This document shows, one piece after another, positions 1-64,000 of a stretch of DNA of 64,000 bases (position 1 is the stretch's first letter; every line of letters begins with the position of its first letter). The notes beneath the pieces were generated by a model. That model was given only the letters and a program-made list of their open reading frames with translations, made no database searches and was not told where the DNA came from. Origin of the DNA: Cupriavidus necator (GTDB taxonomy: Bacteria > Pseudomonadota > Gammaproteobacteria > Burkholderiales > Burkholderiaceae). A program made the translations under genes and the position numbers. The stretch lies in NCBI RefSeq assembly GCF_013141915.1, contig NZ_SROX01000015.1, positions 62,001-126,000 of the forward strand, written 5' to 3'.

Positions 1-1
1 G

Positions 2-793
2 ATGTCCCACGTCTGGGGCGCGCCCACGGTGCAGGTGCAGGGCGAGGAGAAACAGCGCGCATTGTTTATCGAGCGCGCCATGCCGGGCTGCCTGGTGGTG
101 AACGGGAAGGGCCGGCGCTTCGTCAACGAGGCCGCACCGTACTCCGAGTTCGTGCCCGCGATGTACCGCGACCACGAACAGACCGGCTGCAGCGTGCCGG
201 CCTGGATGGTGTTCGACGCCACCTTCCGCCACAAGTACCCGTGCGGGCCGATCCTGCCGGGCTCGGTGATGCCGGACCGCAGCATTCCGGCCGGGCTGTC
301 CGGCATCCTGGTGCGCGCCGACACGCTGGCGCAGCTGGCGCAGCAGATCGGCGTCGATGCCGAGGGCCTGGCCGCCAGCGTCGCGCGCATGAACGACTAC
401 GCGGCCACCGGGGTCGACGCTGAATTCGGCAAGGGCGACAACCTGTTCGACACCTACTACAGCGACCCGGCGGTGCGGCCCAACCCCTGCCTCGCGCCGA
501 TCGGCAAGGCGCCGTTCTACGCGGTGCGCCTCGACGCCGGCGACATCGGCACCAAGGGCGGTCTGGTGACCGACGCCAGCGCGCGCGTGCTGCGCGGCGA
601 CGGCAGCGCCATCGCCGGCCTGTTCGCGATCGGCAATACCAGCGCCTCGATGATGGGCACGAGCTATCCCGGCGCCGGTTCCACGCTGGGCCCGGCGATG
701 ACTTTCGGCATGATCGCCGCGGACGTAATTTCGCAGCCTGCGCGGCAAGCCGCCGCGTCGCACCCCGCTCAACCCGTACAGGAGGCAATATGA
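2..793 (+). CDS. kstD: 3-ketosteroid delta1-dehydrogenase, C-terminal part (gene starts before the window)
   Basis: This is the C-terminal 263 residues of an FAD-dependent 3-ketosteroid delta1-dehydrogenase, which introduces the C1-C2 double bond in ring A. The frame is open to the left edge, so the FAD-binding N-terminus lies outside the window and the ATG at base 2 is probably internal. Near the end, SYPGAG (Tyr222, Gly226 of this fragment) followed by a TLGPAMTFG stretch matches the family's catalytic Tyr/Gly pair (Tyr487/Gly491 in the Rhodococcus enzyme). Tyr47 in NEAAPY may be the other active-site tyrosine. The stop overlaps the next start as ATGA, so the flavin reductase is probably translationally coupled. 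The assignment rests on these motifs and on the steroid genes around it. Confidence 0.85.
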   Translation: MSHVWGAPTVQVQGEEKQRALFIERAMPGCLVVNGKGRRFVNEAAPYSEFVPAMYRDHEQTGCSVPAWMVFDATFRHKYPCGPILPGSVMPDRSIPAGLSGILVRADTLAQLAQQIGVDAEGLAASVARMNDYAATGVDAEFGKGDNLFDTYYSDPAVRPNPCLAPIGKAPFYAVRLDAGDIGTKGGLVTDASARVLRGDGSAIAGLFAIGNTSASMMGTSYPGAGSTLGPAMTFGMIAADVISQPARQAAASHPAQPVQEAI

Positions 794-1350
794 GCGCCAG
801 ACCCGAATCCAGCGCAAGTTCCAGCGCAGGCGCCAGCGCCGCAGCCGGCAGCGCGCTGCGCGACGACATGCTGATGGCGATGCGGCGCATGGCGCGCTCC
901 GTCGCGGTGATCAGTTGCCGCGATGGCGAGCGCCGCTATTCGATGTCGGTGACCGCGGTCGATTCGCTGTCCGCCGATCCGCCTTCGCTGCTGATCTGCA
1001 TCAACCGCAATGCGTCGATCTATCCGCCGCTGGATGCCGGCGCGGACTTCTGCATCAACCTGCTCGCCGCCGACCACCGCGACATCGCCGTGGACTGCAG
1101 CGGCCGGCTCAAGGGCGAAGCGCGCTTCACCAGCGGCGAATGGGAAGACGACACGCTGGGCGTGCCGAGCCTGCGCAATGCCCAGGCCAACCTGTTCTGC
1201 CGCCAGGATGGCCGTTTCGACTATGGCACCCATGCGGTCTTCATCGGCCGGCTGCGCGAGGTCAGGCTGGCCGGCGAGGTCTCGCCGCTGGTCTATGTCG
1301 ACGGCGCCTATACCACCTCCGCGCCGCTGGGCGCGCTGTGTTCGGCCTGA
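790..1350 (+). CDS. hsaB: Flavin reductase of an HsaAB-type steroid monooxygenase
   Basis: A 186-residue protein of the short-chain flavin reductase family, with the conserved core 'MSVTAVDSLSADPPSLLICI'. Such proteins use NAD(P)H to supply reduced flavin to a partner monooxygenase. In steroid degraders HsaB (TesA2) serves HsaA, which hydroxylates the phenolic A ring of 3-HSA. No HsaA-like oxygenase is present in the window, so the partner must be encoded elsewhere. The start overlaps the kstD stop and follows a strong GGAGG. Residues 5-22 are a low-complexity Ser/Ala tail. The family is certain; the exact substrate system is inferred from context. Confidence 0.75.
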   Translation: MSARPESSASSSAGASAAAGSALRDDMLMAMRRMARSVAVISCRDGERRYSMSVTAVDSLSADPPSLLICINRNASIYPPLDAGADFCINLLAADHRDIAVDCSGRLKGEARFTSGEWEDDTLGVPSLRNAQANLFCRQDGRFDYGTHAVFIGRLREVRLAGEVSPLVYVDGAYTTSAPLGALCSA

Positions 1351-1368
1351 CCCGGAGCAAGCCCCGCC

Positions 1369-3069
1369 ATGGCTCACGACGCCGTCACGCCCGTACATGC
1401 CCCGTTGCGGCTCGATGACCCGGACGCGCATCCGTGGCAGGCCGCCTGCGACGCCGTGGTGGTCGGCTTTGGCGCGGCGGGGGCATGCGCCGCGCTGGAA
1501 GCCGCGCAGGGGGGCGCGCGCGTGATCGTGGCGGAACGCTTCGAAGGCGGTGGCGCCAGCGCCAGGAGCGGCGGCGTGGTCTATGCCGGCGGCGGCACGA
1601 CCTACCAGCGTGCCGCGGGTTATGACGATACGCCGCAGGCCATGGCCGGCTACCTGCGCCAGGAAACCGAAGGCGTCGTCAGCGACGCCACGCTGCAAGG
1701 CTTCTGCGCGGGCAGCCGCGCGATGGTCGGCTGGCTGGAGGCGCTGGGCGTGCGCTTTGCCGCGACCGTGCCGCCGCGCAAGACCTCTTATCCGGCGCAG
1801 CCCTACTACCTGTACTACTCCGGCAACGAAGCGGTGCCCGCCTACGCTCAGCACGCCGCGCCGGCACCGCGCGGACACCGCGTGAAGGGCCCGGGCATGT
1901 CCGGCCGCACGCTGTATGGCGTGCTGCGCCGCGCCGTGGAGGACAGCCCGCAGATCACCGTCATGCGCCAGAGCGCGGCGCGGCGGCTGATCCTCGACCG
2001 CGACGGCGCGGTCGTCGGCGTCGAGCTGTGGCAGCTGCCGCCGGGGCGTCAGCAGAAGCGGCATGCCCGCCTGGCGCGCCTGGCCGAGCGCCTGCACAAC
2101 GGCCTGCCGGCGCTGGCCGACTGGCTGCGCGCGCGCGTGCTGCAACTGGAGCTGCGCCATGCGCAGCCGGTCGCGGTGCGCACCGGCGCAGTGGTGCTGG
2201 CCACCGGGGGCTTTATCTTCAACCGCGCCATGGTGGCGCGCCATGCCGGCAAGTACCAGCAGGCCTGGCGCCTGGGCGCGACCGGCTGCGACGGCAGCGG
2301 CATCCGCCTCGGCGAGTCGGCCGGCGGCGCCGCGCGGCACCTGGAGCGCGTGTCGGCGTGGCGCTTCATCAATCCGCCGTTCGCCTGGGCGCGTGGCTGC
2401 GTGGTCAACGCGAAGGGCGCGCGCATCGGCAACGAGGAAACCTATGGCGCCACCCTCGGCCATGCCATCTGCGAGCGGCACGGCGGGCGCGCCTGGCTGG
2501 TGCTGAACCGCGCGCTGGCGCGCGAGGCCTTGCGCGAATGCCTGGGCGGCCGGCTGTGGGCGTTCCAGGCCGTGCCCGCGGCGCTGCTGATGCTGGCCGG
2601 TGCGCGCCGCGCCGCCAGCATTGAGGCGCTCGCCGGCAAGCTCGGCATGCCGGCGCAGGCGCTGCGCTCTACCCTCGACGCCTATAACGCGGCGGCGCAC
2701 GGCGAGGGGCCCGATCCGGCCGGCAAGTCGGCGGCCATGTGCGCGTCGCTCGAGGCGGGGCCGTGGCTGGCGATCGATATCTCGGCCGGCAGCCGGGTCT
2801 TCCCGTGCCCGGCGATCACGCTGGGCGGCCTGGCGGTGGAGGAATCCAGCGGCCGCGTGCTGGCTGCCGCGGGCGGGGCACCCATACCGGGCCTCTACGC
2901 CGTGGGCCGCACCGCGGTCGGCATCGCCTCCAATCATTACGTGAGCGGCCTGTCGCTTGCCGACTGCATCTGGTCGGGACGCAACGCGGGCCGCCATCTC
3001 GCACAACAGCCCGCCGGCGAGCGGCAGGCGCACACCCACCAGGAGACTACCCATGAGCCGACGTACTGA
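1369..3069 (+). CDS. FAD-dependent ketosteroid dehydrogenase, delta4-(5alpha) type
   Basis: A 566-residue flavoprotein of the fumarate-reductase/ketosteroid-dehydrogenase family. It has a dinucleotide-binding GFGAAGACAALEAA motif at residues 33-46 and an ATGGFIFN segment in the middle. The C-terminus carries NHYVSGLSLADC, in which Tyr-x-Ser matches the Tyr/Ser pair reported for delta4-(5alpha)-3-ketosteroid dehydrogenases (Kst4D, TesI in Comamonas), unlike the SYPGAG motif of the upstream delta1 enzyme. It would convert 5alpha-3-ketosteroids into 4-ene-3-ones. The 3' end overlaps the next SDR by 17 bases. The assignment to the delta4 rather than the delta1 subgroup is an inference from that motif. 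Confidence 0.7.
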   Translation: MAHDAVTPVHAPLRLDDPDAHPWQAACDAVVVGFGAAGACAALEAAQGGARVIVAERFEGGGASARSGGVVYAGGGTTYQRAAGYDDTPQAMAGYLRQETEGVVSDATLQGFCAGSRAMVGWLEALGVRFAATVPPRKTSYPAQPYYLYYSGNEAVPAYAQHAAPAPRGHRVKGPGMSGRTLYGVLRRAVEDSPQITVMRQSAARRLILDRDGAVVGVELWQLPPGRQQKRHARLARLAERLHNGLPALADWLRARVLQLELRHAQPVAVRTGAVVLATGGFIFNRAMVARHAGKYQQAWRLGATGCDGSGIRLGESAGGAARHLERVSAWRFINPPFAWARGCVVNAKGARIGNEETYGATLGHAICERHGGRAWLVLNRALAREALRECLGGRLWAFQAVPAALLMLAGARRAASIEALAGKLGMPAQALRSTLDAYNAAAHGEGPDPAGKSAAMCASLEAGPWLAIDISAGSRVFPCPAITLGGLAVEESSGRVLAAAGGAPIPGLYAVGRTAVGIASNHYVSGLSLADCIWSGRNAGRHLAQQPAGERQAHTHQETTHEPTY

Positions 3070-3817
3070 AGGAAAGATCGCCATCGTTACCGGAGCCGCC
3101 AGCGGCGTCGGCAAGGAAGATGCCTTGCTGCTGGCGCGCGAAGGCGCGCGCGTGGTGCTGACCGACGTGAACGAGGAGGCAGGCCATGCACTGGCGCGCG
3201 AGATCGGCGAGAGCGCGCTGTTCGTGCCGCACGACATCGCCAGCGAAGCCGGCTGGCAGCAGGTGATGGCGCGCACCGCGCAGCGCTTTGGCGCGCCCAA
3301 CGTGCTGGTCAACAATGCCGCCATCCTGATGCTGGGAACGGTCGAGGACGCCACGCTGGAGCAGTGGCAGCGCGTGATGCGCATCAATGCTGACGGCTAC
3401 TTCCTGGGCTGCAAGTATGGCGTGGCCGCGATGAAGGCGGGCGGCGGCAGCATCGTCAATATGTCGTCGGTGGCGGCGCTGGGGGGCATGGGCGCGTTCT
3501 GCGCCTATAGCGCCAGCAAGGGCGCGGTGGCCGCGCTGACGCGCGCGGTGGCCGGCCATTGCAAGCAGAGCGGCTACCGCATCCGCTGCAATTCGATCCA
3601 TCCGGACGGCATCCTGACGCCGATGACCGCGGCCTTCATGCCTGGCGGCGCCGCGCCCCTGCCGGAGGACGTCGGCGGCGCCGAGCCGATGCAGCGCATG
3701 TGCCATCCGCGCGACGTGGCCAACCTGGTGCTGTTCCTGGCCTCCGACGAAGCGCGCTTCATCAACGGCGCGGAACTGCGCATCGACAACGCGCAGACCA
3801 TCATGGGCGTGGCCTGA
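3053..3817 (+). CDS. SDR similar to 3beta/17beta-hydroxysteroid dehydrogenase (copy 1)
   Basis: A 254-residue classical short-chain dehydrogenase. The TGAASGVG cofactor motif is at residues 13-20, NNAA at 87-90, and the catalytic Ser139, Tyr152 and Lys156 are all present. From memory it closely resembles the 3beta/17beta-hydroxysteroid dehydrogenase of Comamonas testosteroni, sharing the 'TGxASGVG' start, the 'NSIHPDGIxTPM' loop and the 'LVLFLASDE' segment. It would oxidise steroid 3beta- or 17beta-hydroxyls to ketones with NAD(H). The start is chosen at ATG 3053 because AGGAGA lies 6 bases upstream. A close paralogue is found at 9487-10245. Confidence 0.8.
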   Translation: MSRRTEGKIAIVTGAASGVGKEDALLLAREGARVVLTDVNEEAGHALAREIGESALFVPHDIASEAGWQQVMARTAQRFGAPNVLVNNAAILMLGTVEDATLEQWQRVMRINADGYFLGCKYGVAAMKAGGGSIVNMSSVAALGGMGAFCAYSASKGAVAALTRAVAGHCKQSGYRIRCNSIHPDGILTPMTAAFMPGGAAPLPEDVGGAEPMQRMCHPRDVANLVLFLASDEARFINGAELRIDNAQTIMGVA

Positions 3818-3843
3818 CGCCACGCTCGCCACGGAAGGAAATC

Positions 3844-4887
3844 ATGGCGCCAGTGCAATTCCATCGGCTGCAGATCGCCGAAGTCATTACGGAAACGGAA
3901 CAGGCGCATTCGCTGGTGTTCGCCTTGCCCGACGGGTTGCGCGATGCCTTCGCCTACCGTCCCGGCCAGTTCCTGACGCTGCGCGTGCCCGTCGACGGCG
4001 TGCCGATGCAGCGCTGCTATTCGCTCTCGAGCTCGCCCGAGGTCGACCACGCCTTGCGCGTGACGATCAAGCGGGTGCAAAGCGGGCGCGTCTCCAACTG
4101 GATCTGCGACCACCTTGGCGCGGGCGATACGATCGAGGCGATGCCGCCGGCCGGCGTGTTCACCCCGCCTACGCTGCATGGCGATTTCCTGCTGCTGGCC
4201 GGCGGCAGCGGCATCACCCCGGTGCTGTCGATCGCCAAGGCGGCGCTGCGCCTCGGGCGTGGCGCGGTGACGCTGGTCTATGCCAACCGCGACGAGCGCT
4301 CCATCATCTTCCGCGAGGCGCTCGGCCAGCTGGCCGGCCAGCACCCAGGCCGGCTGCGCGTGCTCCATTGGCTGGACAGCGTGCAGGGGCCGCCCACGCA
4401 ACGCCAGATCGAGGAACTGGTGCGTCCGTGGAGCCTGGCCGAGTGCTTTGTCTGCGGGCCGGGGCCGTTCATGGACGCGGCGCAGGCGGCGCTGCAGCAG
4501 CTGGGCGTGCCGCGCGGCAAGCTGCATGTGGAGCGCTTCGTTTCCCTGCCGGATGCGCCCGCGGCCAGCCAGCCGGCAGCGCCCGTCATGGCCGCTCCGG
4601 CAGCCATGCGCGGCGCGGCGCTGACGGTGCAGCTCGACGGCGCCACCCACCAGCTCAACGCCGCCCCCGACGAAACCGTGCTGGACGCGCTGCAGCGCGC
4701 CGGCGTGGCTGCGCCCAACTCCTGCCGCGCCGGCCTGTGCGGCGCCTGCATGTGCCAGGTGACGCAGGGCGACGTGACGCTCGGCGAAAACCATGTGCTC
4801 GACCGCGCCGACCTGGAGGCGGGCTGGACCCTGGCCTGCCAGGCGCGCCCGGCCAGCAGCGAGATCCACCTGAAGTTCCCGGATTGA
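3844..4887 (+). CDS. kshB: 3-ketosteroid 9alpha-monooxygenase, reductase component
   Basis: A 347-residue reductase with a ferredoxin-NADP reductase module followed by a plant-type [2Fe-2S] domain. The flavin-binding RCYSLSS motif is at residues 57-63, the nucleotide-binding GGSGITPV at 120-127, and the cluster cysteines are C294, C299, C302 and C332. This is the architecture of KshB, which passes electrons from NADH to the Rieske oxygenase KshA for 9alpha-hydroxylation and B-ring opening. The presumed partner KshA is 30 kb away at 34287, so the two components are not adjacent. GGAAGGAAA lies just before ATG 3844. A reductase for another Rieske or diiron oxygenase is possible but less likely here. 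Confidence 0.85.
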   Translation: MAPVQFHRLQIAEVITETEQAHSLVFALPDGLRDAFAYRPGQFLTLRVPVDGVPMQRCYSLSSSPEVDHALRVTIKRVQSGRVSNWICDHLGAGDTIEAMPPAGVFTPPTLHGDFLLLAGGSGITPVLSIAKAALRLGRGAVTLVYANRDERSIIFREALGQLAGQHPGRLRVLHWLDSVQGPPTQRQIEELVRPWSLAECFVCGPGPFMDAAQAALQQLGVPRGKLHVERFVSLPDAPAASQPAAPVMAAPAAMRGAALTVQLDGATHQLNAAPDETVLDALQRAGVAAPNSCRAGLCGACMCQVTQGDVTLGENHVLDRADLEAGWTLACQARPASSEIHLKFPD

Positions 4888-4888
4888 C

Positions 4889-6520
4889 ATGACCCCATCA
4901 GACACCCTCGACGCCATTGTGGCACCGGCCGGCATCGAAGCCGCGGCAAACGACGGCATTGCCGAGACCATCCCCGAGCTGCTGCGGCGCGCGGTCAGCC
5001 GCCACGGCGAGCGCATCGCCATCCAGGAAGACGGGCTGCGCCTGACCTACGCCGCGCTCGACGCCAGCCGGATCGAGGCGGCGCGTGCGCTGATGGCGCT
5101 GGGCGTGCAACCCGGCGACCGCGTGGCGCTGTGGGCGCCGAACTTTTCCGAATGGATCATCGCCGCGCTGGCCACGCACAGCGTGGGCGCGGCGCTGGTG
5201 CCGCTCAATACGCGCATGAAAGGCGCCGAAGCCGGCGCGGTGCTGGCCGACAGCGGCGCGCGCCTGCTGTTCTGCGTCGACGGCTTCCTCGGCGAAAGCT
5301 ATCCGCAGATGCTGGCGCCACATCGTCCCGCCACGCTCGAACGGCTGGTGATCCTGCGCCCGGGACAAGACCGGCGCGCCGGCGCCGACGAGCTGGCATG
5401 GGACGACTTCCTCGCGCTGGCGCCGCGCACCGACATGGCGGCGTTGGCCGTGCGCGAGGCCGGCGTGCGCGGCGACATCCCGATGGACATCATGTTCACC
5501 TCGGGCACCACCGGCCGGCCCAAGGGCGTGATGACGGCCCATGCGCAGAACCTGCGCGCCATCGACGGCTGGGCCGCCATCACTGGCGTGCGGGCAGGGG
5601 ACCGCTACCTGATCGTCAATCCGTTCTTCCATACCTTCGGCTACAAGGCCGGCTGGCTGGCGGCGCTGTCGCGCGGCGCCACGGTGCTGCCGCACCTGGT
5701 GTTCGATGCCGAGGCCGTGATGACGCGCGTCGAGAACGAGCGCATCACCGTGCTGCCCGGGCCGCCGACGCTGTACCAGACGCTGCTCAACGCGCCGCGC
5801 CTGCGCGAGTTCGACCTGTCTTCGCTGCGCGTGGCCGTGACCGGCGCATCGGCGATCGCGCCGGCGCTGATCCAGCGCATGCGCGACGAACTGGGCTTCG
5901 ACATCATCATCACCGGCTATGGCCTGACCGAGTCGTGCGGCTTTGCCACGCTGACGCGCGCTGGCGACGACGCCGACACCGTCGCCGCCACCTCGGGCCG
6001 CGCGATGCCCGGCATCGAGATCCGCTGCGTCGATGTGCGCGGCGAGCCGGTTGCCACCGGCGAGCCGGGCGAAGTGCTGGTGCGCGGCTACAACGTGATG
6101 CAGGGCTATTTCGGCTTGCCCGAAGCCACCGCCGAAGCCATCGACCGCGACGGCTGGCTGCATACCGGCGACGTCGGCACGCTCGATGCGCGCGGCTACC
6201 TGCGCATCACCGACCGCATCAAGGACATGTTTATCGTGGGCGGCTTCAACTGCTACCCGGCCGAGGTGGAGAAGCTGCTGGTGGCCCATCCTGCCGTAGC
6301 GCAGGTAGCCGTGGTGGGCATGCCGCATGAGCGGCTGGGCGAGGTCGGCCGCGCCTATGTGGTGCTGCGCCACGGCGCTCGCGTCGACGCCGACACGCTG
6401 ATCGCCTGGGCGCGCCGGCACATGGCCAACTACAAGGTGCCGCGCGAGGTGCTGTTCGTCACCTCGCTGCCCGTCAGCGCAGCGGGGAAGGTGCTGAAGT
6501 ACCAGCTGCGCGAAGCCTGA
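4889..6520 (+). CDS. fadD3: Acyl-CoA synthetase, FadD3-like (HIP-CoA ligase candidate)
   Basis: A 543-residue AMP-forming acyl-CoA ligase. The phosphate-binding TSGTTGRPKG lies near residue 203, and further along are YGLTES, GWLHTGDVG, and the hinge/A8 region DRIKDMFIVGG. The catalytic lysine is in the C-terminal AGKVLKYQ. It starts one base after the kshB stop. In steroid degraders FadD3 (ScdA in Comamonas) activates the C/D-ring propionate HIP with CoA, opening the IpdABC/FadE30/IpdF pathway found downstream in this window. The substrate is inferred from the cluster; the ligase family itself is certain. Confidence 0.72.
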   Translation: MTPSDTLDAIVAPAGIEAAANDGIAETIPELLRRAVSRHGERIAIQEDGLRLTYAALDASRIEAARALMALGVQPGDRVALWAPNFSEWIIAALATHSVGAALVPLNTRMKGAEAGAVLADSGARLLFCVDGFLGESYPQMLAPHRPATLERLVILRPGQDRRAGADELAWDDFLALAPRTDMAALAVREAGVRGDIPMDIMFTSGTTGRPKGVMTAHAQNLRAIDGWAAITGVRAGDRYLIVNPFFHTFGYKAGWLAALSRGATVLPHLVFDAEAVMTRVENERITVLPGPPTLYQTLLNAPRLREFDLSSLRVAVTGASAIAPALIQRMRDELGFDIIITGYGLTESCGFATLTRAGDDADTVAATSGRAMPGIEIRCVDVRGEPVATGEPGEVLVRGYNVMQGYFGLPEATAEAIDRDGWLHTGDVGTLDARGYLRITDRIKDMFIVGGFNCYPAEVEKLLVAHPAVAQVAVVGMPHERLGEVGRAYVVLRHGARVDADTLIAWARRHMANYKVPREVLFVTSLPVSAAGKVLKYQLREA

Positions 6521-6536
6521 TCAAGGGGAATCAATC

Positions 6537-6992
6537 ATGACCGAAATTGCCGCCATTACCACCATTGCCGACCGCGTGGCGCGGCTGGAAGCCGCGGAGG
6601 CGATCCGCGCGCTCAAGCTGCGCTACCTGCGCGCTTGCGATGACAAGGACCCGGACGCGATGCGCGCCTGCTTCGTGCCGGACCACGCGCATATCCACTA
6701 TGACCGGATCGGCAGCTTTGCGGGGCGCGACGCGCTGGTTCAGTGCTTTGCAGAGCTGGCGTGCCGACCCACGCTGCGGGAGATGCATTTTGCGGGGCAG
6801 GGGGATATCCATGTGCTGGATGACAACACGGCGCAGGGCAGCTGGGATCTGGCCTACCTGGCGCTGGATGATGCCAGTGGTTCGCGTACGTTCCTGACGG
6901 GTCGTTATGCGGATGCGTATGTGCGGATCGATGGGGCCTGGCTGATCCGGTCGACGGTGTTCACTACGGGGTTGTTGTCGCAAGAAGGGTAG
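6537..6992 (+). CDS. SnoaL-like (NTF2-fold) protein
   Basis: A 151-residue protein of the SnoaL/NTF2 cone fold, beginning with an amphipathic segment and then 'IRALKLRYLRACDDKDPDAM'. Members act as isomerases, dehydratases or hydrolases on polycyclic substrates. It is the last gene of the run beginning at kstD, 16 bases after the ligase, so a role in steroid modification is likely. Ketosteroid isomerase has the same fold, but I cannot match its Tyr/Asp/Asp set confidently, so that function is not assigned. A second member of the family lies at 8191-8610. Confidence 0.65.
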   Translation: MTEIAAITTIADRVARLEAAEAIRALKLRYLRACDDKDPDAMRACFVPDHAHIHYDRIGSFAGRDALVQCFAELACRPTLREMHFAGQGDIHVLDDNTAQGSWDLAYLALDDASGSRTFLTGRYADAYVRIDGAWLIRSTVFTTGLLSQEG

Positions 6993-7010
6993 GAGAGGCC
7001 GCGCTGGTTT

Positions 7011-7042
7011 GCTCCCCTCTCCCGCTTGCGGGAGAGGGGAGC
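7011..7042. repeat. Intergenic palindrome (REP-like)
   Basis: A perfect 15-bp inverted repeat around a TT centre (GCTCCCCTCTCCCGC and its complement), between two convergent genes. The same core recurs at 19167, 27570, 45465 and 45539. The transcript would form a strong hairpin, so it may also stop transcription from both sides. Confidence 0.75.
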
Positions 7043-7088
7043 GTATGCGAGAGGGGGGGGCACGTTCCAACGCGAGCGCGCCTGATTC

Positions 7089-7955
7089 TTATTCCACAAT
7101 TGCCGGATGCACCGGCGGCGGCCCCCCAAGCGCCTGCCGGTACGACGGCGGCTGCACCCCCTCCGCGTCGACGATGCCATAAGCCAGCGCCGCCTCCGCC
7201 CCGATCAGCACCCGTCCGGACTTGTCCATCAGCGCGGGGTCGCGGTACAGCGCATCGATAATCCGCCCGGTGAACTCAGGGGTCTCCGCCACCGGCGCGA
7301 AGGCCGCGTACTTGTCCGGATGCTTCTCCCATACCCGCAGCGTGCGCGCCGTGCGCAGCGGCCCCATCCACAGCGACACCGCCGCAACCCCGTAGGGTCG
7401 CAGGTCGACCGCCATGTCGTGCGCGAACTTGTCGATGCCGGCTTTCTGCGCGCCGTAGGCCGGACCGTGCATGTAGCAGTTGGCGCCAAATGACGAGGTG
7501 AACACGATCAGCCCGCGGCCCTGCGCGGCCATGATGGGCGCGGCATGCCAGCTGGCCACGTAACCCGAGCGCAGGCCGACATCGAGAATCCCGGTCATCT
7601 CCAGCGGTTTCTGCCAGAACGGCCCCGGCATGATGAGCTCGTCATGCAGGAAGGTCGCGTTGTTGACGAGGATGTCAATACCGCCGGCTTCCTCGCGCAC
7701 GCGTTCGAACAGCCGCGCCACCTGCGCGTCGTCGCGATGGTCGCAGGCGACCGCGATGCCGCGCCCGCCGAGCGTGTCGATCTCCCGCGCCGTGGCGTGG
7801 ATGGTGCCGGGCAGCGGCGCATTGCCTTCCTGCTCGGTACGCCCGGTCACGTACACGGTCGCGCCTGCCGCGCCCAGCGCCAGCGCAATGCCCTTGCCGG
7901 CCCCGCGCGAGCCGCCCGTGACGACCGCGACGATGGCCTGTTCCGCCTGCTTCAT
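7089..7955 (-). CDS. Short-chain dehydrogenase (DHRS1-like)
   Basis: A 288-residue SDR with VTGGSRGAGKGIA at the N-terminus, the NNAT motif, and a YGAQKAGID active-site segment (YxxxK with Tyr and Lys present). Its length and the 'VSLWMGPLRTART' region resemble DHRS1-type dehydrogenases. The start at 7955 is preferred over an upstream ATG at 8042 because AGGAGA precedes it on the reverse strand. It faces away from the next genes, and a degenerate copy of the cluster's operator lies about 100 bases upstream (8041-8057). Its substrate is unknown; a hydroxysteroid or ketosteroid intermediate is plausible. Confidence 0.7.
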   Translation of the reverse strand: MKQAEQAIVAVVTGGSRGAGKGIALALGAAGATVYVTGRTEQEGNAPLPGTIHATAREIDTLGGRGIAVACDHRDDAQVARLFERVREEAGGIDILVNNATFLHDELIMPGPFWQKPLEMTGILDVGLRSGYVASWHAAPIMAAQGRGLIVFTSSFGANCYMHGPAYGAQKAGIDKFAHDMAVDLRPYGVAAVSLWMGPLRTARTLRVWEKHPDKYAAFAPVAETPEFTGRIIDALYRDPALMDKSGRVLIGAEAALAYGIVDAEGVQPPSYRQALGGPPPVHPAIVE

Positions 7956-8013
7956 GTCTGTCTCCTGTGTCAGTGATGTGCGGGCATCGTAGTGGCCGCC
8001 CGCGCTCCGTCGC

Positions 8014-8057
8014 AGCTTGGGGCGGGCGTGGCTTCGGGACATCCTTCGTTCGGACTA
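8014..8057 (-). promoter_or_regulatory. Degenerate TeiR-type operator with -10 element (site G)
   Basis: Read leftward, TAGTCC-GAAC-GAAGGAT occupies 8057 to 8041. The left half matches the consensus exactly; the right half differs at two positions from GGACGAT. A CAAGCT hexamer begins 38 bases from the first base of the site, as at the better sites. It would serve the SDR starting at 7955. Confidence 0.45.
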
Positions 8058-8190
8058 AGCGGTGCCATGGCCGGCTACTCCACGCGGACGATGGCTGCCG
8101 GCGCGGCTGGGCCGACGATACTCGCCAACCCAACCACCGGCAGGGTGCCGTATCGGCGCCGCCGGTCACAACCGAGGAGTAAGCCTGGCC

Positions 8191-8610
8191 ATGTCCGAAC
8201 TGGAGCACAAGCAAGCCATTCACGCGCTGACCTGCCGCTATGCGCAGGCGGTGGACCGGCGCGATTTCCCGCGCCTGGCAGAACTGTTCAGCCCGGATGC
8301 ACAGCTGACCGGGCCGGGTTTTCGCATGGACGGCGCGCAAGCCATCGTCGACGGCATGGCATCGCTCGGCCAGTACAGCGCGACGCAGCACCACGTACAC
8401 CAGCAGATGGTGGTGCTCGATGGCGATACCGCGACCGGGGAAACCTATTGCGTGGCCCACCACCTGTATGAGCAGGACGGGGTGGCGCGCAAGCTGGACT
8501 GGGGCATCCGTTACCAGGATCGCTTCGAGCGGTCGCAGGGCCAGTGGCGTATTGCGGCGCGCGAACTGGTGGTGGACTGGACGCAGGACCTGCCGCTGCG
8601 GGGGGCATGA
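8191..8610 (+). CDS. SnoaL-like (NTF2-fold) protein
   Basis: A 139-residue SnoaL_4-type protein with 'ALTCRYAQAVDRRDF' near the start and a conserved QHHVHQ in the middle, as in the scytalone dehydratase-like branch of the NTF2 fold. I chose the ATG at 8191, preceded by GAGGAG, rather than an upstream in-frame ATG at 8062 whose extension reads like non-coding sequence. The stop overlaps the next SDR start (ATGA), so the two are probably made together. A catalytic role on a steroid-derived intermediate is an inference from context only. Confidence 0.65.
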   Translation: MSELEHKQAIHALTCRYAQAVDRRDFPRLAELFSPDAQLTGPGFRMDGAQAIVDGMASLGQYSATQHHVHQQMVVLDGDTATGETYCVAHHLYEQDGVARKLDWGIRYQDRFERSQGQWRIAARELVVDWTQDLPLRGA

Positions 8611-9461
8611 CCATGACTCGGGTACTTGAAGGCAAGACCGCACTCGTCACCGGCGGCGCGGGCGGTATCGGCGCGGCCAGCGCGCTGGCGCTGCTGCGTG
8701 ATGGCGCAGCGGTCGTCCTGATGGGGCGGCGTCGCGAAGCGCTGGAAGCGGCACGGCGCAGCCTGTGCGGTGCGGTGGCCGGCGCCACGGTGGAAATCCG
8801 CGTCGGCGACGCTTGCCGCGAGGATGACGTCCAGGCCGCGCTGCAGCAGGCCTGGGAGCTGGGGCGCCGCCTCGATATCGTCGTGGCGACCGTTGGCGGC
8901 GGCGGTTTCCGCCCGCTGCTGATGCACGATACCGCGTCGCTGATGGCGGAGCTGGAGCTGAACATCGCCAGCGCGTTCCTGGCGATCCGCCAGGCGTCGC
9001 CGTTGATGGCGCCGCATGGCGGCGCGATCGTCTGTATCTCGTCGAACGCGGCGCGCATGACCTGCCGCTGGCTGTCTGCGTACTGCGCTGCGAAAGCGGG
9101 GCTGGAAGCATTCGTGCGCGCCGCGGCCGAGGAGCTGGCGGGATGCGGCATCCGCGTCAACGCGGTGCGCCCGGGGCTTACCCGTTCCGGCGCGACGGGG
9201 CCCATGTTCGACAACCCGGCCATCCTCGACAAGTTCGTCGCGCAGATGCCGCTGGGCCGCGCCGGCGAGCCGGACGACATCGCCAGCGCGGTGCGTTACC
9301 TGGCCGGGCCGGAATCTGGCTGGGTGACGGGACAGAGCATCGCCGTCGATGGCGGCAGCGAACTGCGCGGCAACCCCATCCTCGATGAAACCGTGGCGGC
9401 CATGTATGGCGAAGCCGCGCTGCGCGCGGTGCTGGCCGGCAGGATCCCTGACGCCGCCTGA
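8607..9461 (+). CDS. Short-chain dehydrogenase/reductase
   Basis: A 284-residue classical SDR: VTGGAGGIGAA at the cofactor site and YCAAKAG at the active site, with the C-terminal 'DGGSEL' typical of FabG-like proteins. In place of the usual NNAG it has ATVGGGG, an unusual variant also seen in some steroid and bile-acid SDRs. Translation starts inside the stop of the upstream SnoaL gene. The product is cytosolic and NAD(P)-dependent; the substrate cannot be read from the sequence. Its neighbours point to a hydroxysteroid or a hydroxyacyl-CoA. Confidence 0.7.
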   Translation: MTMTRVLEGKTALVTGGAGGIGAASALALLRDGAAVVLMGRRREALEAARRSLCGAVAGATVEIRVGDACREDDVQAALQQAWELGRRLDIVVATVGGGGFRPLLMHDTASLMAELELNIASAFLAIRQASPLMAPHGGAIVCISSNAARMTCRWLSAYCAAKAGLEAFVRAAAEELAGCGIRVNAVRPGLTRSGATGPMFDNPAILDKFVAQMPLGRAGEPDDIASAVRYLAGPESGWVTGQSIAVDGGSELRGNPILDETVAAMYGEAALRAVLAGRIPDAA

Positions 9462-9486
9462 GGCGGATCACCCAAGGAGAGAAACG

Positions 9487-10245
9487 ATGAATCAAGTCGA
9501 GGGCAAGGTCGTGCTGGTTACCGGTGCGGCCAGCGGGGTAGGGCGCGCCGATGCGCTGCTGCTGGCGGCCGAAGGCGCGCGCGTGGTGCTCACCGATGTC
9601 AACGAAGAGGCCGGCCAGGCGGTGGCGCGCGAGATCGGCGCTGCGGCGCTGTTCGTGCGCCACGACATTGCCAGCGAGGAGGACTGGCGCAAGGCCATGG
9701 CCGCCGCGCAGGACCGCTTCGGCCGGCTCGATGTGCTGGTCAACAATGCAGCCATCTGTCCGCCGGGATCGATCGAGGAAACCTCGCTGGATACCTGGCG
9801 GCAGGTGATGCGCGTCAATGCCGACGGCTACTTCCTCGGCTGCAAGTTCGGCGTGCAGGCGATGAAGGGCAACCCGGCCGGTGGCTCCATTGTGGTGATG
9901 TCGTCGGTGGCGGCGCTGGGCGGATTGCCGATGATGTGCGCGTACAGCGGTGCGAAAGGTGCCGTGACCGCGCTGGCGCGCAGCGTGGCCGTGCACTGCA
10001 AGCGCAACGGCTACCGCATCCGTTGCAATTCCATCCACCCCGACGGGATCTGGACGCCGATGACGCAGGCGCTGGTGCCGGGCCTGGATCCGGTGGCGCT
10101 GGGCATCGGCACGGACCCGATGGCACGCATGTGCCAGCCGGAGGATGTTGCCAACCTGGTGCTGTTCCTGGCTTCGGACGCGTCGCGCTTCATCAACGGC
10201 GCGGAACTGCGCATCGACAACGCGCAGATGGTCTCGGGGCTGTAA
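9487..10245 (+). CDS. SDR similar to 3beta/17beta-hydroxysteroid dehydrogenase (copy 2)
   Basis: A 252-residue paralogue of the SDR at 3053. TGAASGVG is at residues 12-19, NNAA at 86-89, Ser140, Tyr153 and Lys157 are in place, and the 'NSIHPDGIWTPM' substrate loop is shared. The two differ mainly around the loop after position 140 and in the 'LVPGLDPVALGIG' segment, so they may act on different positions or stereochemistry (3beta, 17beta). AAGGAGA lies just upstream of ATG 9487. It ends the rightward run; a GC-rich palindrome follows. Confidence 0.78.
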   Translation: MNQVEGKVVLVTGAASGVGRADALLLAAEGARVVLTDVNEEAGQAVAREIGAAALFVRHDIASEEDWRKAMAAAQDRFGRLDVLVNNAAICPPGSIEETSLDTWRQVMRVNADGYFLGCKFGVQAMKGNPAGGSIVVMSSVAALGGLPMMCAYSGAKGAVTALARSVAVHCKRNGYRIRCNSIHPDGIWTPMTQALVPGLDPVALGIGTDPMARMCQPEDVANLVLFLASDASRFINGAELRIDNAQMVSGL

Positions 10246-10249
10246 GACC

Positions 10250-10286
10250 CGCCGCGGCCGCGCTGCTGGCGCGGGCCGCCGCGGCG
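10250..10286. terminator. GC-rich hairpin between convergent genes
   Basis: CGCCGCGGC at 10250 pairs with GCCGCGGCG ending at 10286, with a further inner CGCGC/GCGCG helix. It fills the short gap between two convergent genes. There is no T-run, so it is at best a weak intrinsic terminator in either direction. Confidence 0.35.
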
Positions 10287-10291
10287 CCGTA

Positions 10292-11191
10292 TCAGCGGTA
10301 TTGCGACACGATCTCGCTCACCGTGCGCAGGATGTCACGGCGACGATAGCCGAGCAGTGCGGTCTCGGCCGCATCCGGCTCGTAGTAGAGCGTGTTGCCC
10401 CGGCCGAAGCAGATGGCCGAGTCCGGCAGCAGCGGATGCTCCTGGTCGATCACCGGCGGCACCGGCCGGCCCGCATTGCGGAAGAACGCGCCGAAGTAGT
10501 CCTGGAACGACAGGTTCTCGTCGCCCACGAGGTAGGCCTTGCCATTCTCGCCGCGCAGCAGGGCACCTTCGATCGCGTCCGACAGCGACACGGCCGAGAT
10601 GAAGTTGACGCCCCCCGGCGGCGCGAAATCCGGCATCGGCGCAAGGTTGCCGCGGGCATAGCCGGTATAGGCCTGGAACATCGGCACCGTCAGGCCCGGC
10701 ACCGTGCCCACGACAAACGGCGCATTCACGCTGCTCACGCGGAAGGCGTCCGTGGCCAGCGCGCGCACGCCTTCATCGGCCAGTTTGCGCGAGCGGATGT
10801 AGGCGTTGCCCTCCACCAGCCGCGGCGCGGCCTGCGGATAGAAGCTGCCGACATGGACCGCGACCCCGATGCCGGCATCGCGCGCGGCGCGGAAGAAGCG
10901 CGGCACGCCCTGGACGTTGGCGTGTTCCCAGTGGGCCGCTTCGTCGCCGCCCGGCGGGACGTGGCGCACATCGTTGCCGGCGGCGAACACGAGCGCGTCG
11001 AAAGCACCGAGCCGCGCCACGGGCAGGTCATTGGCGATGTAATCGCAGCGCAGGAAGTCCAGCTCGCCGAGCGGCGTGCCGGGGGCGGGGCGGTTGCGTC
11101 CCGCGATGGTGACATCGTGCCCGCGGCTGCGCAGGTGCAAGGCCGCGTGGCCCCCGATCATGCCGGTGCCGCCGACGATCAGTACTTTCAT
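10292..11191 (-). CDS. NAD-dependent epimerase/dehydratase family protein (extended SDR)
   Basis: A 299-residue extended SDR with GGTGMIGGHAALHL at residues 7-20 and the 'TGYARGN' and 'NFISAVSLSDAI' segments typical of atypical NAD-dependent epimerases. 3beta-hydroxysteroid dehydrogenase/isomerases are also extended SDRs, but the usual YxxxK pair is not clear here, only a 'YIRSRKLAD' segment. It lies 43 bases downstream of another SDR and probably shares its transcript. A steroid-related oxidoreductase is plausible but not shown. Confidence 0.6.
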   Translation of the reverse strand: MKVLIVGGTGMIGGHAALHLRSRGHDVTIAGRNRPAPGTPLGELDFLRCDYIANDLPVARLGAFDALVFAAGNDVRHVPPGGDEAAHWEHANVQGVPRFFRAARDAGIGVAVHVGSFYPQAAPRLVEGNAYIRSRKLADEGVRALATDAFRVSSVNAPFVVGTVPGLTVPMFQAYTGYARGNLAPMPDFAPPGGVNFISAVSLSDAIEGALLRGENGKAYLVGDENLSFQDYFGAFFRNAGRPVPPVIDQEHPLLPDSAICFGRGNTLYYEPDAAETALLGYRRRDILRTVSEIVSQYR

Positions 11192-11234
11192 GCTTGTCTC
11201 CTTGGGTGAGTGAGGTGGCCACGGCGCGCGGCCA

Positions 11235-12065
11235 TCAGAGGTTCATGCCGTTGCCGGCGATGACCGGCATGTTGGTCCAGGTCCCTTTTGGGTCGCGATA
11301 CCAGCCGGCGGCGGCAAGCGCGCCGCCGTTGACGTGCAGTGCCGTGCCCGTGATCCAGGCTGCGCGCGCGCTGGCCAGGAACAGGATGCCGTCGGCAATG
11401 TCCCGTGGCGTGCCGAAGCGCCCCAGCGGGATCCAGTGCGGGATATGGTGCTGGTGTTCCGCGGCAACCATCTGCGCCACCGGCACCTGCGGGGTTTCCG
11501 TGGTCTCGGGGGCGATCAGGTTGACGCGGATGCCCGCCGGCGCAAGTTCCAGCGCCAGGCTCTGCGTGAAGCCCGTGATGGCCGCCTTGAAGGCGGCGTA
11601 CACGCTGCAGTACGGGATGCCGCGGAAGGCCTCGATCGACGACACGCTGACGATGCTGCCGGCGGCGCTGCGCCGCAGCAGCGGCAACATGGCACGCGTG
11701 ACGGTGAATACGTGGCCCAGGTTGGCGGCGTAAAGACTGGCGATCTCGTCGTCGGCATACAGCTCGAACGGCTTGGCGATGCGCAGGAAATCGCCGGCGT
11801 TGTTGACCAGCACGTCCAGCGCGCCGAAGCGCGCCTCGACCTGCGCCGCCAGGGCGCGCACGGTGGCGGCATCTGCCGCGTCACCCTGCGCCACCAGCAC
11901 CTCGGCGCCGGCCTGGCCCAGCAGCTTGTGGGCATGGTCGGCCCGCTGCGCGTCGATCTCGAGGATCGCCACGCGCGCCCCCTGCTCCAGGAAGGCTTGC
12001 GCGGTGGCCAGCCCGATGCCGGCGCCGCCGCCGGTGACCAGCACGGTCTTGTCGGTGAAATCCAT
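11235..12065 (-). CDS. Short-chain dehydrogenase/reductase
   Basis: A 276-residue classical SDR with VTGGGAGIGLATA, NNAGDF and YAAFKAAI (YxxxK intact), ending with 'NGGALAAAGWYRDP'. The start at 12065 is supported by AAGGAGA on the reverse strand; the longer in-frame extension to 12209 covers the promoter region and is rejected. The gene runs divergently from the LuxR-type regulator. A degenerate operator copy lies about 70-85 bases upstream. The substrate is unknown; a steroid alcohol or ketone is likely from its setting. Confidence 0.7.
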   Translation of the reverse strand: MDFTDKTVLVTGGGAGIGLATAQAFLEQGARVAILEIDAQRADHAHKLLGQAGAEVLVAQGDAADAATVRALAAQVEARFGALDVLVNNAGDFLRIAKPFELYADDEIASLYAANLGHVFTVTRAMLPLLRRSAAGSIVSVSSIEAFRGIPYCSVYAAFKAAITGFTQSLALELAPAGIRVNLIAPETTETPQVPVAQMVAAEHQHHIPHWIPLGRFGTPRDIADGILFLASARAAWITGTALHVNGGALAAAGWYRDPKGTWTNMPVIAGNGMNL

Positions 12066-12105
12066 CTGAGTCGATCTCCTTCGGTTGCACTGCGGGGATG
12101 CCGAC

Positions 12106-12149
12106 ATTGGAGCGGCGGCGGGCGGCACGGACATCGTCCGATTGCAGGT
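12106..12149 (-). promoter_or_regulatory. Degenerate TeiR-type operator with -10 element (site F)
   Basis: Read leftward from 12149: ACCTGC-AATC-GGACGAT. The right half-site is perfect and is followed by G as at the other sites, but the left half is poor. TCCAAT starts 38 bases from the beginning of the site. It is placed to drive the SDR at 12065 and lies in the region shared with the divergent regulator gene. Confidence 0.4.
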
Positions 12150-12202
12150 CAGGGAAAACACCAGTGTGGCGCAAACCAGGGCAAAACAAGAACGCCGCGT
12201 GG

Positions 12203-12231
12203 CGGACACCGGCGCGCAGCATCCCTATAAT
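12203..12231 (+). promoter_or_regulatory. Sigma-70 promoter of the LuxR-type regulator
   Basis: A perfect TATAAT at 12226-12231 with CGGACA 17 bases upstream, about 70 bases before the regulator start. The regulator gene lacks the TAGTCC operator on its own strand, so it may be expressed constitutively. Confidence 0.6.
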
Positions 12232-12299
12232 CTGCGCAGCCGCCAGGTGCCGCAGAGCGCCGGCGGGCACACACATGGTGTGGAATCAGGAGACCAAGA

Positions 12300-13487
12300 A
12301 TGTTGATGGCGACCGTTGAGGCGCAGGAAGTGGCCACGCCTTTGCTTGCGCAGTCTGGCCTGAGCGTCGCGCAATTCAGCGCGTTGCTGGCCGCGGTCTA
12401 CGAAGGACCGATGGAACCGGTGCCGTGGGGCCATGCGCTCGAGATGCTGCGCAAGCAACTCGACGCCAGCTACGTGAGCTTTATCCTGCGCTCGCCCGCC
12501 AGCGACCGCAGCGGACTGGCGGTGCATGCGTCGGAGCGCGGCACCTCGCTGGAGGCGGAGGCGTCATACAACAGCTACTACTACGCCATCGATCCCTTCA
12601 TCAACCTGCCCACCGACCGGGCGGTGACGGTCGATGAAGCGCTGGGCGCGGGCAACTGGTGCCGCAGCGAGATCTACCGGCAATTCCTGCAGCCGCTCGG
12701 CATCCGGTACCTGCTGGGCGCGGACATCCGTACCGAGGACGGTGTCGAGTGCCGCCTGCGCGTTTGCCGCCAGGACCACGCGCGGGATTTCTCGGACGTG
12801 GAAAAGGCGGCTTGCGGGGTGATCCTGCCGCACCTGAAGCGCGCGGTCCGGCTGCATTCCCGGCAGGATGTGGTGGAATCGGAGCGCTCGCTCTATGCGG
12901 GCGCGATCGATCGCATGCTGGTGGGCATGGTGATCCTCGACGCCGCCGGCACGATCCTCAAGAAGAATCCCGAAGCCGACGAGATCCTGACGGAGAACGA
13001 TGGCATCCGCCTGAACGGGAACACCTTCGAAATCGCGTACGCCCACGAAAGCCGCAAGTTCCAGTACCTGCTGCGCCGTGCCCAGATGGGACACCACGGC
13101 AGCGCGCCGGCGCTGGCCGAGGCCATGTCGATCACGCGCCCGTCAGGGCGCGGCAAGCTGGGCGTGCTGATCCGCACCATTCCGCTCAGCGAATGGTCGG
13201 AAGAAAACCGGCATCGTCCGGCCTGCGCGGTCTTTATCCGCGATCCCGAGCGCAAGTCGCGCGCCTCGCACGAGGTGGTGCGCAAGCTGTTCGACCTCAC
13301 GCCAGCGGAGACCTCCCTGGCACTGGTGCTTGCCGACGGCATGACGCTGGACGAAGCGGCGGAGGCATTGGGTACCAGCAAGAACACGGCACGCGCCCAC
13401 CTGCGCGCGATTTTCTCCAAGACGGGAGTCACGCGGCAGGCCACGCTTGTGCGCATGCTGCTGAGCAGTGTCGTGACGCTCGGCTGA
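12300..13487 (+). CDS. teiR: LuxR-family transcriptional regulator, TeiR/TesR-like
   Basis: A 395-residue regulator whose last 65 residues form a LuxR-type helix-turn-helix ('LTPAETSLALVLADGMTLDE' followed by TSKNTARAHL). The long N-terminal part has no recognisable receiver domain and is probably a ligand-sensing region. Length and layout match TeiR/TesR of Comamonas testosteroni (about 390 residues), the positive regulator of testosterone genes. It sits in the middle of the steroid cluster, just before the hsaC operon. AGGAGA lies 6 bases upstream of ATG 12300. I infer that it binds the TAGTCC-N4-GGACGAT sites described here, which sit at the activator position. Confidence 0.72.
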   Translation: MLMATVEAQEVATPLLAQSGLSVAQFSALLAAVYEGPMEPVPWGHALEMLRKQLDASYVSFILRSPASDRSGLAVHASERGTSLEAEASYNSYYYAIDPFINLPTDRAVTVDEALGAGNWCRSEIYRQFLQPLGIRYLLGADIRTEDGVECRLRVCRQDHARDFSDVEKAACGVILPHLKRAVRLHSRQDVVESERSLYAGAIDRMLVGMVILDAAGTILKKNPEADEILTENDGIRLNGNTFEIAYAHESRKFQYLLRRAQMGHHGSAPALAEAMSITRPSGRGKLGVLIRTIPLSEWSEENRHRPACAVFIRDPERKSRASHEVVRKLFDLTPAETSLALVLADGMTLDEAAEALGTSKNTARAHLRAIFSKTGVTRQATLVRMLLSSVVTLG

Positions 13488-13537
13488 GCGCCTTCACGTC
13501 AGCCGGCCGGCGCGCACGCCGTTGCCGTCGGTCCTCC

Positions 13538-13581
13538 TAGTCCGATTGGAGGATGAGCGCCGCGAGCCGCGCTCCTAGCAT
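13538..13581 (+). promoter_or_regulatory. TeiR-type operator with -10 element (site A)
   Basis: TAGTCC-GATT-GGAGGAT at 13538-13554 (one mismatch in the right half), and TAGCAT at 13576-13581, 38 bases from the site start. The site is extended by TCC/GGA arms. It lies about 180 bases before the EthD-family gene, implying a longer leader than at the other sites. Confidence 0.6.
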
Positions 13582-13718
13582 GCCCATGACAAGCGGGCGC
13601 GGCACATGATGGCACGTCAGGCAGACGCAGCGATGCGTGCTGTCCACGCTCGCCCCTGTTCCACGCACGCATCAACCTGTCCGGCTTTGGCCGGCACCTG
13701 TAACAGGGAGCGTGGAGC

Positions 13719-14435
13719 ATGGAAAAAGTTATCTATATCGTCTGGCGCGATCCGCGGACCGAGCCGGCGGAATTCTCACGCCGGCTGCGCACAACGCTTG
13801 CGGACAAGCTGCTGGGACTGGGCGCGCGCGGACTGCAGGTGAACGTGGCCGATGATGCGGTATGGCCTGCCGCGGGCCTGCGGCAGGCGAATACCCGCCC
13901 GCAGATGGAGGGGCTGGTTTCGGTCTGGATGGACAGCGCCATCGACCGCTTGCGCCAGCCGTTCGACCAGGCAATTGAGGCCGCCGCGGGCCGCATGGCC
14001 GGCTACCTCGTTACGGAATCCCAGCCCATCCGCAATACGCGTTTTCCGGCGGCGCCCGGAGAGCGCACGCCCGGCTTTGCGCAGCTGGCCTTCCTCACAC
14101 GGCCGCCCCGGCTCACGCCACAGGCGTGGCTGGACACCTGGCACAACCACCATACGCCAGTAGCGGTCGAGACCCAGGACAACTTCCTCTACGTGCAGAA
14201 CGTGGTGGTGCGGCCGCATACGTACGCCGCGCCGCCCTACGACGCCATCGTCGAAGAGTGCTTCCCGGACGACGCGATGACCGACCCGCAGGCGTTCTTC
14301 GATGCCGTAGGCGATGAGGAAAAATTCCAGCGCAACCTGCAGGCCATGATGGCCAGCTGCCAGCGCTTCATCGACTTCGACAAGATCGACGTGATTCCCA
14401 CCAGCCAGTACATCGTGCGCCCCGCCGCGGCCTGA
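13719..14435 (+). CDS. EthD-domain protein of unknown function
   Basis: A 238-residue protein with the EthD/dimeric alpha-beta barrel signature: two related halves, the second with 'AWLDTWHNHHTPVAVETQ'. Such folds occur in small oxygenase accessory proteins, cyclases and degradative isomerases. It stands alone between two operator copies, one upstream and one between it and hsaC, so it is very likely expressed with steroid breakdown. No catalytic role is known to me. GGGAG and GGAG precede ATG 13719. Confidence 0.65.
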   Translation: MEKVIYIVWRDPRTEPAEFSRRLRTTLADKLLGLGARGLQVNVADDAVWPAAGLRQANTRPQMEGLVSVWMDSAIDRLRQPFDQAIEAAAGRMAGYLVTESQPIRNTRFPAAPGERTPGFAQLAFLTRPPRLTPQAWLDTWHNHHTPVAVETQDNFLYVQNVVVRPHTYAAPPYDAIVEECFPDDAMTDPQAFFDAVGDEEKFQRNLQAMMASCQRFIDFDKIDVIPTSQYIVRPAAA

Positions 14436-14453
14436 TTCCGTCACCGGACCGGC

Positions 14454-14497
14454 TAGTCCCACTGGACGATGTGCCGAGTCGCGGCGCACGGAAGAAT
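14454..14497 (+). promoter_or_regulatory. TeiR-type operator with -10 element (site B)
   Basis: TAGTCC-CACT-GGACGAT at 14454-14470 matches the consensus fully. AAGAAT at 14492-14497 begins 38 bases from the start of the site. The hsaC start codon is 45 bases further on. This should be the main promoter of the long ring C/D operon. Confidence 0.7.
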
Positions 14498-14541
14498 AGG
14501 TCTCATCAGCCAGCAGTGGCAATGAACCTGAGGAGACCGGC

Positions 14542-15438
14542 ATGTTGGACATTCGTGCGCTTGGCTACATCGTGGTCGAGTCCACCGACATCGGGCAGTG
14601 GCGACACTATGCCGAACAGGTGCTGGGCATGGCCTGTTCCGGTGCCCCCGGCGGTGCGCTGTACGTCAAGATGGATGAGCGCGACTACCGCTACCTGGTG
14701 GTGCCGGGCGCGCGCGACCGCTACCTGGCATCGGGCTGGGAACTGGCGGACGAGCCGGCCTACCGCCATGCGCTGGACACGCTGCGCCAGGCCAACGTGG
14801 AGGTCGTGCACGCCAGTGCCGCGGAGCTCGCGCAGCGCCGCGTGCAGGCCATGGCCTGGTTCGCCGATCCGTCGGGCAACCGCCATGAGATCTCATGGGG
14901 CATGCGCTCGGACTTCCTGCGCTTTGTCTCGCCGGTGGGCGTGCCGCGCTTCATCACCGATCCGATGGGGGCGGGCCATGCCGTGCTGCCCGCGCCGGCC
15001 TTCGACGAAACCTACGCCTTCCTGTGCGATGTGATGGGTTTCGGCCTGTCCGATATCTTCCGTGTGCGCTTCACCAGCGACCCGGCGGAGCCGGAGAAGC
15101 GCATCCACTTCATGCATTGCGGCAACGGCCGCCACCACAGCCTGGCGATCTTCGAGATGCCGTCCGAAGCCGGCTGCATCCACGTGATGGCCGAGGTCCC
15201 GGACATGGCCGAGGTGGGCCGCGCGCTGGACCGCGTGCAGCAGCACGGCGTGAAGCTCTCCGCCACGCTGGGCCAGCACTGCAATGACCGCATGACTTCC
15301 TTCTACATGAAGACCCCCGGCGGCTTCGACCTCGAGTTCGGCCACGGCGGGCTGGTGGTGGACTGGAGCCACCACGCCGCCTACGAGGCCACGCGCGTGA
15401 GCCTGTGGGGCCATGACTTCAGCATCGGATACCGCTAA
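14542..15438 (+). CDS. hsaC: Extradiol ring-cleavage dioxygenase (3,4-DHSA dioxygenase)
   Basis: A 298-residue two-domain vicinal-oxygen-chelate dioxygenase of the BphC/HsaC/TesB type. The Fe(II) ligands His146, His199 and Glu265 are present, in GHAVL, GRHHSLA and GGFDLEFGHG. It opens the catecholic A ring of 3,4-DHSA by meta-cleavage, after KstD/Ksh have opened ring B and HsaAB has added the second hydroxyl. The start follows GAGGAG by a few bases. It leads an operon with ipdA, ipdB, an enoyl-CoA hydratase and ipdC, with gaps of about 15 bases. Other catechol substrates are possible, but the context strongly supports steroid cleavage. Confidence 0.85.
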   Translation: MLDIRALGYIVVESTDIGQWRHYAEQVLGMACSGAPGGALYVKMDERDYRYLVVPGARDRYLASGWELADEPAYRHALDTLRQANVEVVHASAAELAQRRVQAMAWFADPSGNRHEISWGMRSDFLRFVSPVGVPRFITDPMGAGHAVLPAPAFDETYAFLCDVMGFGLSDIFRVRFTSDPAEPEKRIHFMHCGNGRHHSLAIFEMPSEAGCIHVMAEVPDMAEVGRALDRVQQHGVKLSATLGQHCNDRMTSFYMKTPGGFDLEFGHGGLVVDWSHHAAYEATRVSLWGHDFSIGYR

Positions 15439-15453
15439 GCGCGGGACAGACCT

Positions 15454-16344
15454 ATGACCAAGACGATCGACAAGACCATGAGCGCGGCCGACGTGGTCGG
15501 CCAGCTCGCCGATGGCATGACCCTCGGCATCGGCGGCTGGGGCCCGCGCCGCAAGCCGATGGCGCTGGTGCGCGAGATCCTGCGCTCGCCGCTGAAAAAC
15601 CTGACCGTGGTCGCCTACGGCGGCCCCGAGGTGGGCATGCTGTGCGCGGCCGGCAAGGTGCGCCGGCTGGTGTTCGGCTTTGTCTCGCTCGACGTGATTC
15701 CGCTCGAGCCGTATTTCCGCCAGGCGCGCGAGCGCGGCCTGCTGGAGGTGACGGAGCTGGACGAGGGCATGCTGCAGCTGGGCCTGCGCGCCGCCGCCGC
15801 GCGCCTGCCGTTCCTGCCGACGCGCGCCGCGCTGGGCACCGACGTACTGGACAAGAACCCGCACCTGCGCACCGTGCGCTCGCCCTATGCCGATGGCGAA
15901 GTGCTGGTGGCGATGCCCGCCATCGAACTGGACGCGGCGCTGCTGCACGTGAACGAAAGCGATGTGCTGGGCAACACCCGCATCGACGGGCCCGATCCGT
16001 TCTTCGATGAATGGTTCGCCCGCGCCGCGCGCCGCTGCTATGTGAGCTGCGAAGCCCTGCATCCGCGCCTCGAGGACGACCACCTGGCGCGTGCCCGCAA
16101 CAACCCCTTCGAACGTTCGCTGGTGACTGGCGTGGTGCACGCACCGGCCGGCGCCCATCCCACCTCGTGCGCGCCGGCGTACGGCTGGGACCTGCCGGCG
16201 CTGAAGTCCTATTGCGCCAGCGCCGAGGCCGAGGACGGCTTCGGTGCCTACCGCGACGAGGTGGTGGGCGCCAGCGAGGCGCATTACCTGGCGTGCATCG
16301 GCGGCCTGGGCCACGTGCACGGCCTGCCGCTGCCCGTACTTTGA
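15454..16344 (+). CDS. ipdA: COCHEA-CoA hydrolase, alpha subunit
   Basis: A 296-residue CoA-transferase family I alpha-type subunit. It agrees with mycobacterial IpdA (Rv3551) in the N-terminal GGWGPRRKPMALV, the YGGPEVGMLCAAGKV segment, and the DEGML motif at residues 103-107 near the site of the active glutamate. IpdA and IpdB together hydrolyse the last carbocyclic ring (COCHEA-CoA) in ring C/D breakdown. The gene lies 15 bases after hsaC and 16 before ipdB. The Comamonas equivalents are probably the ScdL1/L2 proteins. Confidence 0.85.
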   Translation: MTKTIDKTMSAADVVGQLADGMTLGIGGWGPRRKPMALVREILRSPLKNLTVVAYGGPEVGMLCAAGKVRRLVFGFVSLDVIPLEPYFRQARERGLLEVTELDEGMLQLGLRAAAARLPFLPTRAALGTDVLDKNPHLRTVRSPYADGEVLVAMPAIELDAALLHVNESDVLGNTRIDGPDPFFDEWFARAARRCYVSCEALHPRLEDDHLARARNNPFERSLVTGVVHAPAGAHPTSCAPAYGWDLPALKSYCASAEAEDGFGAYRDEVVGASEAHYLACIGGLGHVHGLPLPVL

Positions 16345-16360
16345 TCTCCAAGGAGCGACC

Positions 16361-17161
16361 GTGAGCGCCACTTATGAATTCACCCGCGCCGAGCTGATGA
16401 TCGCCGCCGCGGCCCGCGCCTGGCGCGACGATGGCGAGGTGCTGGCCACCGGTATCGGCACCGGTCCACGCATCGCCGCCGGGCTGGCGCGGCTTGCGCA
16501 CAACCCCGGCCTGCTGCTGACCGACGGCGAGGCCTATCTGGTGGAAACGCCGGTCCCCCTGGGTCCGCGCGAACCGGGCTACCAGGTGCGCGCGAGCGGC
16601 TGGATGGGCTATGCGCGCGTGTTCGACTGCCTGTGGGGCGGACGGCGCCATGCGCTGGTGATGCCGACGCAGATCGACCGCTTCGGCCAGGCCAACATCT
16701 CCTGCCTGGGCGGCACGCATGCACAGCCCAAAACGCAGCTGCTCGGTGCGCGCGGCTTCCCCGGCAACAGCATCCACCACGCCAATTCCTTCTTCGTGCC
16801 GGGCCACAGCACGCGCGCCTTCGTCGGCGGCGAAGTCGACATGGTCTGCAGCGCCGGCTACAACCCGGCACGCCAGATCGATGGCATGCGCAGTTTCGTC
16901 GACCTGCGCGTGATCGTCACCGACCTGTGCGTGATGGACTTCGGCGGGCCGGAACATGCCATCCGCGTGCGCTCGCTGCACCCCGGCATGAGCCTGGACC
17001 AGGTGCAGGCCGCCACCGGCTTCGCGCTGGCCAACGCGCCCGCCGAAGCGCTGCCCGAGACAGCGGCGCCGACGCCGGCAGAACTGCGGCTGATCGCGCA
17101 GCTCGACCCGCACAACCTGCGCGCCACGATCGTGCGCGGCAATCCTGCCGGACGCGCGTGA
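16361..17161 (+). CDS. ipdB: COCHEA-CoA hydrolase, beta subunit
   Basis: A 266-residue partner of IpdA, matching Rv3552 by 'LLTDGEAYLV', 'QIDRFGQANIS', 'GFPGNSIHHANSFFV' and 'VMDFGGPEHAIRVRSLHPG'. The start is a GTG at 16361, nine bases after the beginning of AAGGAG; no ATG fits better. The ipdA-ipdB order and spacing are conserved with actinobacterial steroid clusters. With IpdA it opens the last steroid ring by hydrolysis. Alone it would be inactive. Confidence 0.85.
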   Translation: MSATYEFTRAELMIAAAARAWRDDGEVLATGIGTGPRIAAGLARLAHNPGLLLTDGEAYLVETPVPLGPREPGYQVRASGWMGYARVFDCLWGGRRHALVMPTQIDRFGQANISCLGGTHAQPKTQLLGARGFPGNSIHHANSFFVPGHSTRAFVGGEVDMVCSAGYNPARQIDGMRSFVDLRVIVTDLCVMDFGGPEHAIRVRSLHPGMSLDQVQAATGFALANAPAEALPETAAPTPAELRLIAQLDPHNLRATIVRGNPAGRA

Positions 17162-17177
17162 CACGGAGAACCCAGCC

Positions 17178-18068
17178 ATGACATCGCCAGCTACCGAAGC
17201 CATCGGCCTCGGGCCCAATGCCGAAGTGCTCTACCAGGTCGCCGACGGCATTGCCACCGTGACCATGAACCGGCCGCAGTTCCATAACGCGCAGAACTCG
17301 AAGATGACGTATGCGCTGGACGAGGCCTACCGGCGCGCCGCCGCGGACGACGCGGTCAAGGTGATCGTGCTGCGCGGCGCCGGCAAGCATTTCTCGGCGG
17401 GGCACGATATCGGCACGCCGGGGCGCGACATCAACGAGTCGTTCGAGCGCGCCTCGCTCTGGTATGACCACGTCAACAAGCCCGGTGGCGAATTCCTGTA
17501 TGCGCGCGAGCAGGAGGTTTACCTGGGCATGTGCCGGCGCTGGCGCGAGCTGCCCAAGCCGACCATCGCCATGGTGCACGGCGCCTGCATTGCGGGCGGG
17601 CTGATGCTGGCCTGGGTGTGCGACCTGATCGTGGCCTCGGACGATGCGTTCTTTGCCGATCCGGTGGTGCGCATGGGGATTCCCGGCGTGGAGTATTTCG
17701 CGCATGCGTATGAACTGCACCCGCGTATCGCCAAGGAATTCCTGTTCCTGGGCGAACGCATGAGCGCCGAACGCGCCGAGCGCATGGGCATGGTCAACCG
17801 CGTGGTGCCGCGCGATGCGCTCGAGGATGCTACCTACGGCATGGCCGCCAAGGTGGCGCAGATGCCGCGCCTGGGCCTGACGCTGACCAAGCAGGCGGTC
17901 AACCACGTGGAAGACTTGCAGGGCAAGCGCACCGCGATGGATGCGGTCTTTGCCTGGCACCACTTTGCCCATGCGCACAATGAACTGGTCAGCGGCGACA
18001 AGCTGGGCGGCTATGACGCGCGCGCCATGGCCGCTTCGCAACGCACCGGCGACAAGGACAAGGCATGA
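17178..18068 (+). CDS. Enoyl-CoA hydratase/isomerase family protein
   Basis: A 296-residue crotonase-fold protein with the oxyanion-hole segments 'GKHFSAGHDIG' and 'HGACIAGGLMLAW'. It is longer than the usual 260 residues because of an insert after AGHDIG rich in charged and aromatic residues. It sits between ipdB and ipdC and overlaps ipdC by 4 bases, so it is part of the ring C/D pathway. It is not the EchA20 equivalent, which is at 19274. Hydration of an unsaturated CoA-thioester in this pathway is the likely role. Confidence 0.72.
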   Translation: MTSPATEAIGLGPNAEVLYQVADGIATVTMNRPQFHNAQNSKMTYALDEAYRRAAADDAVKVIVLRGAGKHFSAGHDIGTPGRDINESFERASLWYDHVNKPGGEFLYAREQEVYLGMCRRWRELPKPTIAMVHGACIAGGLMLAWVCDLIVASDDAFFADPVVRMGIPGVEYFAHAYELHPRIAKEFLFLGERMSAERAERMGMVNRVVPRDALEDATYGMAAKVAQMPRLGLTLTKQAVNHVEDLQGKRTAMDAVFAWHHFAHAHNELVSGDKLGGYDARAMAASQRTGDKDKA

Positions 18069-19144
18069 GCACCGCGAGCCTGCACACCGTGCTGTGCGAC
18101 CTGCTCGGCTGTCGCTACCCCATCGTGCAGACGGCGATGGGCTGGGTGGCGGATGCGAAGCTGGTGGCGGCCAGCGGCAATGCCGGGGCCTTTGGCTTCC
18201 TGGCCGGCGCCACGATTGCGCCGGGCGAGGTCGAGCGCGAGATCCTGCGCGTCAAGGCGCTCAGCGACCGGCCTTTCGGCATCAACTTCCATATGTTCCA
18301 GACCAACGCGGACGAGGTCATCGAGATGGCAATCCGCCACCGGCTGCGCGCGGTCAGCTACGGGCGCGGCCCGGACACGAAGATGGTTGGCCGGCTCAAG
18401 GCGGCCGGCGTGGTCTGCATGCCAACGGTGGGCGCCGCCAAGCACGCGGCCAAGGCCGTCGAAATGGGCGCGGACGTGGTCACCGTGCAGGGCGGCGAGG
18501 GCGGCGGCCATACCGGCGGCACGCCGACGACCTTGCTGTTGCCGCAGGTGCTGGACAGCGTCAGCGTACCGGTGGTGGCCGCCGGCGGCTTCTTCGATGG
18601 TCGCGGCCTGGCCGCGGCACTGGCCTACGGCGCGGCCGGCGTCGCCATGGGCACGCGCTTCCTGATGTCGGCCGAGTCGCCGGTGCCGGCGCGGACGCTG
18701 GAGCGCTACGTCAAGGTGCGCGATGCGGGCCAGATCCGCGTGTCGCTGGCGATCGACGGGCTGCCGCAGCGGATGATCGACAACGACCTGCTGGTCGGGC
18801 TGGAACAGGCCGGCCCGCTACGGCGCACGTGGCTGGCGCTGGCGGCGGCGCGCAAATGGCAGGCGCGCACCGGCATGCGCGGCTCGCAACTGCTGGCGAC
18901 GGCGTGGCGCGCCATGCGCGAGCAGGACTACAGCGCCGCCCAGACCCTGATGGCTGCCAACGCGCCGGTGCTGATCCAGCGCGCGATGGTGGAGGGGTGC
19001 CCGGATGAAGGGGTGCTGCCCAGCGGGCAGGCGGCGGCGGCGATTGGTGCCATCGAGTCGTGCGAGCAGATCGTAACGGGGATGGTCAACCAGGCGCTAG
19101 CGCGGATGGAGGCGGTGGCAACGCGGCAGGCTGTGGTTCGTTGA
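18065..19144 (+). CDS. ipdC: IpdC-type flavoprotein reductase (nitronate monooxygenase fold)
   Basis: A 359-residue FMN protein of the 2-nitropropane dioxygenase/nitronate monooxygenase fold. It resembles mycobacterial IpdC (Rv3553) closely: 'VQTAMGWVADAKLVAASGNA', 'VQGGEGGGHTGG', and 'AAGGFFDGRGLAAALAYGAA'. IpdC is a reductase needed to remove the C-ring hydroxyl after IpdF oxidation in HIP degradation, not a nitronate oxidase. Gene order with ipdA and ipdB supports this. The start overlaps the hydratase stop. The annotation 'nitronate monooxygenase' would be misleading. Confidence 0.83.
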   Translation: MSTASLHTVLCDLLGCRYPIVQTAMGWVADAKLVAASGNAGAFGFLAGATIAPGEVEREILRVKALSDRPFGINFHMFQTNADEVIEMAIRHRLRAVSYGRGPDTKMVGRLKAAGVVCMPTVGAAKHAAKAVEMGADVVTVQGGEGGGHTGGTPTTLLLPQVLDSVSVPVVAAGGFFDGRGLAAALAYGAAGVAMGTRFLMSAESPVPARTLERYVKVRDAGQIRVSLAIDGLPQRMIDNDLLVGLEQAGPLRRTWLALAAARKWQARTGMRGSQLLATAWRAMREQDYSAAQTLMAANAPVLIQRAMVEGCPDEGVLPSGQAAAAIGAIESCEQIVTGMVNQALARMEAVATRQAVVR

Positions 19145-19151
19145 TGCGCCT

Positions 19152-19203
19152 GCCCTCTCCCCCAACCCCTCTCCCGCAAGCGGGAGAGGGCCGGGGAGAG
19201 GGC
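19152..19203. repeat. Nested intergenic palindrome (REP-like)
   Basis: An inner CCCTCTCCCG/CGGGAGAGGG stem around CAAG (19167-19190) inside outer GCCCTCTCC/GGAGAGGGC arms. It sits in the 129-base gap between ipdC and echA20, where it could attenuate or process the operon transcript. Confidence 0.7.
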
Positions 19204-19273
19204 CGGCGCTTCCATCGCAGCGAGCCATCAAAGCCACACCAACGCACGAAAAGACAGGAAAAGCCAACCAACC

Positions 19274-20068
19274 ATGAAACCGACGCACCAACCCTTCCGC
19301 ATCGACACCGCCCACGGCATCGCCGAACTGGTGGTCGACCATCCGCCCGTCAATGCGCTCGACAGCGCCGGCTGGCATGCGCTGGCCGCCGCGATCGACC
19401 AACTGGGCACCGACCCCGCCGTGCGCGTGATCGTGCTGCGCGGCGAAGGCCGCGGCTTCTGCGCGGGCGTGGACATCAAGGAGCTGTCGGCGCACCCGGA
19501 GCGCATCGTCGGCGTCAATGCCGGCAACTACGCCACCTTCCGCGCCGTGCATCGCAATCCCAAGCCGGTCATTGTCGCCGTGCACGGCTTCGTGCTGGGC
19601 GGCGGTATCGGCATCTGCGGCGCGGCCGACATCATCGTCGCATCGGACTGCGCGCGCTTTGGCGTGCCCGAGATCGACCGCGGCGCGATGGGCGGCGGCG
19701 CGCACCTGCAGCGCATGTTCGGCGTGCAGAAGGTGCGGGCGATGTACTTCACCGGCGAGATGATCGATGCCGCCGAGGCCTACCGGCTCGGCGCGGTCGA
19801 GCGCGTCGTGCCGCGCAGCGAACTGCGCGACGCCGCCATGGCGCTGGCGCGCCAGATCGCGGCCAAGAGCCCGGCCATGCTGCAGCTGGCCAAGGAAGCG
19901 CTCAACGGCGTGGAAGACGGCAACCTTGAGGACAAATACCGCTGGGAGCAGGGCTTCACGCTGCAGGCGTACATGAGCGCGGATTCCGGCGAGGCGCGCG
20001 CCGCGTTCGTCGAGGGCCGCGAGGCCAGCTTCGCCGGTTCCGCGCGGGGAGCACGCGATGCAGCTTGA
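19274..20068 (+). CDS. echA20: EchA20-type enoyl-CoA hydratase/hydrolase
   Basis: A 264-residue crotonase family protein matching mycobacterial EchA20 (Rv3550): 'DHPPVNALDSAGWHALA', 'EGRGFCAGVDIKEL', 'GFVLGGGIGICG' and 'VPEIDRGAMGGGAHL'. EchA20 catalyses ring D opening of HIEC-CoA before IpdAB acts. In Mycobacterium the gene lies next to ipdA; here it follows ipdC after a palindrome. It overlaps the next acyl-CoA dehydrogenase by 11 bases, a sign of coupled translation. The family match is strong; the activity is inferred from homology. Confidence 0.82.
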   Translation: MKPTHQPFRIDTAHGIAELVVDHPPVNALDSAGWHALAAAIDQLGTDPAVRVIVLRGEGRGFCAGVDIKELSAHPERIVGVNAGNYATFRAVHRNPKPVIVAVHGFVLGGGIGICGAADIIVASDCARFGVPEIDRGAMGGGAHLQRMFGVQKVRAMYFTGEMIDAAEAYRLGAVERVVPRSELRDAAMALARQIAAKSPAMLQLAKEALNGVEDGNLEDKYRWEQGFTLQAYMSADSGEARAAFVEGREASFAGSARGARDAA

Positions 20069-21224
20069 GTACACCGACGCCCAGCGCGCGTTCCGCGCCG
20101 AGGTGCGCGACTGGATGGCCGCGCACGTGCCGCGCACCCCGCTGGAAAGCTTTGACACCGAGGCAGGCTTTGCCCAGCACCGCGCCTGGGAAGCCACGCT
20201 CAACCAGGGCCGCTGGAGCATGGTCACGTGGCCGGCTGAGCTGGGCGGGCGCGGCTGCGACCTGATCGAGTGGCTGATCTTCGAGGAAGAGTACTGGCGT
20301 GCCGGCGCGCCGATGCGCGTCAACCAGAACGGCATCTTCCTGCTCGGGCCCACGCTGATGGAGTTTGGCACGCCGGCGCAGAAGACGCGCTTCCTGCCGC
20401 GCATGGCCGCCGGCGAGCATATCTGGGCGCAGGGCTGGTCCGAGCCCAATGCCGGCTCCGACATGGCTGCGATCCGCTGCAGCGCGATCCGCGATGGCGA
20501 CGACTACGTGATCAACGGCCAGAAGATCTGGTCGACGCGCGCGGTCTGGGCGGACTGGCTGTTCGGCCTGTTCCGCACCGACCCGGCCTCGACGCGCCAC
20601 CATGGGCTGACCTTCGTGCTGGTGCCGCTGAATGCGCCGGGCATCACCGTGCGCCCGATCCGCCAGCTCAACGGCCAGACCGGCTTTGCCGAGATCTTCT
20701 TCGACGACGTGCGCGTGCCGGTGGAGAACCGGCTGGCAGCCGAGGGCGCCGGCTGGCAGGTGGCGATGGCCACCGCCGGCTTCGAGCGCGGCCTGATGTT
20801 GCGCTCGCCGGCCCGCTTCCAGGAAACCGCGCGCGCGCTGGTCCGGCTGTACCAGGCCAACCGCGAGGCGGCGGACCGCGATCCGTCGCTGCGCGAAGCG
20901 GTGCTGCGCGCATGGATGGATGCCGAGGCCTACACGCTGTCGACCTACGCCACCGCCAGCCGGCTGGTGCGCGGTGGCCACATCGGGGCCGAGTCCAGCA
21001 CCAACAAGGTGTTCTGGTCGGAGCTGGACCTCCATATGCACGACACCGCGCTGGCCATCCTGGGGCAGGCGGCGGAGGTGGCACCGGCGGAACAGCCGCC
21101 GGGCTCGCTGGGCCACTGGCTGGACGGCTTCCTGTTCGCGCAGGCCGGGCCGATCTACGCCGGCACCAACGAGATCCAGCGCAACATCGTCGCCGAGCGC
21201 CTGCTCGGCATGCCGCGCGCATGA
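20058..21224 (+). CDS. Acyl-CoA dehydrogenase, large-type subunit (steroid FadE)
   Basis: A 388-residue acyl-CoA dehydrogenase with 'GWSEPNAGSDMAAI' and 'VINGQKIWSTRA' at the flavin site and a C-terminal 'IYAGTNEIQRNIVAERLLG'. Alanine replaces the catalytic Glu of MCAD-type enzymes at the YxGT position, as in steroid FadE proteins that act as heteromers. The next gene encodes a shorter acyl-CoA dehydrogenase, so I expect an alpha2-beta2 enzyme. It lies between echA20 and fadA6, so it should act on a ring C/D CoA-ester, like the FadE31/32/33 group. The precise substrate is not determined. Confidence 0.75.
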   Translation: MQLEYTDAQRAFRAEVRDWMAAHVPRTPLESFDTEAGFAQHRAWEATLNQGRWSMVTWPAELGGRGCDLIEWLIFEEEYWRAGAPMRVNQNGIFLLGPTLMEFGTPAQKTRFLPRMAAGEHIWAQGWSEPNAGSDMAAIRCSAIRDGDDYVINGQKIWSTRAVWADWLFGLFRTDPASTRHHGLTFVLVPLNAPGITVRPIRQLNGQTGFAEIFFDDVRVPVENRLAAEGAGWQVAMATAGFERGLMLRSPARFQETARALVRLYQANREAADRDPSLREAVLRAWMDAEAYTLSTYATASRLVRGGHIGAESSTNKVFWSELDLHMHDTALAILGQAAEVAPAEQPPGSLGHWLDGFLFAQAGPIYAGTNEIQRNIVAERLLGMPRA

Positions 21225-21244
21225 CGGCACCCGGGGAAAACACC

Positions 21245-22312
21245 ATGGATTTCGCATTGACCGAAGAGCAGGAGCAGTTTGCCGAGGCGATCCGGCGCTT
21301 CCTGATGACCGAGATGACGCCGGAGCTGACGCGCGAGCTGTGGAGCACCGGCACCGGGCGCTCCGACACGTTGTGGCGCCAGCTGGCGGAGCAGGGACTG
21401 ACCGCGCTGATGGTGCCGCACGAGCAGGGCGGGATGGGACTGGGCGAGGTGGAATGGGCGCCGTTGGCGCAGGCCTGCGGCTACTTTGCGCTGCCTGAGC
21501 CGCTGCTCGATACCGCGCTGGTAGCCACCGGCCTGCTGCGCGATGCACTGGACGCTGCGCCGCATGGGTCGGCGCGCGCGCGCTGCGCCGCGCTGCTGGA
21601 GCGCGTTGCATCCGGCGACGCCCGCATCGCGGTGGCCCATCCGCACGAGCGGCTGGTGGCCGACGCGCATGTGGCCGATGCCATCCTGTGCGCGCACGCC
21701 GGCGCCGTGCACCTGCTGCGGCCGGACCAGGCCACGCTGACGCCCCGCACCGGCCTCGATCCTTCGCGCCGGCTGTTCGAGCTGGCCTGGACCCCGGCGG
21801 CCGACACCGAGCTGGTCGCCGCCGGCACCGTCCTGTGGGAGGCGGCGTTGAACCGCGGCGCGCTTGGCGTGGCCGCGCAGCAACTGGGCCTGACGCAGCG
21901 CATGCTCGACCTGGCGATCGACTACAGCGCGCAGCGCAAGCAGTTCGGCAAGCCTATCGGCGCCTACCAGGCGGTCAAGCATTTGCTGGCCGACGTGGCG
22001 ATCCAGCTGGAGTTCGCCAAGCCGGTGCTGCTGCGCGCCGCGGCGGCGCTGGCGCATGGCTTGCCGCACGCCGGGCTGCATGTCTCGCACGCCCGCGTCG
22101 CCGCCGCACGCTGCGCGTGGAGCGCGGCGCGACAGGCGATCCAGGTGCATGGCGCAATGGGCTACACCTGGGAGCTGGACCTGCAGATCTTCACCAAGCG
22201 GGCCTGGGCCCTGGCGGGAAGCTGGGGCGACCGTGCCTTCCACAAGGCGCGCATGGGCGCGCACATCCTTGACGGCGCGCATGACATCGGCGCCGGCGCC
22301 ACCTTCGCCTGA
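21245..22312 (+). CDS. Acyl-CoA dehydrogenase, small-type subunit (partner of 20058)
   Basis: A 355-residue acyl-CoA dehydrogenase-like protein. The N-terminal 'MDFALTEEQEQFAEAIRRFL' and the C-terminal 'SAQRKQFGKPIGAYQAVKHL' with 'IQVHGAMGYTWELDLQIF' are clear, while the middle flavin-binding part is degenerate, as in the non-identical subunit of steroid FadE pairs. ATG 21245 is 20 bases after the larger partner; the same frame stays open far upstream only as a shadow of that gene. It is probably inactive alone and completes the FAD site of the partner. Confidence 0.72.
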   Translation: MDFALTEEQEQFAEAIRRFLMTEMTPELTRELWSTGTGRSDTLWRQLAEQGLTALMVPHEQGGMGLGEVEWAPLAQACGYFALPEPLLDTALVATGLLRDALDAAPHGSARARCAALLERVASGDARIAVAHPHERLVADAHVADAILCAHAGAVHLLRPDQATLTPRTGLDPSRRLFELAWTPAADTELVAAGTVLWEAALNRGALGVAAQQLGLTQRMLDLAIDYSAQRKQFGKPIGAYQAVKHLLADVAIQLEFAKPVLLRAAAALAHGLPHAGLHVSHARVAAARCAWSAARQAIQVHGAMGYTWELDLQIFTKRAWALAGSWGDRAFHKARMGAHILDGAHDIGAGATFA

Positions 22313-22326
22313 ATCCAAAGAGACCA

Positions 22327-23484
22327 ATGACCATGAAAGACGCCTATATCGTTGATGCCCTGCGCACGCCCACCGGGCGCCGCAAGGGCGGACTGTCGCA
22401 CCTGCATGGCGCCGACCTGGGCGGCTTCGTGCTGGCCGAACTGGTGCGCCGCAACGGCATTCCTGCCGAAGACTATGACGACGTGGTGTTCGGCTGCGTC
22501 GACACCATCGGCCCGCTGGCCGGCAATATCGCGCGCAGCGCATGGCTGGCCGCCGGCCTGCCGCTGGCGGTGCCGGGCGTGACCGTGGACCGCCAGTGCG
22601 GCTCGTCGCAGCAGGCGGTGCACTTCGCCGCGCAGGCGGTCATGAGCGGCACGCAGGACGTGGTGATTGCCGGCGGCGTGCAGACCATGACGCAGATCCC
22701 GATCTCGTCGGCGATGCTGGCCGGGCAGGCGCTGGGCTTTGCCGACCCGTTCTCGGGCAGCAAGGGCTGGCAGGCGCGCTTTGGCGATGCGCCGGTGTCG
22801 CAGTTCCACGCCGCGCAGCGCATTGCCGATCACTGGAAGTTGTCGCGCGAGGCCATGGAAGCCTATGCGCTGCAAAGCCACCAGCGTGCCGCTGCGGCGA
22901 TAGAGGGCGGCCGCTTTACGCGCGAGATCGTGCCGTGCGAGGGCGTGAAACATGACGAAACCCCGCGCCCCGATACCACACTGGCCAAGATGGCGGCGCT
23001 GGAGCCGCTGATGCCCGGCAGCGCGCTGACCGCGGCGGTGTCCAGCCAGACCGCCGATGCCGCCGCCGCGCTGCTGATCGTTTCCGAGGACGCGCTCAAG
23101 CGCTACGGCCTCACGCCGCGCGCGCGCATCGCGCATATGAGCGTGCTGGGCGACGACCCGCTGTGGATGCTGACCGCGCCGATTCCCGCCACCAGGCGCG
23201 CGCTCGAGCGCAGCGGCCTGCGCCTGGCCGACATCGACGTGGTCGAGATCAATGAAGCGTTCGCCTCGGTGGCAATGGCCTGGCTGGCCGAGACCGGCTA
23301 TGCGCCCGAGCGCACCAATCCCAATGGCGGCGCGATCGCGCTGGGCCACCCGCTCGGCGCCACCGGCGCGCGCCTGATGACCACGCTGCTGCACGAACTG
23401 GAACGCACCGGCGGCCGCTACGGCTTGCAGACCATGTGCGAGGGCGGCGGCCTGGCCAACGTCACCATCATCGAACGGCTGTAA
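22327..23484 (+). CDS. fadA6: Thiolase FadA6 (ring C/D degradation)
   Basis: A 385-residue thiolase very similar in recall to mycobacterial FadA6 (Rv3556c). The shared segments are 'VTVDRQCGSSQQAV' with nucleophile Cys91, 'ISSAMLAGQ', 'NPNGGAIALGHPLGATGA' with His341, and 'MCEGGGLANVTIIERL' with Cys371. It cleaves 3-oxoacyl-CoA intermediates released from rings C and D. It lies 14 bases after the acyl-CoA dehydrogenase pair and 10 before an SDR. Two ATGs (22327 and 22333) are possible starts; neither has a strong Shine-Dalgarno, only AAAGAG. Confidence 0.83.
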   Translation: MTMKDAYIVDALRTPTGRRKGGLSHLHGADLGGFVLAELVRRNGIPAEDYDDVVFGCVDTIGPLAGNIARSAWLAAGLPLAVPGVTVDRQCGSSQQAVHFAAQAVMSGTQDVVIAGGVQTMTQIPISSAMLAGQALGFADPFSGSKGWQARFGDAPVSQFHAAQRIADHWKLSREAMEAYALQSHQRAAAAIEGGRFTREIVPCEGVKHDETPRPDTTLAKMAALEPLMPGSALTAAVSSQTADAAAALLIVSEDALKRYGLTPRARIAHMSVLGDDPLWMLTAPIPATRRALERSGLRLADIDVVEINEAFASVAMAWLAETGYAPERTNPNGGAIALGHPLGATGARLMTTLLHELERTGGRYGLQTMCEGGGLANVTIIERL

Positions 23485-23494
23485 GGAGATCGTC

Positions 23495-24370
23495 ATGGGA
23501 ATCTGCGACGCACGCACCGTCATCATCACCGGCGCCGGCGGCGGGCTGGGCCGTGCCTATGCGCTGGCCTTCGCCGCCGAGGGCGCCAACGTGGTCGTCA
23601 ACGACATCCGGCGCGAGGCGGCCGAGGCCGTCTGCGTGGAGATCCGCGCGGCCGGAGGCAGCGCGCTGGCCAACGCTGACGACATCACGCAGCTGGCCAC
23701 CGCGCAGCGCATCGTCGATGCCGCAGTCGCGGCCTTCGGCGAGGTGCATGTGCTGGTCAACAACGCCGGCATTTGCCGCGACCGCATGTTTGTCAGCCTG
23801 ACCGAGGCCGACTGGGACGACGTCATGCGCGTGCACCTGCGCGGCCACTTCTGCCTGGCCAACCTGCTGGCGCGGCGCTGGCGCGACGCCGCCAAGGCGG
23901 GGCGCGCGGTCGACGCGCGCATCATCAACACCAGTTCCGGCGCGGGGCTGCAGGGCTCGGTCGGGCAGTCCAACTACGCCGCCGCCAAGGCCGGCATTGC
24001 CGCGCTGACGCTGGTGCAGGCCGCGGAACTGGGCCGCTACGGCATCACCGCCAACGCGCTGGCGCCGGCCGCGCGCACCGGCATGACCGAGGACGTGTTC
24101 GCAGAGATGATGAAGGCGCCGGCGGGCGGCTTCGACTACTACGATCCGGCCAATGTCGCGCCGCTGGTGGTATGGCTGGGCAGCGCGGATTCCGCCCGGG
24201 TCAACGGGCGCATGTTCGAGGCGGCCGGCGGCATGGTGTCGGTGGCCGACGGCTGGCGCACCGGCCCGAAGGCCGACAAGGGCGCGCGCTGGCAACCGGC
24301 GGAAATCGGCGCGGCGGTGACAGGGCTGCTCGCGCAGGCGCAGCCGCCCCAGCCGGTCTACGGCACCTGA
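23495..24370 (+). CDS. Short-chain dehydrogenase (hydroxyacyl-CoA dehydrogenase type)
   Basis: A 291-residue SDR with ITGAGGGLGRAYALAFA, NNAGICRDRM and YAAAKAG, plus 'NTSSGAGLQGSVGQSN', which resembles the dehydrogenase part of HSD17B4/MFE-2 and mycobacterial SDRs next to echA20. I infer that it oxidises a 3-hydroxyacyl-CoA to supply FadA6, encoded just upstream. TAAGGAG serves both as the fadA6 stop context and as the ribosome site. Its C-terminal tail after residue 250 is longer than in FabG. Confidence 0.72.
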   Translation: MGICDARTVIITGAGGGLGRAYALAFAAEGANVVVNDIRREAAEAVCVEIRAAGGSALANADDITQLATAQRIVDAAVAAFGEVHVLVNNAGICRDRMFVSLTEADWDDVMRVHLRGHFCLANLLARRWRDAAKAGRAVDARIINTSSGAGLQGSVGQSNYAAAKAGIAALTLVQAAELGRYGITANALAPAARTGMTEDVFAEMMKAPAGGFDYYDPANVAPLVVWLGSADSARVNGRMFEAAGGMVSVADGWRTGPKADKGARWQPAEIGAAVTGLLAQAQPPQPVYGT

Positions 24371-24381
24371 GCGAGACGGCC

Positions 24382-25530
24382 ATGGATTTCTCCCTGAGCG
24401 TCGAACAGCAGATGGTGCGCGACAGCGCGCGCGACTACCTTGCCGCGCACAGCGATTCGGCGGCAGTGCGGCGCGCGACCGAGGCCGGCCCGGCCCACGA
24501 TGACGCGCTGTGGCGCGCCATCGCGGGCGAGCTCGGCTGGTGCGGCGTCGCGCTGCCCGAAACCGTGGGCGGCGCCGGCCTGGGCGCCACGGGGCTGGTG
24601 CTGCTGCAGGAGCAACTGGGCCAGCGCCTGGCCTGCGTGCCGTTCTGGTCGACGGCCTGCGTGGCGGCGCCGTTGCTGCAGGGCAGCGTCGGCCACAGCG
24701 CGCCGTGGCTGGAGCGGCTGGCCGCGGGCGAGTGCCGCGCCGCGGCGGTGCTGCCGGATGACGGCGGCTGGCACTACGACGGTGTCCGGATCGCCGCGCG
24801 GGCCGACGCCGAAGGCTTCGTGCTGCGCGGTAGCGCTGCCCAGGTGGTCGACGCCGCCGGGGCCGACTGGCTGCTGGTGCCGGCGCGGCTTGAAGAGGAC
24901 GAGCCGGCGCTGTTCCTGCTGGAGCCTGCCGCGCGGGCGCAGGACGCGCGCTTCGCCATCGCGCCGCTGGACACGCTCGACCGCACGCGGCCGCTGGCGT
25001 CGCTGCGGCTCGACGGCCTGGCGGTTGCCGCCAGCGCCTGCCTGGCGCGCGGGGACGCCGCCGCGCAAGGCCTGGCCCGCGCGTGGTGGCACGGCAAGCT
25101 GATGCTGGCCGCGGAGCAGCTCGGCGCGGCCCAGCAGTGCCTGGACCTGAGCGTTGCCTATGCCTGCGAGCGGATCCAGTTCGGCCGCGCCATCGCTTCG
25201 TTCCAGGCGGTCAAGCATCGCTGCGCGCAGATGATGGTGCTGGTCGAGGCGGCGCGCTCGGCAGTGTATGGCGCGGCGCAGGCGTGGGAGGCGGCGGATA
25301 TCGCCGACGCCCGGCTCGAGGTCTGCGCCGCTGCCGTCGCCGCCGACGACGCGCTGCGCTTCTGCGCGCAGGAGGCCATCCAGCTGCATGGCGGGGTCGG
25401 CTTCACGTGGGAATACGACCCCCAGCTCTATTTCAAGCGCGCGCAGGCCGCCAGCCAGTGGCTGGGCGGTGCCGGGGCCGCGCTTGCCTACATCGCCGCC
25501 AACGGCCCGCAGGCATGGAGGACAGCATGA
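24382..25530 (+). CDS. Acyl-CoA dehydrogenase, small-type subunit (partner of FadE30)
   Basis: A 382-residue acyl-CoA dehydrogenase-like protein. It has 'MDFSLSVEQQMVRDSARDYL' at the N-terminus and 'QFGRAIASFQAVKHRCAQM' and 'IQLHGGVGFTWEYDPQLYFK' at the C-terminus; the central flavin-contact motif is poorly kept. It overlaps fadE30 by 4 bases (ATGA), so equal amounts of both subunits would be made. Heteromeric assembly with FadE30 is the likely state, as for the pair at 20058/21245. The upstream open frame from 23773 is only a shadow. Confidence 0.72.
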   Translation: MDFSLSVEQQMVRDSARDYLAAHSDSAAVRRATEAGPAHDDALWRAIAGELGWCGVALPETVGGAGLGATGLVLLQEQLGQRLACVPFWSTACVAAPLLQGSVGHSAPWLERLAAGECRAAAVLPDDGGWHYDGVRIAARADAEGFVLRGSAAQVVDAAGADWLLVPARLEEDEPALFLLEPAARAQDARFAIAPLDTLDRTRPLASLRLDGLAVAASACLARGDAAAQGLARAWWHGKLMLAAEQLGAAQQCLDLSVAYACERIQFGRAIASFQAVKHRCAQMMVLVEAARSAVYGAAQAWEAADIADARLEVCAAAVAADDALRFCAQEAIQLHGGVGFTWEYDPQLYFKRAQAASQWLGGAGAALAYIAANGPQAWRTA

Positions 25531-26729
25531 AAGCGAATGAAGAACCGGCATTCCGCGCCGAGGTGGCGCGCTGGCTGGCCGAGAACCTGGCCGGCGAGTT
25601 CGCCTGCCTGAAGCACCGCGGCGGCCCCGGCGACGAAGAGGCTTTCCCCGCGCTGCGCAAGGCCTGGGAGCGGCGCCTCGCCGAAGGGGGCTGGACCGGC
25701 CTGGGCTGGCCGCGCACGCATGGCGGCCGCGAGCTGCCGGTGATGCAGCAGGTGATCTTCCACGAGGAATACGCGCGCGCCGGCGGGCCGGGCCGGATGG
25801 GCCATATCGGCGAAGGGCTGATCGGCCCGACCCTGATTGCCTTCGGCAGCGAGGACCAGAAAGCGCGGCTGCTGCCCGGTATCCGCAACGGCACCACGTT
25901 CTGGTGCCAGGGCTATTCGGAACCCGGCGCGGGCTCGGACCTGGCCAATGTGCGCACGCGCGCGGTGCGCGATACCGCCAGCGGCGACTGGCTGGTCAGC
26001 GGCCAGAAAGTATGGACCTCGCTTGCGCACGAATCCGACTGGGTCTTCGTGCTGGCGCGCTGCGAGCCGGCCTCGCACGGCAGCAAGGGCCTGATTTTCC
26101 TGATGCTGCCGCTGGACCAGCCCGGTATCGAGATCCGCCCGATCCGGCAGATGGGTGGCGGCGCCGAATTCAACGAGGTGTTCTTCGACGGCGCGCGCGC
26201 CGCTGCTGCCGACGTGCTGGGGGAGCCCGGCGACGGCTGGCGCATTGCCATGGCGCTGCTGGGCTTCGAGCGCGGCATCTCCACGCTGGGCCAGCAAATG
26301 CAGTTCACGCACGAGCTGGAATGGGTGGCGCAGGCCGCGCGCGACAACGGCAGCAGCCGCGACGCGCTGGTGCGCCAGCGCATCGCGCGCGCCTGGGCCG
26401 GCCTGCGCGTGATGCGCGCCAACGCGCTGCGCATGCTGGCCGGCGCGGCGCAGGCGGGCCAGGACGGTGGTACTGCGTTGCAGCGCGAGGCGTTGATCTA
26501 CAAGTACTACTGGTCCAACTGGCACCGCGACCTGGGGCAACTGGCGCTGGACGTGCTGGGCCCGCTCGCCAACGTGCTGGAGCCGGCCGACGCGCATCGC
26601 ACGCGGCTGCAGCAGATGGCGCTGTTCTCGCGCGCCGACACCATCTACGCCGGCACCAACGAAATCCAGCTCAACATCATCGCCGAACGCGGGCTGGGCA
26701 TGCCGCGCGAGGCACGAGGACAAGCATGA
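25527..26729 (+). CDS. fadE30: Acyl-CoA dehydrogenase FadE30-like
   Basis: A 400-residue acyl-CoA dehydrogenase with 'GYSEPGAGSDLANV' and 'VSGQKVWTSLAHESDW' at the flavin site and 'IYAGTNEIQLNIIAERGLG' at the end. Alanine occupies the classic Glu position. The gene is followed at once by ipdF, the same order as fadE30-ipdF in Mycobacterium (Rv3560c-Rv3559c), which is the main reason for the name. FadE30 dehydrogenates the propionyl-CoA side chain of 5-OH-HIP-CoA. Both ends overlap neighbours by 4 bases, so translation is tightly coupled. Confidence 0.8.
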   Translation: MKANEEPAFRAEVARWLAENLAGEFACLKHRGGPGDEEAFPALRKAWERRLAEGGWTGLGWPRTHGGRELPVMQQVIFHEEYARAGGPGRMGHIGEGLIGPTLIAFGSEDQKARLLPGIRNGTTFWCQGYSEPGAGSDLANVRTRAVRDTASGDWLVSGQKVWTSLAHESDWVFVLARCEPASHGSKGLIFLMLPLDQPGIEIRPIRQMGGGAEFNEVFFDGARAAAADVLGEPGDGWRIAMALLGFERGISTLGQQMQFTHELEWVAQAARDNGSSRDALVRQRIARAWAGLRVMRANALRMLAGAAQAGQDGGTALQREALIYKYYWSNWHRDLGQLALDVLGPLANVLEPADAHRTRLQQMALFSRADTIYAGTNEIQLNIIAERGLGMPREARGQA

Positions 26730-27529
26730 CCCTTCACACCGAAACCCCCGCCGCCCCGGCCTATGTACCGGGCCACCAGCTGCTCGCCGGCAAGAGCGTC
26801 CTGATCACCGCGGCCGCGGGCGCCGGCATCGGCTTTGCCGCCGCGCGCCGCTGCGCGGAGGAGGGCTGCCGCGCGCTGATGATTTCCGATATTCATCCCA
26901 AGCGGCTGGAAGAGGCAGTCGAACGCCTGCGTGCGGAAACCGGCCTGCAGGCTATCCACGGCCAGCGTTGCGATGTGTCGGATGAAGCGCAGGTGCGCGC
27001 ACTTGTGGCCGCCGCCGAAGAAGCGTTGGGCGGCACCGACGTACTGATCAACAACGCCGGCCTGGGCGGGTCGCGCCGCCTAGTTGATATGGACGATGCC
27101 GAGTGGTCGCGCGTCATCGATATTTCCCTCACCGGCACCTTCCGCATGACGCGCGCGATGCTGCCGCACATGCAGGCGCGCCGGCGCGGCGCCATCGTCA
27201 ACAACGCCTCGGTGCTGGGCTGGCGGGCACAGAAGGAGCAGTCGCATTACGCCGCGGCCAAGGCCGGAGTGATGGCGCTGACGCGCTGCAGCGCGATGGA
27301 GGCCGCCGAGTTTGGCGTGCGCATCAACGCGGTAGCGCCGAGCATTGCGCTGCACGACTTCCTGAAGAAGTCGGCACCGGCGGACCTGCTGCGGCAACTG
27401 AGCGAGCGCGAGGCGTTCGGGCGCGCGGCGGAGGTGTGGGAGGTGGCCAATGTGATGGTGTTCCTGGCCAGCGACTATGCGTCGTATATGACCGGGGAGG
27501 TGTTGCCGGTGAGCAGTCAGCGGGCGTGA
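26726..27529 (+). CDS. ipdF: IpdF-type dehydrogenase of C-ring hydroxyl
   Basis: A 267-residue SDR that agrees with mycobacterial IpdF (Rv3559c) in several distinctive segments: 'ITAAAGAGIGFAAARR' at the cofactor site, 'NNASVLGWRAQKEQSHYAAA' around the active site, and 'LASDYASYMTGEV' near the end. IpdF oxidises the 5-hydroxyl of the HIP side-chain-shortened CoA ester so that IpdC can act. It closes the coupled run 24382-27529. A REP-like palindrome follows. Confidence 0.85.
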   Translation: MTLHTETPAAPAYVPGHQLLAGKSVLITAAAGAGIGFAAARRCAEEGCRALMISDIHPKRLEEAVERLRAETGLQAIHGQRCDVSDEAQVRALVAAAEEALGGTDVLINNAGLGGSRRLVDMDDAEWSRVIDISLTGTFRMTRAMLPHMQARRRGAIVNNASVLGWRAQKEQSHYAAAKAGVMALTRCSAMEAAEFGVRINAVAPSIALHDFLKKSAPADLLRQLSEREAFGRAAEVWEVANVMVFLASDYASYMTGEVLPVSSQRA

Positions 27530-27569
27530 CGGCGGCGGTATGTAAGAACGCTGGCGCTTGCCATCGCCA

Positions 27570-27595
27570 CCCCTCTCCCGCAAGCGGGAGAGGGG
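27570..27595. repeat. Intergenic palindrome (REP-like)
   Basis: CCCCTCTCCCG/CGGGAGAGGGG around CAAG, 41 bases after the ipdF stop. It is the same core as at 19167-19190 and may separate the ipdF and MaoC parts of the transcript. Confidence 0.7.
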
Positions 27596-27667
27596 AGCAA
27601 ACAAGTGGGATCGGGGAAGTTGTCGGTAAGCCTCGCGCCCCAGGGCAGAGGCATCACAGGAAAAACC

Positions 27668-28123
27668 ATGCCAAGAATCTTTCACTGCGCCGAAGACATC
27701 CACGCCGCGGTAGGCCACCACCTCGGCGCCAGCGCGTGGACCCGCATCACCCAGCAGCAGGTCGACCAGTTCGCCCATGCCACCGGCGACCACCAGTGGC
27801 TGCACGTGGATCGGGAACGCGCCGCGCAAGGTCCCTACGGCGCCTGTATCGCCCACGGCTACCTGACGCTGGCGCTGGTCAACCGGTTCCTGCCCGAGCT
27901 GGTCACCGTCGAAGGCATGAAGTGGGGCGTCAACTACGGCTGCGACAAGGTGCGTTTCCCGGCGCCGGTGCGGGTGGGCGCGCGCGTGCGCGGTGTGGGC
28001 GAGGTGGTGCGTGCCGAGACCCTGGATGGCGGCGTGCAGTCGGTGGTGCGCATGACCGTCGAGATCGAAGGCGAGGCCAAGCCCGCCTGCGTGGCTGAAA
28101 CCATCAGCCGCTATTACTTCTGA
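27668..28123 (+). CDS. MaoC-like dehydratase (NodN type)
   Basis: A 151-residue single hot-dog protein with the hydratase-2 motif '[20 protein letters not shown]', whose Asp and His are the expected catalytic pair. It hydrates or dehydrates 2-enoyl-CoA esters. ATG 27668 after AGGA is chosen; the upstream 27605 start would add a tail of non-coding character. It lies 14 bases before a thiolase, so both probably process an acyl-CoA from steroid breakdown, either ring or side chain. Confidence 0.75.
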
Positions 28124-28137
28124 ACAGGAACTCAAGC

Positions 28138-29340
28138 ATGAAAGACGCAGTCATCGTCGCGGTCGCGCGCACACCGATCGGCAAGGCCTTCCGCGGCGCC
28201 TTCAACGATACCGAAGCCCCGGTGCTGGGCGGTCACGTGGTGCGCACGGTGGTGGCGCGCGCCGGCGTGGACCCGGCCGAGGTCGACGACGTGCTGATTG
28301 GCGCGGCCGCGCAGCAGGGCACCCAGGGCTACAACCTCGGCCGCCTGTGCGCGGTGGCCGCGGGCCTGCCCGACAGCGTGCCGGGCATGACCATGGACCG
28401 CATGTGCGGCTCCGGCCTGATGACGATTGCGGCGGGTGCGCGCGCGATCCAGTGCGGCGAGGCCGACATCATCGTGGCGGGTGGCGTGGAATCGATCTCG
28501 CTGACGCAGAACCAGCACAAGAACAGCTTTCGCGCCCAGTCCGAAGCGGTGCTGGAGCGCCAGCCCGCCGCCTACATGGCGATGATCGAAACCGCCGAGG
28601 TGGTGGCCCGCCGCTACGGCATCAGCCGCGCCGCGCAGGACGCCTACGCCTGGCGCAGCCAGCAGCGCACCGCCGAGGCGCAGCGGCGCGGCGCCTTCGA
28701 TGACGAGATCGTGCCGCTGGAAACCCGCCGCGCGCTGTTCGACAAGGCCGGCGCGCTGACCGGCCACGAGACCGTGCGGCTGGCGCAGGACGAATGCAAC
28801 CGGTCCGACACCACCGCCGCCAGCCTCGAGGCGCTCAGGCCGGTCTGGCGCGGCGGCCAGGCGGTGGCCGAAGGCGAGCACATCACCGCCGGCAATGCCT
28901 CGCAGCTTTCCGACGGCGCCGCCGCGGTACTACTGATGAGCGCCGACGAAGCCCGCCGCCGCGGCCTGCGTCCACTGGGGCGCTATCGCGGCATGGCGGT
29001 GGCCGGCTGCGCGCCGGACGAGATGGGCATCGGGCCCGTGTTCGCGGTGCCGAAGCTGCTGGCGCGGCACGGCATGACCGTCGCAGACGTTGGACTGTGG
29101 GAGCTGAACGAGGCGTTCGCCTCGCAGGTGCTGTATTGCCAGCAGAAGCTAGGCATTCCCGATGCGCGGCTGAACGTGAATGGTGGCGCGATTTCCGTCG
29201 GGCATCCGTTCGGCATGTCGGGCGCGCGCATGACCGCGCACGCGCTGATCGAAGGCCGGCGCCGCGGCGCGCAGCAGGCGGTGGTGACCATGTGTATTGG
29301 CGGGGGAATGGGGGCGGCGGCGTTGTTTGACGTCCTGTAA
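28138..29340 (+). CDS. Acetyl-CoA C-acyltransferase (thiolase)
   Basis: A 400-residue thiolase with nucleophile Cys90 in '[12 protein letters not shown]', NEAF, His356 in '[12 protein letters not shown]' and Cys386 in 'MCIGGGMG'. It is clearly distinct from the FadA6 protein at 22327 and closer to general FadA/PcaF-type thiolases. It may release acetyl- or propionyl-CoA from shorter acyl chains formed after ring opening. It is cotranscribed with the MaoC hydratase; a 163-base gap separates it from the YCF48 gene. Confidence 0.75.
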
Positions 29341-29503
29341 GAACCGCTTGTTTTCCCCCAAGCGGAGAGGGTGAAAACAAGCGGGGCGGGGGACGTGTCG
29401 GCGAGGCCTGTCGCCGGCGGTATGCGGAGACGCTGGCGCTCGTCACCACCTCTCGCAATCGCTAGAAAGACAACCAGAACCACTCCAAAACGGAGGAGAC
29501 ATC

Positions 29504-30466
29504 ATGAAACGACTGATCGGCATCGCCATGTCGCTGGCCGTGCTGGCCACCGCGGTGTGGGCCTTCGCGCCGCGCCCGCTGCCGCCGTTCCCGGCTACCG
29601 CGCTGCGTCCGGACGGCCTGCAGCTCAACGGCATCGCCCGCGCCGGCGAGCGCCTGGTCGCGGTCGGCGAGCGCGGCAAGATCCTGTTCAGCGATGACCT
29701 CGGGCGCAACTGGCGCCCGGCCACGGTGGACCGGCCGCAAGGCGCCACGCTGACGCAGGTGTCCTTTGCCGACAGCCGCCAGGGTATCGCGGTCGGACAC
29801 AGCGGCCTGATCCTGCGCACCGAAGACGGCGGCGCGCACTGGCAGCAGGTTGCCTTCGATCCGCAATCGTCCGATCCCTTGCTCGGTGCCCTGGCCCAGG
29901 CCAGCGGGCCGTGGTTCGCGGTAGGCAGCTTTGGCCGTTTCCTGGTGTCGCGCGACCAGGGCAGGCACTGGGAAGAGGCCGCCGGCAAGGCCATGCAGGA
30001 CCGCCACCTCAACGCCATCGCCGGCGATGGGCAAGGGCGCCTGATGCTGGTCGGAGAGGCCGGGCTGGTGCTGCGCTCCACCGACGGCGGCAGCCAGTGG
30101 GAGCCGGTCAAGACCCCTTACGAGGGCTCGCTGTACGGCGTGCTGCCGCTGCGCGACGGCGCCTGGCTGGCCTTCGGCATGCGCGGCAACGCGCTGCGCA
30201 GCGAAGACTTCGGCACGACCTGGCGGGTGGCGGAGACCGGCCTCAGGACCTCGTTCTTTGGCGGCGCCGAGCTGGCCGATGGCCGCATCGTGCTGGCGGG
30301 GCAGGGCGGCGTGCTGGCGATGTCCGCCGACGGCGGGCGCCGCTTCGCGGTGCTGCCGGCGGGCAGCCCGCAGACCCTGGCCGCGCTGGCCCCCACCGGC
30401 AAAGATACGCTTGCGCTCGGCGGCAATGGCGGCCTGGCCGGCGCCAAGCTTGCCGCCAATCACTGA
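29504..30466 (+). CDS. YCF48/BNR-repeat exported protein
   Basis: A 320-residue protein with an N-terminal hydrophobic export signal and a run of BNR-like repeats ('GKILFSDDLGRNW', 'GLILRTEDGGAHW', 'GLVLRSTDGGSQW', 'GNALRSEDFGTTW') forming a beta-propeller like YCF48/HCF136. It stands 29 bases before an RND/MMPL transporter. YCF48, RND and DUF1329 genes are often seen together in degraders of hydrophobic compounds, and all three occur here. A periplasmic helper of substrate transport is a reasonable inference; no binding data are implied. GGAGGAGA precedes the start. Confidence 0.72.
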   Translation: MKRLIGIAMSLAVLATAVWAFAPRPLPPFPATALRPDGLQLNGIARAGERLVAVGERGKILFSDDLGRNWRPATVDRPQGATLTQVSFADSRQGIAVGHSGLILRTEDGGAHWQQVAFDPQSSDPLLGALAQASGPWFAVGSFGRFLVSRDQGRHWEEAAGKAMQDRHLNAIAGDGQGRLMLVGEAGLVLRSTDGGSQWEPVKTPYEGSLYGVLPLRDGAWLAFGMRGNALRSEDFGTTWRVAETGLRTSFFGGAELADGRIVLAGQGGVLAMSADGGRRFAVLPAGSPQTLAALAPTGKDTLALGGNGGLAGAKLAANH

Positions 30467-30495
30467 ACCCGACCGACCCGGACGCGAGAACCACC

Positions 30496-32946
30496 ATGAC
30501 CCGCCCCCAATCCTCCGGCCGCCTGGGCCGCTTCGTCGATGCCTGCGCCGGCGTGCTGATGCACCGGCGCCGCCTGCTGCTGTGGCTGTGCCTGGCCGTG
30601 ACCGTGGCGTTGGGCGCTTCCGCCACGCGCCTGCGGCTCGATCCCGGCTTCAACAAGATGATCCCGCTGCAGCACCCGTACATGCAGGTGTTCACAAAGT
30701 ACGCCAGCACCTTCTCCGGCGCCAATACCGTGCTGGTCAGCCTGCGCTGGAAGGGCGACGGCGACATCTACAACGTCGCCTTCATGGACAAGCTGCGCCA
30801 CGCCACCGATGAAGTGTTCTTCATCCCGGGCGTGGATCGCTCGCGCGTGTTCTCGCTGTTCACGCCCAACGTGCGCTACACCGAGGTCACCGAAGCCGGC
30901 TTCCGCGGCGACGTGGTGGTGCCGGGGCGCTTCTCCGGCGCACCGGACGAGCTCGACAAGGTGCGGCGCAACGTGGCGCGTTCGGGCCAGATCGGCCGGC
31001 TGGTCAGCAATGACCTGAAGTCGGCGCTGATCCGCGCGGAACTGCGCGAGACCGACCCCGCCACCGGCAAGACCATCGACTACGGCTCGGTGGCGCGCCA
31101 GCTCGAGAAGATCCGCGCGCAGTTCGGCGGCACCGATGTCGAAGTCAATATCGTCGGCTTCGCCAAGCTGGTGGGCGATGTCGAGGCGGGTATCGCCGGC
31201 GTGATGGGCTTCTTCGCGCTGGCCTTTGCCGTCACGGCGCTGCTGCTGTGGCTGTACACGCGTTCGCTGCGCATTACCGCGCTGGCGCTGGTGGTGGCGC
31301 TGCTGCCGGTGGGCTGGCTGCTGGGGCTGCTGCCGCTGCTGGGCTACGGCATCGACCCGATGTCGATCCTGGTACCGTTCCTGATCTTCTCGATCGGGGT
31401 CTCGCATGCGGTGCAGATGACCAATGCCTGGAAACAGGAGGTGGCGCAGGGGCACGGCGCGCTCGACAGCGCCAGCGCGGCGTTCCGCAAGCTGTTCATT
31501 CCCGGCACGGTGGCGCTGCTGACCAATGCGCTCGGCTTCATGGTGATCATGCGCATCGAGATCGATATCGTGCGCGAGCTTGGCATCACCGCCTGCCTGG
31601 GCGTGCTGCTGATGATCGTGACCAACAAGGTGTTCCTGCCGATCCTGTTGTCGTACACGCGGCTGGAGCCGTCGGCGCTGGCGCGCTCGCAGGCGGCGCG
31701 TGGCACGGGCCAGGGCGGCATCTGGCACAAGTTCGGCGCGCTGGCGCGCCCGGCGCCGGCGCTGGGCGTGTTCGTCGCGGCGCTGGCGCTGCTTGCCGCC
31801 GGCGCGATCGAATCGCGCGGGTTGAAGATCGGCGACGTCGGCACCGGCGCGCCGGAGCTGCGCGCGGATTCGCGCTATAACCGCGACAGCGCCAGCATCG
31901 TGAGCCAGTACAACATCGGCTCGGACGCGCTGACCGTGGTGGTCGAGCCCACCGGCTTCGACGACGGCTGCCTGCATTATCCGGTGATGAGCGCGGTGGA
32001 GCGCTTCGAGATGCATATGCGCGGCGTGTCTGGCGTGCAGTCCGTGGTCAGCGTGTCGTCGCTGGCCAAGGTGGTGATCGGCGCCTACAACGAGGGCAAC
32101 CCGCGCTGGGAGGCGTTGCCGCGCAACAGTGCGGGCCTGAGCCAGGGCGCCAAGGCCTTCGACCCGGACAACGGCATGAATACCTCGAACTGCCAGGCGA
32201 TCCAGGTACTGATCTACACCGCCAACCACGAAGGCGCGACCATCGCCCACATCATCCGCGAGATCCGCCGCTTCAACGCCACCGACAAGACCCCCAACGT
32301 GGCGTTCCGCCTGGCCGGCGGCAATATCGGCGTGATGGCGGCGACCAACGAGGCGGTGGAAGAGGCCGAAGTGGCGATGCTGCTGGCGATCTTCGGCGCG
32401 ATCACGCTGCTGTGCCTGCTGACCTTCCGCTCGTGGCGCGCGGTGCTGTGCATCATCGTGCCGCTGACGCTGGTGTCGGTGCTGTGCAATGCGCTGATGG
32501 CGCGGTTGGGCATCGGGCTGAAGGTGTCGACGCTGCCGGTGATCACGCTGGGCGTGGGTGTGGGCGTGGACTATGGCATCTACCTGTACGAGCGCATCCA
32601 GCACCAGATCCGCGAGGAGGGGCAGGCGCTGCCGCAGGCCTTTGCAGAAGCCATGCGCCAGCGCGGCTCGGCGGCGCTGTTCACGGCGCTGACGATGTGC
32701 ATCGGCGTGGGCACATGGGCGTTTGCCGCGCTCAAGTTCCAGGCCGACATGGGCATCCTGCTGGCGTTCATGTTCCTGGTGAACCTGTTCGGCGCGGTAT
32801 CGCTGCTGCCGGCGCTGGCGGCGTGGCTGGGCGTCGAGCAGGAAGAGCGTGCCCGCGCCAGGGCCACGGCCACCAGGCCAGCGGACGCCCCCGTGGGCGG
32901 CGAGGCGGGGCCGGTCACGCACGGCCTGAAGTCCGACGCGGCTTGA
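30496..32946 (+). CDS. RND/MMPL family transporter
   Basis: An 816-residue membrane protein of the MMPL/RND superfamily. It has one helix near residues 22-42, a first periplasmic domain, a block of helices around 230-400, a second periplasmic loop, and a second block around 620-790, giving about 12 helices. The half-repeats 'LIFSIGVSHAVQMTNAWK' and 'GVGVGVDYGIYLYERI' are the usual TM4/TM10 motifs. It is probably an inner-membrane, proton-driven carrier for a hydrophobic substrate, working with the YCF48 protein. Uptake or export of steroids is an inference from the cluster. ATG 30496 is used; a much longer open frame upstream is a shadow of the YCF48 gene. Confidence 0.78.
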   Translation: MTRPQSSGRLGRFVDACAGVLMHRRRLLLWLCLAVTVALGASATRLRLDPGFNKMIPLQHPYMQVFTKYASTFSGANTVLVSLRWKGDGDIYNVAFMDKLRHATDEVFFIPGVDRSRVFSLFTPNVRYTEVTEAGFRGDVVVPGRFSGAPDELDKVRRNVARSGQIGRLVSNDLKSALIRAELRETDPATGKTIDYGSVARQLEKIRAQFGGTDVEVNIVGFAKLVGDVEAGIAGVMGFFALAFAVTALLLWLYTRSLRITALALVVALLPVGWLLGLLPLLGYGIDPMSILVPFLIFSIGVSHAVQMTNAWKQEVAQGHGALDSASAAFRKLFIPGTVALLTNALGFMVIMRIEIDIVRELGITACLGVLLMIVTNKVFLPILLSYTRLEPSALARSQAARGTGQGGIWHKFGALARPAPALGVFVAALALLAAGAIESRGLKIGDVGTGAPELRADSRYNRDSASIVSQYNIGSDALTVVVEPTGFDDGCLHYPVMSAVERFEMHMRGVSGVQSVVSVSSLAKVVIGAYNEGNPRWEALPRNSAGLSQGAKAFDPDNGMNTSNCQAIQVLIYTANHEGATIAHIIREIRRFNATDKTPNVAFRLAGGNIGVMAATNEAVEEAEVAMLLAIFGAITLLCLLTFRSWRAVLCIIVPLTLVSVLCNALMARLGIGLKVSTLPVITLGVGVGVDYGIYLYERIQHQIREEGQALPQAFAEAMRQRGSAALFTALTMCIGVGTWAFAALKFQADMGILLAFMFLVNLFGAVSLLPALAAWLGVEQEERARARATATRPADAPVGGEAGPVTHGLKSDAA

Positions 32947-32969
32947 ATTCGCGCAACCGGAGAGACCGC

Positions 32970-34211
32970 ATGCCCGAGAGCCAGATTTCTGCCGCGCCGG
33001 CCTTCATGCCGCTTCGCATTGGCCCGCTGACGCTGCGCAACCGCTTTATCAAGGCCGGCGCGAATGAAGGCATGACGCCGCATGGCCTGCCCACCCGGGC
33101 GCTGGTCGCACATCATCGCGAGCTGGCCGCTGGCGGCGTGGGCATGACCACGGTGGCCTACGCGGCCGTGGCCGACGACGGACTGACCTTCGCGCACCAG
33201 CTCAGCATGCGCGCGGAGCAGGTGCCGCACCTGCGCGTGCTGACCGACGCGGTGCATCGCGAAGGCGCGGCGGCCTGCCTGCAGATCACGCACGCGGGTT
33301 CGTTCACCACCATGCGCCACGGCGGCAGCCGGGCGCCGGGCAGCGCGTCATCGGGCCTCAATGCCTTCGGCATGATGCACGGCGTGTATTTCCAGCGCGC
33401 CATGCGCGCGCCGGACATGGACCGCGTGGCCGCCCAGTTCGCCGCGGCCGCACGGCTGGCGCGCGAAGCCGGTTTCGACGCGGTGGAAATCCACATGGGG
33501 CACGGCTACCTGCTCAACCAGTTCCTGTCGCCGCTGAGCAACCGGCGGCGCGATGCCTACGGCGGCAGCGTGGAAAACCGGACCCGTTTTCCGGCCGCCG
33601 TGCTGCGCCAGGTGAAGGATGCTGTCGGCGCCGACCTCGCGGTGTGCTGCAAGCTCAGCGTCAGCGACGCCGTGCCGGGCGGCAACCAGCCAGAGGACTC
33701 GGCGCTGACCGCGCGCTTGCTGGAAGCCGAGGGCGCGGACCTGCTGACCCTCAGCGGCGGACGCAACGTGGAAAGCCCGTGGGCGCTGTTCGGCAGCCCG
33801 ATGCCGACCGCGCAGATGAAGGCTGCCGCACCGACCGCACTGGCACGCCTGGGCATCACCATGCTGGAGAAGCGGACCCCGCGCGACCTGGCCTTCCGCG
33901 AACTGTATTTTCTCGAGGCCTCGCGCGTGGTGCGCCAGGCGGTGCGGATGCCGCTGGCCTATGTCGGCGGGGTCAAGTCGCTCGACAACGTGGCGCAGCT
34001 GATGGGCGAGGGCTTCGATGCCGTGGCCCTTGCGCGTGCGCTGATCCACGACCCGGCGCTGGTCGCCGGCTGGCGCGACGGCGCGCTGCAGCGCTCGGCC
34101 TGCGACAGCTGTAATGGCTGCGTGGCGCGGATCTACGATCCTGCCGGCGTCAGCTGCGTGCACGGCCCCGGCAACGACCCGGCGCTCACCCGCATGGTTG
34201 CGCTGCAGTAG
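32970..34211 (+). CDS. Old-yellow-enzyme family NADH:flavin oxidoreductase
   Basis: A 413-residue FMN-dependent reductase of the OYE/2,4-dienoyl-CoA reductase family. It has 'GHGYLLNQFLSPLSNRRRDA' followed by YGGS, and 'LITHAG'-like 'CLQITHAGSFT'. It lacks the C-terminal FAD/NAD domain of DCR-type enzymes but ends with a cysteine-containing 'CDSCNGCVARIYDPAGVSC'. It may reduce an enone of the steroid or a dienoyl-CoA. Its TAG stop forms the first three bases of the kshA operator, so the two are physically linked. The substrate is unknown. Confidence 0.72.
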   Translation: MPESQISAAPAFMPLRIGPLTLRNRFIKAGANEGMTPHGLPTRALVAHHRELAAGGVGMTTVAYAAVADDGLTFAHQLSMRAEQVPHLRVLTDAVHREGAAACLQITHAGSFTTMRHGGSRAPGSASSGLNAFGMMHGVYFQRAMRAPDMDRVAAQFAAAARLAREAGFDAVEIHMGHGYLLNQFLSPLSNRRRDAYGGSVENRTRFPAAVLRQVKDAVGADLAVCCKLSVSDAVPGGNQPEDSALTARLLEAEGADLLTLSGGRNVESPWALFGSPMPTAQMKAAAPTALARLGITMLEKRTPRDLAFRELYFLEASRVVRQAVRMPLAYVGGVKSLDNVAQLMGEGFDAVALARALIHDPALVAGWRDGALQRSACDSCNGCVARIYDPAGVSCVHGPGNDPALTRMVALQ

Positions 34212-34252
34212 TCCGATGGGACGATGAGCCCGGGGCCCGACGCCCCTATCTT
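34209..34252 (+). promoter_or_regulatory. TeiR-type operator with -10 element (site C)
   Basis: TAGTCC-GATG-GGACGAT at 34209-34225 matches the consensus exactly, with TATCTT at 34247-34252, 38 bases from the site start. The kshA start codon is 35 bases downstream of the -10. The first three bases are the stop codon of the preceding gene. Confidence 0.7.
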
Positions 34253-34286
34253 GAAGGTCCCACGGGATTTCAAGGAGACAGACGCC

Positions 34287-35363
34287 ATGAGCGTACAAGG
34301 CTACAAGATCGAATCGCGCCCGCCCGAGGCCCGCTACGCGCGCGGCTGGCATTGCCTGGGCCTGGCCGAAAGCTACCGCGACGGCAAGCCGCACACGCTG
34401 GACATCTTCGGCACGCGCCTGGCGGCATTTGCCGACTCGACCGGTGCGATTCGCGTGATCGACGGCCACTGTCCGCACATGGGCGCCGACCTCAGCACCG
34501 GCACCGTGCAGGGCGACAACCTGGTGTGCCCGTTCCACGGCTGGCAGTGGGGCGGCGACGGCGGTTGCAAGTCCATCCCTTACTGCAAGCGGGTACCGCC
34601 CAAGGCGCGCATCGGTGCCTGGGAGACCTGCGAGCAGAACCACCTGCTGTTCATCTGGCACGACCCGGAAGGCCGCCCGGCGCCGCCGGACGTCGCCATC
34701 CCGCGCATCGACGCCTGTTTCTCGGACGAGTGGTCCGACTGGGCCATCGACGAGATGGTGATCCGGACCAACTGCCGCGAGCTGGTCGACAATATCTCGG
34801 ACATGGCGCATTTCGGCACGGTCCACGGCGCCCCGGTCGACTACTTTGCCAACCTGTTCGAAGCCCACAAGGCCACGCAGCTGATGATCGGGCGCAGCGC
34901 GCGGCTGTCAGGCGATGCGCAGCTGACGGCCTTGTCCACGTACTTCGGGCCGGCCTACCACATCACCGACATGAGCGGCCACATGGGCGACCAGGAGATC
35001 CATTCGGTGCTGCTCAACTGCCATGTCCCGATCGACCTGAACAGCTTCGTGCTGCGTTACGGCGTGCTGGTGAAGAAGATCCCGGGGCTGTCGGAAGAGC
35101 AGAACCGCGCCATGGCGCAGGCCTACGTGGAACAGGCGCGCCAGGCGTTCTACGAGGACGTGGCGATCTGGGACAGCAAGATCCGCATCGACAATCCGCT
35201 GCTGTGCGAAGGCGATGGGCCGATCTACCAGATGCGGGAGTGGTATCAGCAGTTCTATACGGATGTGGAGCAGGTGCGCCCGTCCAGCGTGGCGCGGCGG
35301 GTGGTCGAGCTGAACCCGGGCAATATCGACCCGCCGGTGTTGCGGCATGTGTTTGAGGGCTGA
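34287..35363 (+). CDS. kshA: 3-ketosteroid 9alpha-monooxygenase, oxygenase component
   Basis: A 358-residue Rieske oxygenase. The [2Fe-2S] ligands are Cys62, His64, Cys81 and His84 (HCPHMGAD and CPFHGW). The mononuclear iron ligands are His175, His180 and Asp291 (SDMAHFGTVH and YEDVAIWDSK). It shares long stretches with Rhodococcus and Mycobacterium KshA, such as 'RYARGWHCLGLA', 'EWSDWAIDEM' and 'VYQLRxWYQQFY'-like 'IYQMREWYQQFYTDVE'. It hydroxylates C9 of the androstadienedione nucleus, which opens ring B; KshB at 3844 would supply electrons. ATG 34287 follows AAGGAG. It has its own operator and promoter. Confidence 0.9.
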   Translation: MSVQGYKIESRPPEARYARGWHCLGLAESYRDGKPHTLDIFGTRLAAFADSTGAIRVIDGHCPHMGADLSTGTVQGDNLVCPFHGWQWGGDGGCKSIPYCKRVPPKARIGAWETCEQNHLLFIWHDPEGRPAPPDVAIPRIDACFSDEWSDWAIDEMVIRTNCRELVDNISDMAHFGTVHGAPVDYFANLFEAHKATQLMIGRSARLSGDAQLTALSTYFGPAYHITDMSGHMGDQEIHSVLLNCHVPIDLNSFVLRYGVLVKKIPGLSEEQNRAMAQAYVEQARQAFYEDVAIWDSKIRIDNPLLCEGDGPIYQMREWYQQFYTDVEQVRPSSVARRVVELNPGNIDPPVLRHVFEG

Positions 35364-35427
35364 TGTGGTCTTTGTCGACGGCGGCCTCGACGCCGTGAAC
35401 ATGCGCTGACGATTCGCCCGGACCGGA

Positions 35428-35472
35428 TAGTCCGGGCGGACGATGCCCGCAGCGCAGCGTCATGGGAACAAT
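35428..35472 (+). promoter_or_regulatory. TeiR-type operator with -10 element (site D)
   Basis: TAGTCC-GGGC-GGACGAT at 35428-35444, full consensus, with AACAAT at 35467-35472, 39 bases from the site start. It lies about 55 bases before the sulfatase start codon. Confidence 0.65.
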
Positions 35473-35526
35473 GCGGAGCGCCAGGGACATGCCGTCGCGC
35501 CGGCCCACCGACATCGCAGGACGCCC

Positions 35527-37812
35527 ATGCAATTTGCCCCCAAGCTCATCGTCACCTGCCTGGCGCTAGCCGCCACGTCTGCATACACGCAGGGCCCCGC
35601 CGTTGCCGGCGCTGAAAGCCAGCCGGCCTACCAGGTCAAGCCGCCGGCAGGCGCGCCCAACGTGGTGATCGTGCTGCTCGACGATGTCGGCTTCGGTGCC
35701 GCCTCCACCTTCGGCGGCCCCGTGCAGACGCCGGTGCTGGAGTCGCTGGCGCGCGAGGGCCTGCGCTACAACAACTTCCATACCACGGCGATCTGCTCGC
35801 CCACCCGCTCGGCATTGCTGACCGGCCGCAATGCGCACGCGACCGGAATCGGCGCGGTGGCGAATGTCGCGGACGAACGTCCGGGATACAGCAGTTTCCA
35901 CACCAAGGACACCGCCAGCATCGCCGAGGTGCTGCGCCAGCACGGCTATAACACCGCGGCGTTCGGCAAATGGCACCAGACGCCGGACTGGGAGCTGTCG
36001 CCAAGCGGCCCGTTCGACCGCTGGCCGACCGGGGAAGGGTTCGAGCGCTTCTATGGTTTCCATGGCGGCGAAACGGACCAGTACGAGCCTTCGCTGTATG
36101 ACGGCACGACTCCGGTGATGCGGCCGCCGGGGCGCGACTACCACCTCACTGCGGACCTCGCCGACAAGGCGATCGACTGGCTGCGCGTGCAGCGCGCGGT
36201 CACGCCGGACAAGCCAGTGTTCCTGTACTTTGCACCGGGGGCGGCCCATGCGCCGCTGCAGGCGCCGAAGGCGTGGATCGACCGCTATCGCGGCAAGTTC
36301 GATCAGGGCTGGGACAAGCTGCGCGAGGAGATCTTCGCCCGGCAGAAGTCGCTTGGCGTAATCCCGGCGAACACCCGGCTGACGACGCGCATGCCCGACC
36401 TGCCGGCGTGGGACACGCTGTCGCCGGACCAGAAGCGGGTAGCATCGCGGCTGATGGAAGTCTATGCCGGCTTCCTCGCGCATGCCGATGCGCAGGTCGG
36501 CAAGCTGGTCGATGCCTTGAAGGCGAGCGGCCAGTTCGACAACACCATGTTCCTGTATATCGTTGGCGATAACGGCGCCAGCTCGGAAGGCGGCCTGCTC
36601 GGCAGTGCGAGCTATTTCGCGCCGGTGCAGGGGTTGCCGGAGACCGATGCGATCCGGCTGGCACAGCTCGACGCGCTGGGCGGTCCCGGCACCTACCCGC
36701 ACTTTCCCGCCGGCTGGGCCTGGGCGCTGGATACGCCCTTCAAATGGTCGAAAGCAGTGGCCTCGCACCTGGGCGGAACGCGCAACCCGATGGTGGTGAC
36801 CTGGCCCAGGCGCATGGTGCAACGTGGTGCGCTGCGCAGCCAGTTCGGCCATGTCAACGACATCGTGCCCACCATCCTGGAGGCTGCCCGGATCCAGGCG
36901 CCGCCGGTGGTCAACGGCATCCCGCAGAAGCCGATCGATGGCGCGAGCCTGCTCTACAGCTTTGCCGACGCGAAGGCAGCGTCGCGCCATGCCACGCAGT
37001 ACTTCGAGGTGTTCGGCCACCGTGCCATCTACCACGATGGCTGGATGGCATCGGCCTTCCACAGCCGGCGCCCATGGTCCGTGATCGACTATGGCCAGAA
37101 GCCGTTCGAGGACGACCAGTGGGAGCTCTATGACCTCACTACCGATTTCTCGCAGGCCAACGACCTGGCGCGGCGCGAGCCGGCGCGGCTGGCGGCAATG
37201 CAGGACCTGTTCCTGCGCGAAGCGGCGCGCAACCAGGTGCTGCCGCTGCGCAACATGTCGCCCACCGACGCCAGGGCGCTGCCATCGCTGTCCGCGGGCC
37301 GCACCAGCGCGACCTTCACGCAGGGCGCGGTCGGTGTTCCCGAATCGGCGCTGCCCAAGACCTATAACCGCTCCTGGAGCGTGTCGGCCATGATTGAAAC
37401 AGGCGCTCAGGCGCGTGGCGTAATCGCGACGCTGGGCGGCCATAGCGCGGGCTGGTCGCTTTACCTGGACGGCAACGGATATCCGGTGTTCACGTACCGC
37501 CTGTTCGACCTGAAGACGGTGACGCTGCGCGGGCCCGCACCGCTGTCCGCCGGACGCCATCAGCTGCGCTTCGATTTCGATTATGACGGCGGCGGCTATG
37601 GCAAGGGCGCCGCGGTACAGTTGCGGGTCGATGGCAAGCCGGTTGGCCGGGATCGCTTACCGGCGAGCCCGCCGGGCTTCTACACCATCGATGAGACCTT
37701 CGATGTCGGGATCGATCATGGCTCGATGGCGGGGGAATATCCTGCCGGGGCGATGCCTGGTTATGCTTTTACCGGCGGGCGTATCGATAAGGTTCTGGTC
37801 GAACTGCGGTGA
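35527..37812 (+). CDS. Secreted arylsulfatase-family sulfatase
   Basis: A 761-residue sulfatase. Residues 1-23 look like a signal peptide, the metal-binding VLLDDVGFG contains Asp52 and Asp53, and Cys90 in CSPTR is the residue converted to formylglycine. 'GKWHQT' and 'GDNGAS' are further active-site segments. The C-terminal 150 residues form an extra beta-rich region. It should act in the periplasm or outside, releasing sulfate from esters. Its TeiR-type operator and position next to kshA suggest that steroid sulfates are the substrates. Dedicated sulfatase maturation enzymes are not in the window. ATG 35527 is preferred to an upstream in-frame ATG at 35443, which overlaps the operator. Confidence 0.8.
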   Translation: MQFAPKLIVTCLALAATSAYTQGPAVAGAESQPAYQVKPPAGAPNVVIVLLDDVGFGAASTFGGPVQTPVLESLAREGLRYNNFHTTAICSPTRSALLTGRNAHATGIGAVANVADERPGYSSFHTKDTASIAEVLRQHGYNTAAFGKWHQTPDWELSPSGPFDRWPTGEGFERFYGFHGGETDQYEPSLYDGTTPVMRPPGRDYHLTADLADKAIDWLRVQRAVTPDKPVFLYFAPGAAHAPLQAPKAWIDRYRGKFDQGWDKLREEIFARQKSLGVIPANTRLTTRMPDLPAWDTLSPDQKRVASRLMEVYAGFLAHADAQVGKLVDALKASGQFDNTMFLYIVGDNGASSEGGLLGSASYFAPVQGLPETDAIRLAQLDALGGPGTYPHFPAGWAWALDTPFKWSKAVASHLGGTRNPMVVTWPRRMVQRGALRSQFGHVNDIVPTILEAARIQAPPVVNGIPQKPIDGASLLYSFADAKAASRHATQYFEVFGHRAIYHDGWMASAFHSRRPWSVIDYGQKPFEDDQWELYDLTTDFSQANDLARREPARLAAMQDLFLREAARNQVLPLRNMSPTDARALPSLSAGRTSATFTQGAVGVPESALPKTYNRSWSVSAMIETGAQARGVIATLGGHSAGWSLYLDGNGYPVFTYRLFDLKTVTLRGPAPLSAGRHQLRFDFDYDGGGYGKGAAVQLRVDGKPVGRDRLPASPPGFYTIDETFDVGIDHGSMAGEYPAGAMPGYAFTGGRIDKVLVELR

Positions 37813-38141
37813 GGCGTGCGGGTGGGGCGGGTCGGGTCGACCGACGATTGGACGAACCCGACTTTAGGCTGTTGGGTGCCTGCCAGGCAGGTTATTGGCG
37901 GTACGTCCCCGGCTGCGCTGCGCTCACCATCTCATGTCGTCTGTCTTGTCTTGCACCGGGTGCGTCGCTGCGCTCGCCTGTTTGCGCCCCGCTCCCGCGT
38001 GCGCGAGAGGGGCGAGGGTTGAGGGCCAGCGCATCCACGCAGTGAGGACCCGGAATCGACCACCCTTGTCGTCAGGCCCGCCGCCCTCAGCTAGCGTCGT
38101 GCGGTCGACTTTCATGAAACGATAGGAGGTCCGGAAGCACC
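37813..38141. other. Intergenic region between convergent genes
   Basis: No gene is supported here. There is a short GTCGGGTCGACCGAC-like self-complementary stretch near 37846 and a degenerate CCCGCTCCCGCGTGCGCGAG palindrome near 37988-38010 related to the REP-like family. A GGACGA without the TAGTCC half-site occurs at 37849. Confidence 0.5.
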
Positions 38142-38169
38142 AAAAAAAGGGCGCTCCAAAGAGCGCCCC
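38142..38169 (-). terminator. Intrinsic terminator of the DUF1329 gene
   Basis: On the reverse strand an 8-bp stem GGGCGCTC closed over a 4-base loop is followed by seven T, 18 bases after the DUF1329 stop. Confidence 0.9.
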
Positions 38170-38186
38170 AGCCAATCACGATGCAA

Positions 38187-39566
38187 TCAGGTCCCTGACC
38201 CGCGCGCGGCGTCAGGAGAGAAGAATGCCTCGTTGAACTCGGGACTGTTGTTCAGCTTGGCCATCGGCCCTTCGTTGGTCAGGCGGTCCGCCAGGTAGGC
38301 GCCCGAGATCAGGTCATGGTAGAACACCGTAGCCGCGGAGAAGCGGCGCGCATCATAGGCATAGACCAGCGCCTGCAGGTTGGTGCGCCACAGCTGGCCG
38401 CGGCCGTCGTAGTTGTCGGCGGCAACCGATTGCCAGGTGTCTTCGTCGAGATACAGCACGCGCTTCGCATACTGGTGGCGGAAGCCGGATTTTAGCGTTG
38501 CCTCCAGGATCCATACCCGATGCAGTTCGTAGCGCATGACGTCCGGATTGGCATGGCCGTTGGTCAGCAGGTCCTTGTACTTGACCGACGCGCTCATCAG
38601 CTTGTAGGTGTGGTACGGGACGTAGAACTCCTTCTTGCCGACGATTTTCCAGTTGTAGCGCTCGCCTGAGCCATTGAACAGGCGGTCGTCGTCCACCGTG
38701 CGGAAGCCGCCCGGGCCCTGCGGCTGGTCGAAGCCGAACTCCGGCGCCTGGCGTACGCGCCGCGTGCCCGGGTTGTAGATCCATGTGCGGTTGGTATCTG
38801 AACCTTCCTGGTCCCAGACGGCATAGCCCACGATCACCTGCCCGCGGTCACGCAGCGGCAGGTCGGTGGCGGTGCGGAAGAAGGTGCGCTCGTTGAGGGG
38901 GTTGTCGGGCTCGAACTTGCCGTGGTTGCGCGGGGAAAAGATGCTGTAGGAGACGCGCCCCCAAGCGATCGAGCCATTCGGATAGACCACGGCCTGGTCG
39001 TACTGCGCCTTCTCGGTGCCGATGGCCGCCGAGAAGCGCTGGTTCCACAGCAACTCCATGGCGGTCTTCGGGATCGGGAAGGGAACCTGCGGCCCGGCGC
39101 CCTTCAGCCCGTTGGCATCGCTGGTCATGCTGACGGTGGTCGCGTAGGTGCGGATGTCCTTGTAGGCCGCGTCCTCGTAGCGGAAGTCGCGATGGCTCGG
39201 GTACACCGGCATCTTGAAGGTATCGGGGTACTTCTTGAACAGCGCTTTCTGGCCTTCGGTCAGCCGCTCGGCGTACTGCGCCATGTTCTGCGCGGTGATG
39301 ACGAACAGCGGCTTCTCGTCGGCATACGGGTCCGGATAGCGGTCGCCGCGCTGGTACTTGACGTGGGACGGCGCACCCAGCCACTTTCCGCTCCACGCCG
39401 GCACCTCGCCGTCCTTGCTGGCGGCGCGCTCGGCGCCCATCGGGGTGAGGGTGCTGTCGAGCTGCTTGAGTTCTTCCGGCGTGGCCTTCGCCCATGATGC
39501 CGCGGCCAGTGCCATGCTGGTGACCAGCAGGCCCCCGCGCAGCAGTCGTTGTGTACTGGATGTCAT
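38187..39566 (-). CDS. DUF1329 outer-membrane/periplasmic protein
   Basis: A 459-residue DUF1329 protein with a signal peptide ending near residue 26 (ALAAASWA) and the family's long beta-rich body ('WNQRFSAAIGTEKAQYDQ', 'WIYNPGTRRVRQAPE'). DUF1329 proteins resemble lipoprotein-sorting folds (LolA/LolB-like) and are usually found with DUF1302, YCF48 and RND genes in degraders of hydrophobic substrates. DUF1302 is absent in this window. The perfect TAGTCC half of an operator lies about 98 bases upstream. A role in moving steroids across the envelope is inferred. Confidence 0.78.
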   Translation of the reverse strand: MTSSTQRLLRGGLLVTSMALAAASWAKATPEELKQLDSTLTPMGAERAASKDGEVPAWSGKWLGAPSHVKYQRGDRYPDPYADEKPLFVITAQNMAQYAERLTEGQKALFKKYPDTFKMPVYPSHRDFRYEDAAYKDIRTYATTVSMTSDANGLKGAGPQVPFPIPKTAMELLWNQRFSAAIGTEKAQYDQAVVYPNGSIAWGRVSYSIFSPRNHGKFEPDNPLNERTFFRTATDLPLRDRGQVIVGYAVWDQEGSDTNRTWIYNPGTRRVRQAPEFGFDQPQGPGGFRTVDDDRLFNGSGERYNWKIVGKKEFYVPYHTYKLMSASVKYKDLLTNGHANPDVMRYELHRVWILEATLKSGFRHQYAKRVLYLDEDTWQSVAADNYDGRGQLWRTNLQALVYAYDARRFSAATVFYHDLISGAYLADRLTNEGPMAKLNNSPEFNEAFFSPDAARGSGT

Positions 39567-39620
39567 GACGTCTCGCTCCTTTTGACGGAAGTGGCCGGTG
39601 ATGCCCGGGCCCCTGGTGAC

Positions 39621-39664
39621 AGGGTAGTGAGGGCATGCCGGCCGGGAATCGTTGGAACGGACTA
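39621..39664 (-). promoter_or_regulatory. TeiR-type operator with -10 element (site E)
   Basis: Read leftward: TAGTCC-GTTC-CAACGAT from 39664 to 39648, with two mismatches in the right half, and TACCCT from 39626 to 39621, 38 bases from the site start. It is oriented toward the DUF1329 gene. Confidence 0.6.
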
Positions 39665-39694
39665 GTGGATTTCCCTAGCGGGCGGGAGCGGGAC

Positions 39695-39723
39695 CAATAA
39701 AAAGGCCGGGCAAGTGCCCGGCC
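39695..39723 (-). terminator. Intrinsic terminator of the leftward acyl-CoA dehydrogenase operon
   Basis: On the reverse strand GGCCGGGC pairs with GCCCGGCC over a 4-base loop and is followed by TTTTTATT. It ends the 42142-39808 operon and insulates the DUF1329 promoter from read-through. Confidence 0.85.
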
Positions 39724-39807
39724 TCCGGCGTTCTGACAGCTTGGCGCGTGTCGCGGGTTCGCTTCCCTCTCCCATAAATGCGAGAGGGGCGCAAACACCT
39801 GACGCGA

Positions 39808-40935
39808 TCAGGCTTCCATCACCTCGCCGAAGCGCTGCAGGTGGTAGTCGCTGTCGCCCAGCAGCTGGTCCAGCATGGTCAGGCGCTTGAAGTAGTCGCC
39901 CACGGACAGCTCGTCGGTCATGCCCATGCCGCCGTGCAACTGCACCGCCTGCTGGCCGACAAAGCGCCCGGCGCGGGCTACCGTCACCTTTGCGGCGGAC
40001 AGCATGCGGCGGCGCGCGGCAGGATCGGTCTCGTCCAGCGCCTGCGCTGCGACATAGGCCATCGACAGCGCCAGTTCCTTCTGCACCAGCATGTCGGCCA
40101 TGCGGTGCTGCAGCGCCTGGAACGTCGCCAGCGGCTTGCCGAACTGCTGGCGCGTGCCCAGGTATTCGCCGGTGATCTGGATCAGCTTTTCCATCGCGCC
40201 CGCGCCTTCGGCGCACAGCGCCGCGATGCCGTGCTCAAGGCCGACGCCCAGCGCCGCCAGGCCGTCCGCGGCCTGGCCCACCAGCGCGCTGGCCGGCACG
40301 GTGACGTTCTGCAGCGTCAGGTCGGCGGCGCGCAGGCCGTCGATGGTCGGATACGCGGTCACGCCCAGGCCCTTGCTGTCGCGCGGCACCAGGAACAGCG
40401 CGATCTCGTTGCTGCCCGATACGCGAGCCGTCAGCAGGTAGGCGTCGGCGGCGGCGCCATGCCAGACCACGCTCTTGGTGCCACTGATCACGTAGCCGTC
40501 GCCGCTGCGTTCGGCGCTGGCGCGGGCCGATTCCGGGCGGTAGCGCGTGGTCGGCTCCAGGTAGGCCAGCGTAACGATGCGCTCGCCCGAGGCGATCGCG
40601 GGCAGCCATTCCTGCTTTTGTGCGTCGCTGCCGTGGGCGGCCAGGATGGCGGCGGCCATCACGCCGCTGGGCGTGACCGGCTCCAGCACCAGGCCGCGGC
40701 CCAGCTCGCGCTGCACCACCAGCTGGCTGGCGGGGCCTTCGCCGAAGCCGCCGAAGTCGGCCGGCACGGTCAGGCCCAGCACGCCCATTTCGGCCAGCTT
40801 GTTCCACACGCCGCGGTCCAGGCTTTCGCCCTGGCGCGCGCTTTTGCGGCGGGCCTCGAAGGTGTATTCGGTATCGATGAAGCGGCGCAGGCTGTCCGCC
40901 AGCATCTGTTGCTCTTCGCTGTAGTTGAAGTCCAT
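39808..40935 (-). CDS. Acyl-CoA dehydrogenase, small-type subunit
   Basis: A 375-residue acyl-CoA dehydrogenase-like protein ('MDFNYSEEQQMLADSLRRFI', 'TRQQFGKPLATFQALQHRM', 'AVQLHGGMGMTDELSVGDYF'). It follows a larger acyl-CoA dehydrogenase with a 13-base gap on the same strand, repeating the large/small pair design seen twice in the steroid operon. It probably forms a heteromer with that partner. Its operon faces away from the steroid genes and has no TAGTCC site, so it may serve a related or different acyl-CoA. Confidence 0.72.
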   Translation of the reverse strand: MDFNYSEEQQMLADSLRRFIDTEYTFEARRKSARQGESLDRGVWNKLAEMGVLGLTVPADFGGFGEGPASQLVVQRELGRGLVLEPVTPSGVMAAAILAAHGSDAQKQEWLPAIASGERIVTLAYLEPTTRYRPESARASAERSGDGYVISGTKSVVWHGAAADAYLLTARVSGSNEIALFLVPRDSKGLGVTAYPTIDGLRAADLTLQNVTVPASALVGQAADGLAALGVGLEHGIAALCAEGAGAMEKLIQITGEYLGTRQQFGKPLATFQALQHRMADMLVQKELALSMAYVAAQALDETDPAARRRMLSAAKVTVARAGRFVGQQAVQLHGGMGMTDELSVGDYFKRLTMLDQLLGDSDYHLQRFGEVMEA

Positions 40936-40948
40936 GTCAGCTATCCCT

Positions 40949-42142
40949 TCAGAAACCCAGGATCATCTTGGAGATGATGTTCTTCTGCACTTCGGTCGCG
41001 CCGCCGTAGATCGAGGTCTTGCGCATGTCGTAGTAGGTGGAGGCGGCCGGTGCGGCCCACTCGGGGCCGGATGCCGGCTGGGTGGCGCCGGGCTCGAGCC
41101 AGTCGGGCGAGTACGGCCAGGCGTTGGGACCGGCCACTTCCATCATCAGCATGGCCAGGTCCTGCTGCACCTCCGAGCCGCGGATCTTGACGATCGACGC
41201 TTCGGGCCCCGGCGTGCCCGCGGCTTGCGTGGCCACGCGCAGCAGCAGCATTTCCAGCGCCATGATGTCCATCTCGACACGCGCGATCTTGTCGCGCATG
41301 CGCACGTCCTCGATCAGCGGGCGGCCGGCGCCGTCGGTGGCTTGCGCCGCGTAGTGCTTGAGCTGGCGCAGTTCGCGATGGCAGTGGCCAATGCCGGCGA
41401 TGCCGGTGCGCTCGTGGCCAAGCAGGTACTTGGCGTAGGTCCAGGCGCGGTTCTCTTCGCCGACCAGGTTCTCGACCGGCACTTCCACGTCCTCGAACCA
41501 GGTCTCGTTGACGTCGTGGCCGCCGTCGAGCGTGGTGATCGGACGCACCGTCACGCCGGGCGACTTCATGTCGATCAGCAGCATCGAGATGCCTTCCTGC
41601 GCCTTCGCTTCGGAATCGGTGCGCACCAGGCAGAAGATCCAGTCGGCAAAGTGTGCCATCGTGGTCCAGGTCTTCTGGCCGTTGACGATGTACTTGTCGC
41701 CCTTGCGCACCGCGCGGGTCTTCAGCGAGGCCAGGTCAGAACCGGAACCCGGCTCGGAATAGCCCTGGCACCAGAAGTCTTCCACGCGCGGGATGCGCGG
41801 CAGGAAGCGCTGCTGCATCTCGGGGCTGGCGTACTTCATCAGCACCGGGCCGATCATGGTCAGCCCGAACGGCAGCAGGCGCGGCGCGCCGGCGCGGAAG
41901 GTCTCGATCTCGAAGATCAGGCGCTGCAGCGCGGTCCAGCCGGTGCCGCCCCACTGCTTGGGCCAGGTCGGCGCGCCCCAGCCCTGCGCCTGCAGGATGC
42001 GGTGCCAGCGGACGTAATCGTCCTTTTCCACGCGCTGGTGGTTGAGCACCTTGTTGCGGATGTCTTCCGGCAGTCTGGCCTGCACGAAAGCGCGGACTTC
42101 CTCGCGGAAGGCCTGTTCCTCGGCGGTGAAACGCAAATCCAT
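40949..42142 (-). CDS. Acyl-CoA dehydrogenase, large-type subunit
   Basis: A 397-residue acyl-CoA dehydrogenase with 'GYSEPGSGSDLASLKTRAVR', 'VNGQKTWTTMAHFADW' and the C-terminal 'SIYGGATEVQKNIISKMILG', in which Gly replaces the classic catalytic Glu. The start at 42142 is preceded by AGGGGAC on the reverse strand; an in-frame extension to 42316 would run into the divergent intergenic region. It is the first gene of a two-gene operon. The substrate is unknown; pairing suggests a bulky CoA-ester. Confidence 0.75.
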   Translation of the reverse strand: MDLRFTAEEQAFREEVRAFVQARLPEDIRNKVLNHQRVEKDDYVRWHRILQAQGWGAPTWPKQWGGTGWTALQRLIFEIETFRAGAPRLLPFGLTMIGPVLMKYASPEMQQRFLPRIPRVEDFWCQGYSEPGSGSDLASLKTRAVRKGDKYIVNGQKTWTTMAHFADWIFCLVRTDSEAKAQEGISMLLIDMKSPGVTVRPITTLDGGHDVNETWFEDVEVPVENLVGEENRAWTYAKYLLGHERTGIAGIGHCHRELRQLKHYAAQATDGAGRPLIEDVRMRDKIARVEMDIMALEMLLLRVATQAAGTPGPEASIVKIRGSEVQQDLAMLMMEVAGPNAWPYSPDWLEPGATQPASGPEWAAPAASTYYDMRKTSIYGGATEVQKNIISKMILGF

Positions 42143-42502
42143 CTGAATGTCCCCTGTGGTACGCGGGCTTCGCGGAGCCGGCGCGCAATCCGGCGGTGCC
42201 GCGTGTTGTGCAGCGCGCCATGGTGAAAACCCTTGCTGTGCCGGCCGATTGTATGGGCCTCGGGTAATTCGTTGCTTTATCAATCGCAAAGGCGTCCTTC
42301 GCGGCGACAGAACCACATGCGCCAGGCAGCGCTTGGCATGGCGCGCGCCGGCGGGACCATGGCCCGGACGAACACGACCTTAGTGAATTCCAAATGGCTG
42401 CGGCGCGGGGCTTGCCGCAAACTGATGCAGCCAGTTTCATGTGGCCGGGTGCATTCCGCCGCATATCCGACTCAGCCTGCATTCGAGAGATCCATCAGCA
42501 CC
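42143..42502. other. Divergent intergenic region
   Basis: It separates the leftward acyl-CoA dehydrogenase operon from a rightward ligase gene and must hold both promoters. It has a more AT-rich part near 42240-42300, but no -35/-10 pair or operator convinces me. No TAGTCC site is present. Confidence 0.5.
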
Positions 42503-44023
42503 ATGTCTTCCTTCCGCCCTCAATTCATCCACGAGATTCCCGCCCACTGGGCCGCGCAGACCCCGGCCGCGCCATGCCTCTACGAGAACGGCGCCGTCCT
42601 CAGCTATGGCGAGTTGTGGCGCCGCATTGAAGCGGCCCGCGACTGGCTAGCGGCACAGGGCGTAGGCGAAGGCGACCGGGTCATGGTCGTGGGCGAGAAC
42701 TGCAACGAGATGGTGGTCACGCTGTTCGCCTGCAGCCTGCTGCACGCCTGGCCGATCAACGTCAACGCGCGCCTGTCCGCGCGCGAGATCGACAATATCC
42801 GCGATCACGCGCAGCCGGCGCTGGTGCTGTTCACCGGCCACGTTTCCGACGTTGCCGCGGCGCACGGCGAGCGGCTGGGCGCACAGGCCACCGGCTGCGC
42901 GGTCTATGACGACGGCATGGGCGTCGCGCGGGCGGACAGCGCGCCGCGGCGCGAACCCGCGGAGCTTGCCCGCGGCGTCGCCACGCTGATCTATACCTCA
43001 GGCACCACCGGCGCGCCCAAGGGCGTGATGGTGCCGCACGCCGGGCTGACCCAGTTCGCGCGTATCTCCGCGACCTCGCGCGACATGGGCCCGGCCGACG
43101 TGGCCTACGGCGCGCTGCCGATGTCGCATATCTTTGGCATCGCGACGGTGCTGATGGCCACGCTGTACGCCGGTGCCAGCCTGTTCCTGCGCCCGCGTTT
43201 CGACGCCAATGAAGTGTTCGAGGCACTGGCTGCGCCTGGCGTCACCATCCTGCAGGGCGTGCCGACCATGTTCACGCGCATCATGGCAGTTGCCCCCGCC
43301 GTGGGCGCGAAGCCAGGCGCCTATCCGCGCCTGCGCTACCTCTATACCGGCGGCGCGCCGCTCGATCCCACGCTCAAGCGCGATGTTGAAACGCTGTTCG
43401 GCCAGCCGCTCCACCACGGCTACGGCATCACCGAATACGCCGGCTCGCTGTTCATCACGCGCATGGACGCGCCGCGCGCCGATTGCTCGGCCGGCTATAT
43501 CGTCGAAGGCGTGGAGATCGAGATCACCGATGCCGAGGGCAAGCCGCTGCCCGCCGGCGAACGCGGCCAGATCCGCGTGCGCGGCCCGGGCGTGATGCTG
43601 GGCTACTACCGCAATCCGGAACAGACCGCCGAGGCGCTGCTGCCCGGCGGCTGGCTCAATACCGGCGACCTCGGCTATCTCGATGCCGACGGCGCGCTGT
43701 TCATCTCGGGCCGTTCCAAGGACCTGATCATCCGTTCGGGCTTCAATGTGTATCCGATCGAAGTGGAGTCGGTGATCAATGCCTTTGCCGGCGTGCGCCA
43801 GTCCGCCGTGGTCGGGCGCACCACCAGCGACGGCAACGAAGAGGTGGTGGCCTTCATCGAACTGCAGGAAGGCGCCGAGCTCGACCGCAAGGCGCTGGAC
43901 ACGTACCTGCGCGACAGCCTGGCGCCCTACAAGCGGCCCGCCGAAATCCGCACCGTCGACGTGATTCCGACCACGGCGAGCGGCAAGCTGCTCAAGCAGC
44001 CGCTGCGCGCCATGCTCGACTAA
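42503..44023 (+). CDS. AMP-forming acyl-CoA synthetase
   Basis: A 506-residue ANL-family ligase: TSGTTGAPKGVM near residue 165, YGITEYAG, 'GWLNTGDLGYLDADGALFIS', 'GRSKDLIIRSGFNVYP', and the catalytic lysine in 'TASGKLLKQPLR'. It would activate a fatty, aromatic or other carboxylic acid to its CoA ester for the acyl-CoA dehydrogenases encoded divergently. ATG 42503 fits the family N-terminus ('FIHEIPAHWAAQTP'); longer in-frame starts upstream lack support. The substrate is not evident. A Bug receptor follows after 55 bases and may bring in the substrate. Confidence 0.75.
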   Translation: MSSFRPQFIHEIPAHWAAQTPAAPCLYENGAVLSYGELWRRIEAARDWLAAQGVGEGDRVMVVGENCNEMVVTLFACSLLHAWPINVNARLSAREIDNIRDHAQPALVLFTGHVSDVAAAHGERLGAQATGCAVYDDGMGVARADSAPRREPAELARGVATLIYTSGTTGAPKGVMVPHAGLTQFARISATSRDMGPADVAYGALPMSHIFGIATVLMATLYAGASLFLRPRFDANEVFEALAAPGVTILQGVPTMFTRIMAVAPAVGAKPGAYPRLRYLYTGGAPLDPTLKRDVETLFGQPLHHGYGITEYAGSLFITRMDAPRADCSAGYIVEGVEIEITDAEGKPLPAGERGQIRVRGPGVMLGYYRNPEQTAEALLPGGWLNTGDLGYLDADGALFISGRSKDLIIRSGFNVYPIEVESVINAFAGVRQSAVVGRTTSDGNEEVVAFIELQEGAELDRKALDTYLRDSLAPYKRPAEIRTVDVIPTTASGKLLKQPLRAMLD

Positions 44024-44078
44024 AGCCCCCGGGGCACGGGGCCCCGGGCATGACAGCCATCCCTGGAGGAGAACATAA

Positions 44079-45050
44079 ATGAAAACATGGAAGACGCTGG
44101 CCGCGCTGACTGCCACGCTGCTGCTGCAAGGCGCGGCATGGGCCGCCGATGCCTATCCGTCGCGCCCGGTCAAGCTGCTGGTGGGCTACGCCCCCGGCGG
44201 CCCGGTCGACACCGCCGCACGCATCTACGCCGAGCAGCTGGGCCGCGTGCTCAAGCAGCCGGTGGTGGTGGACAACCGCGCCGGCGCCAGCGGCGCAATC
44301 GCCGCCGACATGACCGCCAAGGCGGCACCGGACGGCTATACGCTGTATTTCGTTGCCAGCCCCACCATGACCATGACCCCGCTGATCCAGCACTCGGTCA
44401 ACTTCAACCCGGTCAAGGATTTCACCTACATTGGCCTGATTACGGACTACACCAACGTGCTGCTGGTGAACAAGGACTTCCCGGCGAAGAACGTCAGCGA
44501 GCTGGTCGACTACGCGCGCAAGCATCCGGAAGGCGTCTCGTTCGGCTCCGCGGGCGTGGGCGCGTCCAATCACCTGTCGGCCGAACTGCTGGCGCAGATG
44601 AACAACGTGAAGATGCTGCACGTGCCGTACAAGGGCAACGCGCCCGCGATGGCGGACGTGATGAGCGGCAAGGTGACGTTCATGTTCGACATCACCGGCA
44701 CGGCCATCGGCCATATCAACGGCGGCAAGGTGCGCGCGCTGGCGGTCACGTCGAAGACGCGCAACCCGGCACTGCCGAACGTGCCGACCATGATCGAGTC
44801 GGGGCAGAAGGACTATGACCTGACCGGCTGGTATGCGCTGGTGGGACCGCAGAAGCTGCCGGCCGATGTGGTCGACAAGCTGGTCAAGGCGCAGAAGGCG
44901 GTGGGGGAGGATGCTGCTTTCCGGCAGCGGATGAGTGCTGGTGGGTATGACGTCAATGTCAGTACGCCGAAGGCGCTGGGGGAGCGGATTCAGCGGGAGT
45001 TGGCGTTGTGGGGTGGGGTGGTGAAGAAGGCGGGGATCCAGGCGGATTGA
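44079..45050 (+). CDS. Bug-family tripartite tricarboxylate receptor
   Basis: A 323-residue periplasmic solute receptor with a signal peptide (cleavage after AWA near residue 22) and the family motif 'YPSRPVKLLVGYAPGGPVDT'. Later comes 'VDNRAGASGAIAADMTAKA'. These receptors, very numerous in Cupriavidus and Bordetella, bind carboxylic acids for TctAB-type transporters; no TctA or TctB gene is nearby. It probably binds an acid activated by the adjacent ligase. CTGGAGGAGA precedes the start. Its terminator has been split by a mobile element. Confidence 0.8.
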   Translation: MKTWKTLAALTATLLLQGAAWAADAYPSRPVKLLVGYAPGGPVDTAARIYAEQLGRVLKQPVVVDNRAGASGAIAADMTAKAAPDGYTLYFVASPTMTMTPLIQHSVNFNPVKDFTYIGLITDYTNVLLVNKDFPAKNVSELVDYARKHPEGVSFGSAGVGASNHLSAELLAQMNNVKMLHVPYKGNAPAMADVMSGKVTFMFDITGTAIGHINGGKVRALAVTSKTRNPALPNVPTMIESGQKDYDLTGWYALVGPQKLPADVVDKLVKAQKAVGEDAAFRQRMSAGGYDVNVSTPKALGERIQRELALWGGVVKKAGIQAD

Positions 45051-45072
45051 ACGCTTGTGGACGTTGCGGAAG

Positions 45073-45235
45073 GGCCGGCGAAACGCCGTAATGCCGTTCA
45101 GTTAAGGTATCAAACACTACCGTCATTCCCGCGCAGGCGGGAATCCAGCGTCTTTTGAAGTCACTGGGTTCCCGCCTGCGCGGGAACGACAGTGGTTAAC
45201 TGAACGGCATTACGGCGAAACGCCGGCCTTTTTGT
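45073..45235 (+). terminator. Terminator of the Bug-receptor gene, interrupted by an insertion
   Basis: Left flank GGCCGGCGAAACG and right flank CGAAACGCCGGCC followed by TTTTTGTTTT rejoin, when the insert is removed, into a perfect 8-bp stem with an AAA loop and T-run. The shared CGAAACG is therefore a target-site duplication. Confidence 0.7.
45086..45215. mobile_element. 130-bp MITE-like element
   Basis: The element is bounded by 20-bp perfect inverted repeats (CCGTAATGCCGTTCAGTTAA at 45086-45105 and its complement at 45196-45215). Inside is a second inverted repeat (CGTCATTCCCGCGCAGGCGG... and its near complement). The whole element can fold into one long hairpin. It carries no gene. The direct repeat CGAAACG (up to 9 bases, GCGAAACGC, depending on where the ends are set) flanks it. 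Confidence 0.75.
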
Positions 45236-45247
45236 TTTCGGAGACGG

Positions 45248-45409
45248 TTGCGGGCTACGCAGCTTGTCCGTGACTACGGGCGTAGCTTCACGGACAAGAA
45301 CCTGCGCAAAATGGTGCAATTCGTCACCGCGTTTCCGCAAGAGCCAATTGTCGTGACACTGTCACGACAATTGAGCTGGGCGCATTTCGTAGCGCAGCTG
45401 CCGCTGAAA
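45248..45409 (+). pseudogene. Fragment of a DUF1016 (YhcG-type) nuclease gene
   Basis: About 54 codons read 'LVRDYGRSFTDKNLRKMVQF' and then 'IVVTLSRQLSWAHFVAQLPL', a typical piece of the DUF1016 N-terminal domain. The rest of the roughly 350-residue protein is missing; the frame runs into a palindromic repeat. It is a remnant with no expected function and marks past loss of a defence-associated or mobile gene. Confidence 0.65.
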
Positions 45410-45448
45410 GCGGTGGCAATAGCGATAGCCTTCACTTCGTTGATACTC

Positions 45449-45580
45449 CCGCCCTCTCCCCAACCCTCTCCCGCAAGCGGGAGTTGAAAGGCCGGAGGCA
45501 AGTGAACGTGCTGAGCGCTTGCTTGCCGCCGCCGGTTTGCTCCCCTCTCCCGCTTGCGGGAGAGGGGCGGGGGAGAGGGC
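45449..45580. repeat. Pair of REP-like palindromes
   Basis: A nested CCCTCTCCC/CAAGCGGGAG unit at about 45452-45483, missing its right arm, and a complete GCTCCCCTCTCCCGC palindrome starting at 45539. The DUF1016 remnant is truncated at the first unit. Confidence 0.7.
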
Positions 45581-45813
45581 CGGCGCATCCATGAAGTTCG
45601 GCTTCGAAATCATCCGCGCCCCTTCAGGACTCGTCAGCCATCGAGGTATCGCCTGTCAACCACGACGCGTGCCTTCGCCAAAGCGCGGCTTCTCCGCCAT
45701 GAGAATTTTGGCAACTTCTGCGATTGACCTGACGTATCCATCCTTCACAATCTGCTCCTTGATTGTGAACGACAGGGTTCTCTAGACTGGCTTGGCTCCT
45801 GATCAACAGGAGT

Positions 45814-46004
45814 CGGGTGTGAGAACCCGGTTCACGTTCCAGCGGACGGTCGCGCAAGCGGCAATTTTCGAGTCCGTTGCGCTTGTGTGCGCCTTCACTT
45901 TACGGCGGGCCGGGCGGGGCCAGCTTCGGCTGGGCCGGGTAACGTCCGGTTTTCTCACCCTCGTCGTCTGGCCCGCCACCTCAAGTGAGAATGAGCGGCG
46001 GGCC
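45814..46004 (+). ncRNA. Candidate structured RNA leader with alternative helices
   Basis: The 218 bases between 45814 and the start at 46032 hold several helices. CGGGT/ACCCG (45814-45829) forms a small hairpin. GTGAGAA at 45819 can instead pair with TTCTCAC at 45952-45958, and CCGG at 45827-45830 with CCGG at 45946-45949. CCAGC-TTCG-GCTGG (45920-45933) is a UUCG-tetraloop hairpin. GGCCCGCC (45970-45977) can pair perfectly either with GGCGGGCC at 45904-45911 or with GGCGGGCC at 45997-46004. Such exclusive helices are the hallmark of regulatory leaders, but no known class is recognised. No protein-coding frame is convincing here. Confidence 0.5.
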
Positions 46005-46031
46005 TCCACTTCTACGTTACAGAGGTCAGCT

Positions 46032-46382
46032 ATGTACCAGCCCAATATCGAATCCGACGTCTTTATCCCGCCTCGACTTGATGATTCCCTCTCCCGGTTC
46101 AGTCCTGAAACCCGCCGTGCAGCGCGTAAGGACGCGCTGCCTGTTCCCCGGCAGCTCTTGTTGTTGAATCTGTTGGACCAGGCCGATGCGATTGCGCGAG
46201 GGACTGCATGCATGCTGACGTTGGTGACCCACAGCGATTGCGATGCACAGGAAGAGGGAAGCGTAGCCTTGCAGGCGGCTACGTTGGATGCCTTGCGAGA
46301 GCTCTGTCGGGCCTCCCTTGGACTGCTGGCCGACAGGGTAGAAGACGTCGCGGAGGGAATTGAGGAGGCGATGGTCGTTTAA
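46032..46382 (+). CDS. Small protein of unknown function
   Basis: A 116-residue acidic protein, not recognised. ATG 46032 follows AGAGGT. The N-terminus ('MYQPNIESDVFIPPRLDDSL') is followed by a leucine-rich helical part with 'LLLLNLLDQADAIARGTACM', and the C-terminal third is a predicted helix. Leaderless, with no membrane segment. It is preceded by a structured leader and followed 86 bases later by an XRE regulator gene. The last 27 codons plus downstream bases are repeated in degraded form at 59951-60040, so the family is spread around this locus. Confidence 0.55.
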   Translation: MYQPNIESDVFIPPRLDDSLSRFSPETRRAARKDALPVPRQLLLLNLLDQADAIARGTACMLTLVTHSDCDAQEEGSVALQAATLDALRELCRASLGLLADRVEDVAEGIEEAMVV

Positions 46383-46389
46383 TCAATCG
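46300..46389 (+). repeat. 90-bp direct repeat, left copy
   Basis: The 3' end of the 116-residue gene and a few following bases. It aligns without gaps to 59951-60040, with about 77 of 90 positions identical by manual count. The two copies bracket the XRE, lipoprotein and CDI genes. Confidence 0.7.
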
Positions 46390-46468
46390 CGGCCCACGAG
46401 GCTTCGTGCCGCCCGGCATGAAGCGGGCCGCGGATTCGAGCTATCGCCGACGCGAGGAAAGGCACACC

Positions 46469-46804
46469 ATGAAGATCGACACCGAGATCCGCCACGTCAC
46501 CAAGCCAGGCGCGAACCTGTTCCTGGAACTTGGTTTTTCGCCCACGGAAGCCAAGCGGCTGCAGGCCGCGTCGCAAAAGCAGATCAACGACACCAAGCAG
46601 CTGAAGGAGCAGCTGATGGACGAGCTGGCGGCATGGATAGGGCAGCACCACCTGAAACAGGCGGACGCTGCTGAAATCCTGATGGTGTCTCGTTCGCGTG
46701 TGTCGGACGTCGTGAATCGAAAGACGTCCAAATTCACCATCGACACACTGGTCGAGATGTTGAGCCGTATCGGCAAGCCCGTTCGTCTGGCGATCGGGGG
46801 GTAA
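46469..46804 (+). CDS. XRE-family DNA-binding protein (HigA-type)
   Basis: A 111-residue protein with a helix-turn-helix in its second half ('LKQADAAEILMVSRSRVSDV', then 'TIDTLVEMLSRIGKPVRL'), like the HTH_37/HigA-type antitoxins. No RelE/HigB-type toxin gene is adjacent: upstream is the 116-residue protein, downstream an intergenic region. It may be an orphan antitoxin or a regulator of the accessory island. ATG 46469 after GAGGAAAGG is preferred over 46406. Confidence 0.7.
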   Translation: MKIDTEIRHVTKPGANLFLELGFSPTEAKRLQAASQKQINDTKQLKEQLMDELAAWIGQHHLKQADAAEILMVSRSRVSDVVNRKTSKFTIDTLVEMLSRIGKPVRLAIGG

Positions 46805-47195
46805 GCCAGAGGCGCGTCCTGGTGACGCCGGCCTTTTCGTATTTTTTTGGGGGGCGGGATTCGGGGGAATGCGCCGTGTTGATAGGGCGTTTTCGCTCTC
46901 GCGCGCCACGTTAGCCATTTTCCCTTCGACATAATTTTGTAAATCCGAAATTTCCATAGAATATTCGGAATGTTCGGATCGAAAACATCTGGGTGTTCTG
47001 CGTAGCGCACTCGGATTTGTGCGGCAATTAACCCGATCCGCCACATGAATCCAACGTTTTCATTGTTTTATAGATTTTAAGGCAAGTCTGATAGACGTAT
47101 TAGTCCGGGAAACGGTTAATTCGTTCAGTGCCGGCAATCATATTTGTTGATGCCGTCAGGAGGAACGATTAACCCATCCGCAGAGGACTTGAGCA
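46805..47195. other. AT-richer intergenic region
   Basis: No gene is seen. GCCGGCCTTTTCGTATTTTTTT near 46826 could end transcription of the XRE gene, but the stem is weak. The stretch 46900-47120 is clearly AT-richer than its surroundings and should hold the promoter of the lipoprotein gene. A lone TAGTCC lies at 47101. Confidence 0.5.
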
Positions 47196-47786
47196 ATGAA
47201 AAAATTGGCGATGTACGTAGGTCTGGTTTCCAGTGTCGCGCTGTTTGCCGCTTGTGGCGGCGGGGGCGATGATGGCAATGGCGGCACTTCCTCGCAGGAC
47301 CAGTCCGCCGCAAATGGCGGCGCCTCCACCCCAACCCCCACGCCCGCGCCGGCCGCGTTCTCCTGCCCCGATAGCTACAGAAAGCTCACGCTGTCCAACA
47401 GCGCGGTGCCGAACGCCAACATGTCCATCGCGACCGACGACGGCATCGCCAGGCTGACCGTCAAGACACCGGCCACGGGACTTGCCAACGTCACGATCTG
47501 CCTGGGCAAGCCTGATCCGCTCCCTGCCGGCGTCGTTGCTGATTACGTCTATGAGGTCAAGACAGACGGCGCCTACGCCAGCCTGCTCAATCCGCAGATC
47601 AGCCTGACCTTCACCACGCCGGCTGCGCTTGCAGCCGCGCCGGCAATCGAAGTGGCCCAGAGCACCGCCAATGGCGTCACCTACACCGCCGCGCCAGGCG
47701 GCCAGGGCACCGTGAATGGCACTAACGTGGCCGTGACCGCCTCGGCACCCGTGGCCGGCGTGTACGTCGTGCGGCTGCCGCACTGA
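47196..47786 (+). CDS. Putative lipoprotein of unknown function
   Basis: A 196-residue protein. The N-terminus is a lipoprotein signal with lipobox FAAC (Cys20) followed by a glycine/serine/proline-rich linker. The remainder is a small beta-rich domain ('YRKLTLSNSAVPNANMSIAT') with two cysteines (SCPD and TICLG) that may form a disulfide. Not recognised as a known family. It ends 85 bases before the giant TpsA gene on the same strand. It may be an unrelated neighbour or an accessory surface lipoprotein of the CDI locus, in the way BcpO proteins are. Confidence 0.6.
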   Translation: MKKLAMYVGLVSSVALFAACGGGGDDGNGGTSSQDQSAANGGASTPTPTPAPAAFSCPDSYRKLTLSNSAVPNANMSIATDDGIARLTVKTPATGLANVTICLGKPDPLPAGVVADYVYEVKTDGAYASLLNPQISLTFTTPAALAAAPAIEVAQSTANGVTYTAAPGGQGTVNGTNVAVTASAPVAGVYVVRLPH

Positions 47787-47871
47787 TTCCCAAACCTTCA
47801 AGTCGTCGCCAGGCTGCACGGGAGCGCAGCCTGGTGGTCTTGCATCGGCCCTCCGCGTTTCGCATCCGCGT

Positions 47872-50800
47872 ATGAATCGGAATCTCTATCGCCTTGTCTT
47901 CAACGCCGCGCGCGGCATGCTGGTTGCCGTGCCGGAATGTGCCACGGGATGTGGAAAGGGCCGGCAGGCGGGCTTGCGCTCAGTTGCTGAAATCGCCCGG
48001 TCCGGGTGTATTGCGCGCTTTGCGGTCCCGCCGATTGCGCTGGCTGTCTGGATCGCGGCAGGCCTGCCATGCGCGCAAGCCCAGGTGATCGGTGATCCAA
48101 ACTCCGGCGCCAATCGACCGACGGTAGTGCAGACGGCCAACGGCCTGCAGCAGGTCAATATCACGCGCCCGTCAGCGGCTGGCGTTTCAACCAATGCCTA
48201 CACGCAGTTCGATGTGCCTCGCCCAGGGGTCATCCTGAACAATGCGCCGACGCCGGTGTCCACCCAGCAGGCCGGCTATATCAACGGCAACCCCAACCTG
48301 GTGCCGGGCGGATCGGCACGCATCATCGTCAACCAGGTTACCGGCACCTCTCCCAGCCAATTGCAGGGTTATGTCGAAGTAGCCGGTCCGAGATCGGAAG
48401 TGGTCATTGCCAACCCGAATGGATTGATGGTCAATGGGCTGGGCTTCATCAATACCAGCCGCGCCACGCTGACTACCGGCACGCCGGTATTCGGGGGTGC
48501 CGGCAGCCTGGACGCATTCCGCGTCACCGGCGGGCAGATCGTGGTCCAGGGCGATGGCATGAACGCGGCCAATGTCGACCAGGTGGACCTGATCGCACGC
48601 GCGGTGCAGGCCAATGCGGTGCTCTACGCGAACCAGTTGAACGTCATCGCGGGCGCTAACCAAGTGGACCGACAAACTTTGGCGGCGACCCCAATTGCAG
48701 GGGCGGGCCCGGCTCCAGCACTCGGGATTGACGTTGGTGAACTGGGCGGCATGTATGCGAACAAGATCATTCTCGCGTCGACCGAGAACGGCGTCGGCGT
48801 ATCCTTGCGCGGCATGCAGGCGGCCCAGGCCGGCGACCTGACCCTGACGGCGCATGGCCAGTTGATCCTGGGCGGCCAGACCAATGCCAGCGGCCGCATC
48901 GTCGCCTATGCGCGCGATGGCTTCGACAACAGCGGCACGACCTACGCCAAGGGCGCCGCCTCGATCAACACCGATGGCACCCTGTCCAACAGCGGCACGC
49001 TGGCCGCGCAGTATTGGCTCAACGCCTATGGCGGCACCGTCAGGTCCACCGGCACGTTGGCGGCGGGTTTGAACGACGATGGCACGGCGGCGAGCCCTGC
49101 CGACCTCGCTGTGGTCGCCACGGCCGGTGCAGTGACGGCCACGGGCCGGAATATCGCCAGCGGCAACGCCACGATCCAGGGCACAAGCGCCAACCTGGCC
49201 GGCAGCCAGACCTCGGCGGGCGGCAACCTCGACCTTGGTGCCAGCACTGGCAATCTCGACCTGACCGGCGCCACCACCAGCGCAGGCGCGGGGCTGGTTA
49301 GCGCCGCTGCGGGCGCCCTGATCAACGACCGGGGCAACCTGTCCAGCGGAGCCGCTACCAGCCTGACCGCCGCAAGCGTGTCGAACCAGGCTGGCCAGAT
49401 CGTCTCGCAGGGTGTGACCAAACTTCAGACAACAGGTGCCATCAACAACATGCAGGGCGTCGTACAGTCCGGCGGCGCACTGAATGCCGGCGGTGCGTCG
49501 CTGGACAACACCGCCGGCCGTATCACCTCGCTGAACGGTGAGGGCCTGTCGATCCAGGTCAGCGGTGCGCTGGTCAACGCCGCCGGCACCACCGCCAACT
49601 GCGCCGAAGGCGGCGTGATCGGCGGCAACGGCAATGTGCAGCTCGTCGCCGGGGCGATGACCAATAGCGGCCAGGTCAGCGCTGCGGTCGATGCGGACAT
49701 CAATGCCGCTTCGCTCAACAATGACACCGGCAGGCTGACAGCAGGCGGCGCGCTCGCCACCATGGTGGCCGGCGCCATGAGCAACCGCCAGGGCACGGTA
49801 TCAGCGGCCAACACAAGCTTGTCGGCGAAGTCGCTGGACAATACCGGCGGCCATATCGAAGGCGGCCAGCTTGCGATCCGCACCACCGGTGACCTGATCA
49901 ACCGGGACGGCGCCATGAGCCAGTTTGGCGAGACAGACGCGACAATTACCGCAGGCGGTGCTCTGGACAACACCAGCGGCAACATCACGGCCAACGGCCA
50001 GAACCTGACCGTGCAGGCCGGCACGCTGGTCAACGATAGCGGCAGCATCTCGCATGCCGGCACCGGCATTCTGGCCGTCACCAGCCAGGGCGCAGCCAGC
50101 AATGCCGGCGGCACGATCCAGACCAATGGTGACCTGCAGGCGCAAGCCATCACGCTGAACAATACCCAGGGCGTGCTGTCCGCACAACGCGCGGCGACGG
50201 TCCGCACCAGCGGCGACCTGCTCAACCAGCAAGGGGCGCTATACGGCAAGGCCGGCCTCACGGTCACCAGCGGCGGCGGTTTGGACAACATGGCGGGCTC
50301 GGCGCAAACTGGCGGCGACCTGTCGGTGACGGCGGCCGGGGCGCTGACCAACGTCGACGGCACCATTGCCGCCAACGGCGAACACGGCCAGGCGACCGTG
50401 GCAGCAGCGAGCGTCGACAACACGCGCGGCTATATCGCCAATGCCGGCGACGGCGCCACCACGGTGACGGGCACCACGGCGCTGACCAATACGGCGGGCC
50501 AGGTCGGCGGCAATGGCGATGTGACCCTCAACACGCAGGCGCTGACGAATACCAGTGACGGCACCGCGGGTGGGTTCGTGGCGGCGGGCGGCGCACTGAA
50601 CCTGAACATCGCGCACCAGGTCGACAACCGCCAGGGGACGCTCTACGGCGGCAATGGCCTGACGCTGGACAGCCCGAATGCCACCTTCGTCAACGATGGC
50701 GGTCAGGCGCTGGGCAGGAGCGATGTCAGCCTCAAGGTGGCGTCCGTCACTAATGCCAGCGGCACGATCAAGGCCAATCAGGACATCGCGGTGCAAGGCG

Positions 50801-53800
50801 CGGTGTCGGGAAGTGGCGACATGATCGCCGGGCGTAACCTGGTGCTGGACGTGGCGGGCGACTACACCAACGACGCGGTCAACCGCCTGCACGCCGATGG
50901 TGACATGCGGGTATCCGCCACCGGCACCTTTACCAATACCGCGACGCTGGCCGCCGCCGGGGCGCTGACCGCCTCCGGCGCCAAGGTTGTCAACGCAGCC
51001 AGCGCGACGATCAATTCGTCCGACACCACGGTGACGGCCACCGAATCGATCGATAACGCCGGGCGCATCGAGGGCGATACGGTTCAGACCAACAGCCCAA
51101 CTATGAACAACACCGGCACCGTCATCGGCAACAACGTGACGGTCAAGGCCACGGACATCAGCAACACCGGCGCGGAGGCGCTGATGGCGGCGGTCCAGAA
51201 CCTGAACGTCTATGCGACCAATTCGGTGCGCAACCTGGACGGCGCCACGCTCTACAGCGCCGGCAACCTGCAGATCGCCCGCGACGGCACCCGCGATCCG
51301 GCCACCGGCCTGCTGGCCAATCAGGTCACGACGCTGATTAACCGCTCGGCCACCATCGAGGCCGAGGGCGATATCGACATCGCCGCCAATCAGGTCAGCA
51401 ACACCCGCACCAGCATCGTCACGGCGCCCGGCACGCCGGTGACGAGCGCCAGCCAGACGCTGACCATGTGGAATGCGGGCATGACCGGCCCGGATTTGAA
51501 TTTCCACGAAAGCGTGACCTTCCCGAGCTGGCGGTGGAGTGGCGAAAGTGCCTCGGTCAGCGCCAGCCGCACCCTTGCGCTGATGCAGCCGGTCACGGTG
51601 ACCGTGGATAAGTCCACGGTCTCGAATCTCAACCCCTCGACGCAGACCATTGCCTTTACCCAGTCGCCGGTCGAGGAGTACTTCGATGCGAGTTCGCGGG
51701 TGATCTGTTCGGATTGTCCACCGCCGACGGCTCTGACGCGCAACCTGACCAGCAACGCGACCCAGTACTACCAGTCCATCACCGACAACGGCAGCACCTA
51801 CAGCATCACCTTCTGGCCCGAATATGACCCGGCCAAGCACATCCGGCCCGACCAGGTGCGGATGCGCTACGACCTCGGCCCGGATAGCCACGACTACAGC
51901 GAAATCTCCCGCACGACCACGACCACCACCACGACCGACCAGCTGGTCAGTGCCACCGATCCGGCCAAGCTGCAGGCGGGTGGCTCGATCCGCATCAACA
52001 GCGCCGGTGGCTCGATCCTGAACCAGTCCTCGATCATGGCCGCGGGCGGTGACCTGATCCGGGTGGCGCCCAATGGCGGTGTGCACGACATCGGCACGGC
52101 ACTGCAGCAGACCGTCAGCACCACCGATACCTCGACCTTCTACTGGCACCAGAAGACCGGCAGCAACAGCGATACGCAGCAGGTGGTGAATCCCACCACG
52201 CCGCAGGCGCCGACCACGGTCATGGCGCTGCCGGCGGTCGTGTCGGCTAAACAGGCGGTGCAGACCACCGCGCATACCATCACGGTGGCGACGGTGAACC
52301 GCGAAGGCCAGACCGTGACCGGCAGCGGCGGCAACCTGTCTGGCGGCGGCGCCACCGGCACGCAGGTGGCCGGTGCGACGGGCGGCGCGGGCAAGGCACC
52401 GCAGACGCTGGGGACCGCCAGTGGCGGCATCCCGAACCTGTCGCTGCCCACCAACGGTCTGTATCACTATCAGACTGTGCCGGGCGCCACCTACCTGATC
52501 GCCACCGATCCGCGTTTTACCCAGTACACCAAGTTCATCTCCAGCGATTACATGCTCGGCCAGCTTGGCCTGGACCCGGCCATGACGCAGAAGCGCCTGG
52601 GCGACGGCTTCTACGAGCAGAAGCTGATCCGCGACCAGGCGACCCAGCTGACCGGGCGCACCTACCTGGCGGGCTATAGCGACCAGTTGGCCGAGTACCA
52701 GGCGCTGATGGATGCTGGCGTCCTGTATGCCAAGACCTTCCACCTGGCACCGGGCATTGGCCTGTCGGAGGCGCAGACGGCGCAGCTCACCACCGACATG
52801 GTGTGGCTGGTGAGCCAGGACGTAACACTGCCCGATGGCAGCCACCAGACCGTATTGGTGCCTAAGCTGTACCTGGCGCAGTCCCACTCGGTCGACCTGC
52901 AGCACACCGGGGCGCTGGTCACCGGCAACCAAGTGAACCTGAACGCCACCGGCGACCTCGCCAACAGCGGCAGGATCGTGGGCGATGTGGCGACGCAGGT
53001 CGTGGGCAACAACATCGTGAACCGGGGGCAAATCGGCAACGCCGGCACCACTGTGGTCAAGGCCCAGCAGGACGTGCGCAACCTGGGCGGGCGCATCACC
53101 GGCACCGATACGCTGGTATCGGCAGGCCGCGACGTGATCAACGAGACGCAGACGATCTCAAACCAGGTCACGATGGGCAACCACAGCGCCGGTGCAACAG
53201 GCATTGGCGCGGTGGCGGCTATCACCGCCACCAACAATGTGGGCGTGCTCGCCGGTCGCGACATCAACATGGCCGGCGGCGTGGTCGGCGCGGGCAACAA
53301 TGCCCTGCTGGGCGCGGGCCGCGACCTGCACCTTGGCACCGTAGCGACTGGCACCACGCAGGATTCCAGCTCGCGCGGCGGCCAGAGCCACTACCACGAC
53401 CAGACCACGGTCAACGTGGGCAGTTCGGTGCAGGCCGGCAACAATGTGGTGGCGGTGGCCGGACGCGATGCCACGCTCACCGGCTCGGCCATCGAAGCGG
53501 GGGGCAATGCCTCGCTGGTAGCGGGACGCAACACCACCGTCACCGCCGCCGTCGACACGCATACGCACCGCGAAGGCTCGCTCGGCGGCAAGGGGGCGGA
53601 GTACACGAAATCGTCATATGACGAGGCTGTCAGCGGCAGCTCGGTGCACGGCGGCAACAATGCCAATCTGGCGGCGGGCGAGGCCGCCACCGTGAAATCT
53701 GTGCTGCAGGCCAATGGCATTACCGCCTCGACCGATAGCAACGGTACGGGCAACCTGGCGGTGCTGGGCTCCTCGGCGACCACCGACAAGGGCGCCGCCA

Positions 53801-56800
53801 ACCTGATCGCCACCGGGGATGTCACCGTCGGCACCGTCAACGAGAAGCACACTGCGCAGGATTGGTCGCAGACCAAGCATTCCGGCTTTCTGTCCAAGGA
53901 GCAGACGACCAAGGAAAGCAGCCAGCAGCAGACTGTCTCGGTGGGCTCGCTGCTGTCGGCCGACAGTGTGACCGTCAGCGCCGGGCGAGACCTCACGGTC
54001 TCCGGCTCCACCGTGGTGGCGACCAAGGATGTGAACCTGGACGCGGGTCGCGACCTGACCATCGGCAGCGCGAAGAACACCAGTGCCTCGCATAGCTACG
54101 AGCACACGACCAAATCCGGATTGGGCGCGACCGGCTCTGGCTTTTCCTATGGCAAGCGGGATCAGAAGGACACTATCAACGACAGCGCGGTGACGCAAAC
54201 CGGCAGTCTGGTGGGCTCCACCGACGGCAGCGTGCATCTGAACGCCGGTAATGCCCTCAAGGTGAGCGGCAGCGACCTGATCGCAGCCAAGGACGTGACA
54301 GGTGTTGGTGCCGACGTGACGATCGAAGCTGCCAAGGGTACGCGGCACCATGACGAGACGCACGAAGTCAAGCAAAGCGGCTTCACCCTCGGCGTGTCGG
54401 GCGGCGCCATCGGCGCGGCGCTCAACGCGGGCAACAAGCTCAATGCTGCTGGCAGGAGCGAGGACGGCCGCGCCTCGGCGCTATGGGGTGTGGCAGCGGC
54501 GCGCGATGCCTTCGATGCCGGTAGCGCGCTGGCAGGCGGCGCCAGCCCGGCCACCGGTGCCGCAGTGACGCTCTCCTGGGGCTCCAGTCAGATCAAGCAG
54601 ACCCTTACGGAGGACAGCACCAGCCACACCGGCTCGCGCGTCCAGGCCGGGGGTACGGCGGCATTCATTGCCACTGGCGTGGATGCGAATGGCAACAAGA
54701 CGGCGGGCAACCTGAACATCATTGGCTCGGATATCGATGCCAACAAGGTCGCGCTGGGAGCGAAGCACGACATCAACATCGTGTCGGCCACCGATACTGA
54801 TGAGAGTCACAGCACCAACAAGTCCAGCAGCGCGAGCGTGGGCGTGTCCTATGGTGCGCAGGGCTTTGGAGTGTCCGCCTCGGCATCCAAGGCCAAGGGC
54901 AATGCCGACAGCGAGGGCTCGACCCAGGTCAACAGCCACGTGACTGGCAAGGAATCGGTCACCTTCGTCTCGGGCCATGACACCAACCTCCTGGGCGCGA
55001 CGCTCAGCGGTGGCAAGGTCGTCGGCGATGTGGGCGGCAACCTGAATATCGCCAGCCGGCAGGACACCGAGGAATCGCACGCCAGGCAGCAAAGCATGGG
55101 CGGTGGCTTCAGCATCAGCCAGGGCGGCGGCTCGGCCAGTGTCTCGGCCTCCAAGGGCAAGGCCGATGGCAGCTATGCGAACGTGTCCGAGCAGTCGCGC
55201 ATCTACGCCGGCGCGGACGGCTTCGATATCAACGTGAAGGGCAACACGGATCTCAAGGGCGCGGTGATCGCGAGCGACGCTGGCAAGGACAAGAACAGCC
55301 TGACCACCGGTACGCTTACCTGGAGCGATATCAAGAACCGTTCCGACTACAGCGCGACATCAATGGGTGTCTCGGCAGGCGGTGCGATGGGTAGCCCGAG
55401 CGGTCAGAGCAATAGCGGCCCGACCTCGGGCAAGAACACCGGTGGCATCAATCCGATGATCCCGCAGCACAAGAGCGGCAGCGAGGATGGCATGGCGCAG
55501 GCGGCGGTGGCCGAAGGGACTATCAGGATCACCGATGGCGCCAACCAGCAGCAGGATCTGGCAACGCTACAGCGTGACACATCGAACACCAACACGCAGG
55601 TCGCCAGCAATCCGGATTTGGACAACCTGCTGAACAAGCAGGCCGACATGATGGCGGCGGCGCAAGCGGCAGGCGAAGCGGTGGCTAAGACTGTGGGCGA
55701 CGTTGCCGGTGCCAAGCTGAAGGAAGCGCAAGCCAACGAGAGACAGGCACGCGAAGCAGGCGACCTCGAACTGGCCGCCAAGTACGATGCTGAGGCCAAG
55801 CAATGGGAGGATGGGGGCAGCTACCGGGCTGCACTGCATTCGGCTGGCGGCGCGCTCATCGCAGGACTCGGCGGCGGCAACGCCTTGGCAGGCGCTGCGG
55901 GAGCCGGGCTGGGGTCGCTCGCCGGCGGCAAGCTGAACGAGTTGAGCAGCGCGGTCGCCAAGGGAGCAAATACCGGGAACGCCGACGTCAATGAAACACT
56001 TGGCAACCTGGCGGCCAATATTGCTGCAGGCGGCATCGGCGGGATCGTGGGGGGGGCGGGTGCCGCGACAGCAGCAAACGTGGATCGCTATAACAGGCAG
56101 CTCCATCCGGATGAGAAAGCGAAGATCCGTCAGCAGGCCAATGGTGATAAGGCAGCCGAAGAGCGTCTGACCAAAGCCGCTTGCTACGAGGTGAAATGCT
56201 GGGCTGAATACCCGGTTGGTAGTGATGCCTACAGCAAGAATTACGTGAGCGCAGTCGAGGCTAGCCAGCTTACTCAGGAGCGGGAATGGGTTCATCGTCA
56301 GCAGGAGGCAAATTTGTTCGTCTACACGCCATTGCAGAAGGCTAGCGACGCTCTGCGGAGCGATCCCGTAGGCGTGGCAAAAGATGCGACAAAGGTTCTT
56401 CTTGGCGGTGTAACGACGAAAACTGGCGTGGCGCTCTGCACATCGGGCATCGGATGTGCAGCAGGTGCCCCGATGGCGGCATTCGGTGCCAGTGATGTGG
56501 CTGAAGGTGCCGATGGACTATATAACCGGTACAACGGTATTAACTCACCCGGCACGAATCCATTGCGATATGGGTTCAATCTACTAAGTCCGATATGGGG
56601 CGATCTTGCATATGATGGCTTGAATCTTGCGGCAGCGGCTTCGGCGATGAGAGCCCCCGTGCCGCTTAAGATGGGCATGGCAGACGGCCTTAACCGCTCG
56701 GGTTCGATATTTGGTGTGACAGTGCCACGTATCAACAACAATACGCTGATACCATTCACTGGATTGACTGCTCCGTACGGCACAACCCAAGCCATCTTAT

Positions 56801-56868
56801 TATTTGGGGTCGGTGCAAAGGGGGCAGAAGTTATTAACGACATGCGAAATACGGGTGATAAGAAATGA
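47872..56868 (+). CDS. bcpA: Giant TpsA exoprotein, BcpA/CdiA-like contact-dependent toxin
   Basis: A 2998-residue filamentous haemagglutinin-type protein. The N-terminus has an extended signal peptide ('MNRNLYRLVFNAARGMLVAV') with cleavage expected after Ala70. The TPS secretion domain follows (about 71-320) with NPNG at 181-184. Long beta-helix repeats rich in 'DNTxGxI' and 'AGRDL' run to about 2500. The C-terminal part has 'NVDRYNRQLHPDEKAKI' at 2736, and a variable tip after about 2820. The base composition becomes less GC-rich near the tip, as in CDI toxins. The tip's activity is not recognised; it is hydrophobic. An immunity candidate overlaps the stop by ATGA, and TpsB lies 1.2 kb downstream, the Burkholderia bcpA-I-B order. 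Confidence 0.85.
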   Translation: MNRNLYRLVFNAARGMLVAVPECATGCGKGRQAGLRSVAEIARSGCIARFAVPPIALAVWIAAGLPCAQAQVIGDPNSGANRPTVVQTANGLQQVNITRPSAAGVSTNAYTQFDVPRPGVILNNAPTPVSTQQAGYINGNPNLVPGGSARIIVNQVTGTSPSQLQGYVEVAGPRSEVVIANPNGLMVNGLGFINTSRATLTTGTPVFGGAGSLDAFRVTGGQIVVQGDGMNAANVDQVDLIARAVQANAVLYANQLNVIAGANQVDRQTLAATPIAGAGPAPALGIDVGELGGMYANKIILASTENGVGVSLRGMQAAQAGDLTLTAHGQLILGGQTNASGRIVAYARDGFDNSGTTYAKGAASINTDGTLSNSGTLAAQYWLNAYGGTVRSTGTLAAGLNDDGTAASPADLAVVATAGAVTATGRNIASGNATIQGTSANLAGSQTSAGGNLDLGASTGNLDLTGATTSAGAGLVSAAAGALINDRGNLSSGAATSLTAASVSNQAGQIVSQGVTKLQTTGAINNMQGVVQSGGALNAGGASLDNTAGRITSLNGEGLSIQVSGALVNAAGTTANCAEGGVIGGNGNVQLVAGAMTNSGQVSAAVDADINAASLNNDTGRLTAGGALATMVAGAMSNRQGTVSAANTSLSAKSLDNTGGHIEGGQLAIRTTGDLINRDGAMSQFGETDATITAGGALDNTSGNITANGQNLTVQAGTLVNDSGSISHAGTGILAVTSQGAASNAGGTIQTNGDLQAQAITLNNTQGVLSAQRAATVRTSGDLLNQQGALYGKAGLTVTSGGGLDNMAGSAQTGGDLSVTAAGALTNVDGTIAANGEHGQATVAAASVDNTRGYIANAGDGATTVTGTTALTNTAGQVGGNGDVTLNTQALTNTSDGTAGGFVAAGGALNLNIAHQVDNRQGTLYGGNGLTLDSPNATFVNDGGQALGRSDVSLKVASVTNASGTIKANQDIAVQGAVSGSGDMIAGRNLVLDVAGDYTNDAVNRLHADGDMRVSATGTFTNTATLAAAGALTASGAKVVNAASATINSSDTTVTATESIDNAGRIEGDTVQTNSPTMNNTGTVIGNNVTVKATDISNTGAEALMAAVQNLNVYATNSVRNLDGATLYSAGNLQIARDGTRDPATGLLANQVTTLINRSATIEAEGDIDIAANQVSNTRTSIVTAPGTPVTSASQTLTMWNAGMTGPDLNFHESVTFPSWRWSGESASVSASRTLALMQPVTVTVDKSTVSNLNPSTQTIAFTQSPVEEYFDASSRVICSDCPPPTALTRNLTSNATQYYQSITDNGSTYSITFWPEYDPAKHIRPDQVRMRYDLGPDSHDYSEISRTTTTTTTTDQLVSATDPAKLQAGGSIRINSAGGSILNQSSIMAAGGDLIRVAPNGGVHDIGTALQQTVSTTDTSTFYWHQKTGSNSDTQQVVNPTTPQAPTTVMALPAVVSAKQAVQTTAHTITVATVNREGQTVTGSGGNLSGGGATGTQVAGATGGAGKAPQTLGTASGGIPNLSLPTNGLYHYQTVPGATYLIATDPRFTQYTKFISSDYMLGQLGLDPAMTQKRLGDGFYEQKLIRDQATQLTGRTYLAGYSDQLAEYQALMDAGVLYAKTFHLAPGIGLSEAQTAQLTTDMVWLVSQDVTLPDGSHQTVLVPKLYLAQSHSVDLQHTGALVTGNQVNLNATGDLANSGRIVGDVATQVVGNNIVNRGQIGNAGTTVVKAQQDVRNLGGRITGTDTLVSAGRDVINETQTISNQVTMGNHSAGATGIGAVAAITATNNVGVLAGRDINMAGGVVGAGNNALLGAGRDLHLGTVATGTTQDSSSRGGQSHYHDQTTVNVGSSVQAGNNVVAVAGRDATLTGSAIEAGGNASLVAGRNTTVTAAVDTHTHREGSLGGKGAEYTKSSYDEAVSGSSVHGGNNANLAAGEAATVKSVLQANGITASTDSNGTGNLAVLGSSATTDKGAANLIATGDVTVGTVNEKHTAQDWSQTKHSGFLSKEQTTKESSQQQTVSVGSLLSADSVTVSAGRDLTVSGSTVVATKDVNLDAGRDLTIGSAKNTSASHSYEHTTKSGLGATGSGFSYGKRDQKDTINDSAVTQTGSLVGSTDGSVHLNAGNALKVSGSDLIAAKDVTGVGADVTIEAAKGTRHHDETHEVKQSGFTLGVSGGAIGAALNAGNKLNAAGRSEDGRASALWGVAAARDAFDAGSALAGGASPATGAAVTLSWGSSQIKQTLTEDSTSHTGSRVQAGGTAAFIATGVDANGNKTAGNLNIIGSDIDANKVALGAKHDINIVSATDTDESHSTNKSSSASVGVSYGAQGFGVSASASKAKGNADSEGSTQVNSHVTGKESVTFVSGHDTNLLGATLSGGKVVGDVGGNLNIASRQDTEESHARQQSMGGGFSISQGGGSASVSASKGKADGSYANVSEQSRIYAGADGFDINVKGNTDLKGAVIASDAGKDKNSLTTGTLTWSDIKNRSDYSATSMGVSAGGAMGSPSGQSNSGPTSGKNTGGINPMIPQHKSGSEDGMAQAAVAEGTIRITDGANQQQDLATLQRDTSNTNTQVASNPDLDNLLNKQADMMAAAQAAGEAVAKTVGDVAGAKLKEAQANERQAREAGDLELAAKYDAEAKQWEDGGSYRAALHSAGGALIAGLGGGNALAGAAGAGLGSLAGGKLNELSSAVAKGANTGNADVNETLGNLAANIAAGGIGGIVGGAGAATAANVDRYNRQLHPDEKAKIRQQANGDKAAEERLTKAACYEVKCWAEYPVGSDAYSKNYVSAVEASQLTQEREWVHRQQEANLFVYTPLQKASDALRSDPVGVAKDATKVLLGGVTTKTGVALCTSGIGCAAGAPMAAFGASDVAEGADGLYNRYNGINSPGTNPLRYGFNLLSPIWGDLAYDGLNLAAAASAMRAPVPLKMGMADGLNRSGSIFGVTVPRINNNTLIPFTGLTAPYGTTQAILLFGVGAKGAEVINDMRNTGDKK

Positions 56869-57134
56869 ACTGGGAAAGACTCTACGCAATGCTCCAGATC
56901 TGTTTCATGATAGGTCTGGCTTCTGCGTTCAGTGCAGGTTTTTGGTCGTTTGTCGTTGCGGGGCTTTGCAGAATAGCATTCGGGCTTGGGGACGATGAAT
57001 CAATGCTGCTGATTGGTCTCCCCTCATTCTTCGCGTTATTTCTGGTATTTGCAAAGCTTCTGCCGAAGCCGCTGCGTAAAGCAGGCATGCTGAGCGACGA
57101 TCCTTCGAAATTTGGCCCGTGGTTCAAGGGGTGA
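56865..57134 (+). CDS. Candidate CDI immunity protein (small membrane protein)
   Basis: An 89-residue protein with two hydrophobic helices (about residues 8-36 and 45-65) and a short basic C-terminus ending 'DDPSKFGPWFKG'. Its start overlaps the TpsA stop (ATGA), the normal place of an immunity gene. An inner-membrane immunity protein would fit a toxin tip that attacks or crosses the membrane. No family is recognised. Codon use is less GC-rich than in the core genes. Confidence 0.65.
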   Translation: MNWERLYAMLQICFMIGLASAFSAGFWSFVVAGLCRIAFGLGDDESMLLIGLPSFFALFLVFAKLLPKPLRKAGMLSDDPSKFGPWFKG

Positions 57135-57136
57135 AG

Positions 57137-57304
57137 AGCAGGCCGACATGATGGCGACCGCGCAAGCCGCTGGAGAAGCCGTGGCGAAGACAGGGACGAC
57201 GTTACCGGCGCCAAGCTGAAGGAAGCGCAGGCAACGCGACGCTTCGACTCGAACTGGCCGCGAAGTACGATGCCGAGGCCAGGAACTGGGAGGATGGTGG
57301 TACT
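57137..57304 (+). pseudogene. Decayed duplicate of a TpsA C-terminal segment
   Basis: This stretch aligns with 55637-55820 inside the TpsA gene (the 'QADMMAAAQAAGEAVAKTVG' to 'KQWEDGG' region) but has small deletions that break the frame. It is the remnant of an orphan toxin-tip cassette that once shared the same upstream linker. It starts just after the immunity-candidate stop. Confidence 0.75.
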
Positions 57305-57435
57305 TAATTGAATTTCAATATAAATCAAGAAAATGAAAGAAAAATTTCTGACGCTGAAGTGGTTGCTGAATTCAAAAAGGCGTCGTGCGCGACTGCTAAC
57401 CGAATTCGTCCCCGGCTTCGTCGCGCTTTTCTTTA

Positions 57436-57681
57436 TTGCTGGCAACCAAAATTGATATTAAGATTTATTTTCTTACGTTTATCGTTTGGTTTTTTGTCGC
57501 CGGGTGGTATATGGCATTTAGATACCGCTGCCCGAGGTGCAATGCTATTCCTTGGAATCCATCTGGTCCCTGCGTTACCTTAATTCCCCACCATTGCAAG
57601 CAGTGCAAGGCCCCCCAGTCGGACGATGCGCTACACGAGCCTACCGACACGACTGACTCTGTAGAGCCTGCTGCTGACTAA
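57436..57681 (+). CDS. Small membrane protein with zinc-ribbon-like cysteines
   Basis: An 81-residue frame starting with TTG: one membrane helix ('YFLTFIVWFFVAGWYMAF'), then CPRC and CKQC pairs that resemble a zinc ribbon. An ATG frame at 57333 (MKEKFLTLKWLL..., with a second hydrophobic stretch) stops just where this one begins, one base out of frame, so the two may be a single gene broken by a frameshift. The last 14 codons lie in a direct repeat. It may be an orphan immunity protein for the lost cassette. Low confidence in the exact start. Confidence 0.4.
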   Translation: MLATKIDIKIYFLTFIVWFFVAGWYMAFRYRCPRCNAIPWNPSGPCVTLIPHHCKQCKAPQSDDALHEPTDTTDSVEPAAD

Positions 57682-57697
57682 ATGCAACCAACTATCC
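57627..57697 (+). repeat. 71-bp direct repeat, left copy
   Basis: Nearly identical to 58041-58112 (one-base indel and few mismatches). It covers the coding tail TDTTDSVEPAAD-stop and then ATGCAACC, the start of tpsB. In this copy the tpsB frame stops after 14 codons. Confidence 0.85.
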
Positions 57698-57722
57698 AAG
57701 AAGGCACAAAGAAGGTTCTTCC

Positions 57723-57992
57723 ATGAAATATCCGATTAAAGATGGGAATATTGCGCCGTTCACGCTTGACTTGTTGGTAATTATCGGCCTTTTAGTCATA
57801 TTCATCGGAATCAAATTTCTTAACGGATGGGCCGCATATACGTGTGCTGTCATTGGTTTAGTTATTGGAGCAATAGGAGCCTACTCTGGCCGCGCAGCTC
57901 TATTTGAGCTTCGACCATTCGGCGAATCTGAGTGGCGGAAGGCGAAAAGAACCTATGAGGAGAAAGATCAGTCATCGAAGTCCGATAAGTGA
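57723..57992 (+). CDS. Small two-helix membrane protein, candidate orphan immunity protein
   Basis: An 89-residue protein with two hydrophobic helices ('LDLLVIIGLLVIFIGIKFL' and a Gly-rich 'CAVIGLVIGAIGAYSG') and a charged C-terminus. AGAAGG precedes ATG 57723, which overlaps the end of a truncated tpsB start. It lies between two direct repeats, so it looks like an inserted cassette. No family is recognised. Low GC for this genome supports recent acquisition. Confidence 0.5.
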   Translation: MKYPIKDGNIAPFTLDLLVIIGLLVIFIGIKFLNGWAAYTCAVIGLVIGAIGAYSGRAALFELRPFGESEWRKAKRTYEEKDQSSKSDK

Positions 57993-58040
57993 ATATCTCG
58001 GGCTTTTGAAAGCATCGATTTCTTTTTTCGCCTCTGACGT

Positions 58041-58112
58041 TGCGCTACAAGAGCCTGACCGACACGACTGACTCTGTAGAGCCTGCTGCTGACTAAATGC
58101 AACCGACCATCC
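58041..58112 (+). repeat. 72-bp direct repeat, right copy
   Basis: The partner of 57627-57697. Here the repeat runs into the functional tpsB start (ATG 58097). The 414-base offset between the copies is the size of the inserted segment. Confidence 0.85.
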
Positions 58113-59872
58113 GAAACGCATACCGCAAGGCGCGCGGTGTTTCCTCCTTTGCGCTCCTTGCCTTTATGGCTCCCACCGTCACCATTGCACAAGCATTGCC
58201 TAGCCAAACTGCCGCAACAACCGCCGCAGAACAGGAGCAGCGCACACGCCAGCAGCAGGAAGCCCGCGAGCGGGCCCAAGCCGTCCAGGCGCCAGGCGTG
58301 CGCGCGCAGGACGTGGCTCTGGTCGAGTATCCGGCGCTCCCGGCCGAGACGCCGTGCTTCCGCATCGACCGCTTTTTGCTGGAGATACCGCCCGATTTGC
58401 CCGTCTCGTCCCAGGCACAGGGTGCATCGGCGCTGCCGCAAGATCCGTTCGCCTTCGCCCGTGTCTGGCTGGAGCACTACCAGGGAGCTTGCGTCGGCAA
58501 GCAGGGACTGGATGTGCTGACCAAAGGGGCGTCGCAGGCCATCCTGAGCCGGGGCTACGTGACCACGCGCGTGCTGCTGCCGCAGCAGGACATCAGCACC
58601 GGCGCGCTGCGCCTGTCGCTGATTCCCGGCGTGATCGGTGAGCTGCGCTTCGCCGACCCGGACACGCGCGGCACGTGGAAATCGGCCTTCCCCGCCCGCG
58701 CCGGCGACCTGCTGAACCTGCGCGACCTGGAACAAGGGCTGGAGCAGATGAAGCGCGGTGTCAGCCAGGACGCGGAGATGCAGGTGGTGCCCACCACGAT
58801 GCCGGGCGTGAGCGACGTGGTAATCACGGTCAAGCGCGCCAAGCCGTGGACCGTGGTGGCGTCAGTCGACAACTCAGGCACGCGCGCCACCGGCAAGTGG
58901 GTGGGCAACCTGAGCGTCGGCATCGACAACCCGCTGGGCCTGAACGACCTGTTCAACGTCGGCTACATGCAGGACGTGGAGTTCAGCGACAAGCAGCATG
59001 GCACCAAGGGTTGGAACGGCTTCTACTCGGTGCCGTGGGGCTACTGGACCGCCACGCTCTCCGCCTACTCGAACAACTACTACCAGCAGATTGCCGGCGT
59101 CAACCAGACGTTCATCTCCAGCGGCAAGTCGCAGACCGCCGACCTCAAGCTGCACCGGGTGATCCGCCGCAGCCAGGACGACGTGTTGGGTGTGCAATTC
59201 CGGCTGTCGCGCCGCTTTGGCAAGAGCTTCATCGAGGACACGGAGATTGAGCAGCAGCACCGCAACAACACGGTGCTGGAGGCAGGCTTTACCGACCGCC
59301 ATTACTTCGGCGCGGCGCAGCTCGACGGCAGCATGGTGTACCGCCAGGGAATTGGCGGCCTCGGTTCGCAAGCCGACACACTGGCGGCCGATGGCGGCCC
59401 GACCTGGCGCTACCGCATGGTGGTTGCTGATGCCAATATCTCGGTGCCGTTCAAGCTGGGCAGCCAGCCGCTGCGCTACGTGACCAACTTCCGGGGCCAG
59501 TACACCCGCGACCGCCTCTATGCGCTGGACATGATGACTATCGGCAGCCGCTACACCGTGCGTGGCTTCGACGGCGAGAACCTGCTGGCCGGCGACAGCG
59601 GCTTTTACTGGCGTAATGAACTGCAGGCGCCGATTGGGACCACCGGACAGGCCGTCTATGCCGGGGTCGATTACGGCCGCGTATTCGGGCCATCTACCGT
59701 CGTGCTAGTTGGCAGGCAACTGGCCGGGGCTGTGATCGGCGTGCGCGGCGGCTTCGGCTCCGGCTTGGGCCGGCTGTCCTATGACCTGTTTGTCGGGGTT
59801 CCGATCTACAAGCCCACCGCATTCCATACGGCAGGCGTGACGGGCGGGCTGCAGATGGCTTACCAGTACTGA
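58097..59872 (+). CDS. bcpB: TpsB outer-membrane transporter (BcpB/CdiB/FhaC type)
   Basis: A 591-residue two-partner-secretion transporter. Residues 1-35 form a signal peptide, followed by an N-terminal helix rich in Gln/Glu, POTRA domains about 75-240 ('CFRIDRFLLEIP', 'ISTGALRLSLIPGVIGELRF'), and a beta-barrel with the VRGFDGE motif of the FhaC/Omp85 family, ending in an aromatic residue (Tyr). It would export the TpsA protein to the cell surface. Its start lies in the right copy of a direct repeat. It is transcribed after the immunity candidates. Confidence 0.88.
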   Translation: MQPTIRNAYRKARGVSSFALLAFMAPTVTIAQALPSQTAATTAAEQEQRTRQQQEARERAQAVQAPGVRAQDVALVEYPALPAETPCFRIDRFLLEIPPDLPVSSQAQGASALPQDPFAFARVWLEHYQGACVGKQGLDVLTKGASQAILSRGYVTTRVLLPQQDISTGALRLSLIPGVIGELRFADPDTRGTWKSAFPARAGDLLNLRDLEQGLEQMKRGVSQDAEMQVVPTTMPGVSDVVITVKRAKPWTVVASVDNSGTRATGKWVGNLSVGIDNPLGLNDLFNVGYMQDVEFSDKQHGTKGWNGFYSVPWGYWTATLSAYSNNYYQQIAGVNQTFISSGKSQTADLKLHRVIRRSQDDVLGVQFRLSRRFGKSFIEDTEIEQQHRNNTVLEAGFTDRHYFGAAQLDGSMVYRQGIGGLGSQADTLAADGGPTWRYRMVVADANISVPFKLGSQPLRYVTNFRGQYTRDRLYALDMMTIGSRYTVRGFDGENLLAGDSGFYWRNELQAPIGTTGQAVYAGVDYGRVFGPSTVVLVGRQLAGAVIGVRGGFGSGLGRLSYDLFVGVPIYKPTAFHTAGVTGGLQMAYQY

Positions 59873-59950
59873 AGCCTGTCGCATGATTAGCATTATCGGT
59901 GGGACGCGGGCTCGGACAAAAAGTGACCCGCCCAGGAGGGCGGAACCAAG

Positions 59951-60033
59951 AGCTCTGCCGCACCTCCCTCGGATTGCTGGCCGACAGGGTAGAACAAGGC
60001 GCAGAGGGAATTGAGGACGCGATGGTCGGATAA
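59951..60033 (+). pseudogene. Fragment of the 116-residue unknown gene (right copy of 90-bp repeat)
   Basis: It matches the last 27 codons of the gene at 46032, including the stop, but has no start or N-terminal part. The similarity extends a few bases past the stop to 60040. Together with the left copy it brackets the CDI island. Confidence 0.7.
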
Positions 60034-60123
60034 CCAATCGAGGTTGGGCGCTGAGTTTGGGTGAGGGCGGGCGTGTCTGATGAAGTATGGCCTGCAGTAT
60101 GCCACCGCCTGCCCTCACGCCCT

Positions 60124-60149
60124 GCCCCTCTCCCGCGGAAGAGGGGAGC
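60124..60149. repeat. Short REP-like palindrome
   Basis: A shorter variant of the CCCCTCTCCCGC palindrome, 30 bases downstream of the stop of the leftward MaoC gene (on its 3' side). Otherwise the region 59873-60179 holds only the fragment above. Confidence 0.5.
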
Positions 60150-60179
60150 TAACCGGCGGAGCGGATAAGGCTTCAGCTC

Positions 60180-61046
60180 TTACCCCTCCACCTCCGCCCA
60201 CCCCTGCATCGCCTGCCCGCCGGCATCATCCCCCGTCCACAGCACCAGCCGCCCCGGCTGCTCAGGATCGGCCGCGCCACCAACGATGATGGTGTCCTGG
60301 TCGAACAGCGGCGCCAGCCCGCGGAAGCCGAAGCGCTTCACGCGTGCCTGCGGTTGCTCGCGCGCCACCAGGTCCAGCATCAGCATGGCCTGCATCGGCC
60401 CGTGCACCACCAGGCCGGGGTAGCCCTCGACCTCGCGCGTGTACTGGCGGTCATAGTGGATGCGGTGGCCGTTGAAGGTCAGCGCCGAATAGCGGAACAG
60501 CATGACGGGGTCGGCCTGCAGCGTGCGCTGCCATTGCGCCGTCTGCTCCAGCCGCGGGCGCGGCGGCTGCGGCTTGGTCGGGTCTGGCATGGCGCGGTAG
60601 ACGATGTCGTGGCGCTCGTTGACGGCGGTCTTGCCGTTGACGGTCAGTTCGTGATCGACGGCAACGAACCATAGCTCCCCAGTACGGCCGGTCTTGTACT
60701 GCACGTCCTTGATGGTGGAGGTGCGTGTGACGGTATCGCCGATATGCAGCGGATGGCTGAAGCTCAGCTCGCTGCCGGCCCACATGCGGCGCGGCAGCGG
60801 CACCGGCGGCATGAAGCCGCCGAGGGTGGGATGGCCGTCGCGTCCCAGTTCATGCTGCGGCGCGCGCGGCAGGAAGTAGAGCCAGTGCCACAGCGGCGGC
60901 AGCGGGCCGGCGGCGACGGCCTCGGGGTCGAGGTCGAAGGTGGCGGCCAGGCCGGCGACCGGCTCTGGCGACAGCGTTTCGGTGCGCGCTTCGCTGCGGC
61001 CGATCCAGCCGCGCAGGCGTTCGAGTTCAGTAGTGGCGTCAGTCAT
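60180..61046 (-). CDS. MaoC/FAS1-type hydratase (mesaconyl-C4-CoA hydratase-like)
   Basis: A 288-residue double hot-dog protein. The N-terminal half resembles the FAS1/HTD2 dehydratase domain ('LPPLWHWLYFLPRAP', 'LPRRMWAGSELSFSHPLHIG'), and the C-terminal half has 'FRYSALTFNGHRIHYDRQYT', the hydratase motif. This is the layout of mesaconyl-C4-CoA hydratase. It is the last gene of a leftward operon with a CitE-type lyase and a family III CoA-transferase, which suits hydration of mesaconyl- or itaconyl-CoA to citramalyl-CoA. The family is secure; the substrate is inferred. Confidence 0.72.
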   Translation of the reverse strand: MTDATTELERLRGWIGRSEARTETLSPEPVAGLAATFDLDPEAVAAGPLPPLWHWLYFLPRAPQHELGRDGHPTLGGFMPPVPLPRRMWAGSELSFSHPLHIGDTVTRTSTIKDVQYKTGRTGELWFVAVDHELTVNGKTAVNERHDIVYRAMPDPTKPQPPRPRLEQTAQWQRTLQADPVMLFRYSALTFNGHRIHYDRQYTREVEGYPGLVVHGPMQAMLMLDLVAREQPQARVKRFGFRGLAPLFDQDTIIVGGAADPEQPGRLVLWTGDDAGGQAMQGWAEVEG

Positions 61047-61088
61047 GGCAGTGGACCTTGTGATGCGTGAAGGGTGGCGGGTGCCGGG

Positions 61089-61913
61089 CTATTGCGCCAG
61101 CGCCAGCAGCCGGCGGGCCTGCTCGATCACGGGCCGGTCGACCATCTTGCCATCGACCTGCACCGCGTGGCTGCCGCTGGCGGTAGCGTCCAGCACGCGG
61201 CGGGCCCAGTCGAGTTGTTCGGCGCTGGGCAGGAAGCCGGCGCGCACGGCGCCCAGCTGTGCCGGGTGGATGCAGAGCTTGCCGGCGAAGCCGAGTTCGC
61301 GCGCATAGGCCACGTCGCTGGCGAGCACGGCTTCGTCCTTGAGCGCGGTAGTCACGCCGTCGACCGGCGGCGGCAGGCCGGCCACGCGCGAAGCCAGCAC
61401 GATGCGCGCGCGCGCGAAGGCCAGTGCGTCGCGGGTATGGCTGCAGCCCAGGTCGACCGCATAGTCGAGCGAGCCGAACGCCAGGCGCGCCACGCCGCGG
61501 GCTGACGCCACGGCATCGACCTGGTGCAGGCCGAGCGCGGTCTCGATGATGGCGACCAGCTCGCCCTGCGGATTGATCGCCTGCAGCGCCTGCGCGATGG
61601 TGCCCAGCGCGGCGGCATCTTCGGCCTTGGGCACCAGCAGCCCGGCCAGCGCGGTGCCAGGGGGCAGCGCGCGCAGCCAGGCCAGGTCGGCGGCAAAGGC
61701 GGGCGAGGCGCTGTCGTTGATGCGCACGAAGGCGTTGGCGCCGGGCTGGCCGGCCAGCCATGCGGCGATGGCTGCACGCGCGGCCGGCTTGGCGTCCGGA
61801 TGGACTGCGTCCTCGAGGTCGAGGATCATCACGTCCGGGCCAGCGGATGCGGCCTTGTCGAAGCGTTCCGGCCGGTCGCCCGGCACGAACAGGTAGGTCA
61901 CTGCAGTGGACAT
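61089..61913 (-). CDS. HpcH/HpaI-CitE family CoA-ester lyase
   Basis: A 274-residue CitE-like TIM-barrel protein with 'YLFVPGDRPERFDKA', 'VMILDLEDAV', 'ALLVPK'-like 'AGLLVPKAED', 'IIETALGL', and a conserved 'GKLCIHPAQLGAV'. It would cleave citramalyl-CoA (or malyl-CoA) into pyruvate (or glyoxylate) and acetyl-CoA, needing Mg2+. ATG 61913 is eight bases after the MmgE/PrpD stop; a longer frame on the same strand is only a shadow. Position between MmgE/PrpD and hydratase supports C5 dicarboxylate use. Confidence 0.75.
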   Translation of the reverse strand: MSTAVTYLFVPGDRPERFDKAASAGPDVMILDLEDAVHPDAKPAARAAIAAWLAGQPGANAFVRINDSASPAFAADLAWLRALPPGTALAGLLVPKAEDAAALGTIAQALQAINPQGELVAIIETALGLHQVDAVASARGVARLAFGSLDYAVDLGCSHTRDALAFARARIVLASRVAGLPPPVDGVTTALKDEAVLASDVAYARELGFAGKLCIHPAQLGAVRAGFLPSAEQLDWARRVLDATASGSHAVQVDGKMVDRPVIEQARRLLALAQ

Positions 61914-61921
61914 GTCGATCC

Positions 61922-63304
61922 TCAGCGCGCGGCGGGCAGCCAGTCGTTGACGTTCGGGGCCTGCTCCAGCGCCCACACGCGCGCGATGATGGCGCGCATC
62001 TCGGCCTCGCTCGCGCCCTGGCGGAACGCGCCGAGCTGCAGTGCCTTGGCTTCCAGCTCCGGGCGCGACAGCGTGTTGTCGGGATCGCCCTTGGGCACGT
62101 CGACGCGCGCGGCCAGCGTGCGGCCGTCGGTGGTCTTGACGGTCACGCGGCCGATCCACTGGCGCGGGTAGGCGGCGTTGATCTCCGGGTCCAGTTCCAT
62201 GTCGACCTTGCCGCGGAAGGTGGCCACCGCGGGGTCCTGCAGTGCGTGCTGCTCGAACTCGCCCAGGCCGGCGTGGCCGTGCACGGCCACCAGCCCCAGC
62301 ACCGTGCCCATCGAGAATTTGGCCTGGTGGATGGTGGCCGGGTTGACCACGGGGCCGAGCACATCGATGGCGCCCTGGTGCACGTGGGTGGTAACGCTGG
62401 CGACCTGGTCGGCGGCAACGCCTTCGCGCTGCATCAGCGCCTTGAGCGCGTCGGCGGCCGGGTGCGTGTGCCGGCACGAGGCGAAGAACTTGAACGAGGT
62501 CTCGGCGGTGGCCCAGCGCGTGCCCAGGCCATCGGTCAGGCAGGCGGGGTTGGCGTCGCTCGACATGCCGGCGGCCATGCCCTGCGCGCCTTCCAGGATC
62601 TGCTTCGCACCGGTGAAGCCGGCGCGCGCCAGCCACGCCGACTGCAGGCCGTCGGCCGCGGCCTTGGCGGTGTGCAGCTGCTTGGAGTCGGCGGCATCGC
62701 GCAGGAATTCCCACAGGCCGGCGGCCTGCGTGCCGGCCGAGCCCAGCGCCTGGTTGATGCCTTCGGCATCGAGGCCGAAGAGCTTGGCCACGGCAGCGGC
62801 GGCGGCCAGTGTGCCGACGGTGCCGGTGGTGTGGAATACGCGGTAGTGCGAACGGCCCATGAATTCGCCGATGCGGATGCCGGCTTCATAGCCCGCGATC
62901 GAGGCCAGCAGCACTTCGGCGCCGGTCTTGCCCTCGGCCTGCGCGGCAGCGACCACCGCCGGGAACACCACCGCGGCCGGATGCAGCACCGAGCCGTTGT
63001 GCACGTCGTCCTGCTCGACCACGTGTGACGACGCGCCGTTGATCAGCGCGGCAAAGTAGGGCGAGGTACGGCGGCGGTCGACCAGCACTTCGGCGCCGCC
63101 GTCGGACGGGCCCATGGCCGCGGCGAAGTCCTGCAGCTTGCGCACCGCGGGGGCATCCTTGCCGGCAATGGCCGAGGCAATCCAGTCCAGGAACAGGTCC
63201 TTGGTGCGCTCGATCACGGGCGCGGGCACGTCGGCCAGCTTGAGGTTGGCCAGGAAATCGCAAAGCTGGCGGGTCGGGTAGGTGGTGTCTGCGGCTTGGT
63301 TCAT
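61922..63304 (-). CDS. MmgE/PrpD family protein
   Basis: A 460-residue member of the MmgE/PrpD superfamily, which contains 2-methylcitrate dehydratase and cis-aconitate decarboxylase. Seen here are 'DLFLDWIASAIAGKDAPAVR', 'INGASSHVVEQDDVH', and 'SCRHTHPAADAL'. It is cotranscribed with a CoA-transferase, CitE-type lyase and MaoC hydratase. A cis-aconitate decarboxylase or other hydro-lyase producing a C5 acid would fit, but the subgroup cannot be decided from motifs alone. Confidence 0.72.
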   Translation of the reverse strand: MNQAADTTYPTRQLCDFLANLKLADVPAPVIERTKDLFLDWIASAIAGKDAPAVRKLQDFAAAMGPSDGGAEVLVDRRRTSPYFAALINGASSHVVEQDDVHNGSVLHPAAVVFPAVVAAAQAEGKTGAEVLLASIAGYEAGIRIGEFMGRSHYRVFHTTGTVGTLAAAAAVAKLFGLDAEGINQALGSAGTQAAGLWEFLRDAADSKQLHTAKAAADGLQSAWLARAGFTGAKQILEGAQGMAAGMSSDANPACLTDGLGTRWATAETSFKFFASCRHTHPAADALKALMQREGVAADQVASVTTHVHQGAIDVLGPVVNPATIHQAKFSMGTVLGLVAVHGHAGLGEFEQHALQDPAVATFRGKVDMELDPEINAAYPRQWIGRVTVKTTDGRTLAARVDVPKGDPDNTLSRPELEAKALQLGAFRQGASEAEMRAIIARVWALEQAPNVNDWLPAAR

Positions 63305-63377
63305 GCCGGCTCCGGAGGATTGAACAGTGCTTGCGGAAAGAGAACAGCGCCCGGTTTGCCCGGGCGCCGGTGTTGGC

Positions 63378-64000
63378 TCAGATAGTGCGCTTGTCCGCCA
63401 GGGCGTCGATGTCGCCCTCGCCGTAGCCCAGTTCGGCCAGGATGCTGCGGCTGTGCGCGCCCAGCGCCGGCACGTCGCCCATCACCGGCTCGACGCCCGA
63501 CAGGTTGGCCGGCGGCAGCAGCGCGCCGATCGGGCCGTTCGGGGTGGCGACTTCGCGCCAGCGCTGGCGTGCCTGCAGCTGCGGATGGTTCCAGACGGCT
63601 TCGATGTCGTTCATCGGCGCATTGGCGATCTGGGCCTGGTCCAGCAGCGCCTCGGCCTGTGCCACCGTCAGCGCCGCAAAGCGCGCTTCGATCAGTGCGG
63701 TCAGTTCGGGGCGGTTGCGCACGCGGGCGGTATTGCTGGAAAAACGCTCGTCCTGCGCCAAGGCGCGGTCGCCTAGCACGATCTCGCAGAAATTGGCGAA
63801 CTCGCGTTCATTCTGCACGCTGAAGATCACGCTGCCATTGCTGGTGCGATGCACGCCATACGGGGCGATGGTCGGGTGCGACGCGCCGACGCGCGGCGGC
63901 GTCGTGCCGCCGTAGTGGCCGAAATAGAGCACCTGGTTCATCCATTCGGCCATCGCTTCGAACATGGTCACCTGCACGCGCAGGCCCTTGCCGGTGCGGC
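63378..64000 (-). CDS. Family III (CaiB/BaiF) CoA-transferase, C-terminal part
   Basis: The C-terminal about 207 residues of a family III CoA-transferase; the frame is open past the right edge, so the N-terminus with the catalytic Asp is outside. Features are 'SLxEAMxxW'-like 'MFEAMAEWMNQVL', 'APYGVHRTSNGSVIFSVQNE', and 'PNGPIGALLPPANLSG'. It heads the visible operon and would load CoA onto a C5 dicarboxylate such as mesaconate, or move CoA within mesaconyl-CoA. The donor and acceptor cannot be read from this part. Confidence 0.75.
   Translation of the reverse strand, partial: RTGKGLRVQVTMFEAMAEWMNQVLYFGHYGGTTPPRVGASHPTIAPYGVHRTSNGSVIFSVQNEREFANFCEIVLGDRALAQDERFSSNTARVRNRPELTALIEARFAALTVAQAEALLDQAQIANAPMNDIEAVWNHPQLQARQRWREVATPNGPIGALLPPANLSGVEPVMGDVPALGAHSRSILAELGYGEGDIDALADKRTI

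Follow-up and report, generated by a model that had tools for sequence, protein, structure and literature searches.

In Comamonas testosteroni TA441, TesR is needed for the induction of tesB-tesR, tesA1-tesG and tesA2-ORF18, according to the accessible part of that report (PMC6895838), and TeiR has been reported as a polar membrane kinase in the available portions of two articles (PMC6678751, PMC8399759). According to the available excerpts of reviews, little is understood of how Proteobacteria regulate steroid and bile-acid degradation, and TeiR is presented there as both a LuxR-type factor and a kinase. KstR homologues are given as absent from bile-acid-degrading Proteobacteria in the portion of PMC8399759 that was accessible. 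A literature search, in which sources were in part available as excerpts and the original TeiR paper was out of reach, found no description of the operator considered here.

The 64-kb stretch of Cupriavidus necator DNA analysed in this work, referred to as the window, includes a series of dyads that, as judged from sequence, are very probably the operators of a TeiR/TesR-type steroid-catabolism regulon controlled by a class II LuxR-type activator.

Probable operator sites and promoters in the window

A sequence-only reading had listed seven sites of the form TAGTCC-N4-GGACGAT. Six of them were found as given, while the minus-strand site at 12149, which reads ACCTGC-AATC-GGACGAT, keeps the right half only and has four mismatches in the left half. 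A motif scan of the window located exact matches at 14454, 34209 and 35428, one mismatch at 13538, and two mismatches each at 39664 (−) and 8057 (−). The list of seven was incomplete: an eighth site at 8076-8092 (+) is divergent from the 8057 site and is followed by GACGAT at offset 38, so that the window includes eight sites, and at least eight more are located beyond it. The features are as follows.

7089-7955 (−): SDR gene downstream of the 8057 operator (Pfam adh_short; start placed by eye)
8014-8019 (−): −10-like CAAGCT, offset 38
8041-8057 (−): operator TAGTCCGAACGAAGGAT, two mismatches, ahead of the SDR gene; conserved in 5 congeners
8076-8092 (+): operator TACTCCACGCGGACGAT, one mismatch; orthologues in 5 congeners, the left side more degenerate in 3 of the 5
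8114-8119 (+): −10-like GACGAT, offset 38
8191-8610 (+): SnoaL-like gene downstream of the 8076 operator (PF13577 on the longer frame 8062-8610; start by eye)
11235-12065 (−): SDR gene downstream of the 12149 half-operator (Pfam adh_short_C2; start by eye)
12106-12111 (−): −10-like TCCAAT, offset 38, without A2
12133-12149 (−): half-operator ACCTGCAATCGGACGAT with an intact right half; all 5 congener copies found are identical
12300-13487 (+): TeiR-like LuxR-type regulator of 395 aa (paralogue P1), combining a GAF/PAS-like sensory part with a GerE helix-turn-helix
13538-13554 (+): operator TAGTCCGATTGGAGGAT, one mismatch
13576-13581 (+): −10-like TAGCAT, offset 38
13719-14435 (+): EthD-domain gene (PF07110)
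14454-14470 (+): operator TAGTCCCACTGGACGAT, exact
14492-14497 (+): −10-like AAGAAT, offset 38
14542-15438 (+): HsaC/TesB-like extradiol dioxygenase gene heading the ring-degradation run (NF045631, 299 bits, under the cut-off of 450)
34209-34225 (+): operator TAGTCCGATGGGACGAT, exact
34247-34252 (+): −10-like TATCTT, offset 38
34287-35363 (+): KshA-like Rieske oxygenase gene (PF19298 KshA_C, PF00355; start by eye)
35428-35444 (+): operator TAGTCCGGGCGGACGAT, exact; the congener stretches compared gave no orthologous copy
35467-35472 (+): −10-like AACAAT, offset 39
35527-37812 (+): sulfatase gene (PF00884; start by eye)
38187-39566 (−): DUF1329 gene (PF07044)
39621-39626 (−): −10-like TACCCT, offset 38
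39648-39664 (−): operator TAGTCCGTTCCAACGAT, two mismatches; all 4 congener copies found are identical

The earlier proposal that a −10-like hexamer begins 38 or 39 bases from the first base of the site was borne out at all eight sites (offset 38, except for 39 at 35428). Both A2 and T6 of the hexamer are present in seven of them, the exception being TCCAAT at 12149, which has T6 only. At the eight window promoters the dyad is close to TMGTCY-N4-RGACGAT, 38-39 bases ahead of the −10-like hexamer. At three or fewer mismatches the window has 25 matches, which include double readings of single dyads and matches within coding DNA, compared to 8.1 expected (sd 2.9), and none of 100 shuffles reached 25. 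The match at 27081, for example, falls within an SDR frame by our reading.

In class II activation by LuxR-type proteins the lux box lies near −42. The center of the dyad is about 30 bases ahead of the −10, and the offsets of 38 and 39 agree with the previously suggested center near −42 if transcription starts at the inferred positions. The right half of the operator runs into a conserved ATG at offsets 15-17, the position where a −35 with a 17-bp spacer would begin. Among 148 operators, offsets 15-20 read ATGNNN and not TTGACA (G17.93, T16.71, no dominant base at 18-20). This is best read as a weak, degenerate −35 merged with the operator, from which it would follow that the activator replaces −35 recognition.

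Conservation of the proposed operator and co-occurrence with the regulator

The spacing was analysed in 113 sites (one mismatch at most) collected from 80 named loci that surround related regulators. Of the 113, 50 have an A2/T6 hexamer at offset 38 and 32 have one at offset 39, compared to 0-9 at each of the other offsets between 18 and 63; this accumulation upholds the earlier statement that a chance origin of the fixed spacing has a small probability. In the same 80 loci, 200 permuted motifs averaged 1.1 sites (maximum 15) versus the 113 real ones, and the motif plus −10 gave 81 sites versus a permuted average of 0.0 (maximum 1). In a separate comparison, 60 permuted relaxed motifs averaged 0.4 (maximum 3) versus 224. 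All of these counts are drawn from related, partly overlapping loci that are not independent. A footprint of 12 Cupriavidus sites showed identities of.975 for the left half,.998 for the right half and.978 for the −10, versus.789 for the spacer and.72-.73 for the flanks; orthologues were taken as the best ungapped 100-base match (at least 58) with the motif included, which leans slightly towards motif conservation.

The motif plus −10 goes with the TeiR-like regulator in two genera. The 11 Cupriavidus genomes with the regulator have 19-31 composite matches and the 19 without it have 3-18 (Mann-Whitney p 3.6e-6). In genus g70, which includes a Comamonas MAG, 18 of 18 regulator-bearing genomes have 4-10 composite sites, versus one site each in 3 of 35 genomes without the regulator (Fisher p 2e-11). 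In both Cupriavidus and g70 the regulator and the ring-degradation genes are found either together or not at all, and therefore presence or absence alone cannot separate the regulator from the pathway. Around distant LuxR paralogues a single site turned up in 22 loci (0.42 Mb), versus 240 in 112 P1-like loci (2.31 Mb). A strict recognition-helix signature was discarded as a classifier; it split true relatives, and nine loci without the signature had sites, so the loci were reclassified by identity to P1.

The operator occurs in Cupriavidus, Pandoraea, Pseudomonas, Marinobacter, Pseudoduganella, Comamonas and a Vibrio plasmid, and a LuxR gene of the same clade is located near it in every stretch examined from these genera. 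The Vibrio plasmid (45% GC) has four such dyads ahead of steroid-type genes. No operator was found in three alphaproteobacterial steroid loci lacking this regulator clade, which are few and distant, and the relaxed site was not found within the stretches examined of 16 of the 112 P1-like loci, among them several from Burkholderia and three of Nevskia type (L217, L218, L221). A scan of nine mixed genomes for motifs with at most one mismatch was uninformative: the counts were close to the reversed control in most, including one from Burkholderia that carries four regulators (10 versus 10), and G093 had 8 versus 4.

Sites elsewhere in the genome

Further operators lie a short way upstream of the window, and others belong to a second steroid locus. 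Frequent matches at unrelated genes had been named in advance as evidence against the regulon; at one mismatch or fewer the genome has 13 matches: eight in the extended steroid cluster, one before an hsaD-like gene at the second steroid locus, one before a thiolase gene, and three elsewhere. A plain count at two or fewer mismatches without the −10 was dropped as a test in this genome, as it showed no genome-wide enrichment (148 matches versus 246 for the reversed control). The target genes include HsaC-like, KshA-like, HsaA-like and HsaD-like genes, among others. The thiolase site on C38, which has a −10-like TAAAAG at offset 38, is conserved in G337 and G475 and, among the matches listed, is absent in nine genomes without the regulator; it is likely a member of the regulon. 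Another match, the one on C5, is by our reading the start of rpsF, and its sequence is present in nine regulator-less genomes among the matches listed.

An operator subclass ending in GGACGA(A/G) stands before PAPS-synthesis and sulfotransferase genes. We tentatively consider an operator code, itself rather doubtful, in which GGACGAT with the −10 at 38 would direct ring degradation through P1/P2, and GGACGA(A/G) with the −10 at 39 would direct a sulfation module, consisting of cysD-cysNC (PAPS), a DUF1214 protein and a sulfotransferase, through the P3 branch, so that steroid degraders would switch on their own steroid sulfation. Sulfation could then perhaps detoxify, park or export intermediates, and the sulfatase of the same regulon would reverse it.

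The regulators

The idea of a single LuxR-type regulator did not hold: the genome has three paralogues, one inside the window (P1) and two just upstream of it (C6:56729, 69%, and C6:44793, 50%), with near-identical recognition helices. The GerE domain of P1 spans residues 333-386 (24.3 bits, Pfam cut-off 23.5), and GerE is present in 10 of 10 aligned family members. Neither an autoinducer-binding domain nor a kinase family was among the Pfam matches at E ≤ 0.1 in these 10 members. Hydropathy maxima are 1.55 for P1, 1.17 for P2, 1.34 for P3 and 1.62 for the Comamonas homologue, the last value being about the usual cut-off for a membrane segment. The predicted structure of P1, obtained from 10 sequences, has a mean pLDDT of 71 and a pTM of 0.48, and its whole-chain TM to GAF/PAS proteins is only 0.2-0.3; it was therefore used for the domain outline alone.

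Mode of action and alternative explanations

We infer that the regulator is the binding protein, as well as its dimer binding, its ligand, activation over repression, and the transcription starts. A LuxR-type activator (P1-P3) with a GAF/PAS-like sensory part and a GerE DNA-binding domain would bind TMGTCY-N4-RGACGA in dimeric form in the presence of a steroid or steroid metabolite, and would activate the sigma-70 polymerase in the class II mode, standing in for −35 recognition. The fixed 38/39 register fits class II activation. This same register led us to reject two other explanations. It is improbable that the dyad belongs to another regulator of the steroid cluster, such as a TetR-type repressor, with the LuxR-type genes as bystanders. 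A TetR-type gene does exist at the second steroid locus (L035:10525), TetR, LysR and further regulators act on steroid genes in C. testosteroni according to the accessible parts of PMC6678751 and PMC8700777, and the co-occurrence of regulator and pathway is compatible with it; but a repressor has no need of a fixed distance to the −10, and the operator lies near the clade's LuxR gene in every examined stretch from the genera named above and the Vibrio plasmid. Even less probable is a piece of an unusual promoter, namely the −35 of an alternative sigma factor, which would account for the rigid −10 spacing and for the G conserved at offset 17. Against it, both halves of the 16-base dyad are conserved, the 21 bases between the end of GGACGAT and the −10 are too long for a −35/−10 spacer, and the −10 letters (A2, T6) are sigma-70-like.

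A chance likeness, or an artefact of coding DNA or repeats, is hardly credible: several window matches at three or fewer mismatches are in coding DNA and the C5 match, which we read as the rpsF start, recurs in nine regulator-less genomes among the matches listed, but the permutation, footprint and presence/absence tests all speak against it and rule it out for the eight listed promoters. A different division of labour within a correct regulon is a serious possibility, somewhat less likely than not; P2/P3 could act at most sites, or mixed dimers could form with P1 dispensable. The similarity of the three recognition helices is in line with it, as are G436, G463, G522 and G528, which lack a close P1 orthologue and keep the pathway and 19-27 composite matches. 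On the other hand, P1 is kept inside the cluster at 83-94% identity in six congeners.

Comparison with known systems

TeiR/TesR of C. testosteroni, a positive regulator of steroid catabolism, is like P1 a LuxR-type protein of about 390 aa tied to a tesB-tesR-like run, and the kinds of target genes are the same. The run from the HsaC-like to the thiolase gene in the window is also found in the Comamonas MAG, where the operator precedes the HsaC/TesB-like gene by 88 bases and the far end of the run is taken by a LuxR gene; this LuxR gene, at a tesR-like position, is 36% identical to P1. The probable link to C. testosteroni TeiR rests on clade and gene order. As differences, Cupriavidus has three paralogues and TeiR is also called a polar membrane kinase in the available text of its sources.

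The likeness to class II LuxR-type activation consists of a dyad centered near −42 that overlaps the −35. Quorum-sensing LuxR receptors have an autoinducer-binding N-terminal domain, which was not among the Pfam matches of this family mentioned above, and the letters of the quorum-sensing lux box differ from those of these operators. VqmA resembles P1 in combining a small-molecule-sensing PAS with a LuxR-type HTH (7dwm, rank 48 among the structural matches); however, the whole-chain TM is about 0.2, P1 adds a GAF-like N-terminal part, and the ligand class is expected to differ. The KstR/KstR2 regulons of Actinobacteria are likewise steroid-degradation regulons defined by an operator, as described in the accessible parts of PMC6678751 and PMC8399759, but KstR and KstR2 are TetR repressors, and protein and operator are unrelated to the dyad and LuxR regulators described here.

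The operator provides an address for scattered steroid genes (hsaD-like, thiolase, sulfotransferase), and together with its promoter it offers parts for steroid biosensors. The dyad is most likely the docking site of the TeiR-family steroid-responsive activator, whose mode of action has been disputed. Since a single operator in constant register with its promoter recurs in Beta- and Gammaproteobacteria, short DNA and a reporter would allow a direct test of how this regulation works.

Proposed operators in the C. necator genome

The window (C6:62001-126000), part of a 7-Mb genome, contains steroid ring-degradation genes coding for a CoA-transferase, enoyl-CoA hydratases, thiolases and acyl-CoA dehydrogenases, and the TeiR-like LuxR-type regulator P1 (12300), which shows 93% identity to copies in named Cupriavidus records. 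An open frame of 2998 codons lies on the + strand (47872-56868). All seven sites proposed by the sequence-only reading, dyads close to TMGTCY-N4-RGACGAT, were found by a motif scan, but the one at 12149 (−) has only the right half of the dyad, and a promoter at 8076 (+) had been overlooked, making eight of this form in the window. The fixed spacing held in 8/8, with the −10-like hexamer beginning at offset 38 from the first base of the operator (39 at 35428); A2 and T6 are present in seven of the eight hexamers. Scanning the DNA upstream of the window in this way gave five further operators, and others lie at a second locus; the set thus covers hsaA-, hsaC-, hsaD- and kshA-type genes at separate places. 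HsaC, HsaA and HsaD all score under the cut-offs of their NCBIfam models, so these names indicate homologues only.

Genes and operators (bare positions refer to the window; C6, C38 and C40 are contigs of the genome)
14542: HsaC-like dioxygenase (homologue, NCBIfam score below cut-off)
34287: KshA-like Rieske oxygenase
35527: sulfatase
38187: DUF1329 protein
C6:44793: regulator paralogue P3, 50% identity to P1
C6:46180 (−): operator before P3, TACGAT at offset 37
C6:49102 (−) and 49132 (+) (L031:5103/5133): divergent operators between cysD-cysNC and a DUF1214-sulfotransferase pair
C6:56729: regulator paralogue P2, 69% identity to P1
C6:58337 (+): operator before a luciferase-type monooxygenase gene
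C6:59738 (+): operator before an HsaA-like gene
C40:279-284 kb: second locus, also with hydratase and acetaldehyde dehydrogenase genes
C40:279504 (−): operator before a DUF1302 gene
C40:280387: operator before an HsaD-like gene
C40:283235: operator
C40:284140: weaker operator
C38:267188-267204 (L004:1501-1517): operator without mismatches, flanked by a rimO-like gene (rimO by reading) and a downstream thiolase gene

The C38 thiolase operator has the −10-like TAAAAG at offset 38 and is kept in two of the congeners listed.

Promoter layout and conservation

The dyad centre lies about 30 bases before the −10 box, that is near −42 as had been proposed, provided that the −10 occupies −12 to −7. In a set of 148 distinct operators, 93% have G at offset 17, a position beyond the dyad, and 71% have T at offset 16. 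As ATG at offsets 15-17 is the start point of a −35 with a 17-bp spacer, the right half appears, from its sequence, to continue into a degraded −35. Class II activation has this arrangement, with a dyad near −42 overlapping a degraded −35.

Orthologous stretches from up to six congeners were available for 12 of the 13 own-genome operators, none being found in the congeners searched for that at 35428. Mean identity to our sequence was.975 in the left half and.998 in the right,.938 in N4 and.978 in the −10, while the 21-base spacer (.789) and the flanks (.727 and.718) were less conserved. The half-site at 12149 was unaltered in five congeners.

Specificity of the motif

In 80 named loci around related regulators, taken with 10-kb flanks, 113 sites were found with ≤1 mismatch, against a mean of 1.1 (sd 2.1, max 15) for 200 letter-permuted motifs; requiring a −10 at 38 or 39 left 81 sites against a permuted mean of 0.0 (max 1), counts that are not independent because the loci are related and some overlap. 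An A2/T6 hexamer started at offset 38 in 50 of the 113 sites and at 39 in 32, and at every other offset from 18 to 63 in 0-9.

The expected clustering at steroid genes applied to most matches of the own genome, not to all. With ≤1 mismatch, eight of 13 were in the extended cluster, one was before the HsaD-like gene, one before the thiolase gene and three elsewhere; with ≤2 mismatches plus the −10, ten of 22 were in the cluster (one of them coding), four at the second locus and eight elsewhere. Without the −10, the motif was not enriched in the own genome at ≤2 mismatches (148 vs 246 for a reversed control).

Regulator or pathway

The single LuxR-type regulator claimed previously is the only one of its kind in the window, but the extended cluster, which includes the DNA just upstream, carries the three paralogues P1, P2 and P3. 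Among 30 same-genus genomes, the 11 with regulator(s) had 19-31 composite hits (operator plus spaced −10) versus 3-18 in the 19 with none at the threshold used. In genus g70 (53 genomes, including a Comamonas sp. MAG whose contig places are identical in G540 and G582), each of the 18 with a regulator had 4-10 composite sites, while of the 35 without, three had one and 32 had none. The ring-degradation genes and the regulator occur in identical genome sets in both genera, and thus presence and absence tie the operator to regulator and pathway jointly. Two comparisons help to tell these apart: the 22 loci of distant LuxR proteins with <35% identity and another recognition helix (20 stretches, which take in 22 of 29 distant matches, and two plasmid loci; 0.42 Mb in total) gave 1 relaxed site, versus 240 in 112 P1-like loci (2.31 Mb), and no operator with −10 was found in three alphaproteobacterial steroid loci lacking the P1 clade (92.6 kb).

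No relaxed site was found within the stretch scanned in 16 of the 112 P1-like loci, including several from Burkholderia and three of Nevskia type; in the genome of locus L217 composite hits equalled 10 versus 9 in the control, and the left half has drifted to TCATCC or TCGTCC in Burkholderia. In some relatives the sites used are therefore weaker, different or farther away. A Candidatus Binataceae MAG (L206), from a distant group, has operator-like sites and a regulator 56% identical to P1, through either horizontal transfer or mis-binning.

Sulfation genes

Operators before CysD (PAPS synthesis) and the DUF1214-sulfotransferase pair end in A/G rather than T in 37 of 38 instances, which include duplicate stretches from the same genomes, and 36 of these 37 have the −10 at offset 39. 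The exception, L268, ends in T, has offset 38 and lacks a close P3. Among the other 125 distinct operators, AT forms the end of 105. This pattern was found in Cupriavidus, Burkholderia-type, Paraburkholderia and Pseudomonas loci; no operator was present at the place searched in L211 and L267 (DUF1214-sulfotransferase pair) or before the Vibrio cysD. Judging by these sequences, an operator code specific to paralogues is possible. The divergent arrangement with cysD-cysNC was found again in other genera, a hint of regulated sulfation in steroid degraders. In Novosphingobium aromaticivorans pNL2 (L290:8074-10576) DUF1214 adjoins the sulfotransferase near HsaC-like and KshA-like genes, without an operator.

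Other genera and comparison with known systems

Many operators were found in Pandoraea, Pseudomonas and Marinobacter clusters. Four such dyads occur on the Vibrio alfacsensis plasmid NZ_CP140104.1 (L236, L292; 45% GC), where they precede genes for VOC (HsaC-like), acyl-CoA dehydrogenase and electron-transfer flavoprotein or lie within a divergent hydratase/SDR pair. This fish-associated plasmid carries a steroid ring-degradation run, a 38% identical regulator, cysD and cysN.

No such operator was found in the open-access literature searched, including passages of PMC6678751, PMC8399759, PMC12239570, PMC6895838 and PMC8700777. PMC6678751 and PMC8399759 report a kinase role for TeiR. The predicted model of our regulator combines a GerE domain with a GAF/PAS-like sensory part; a domain search gave no match to a kinase family, and a fold search with the model gave weak matches. 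We infer that the regulator acts as a direct DNA-binding activator; it would bind DNA itself and activate promoters in the class II arrangement, and it may also have the kinase role reported for TeiR.

The Comamonas MAG has the operator TAGTCTCAATGGACGAT 88 bases upstream of an HsaC/TesB-like gene, whose run closes with a LuxR gene sharing 36% identity with P1. A second operator precedes a run that includes HsaD-, hydratase- and aldehyde-dehydrogenase-like genes and lies 1.1 kb from the first recognised gene. In strain TA441, according to PMC6895838, TesR is required for induction of tesB-tesR, tesA1-tesG and tesA2-ORF18.
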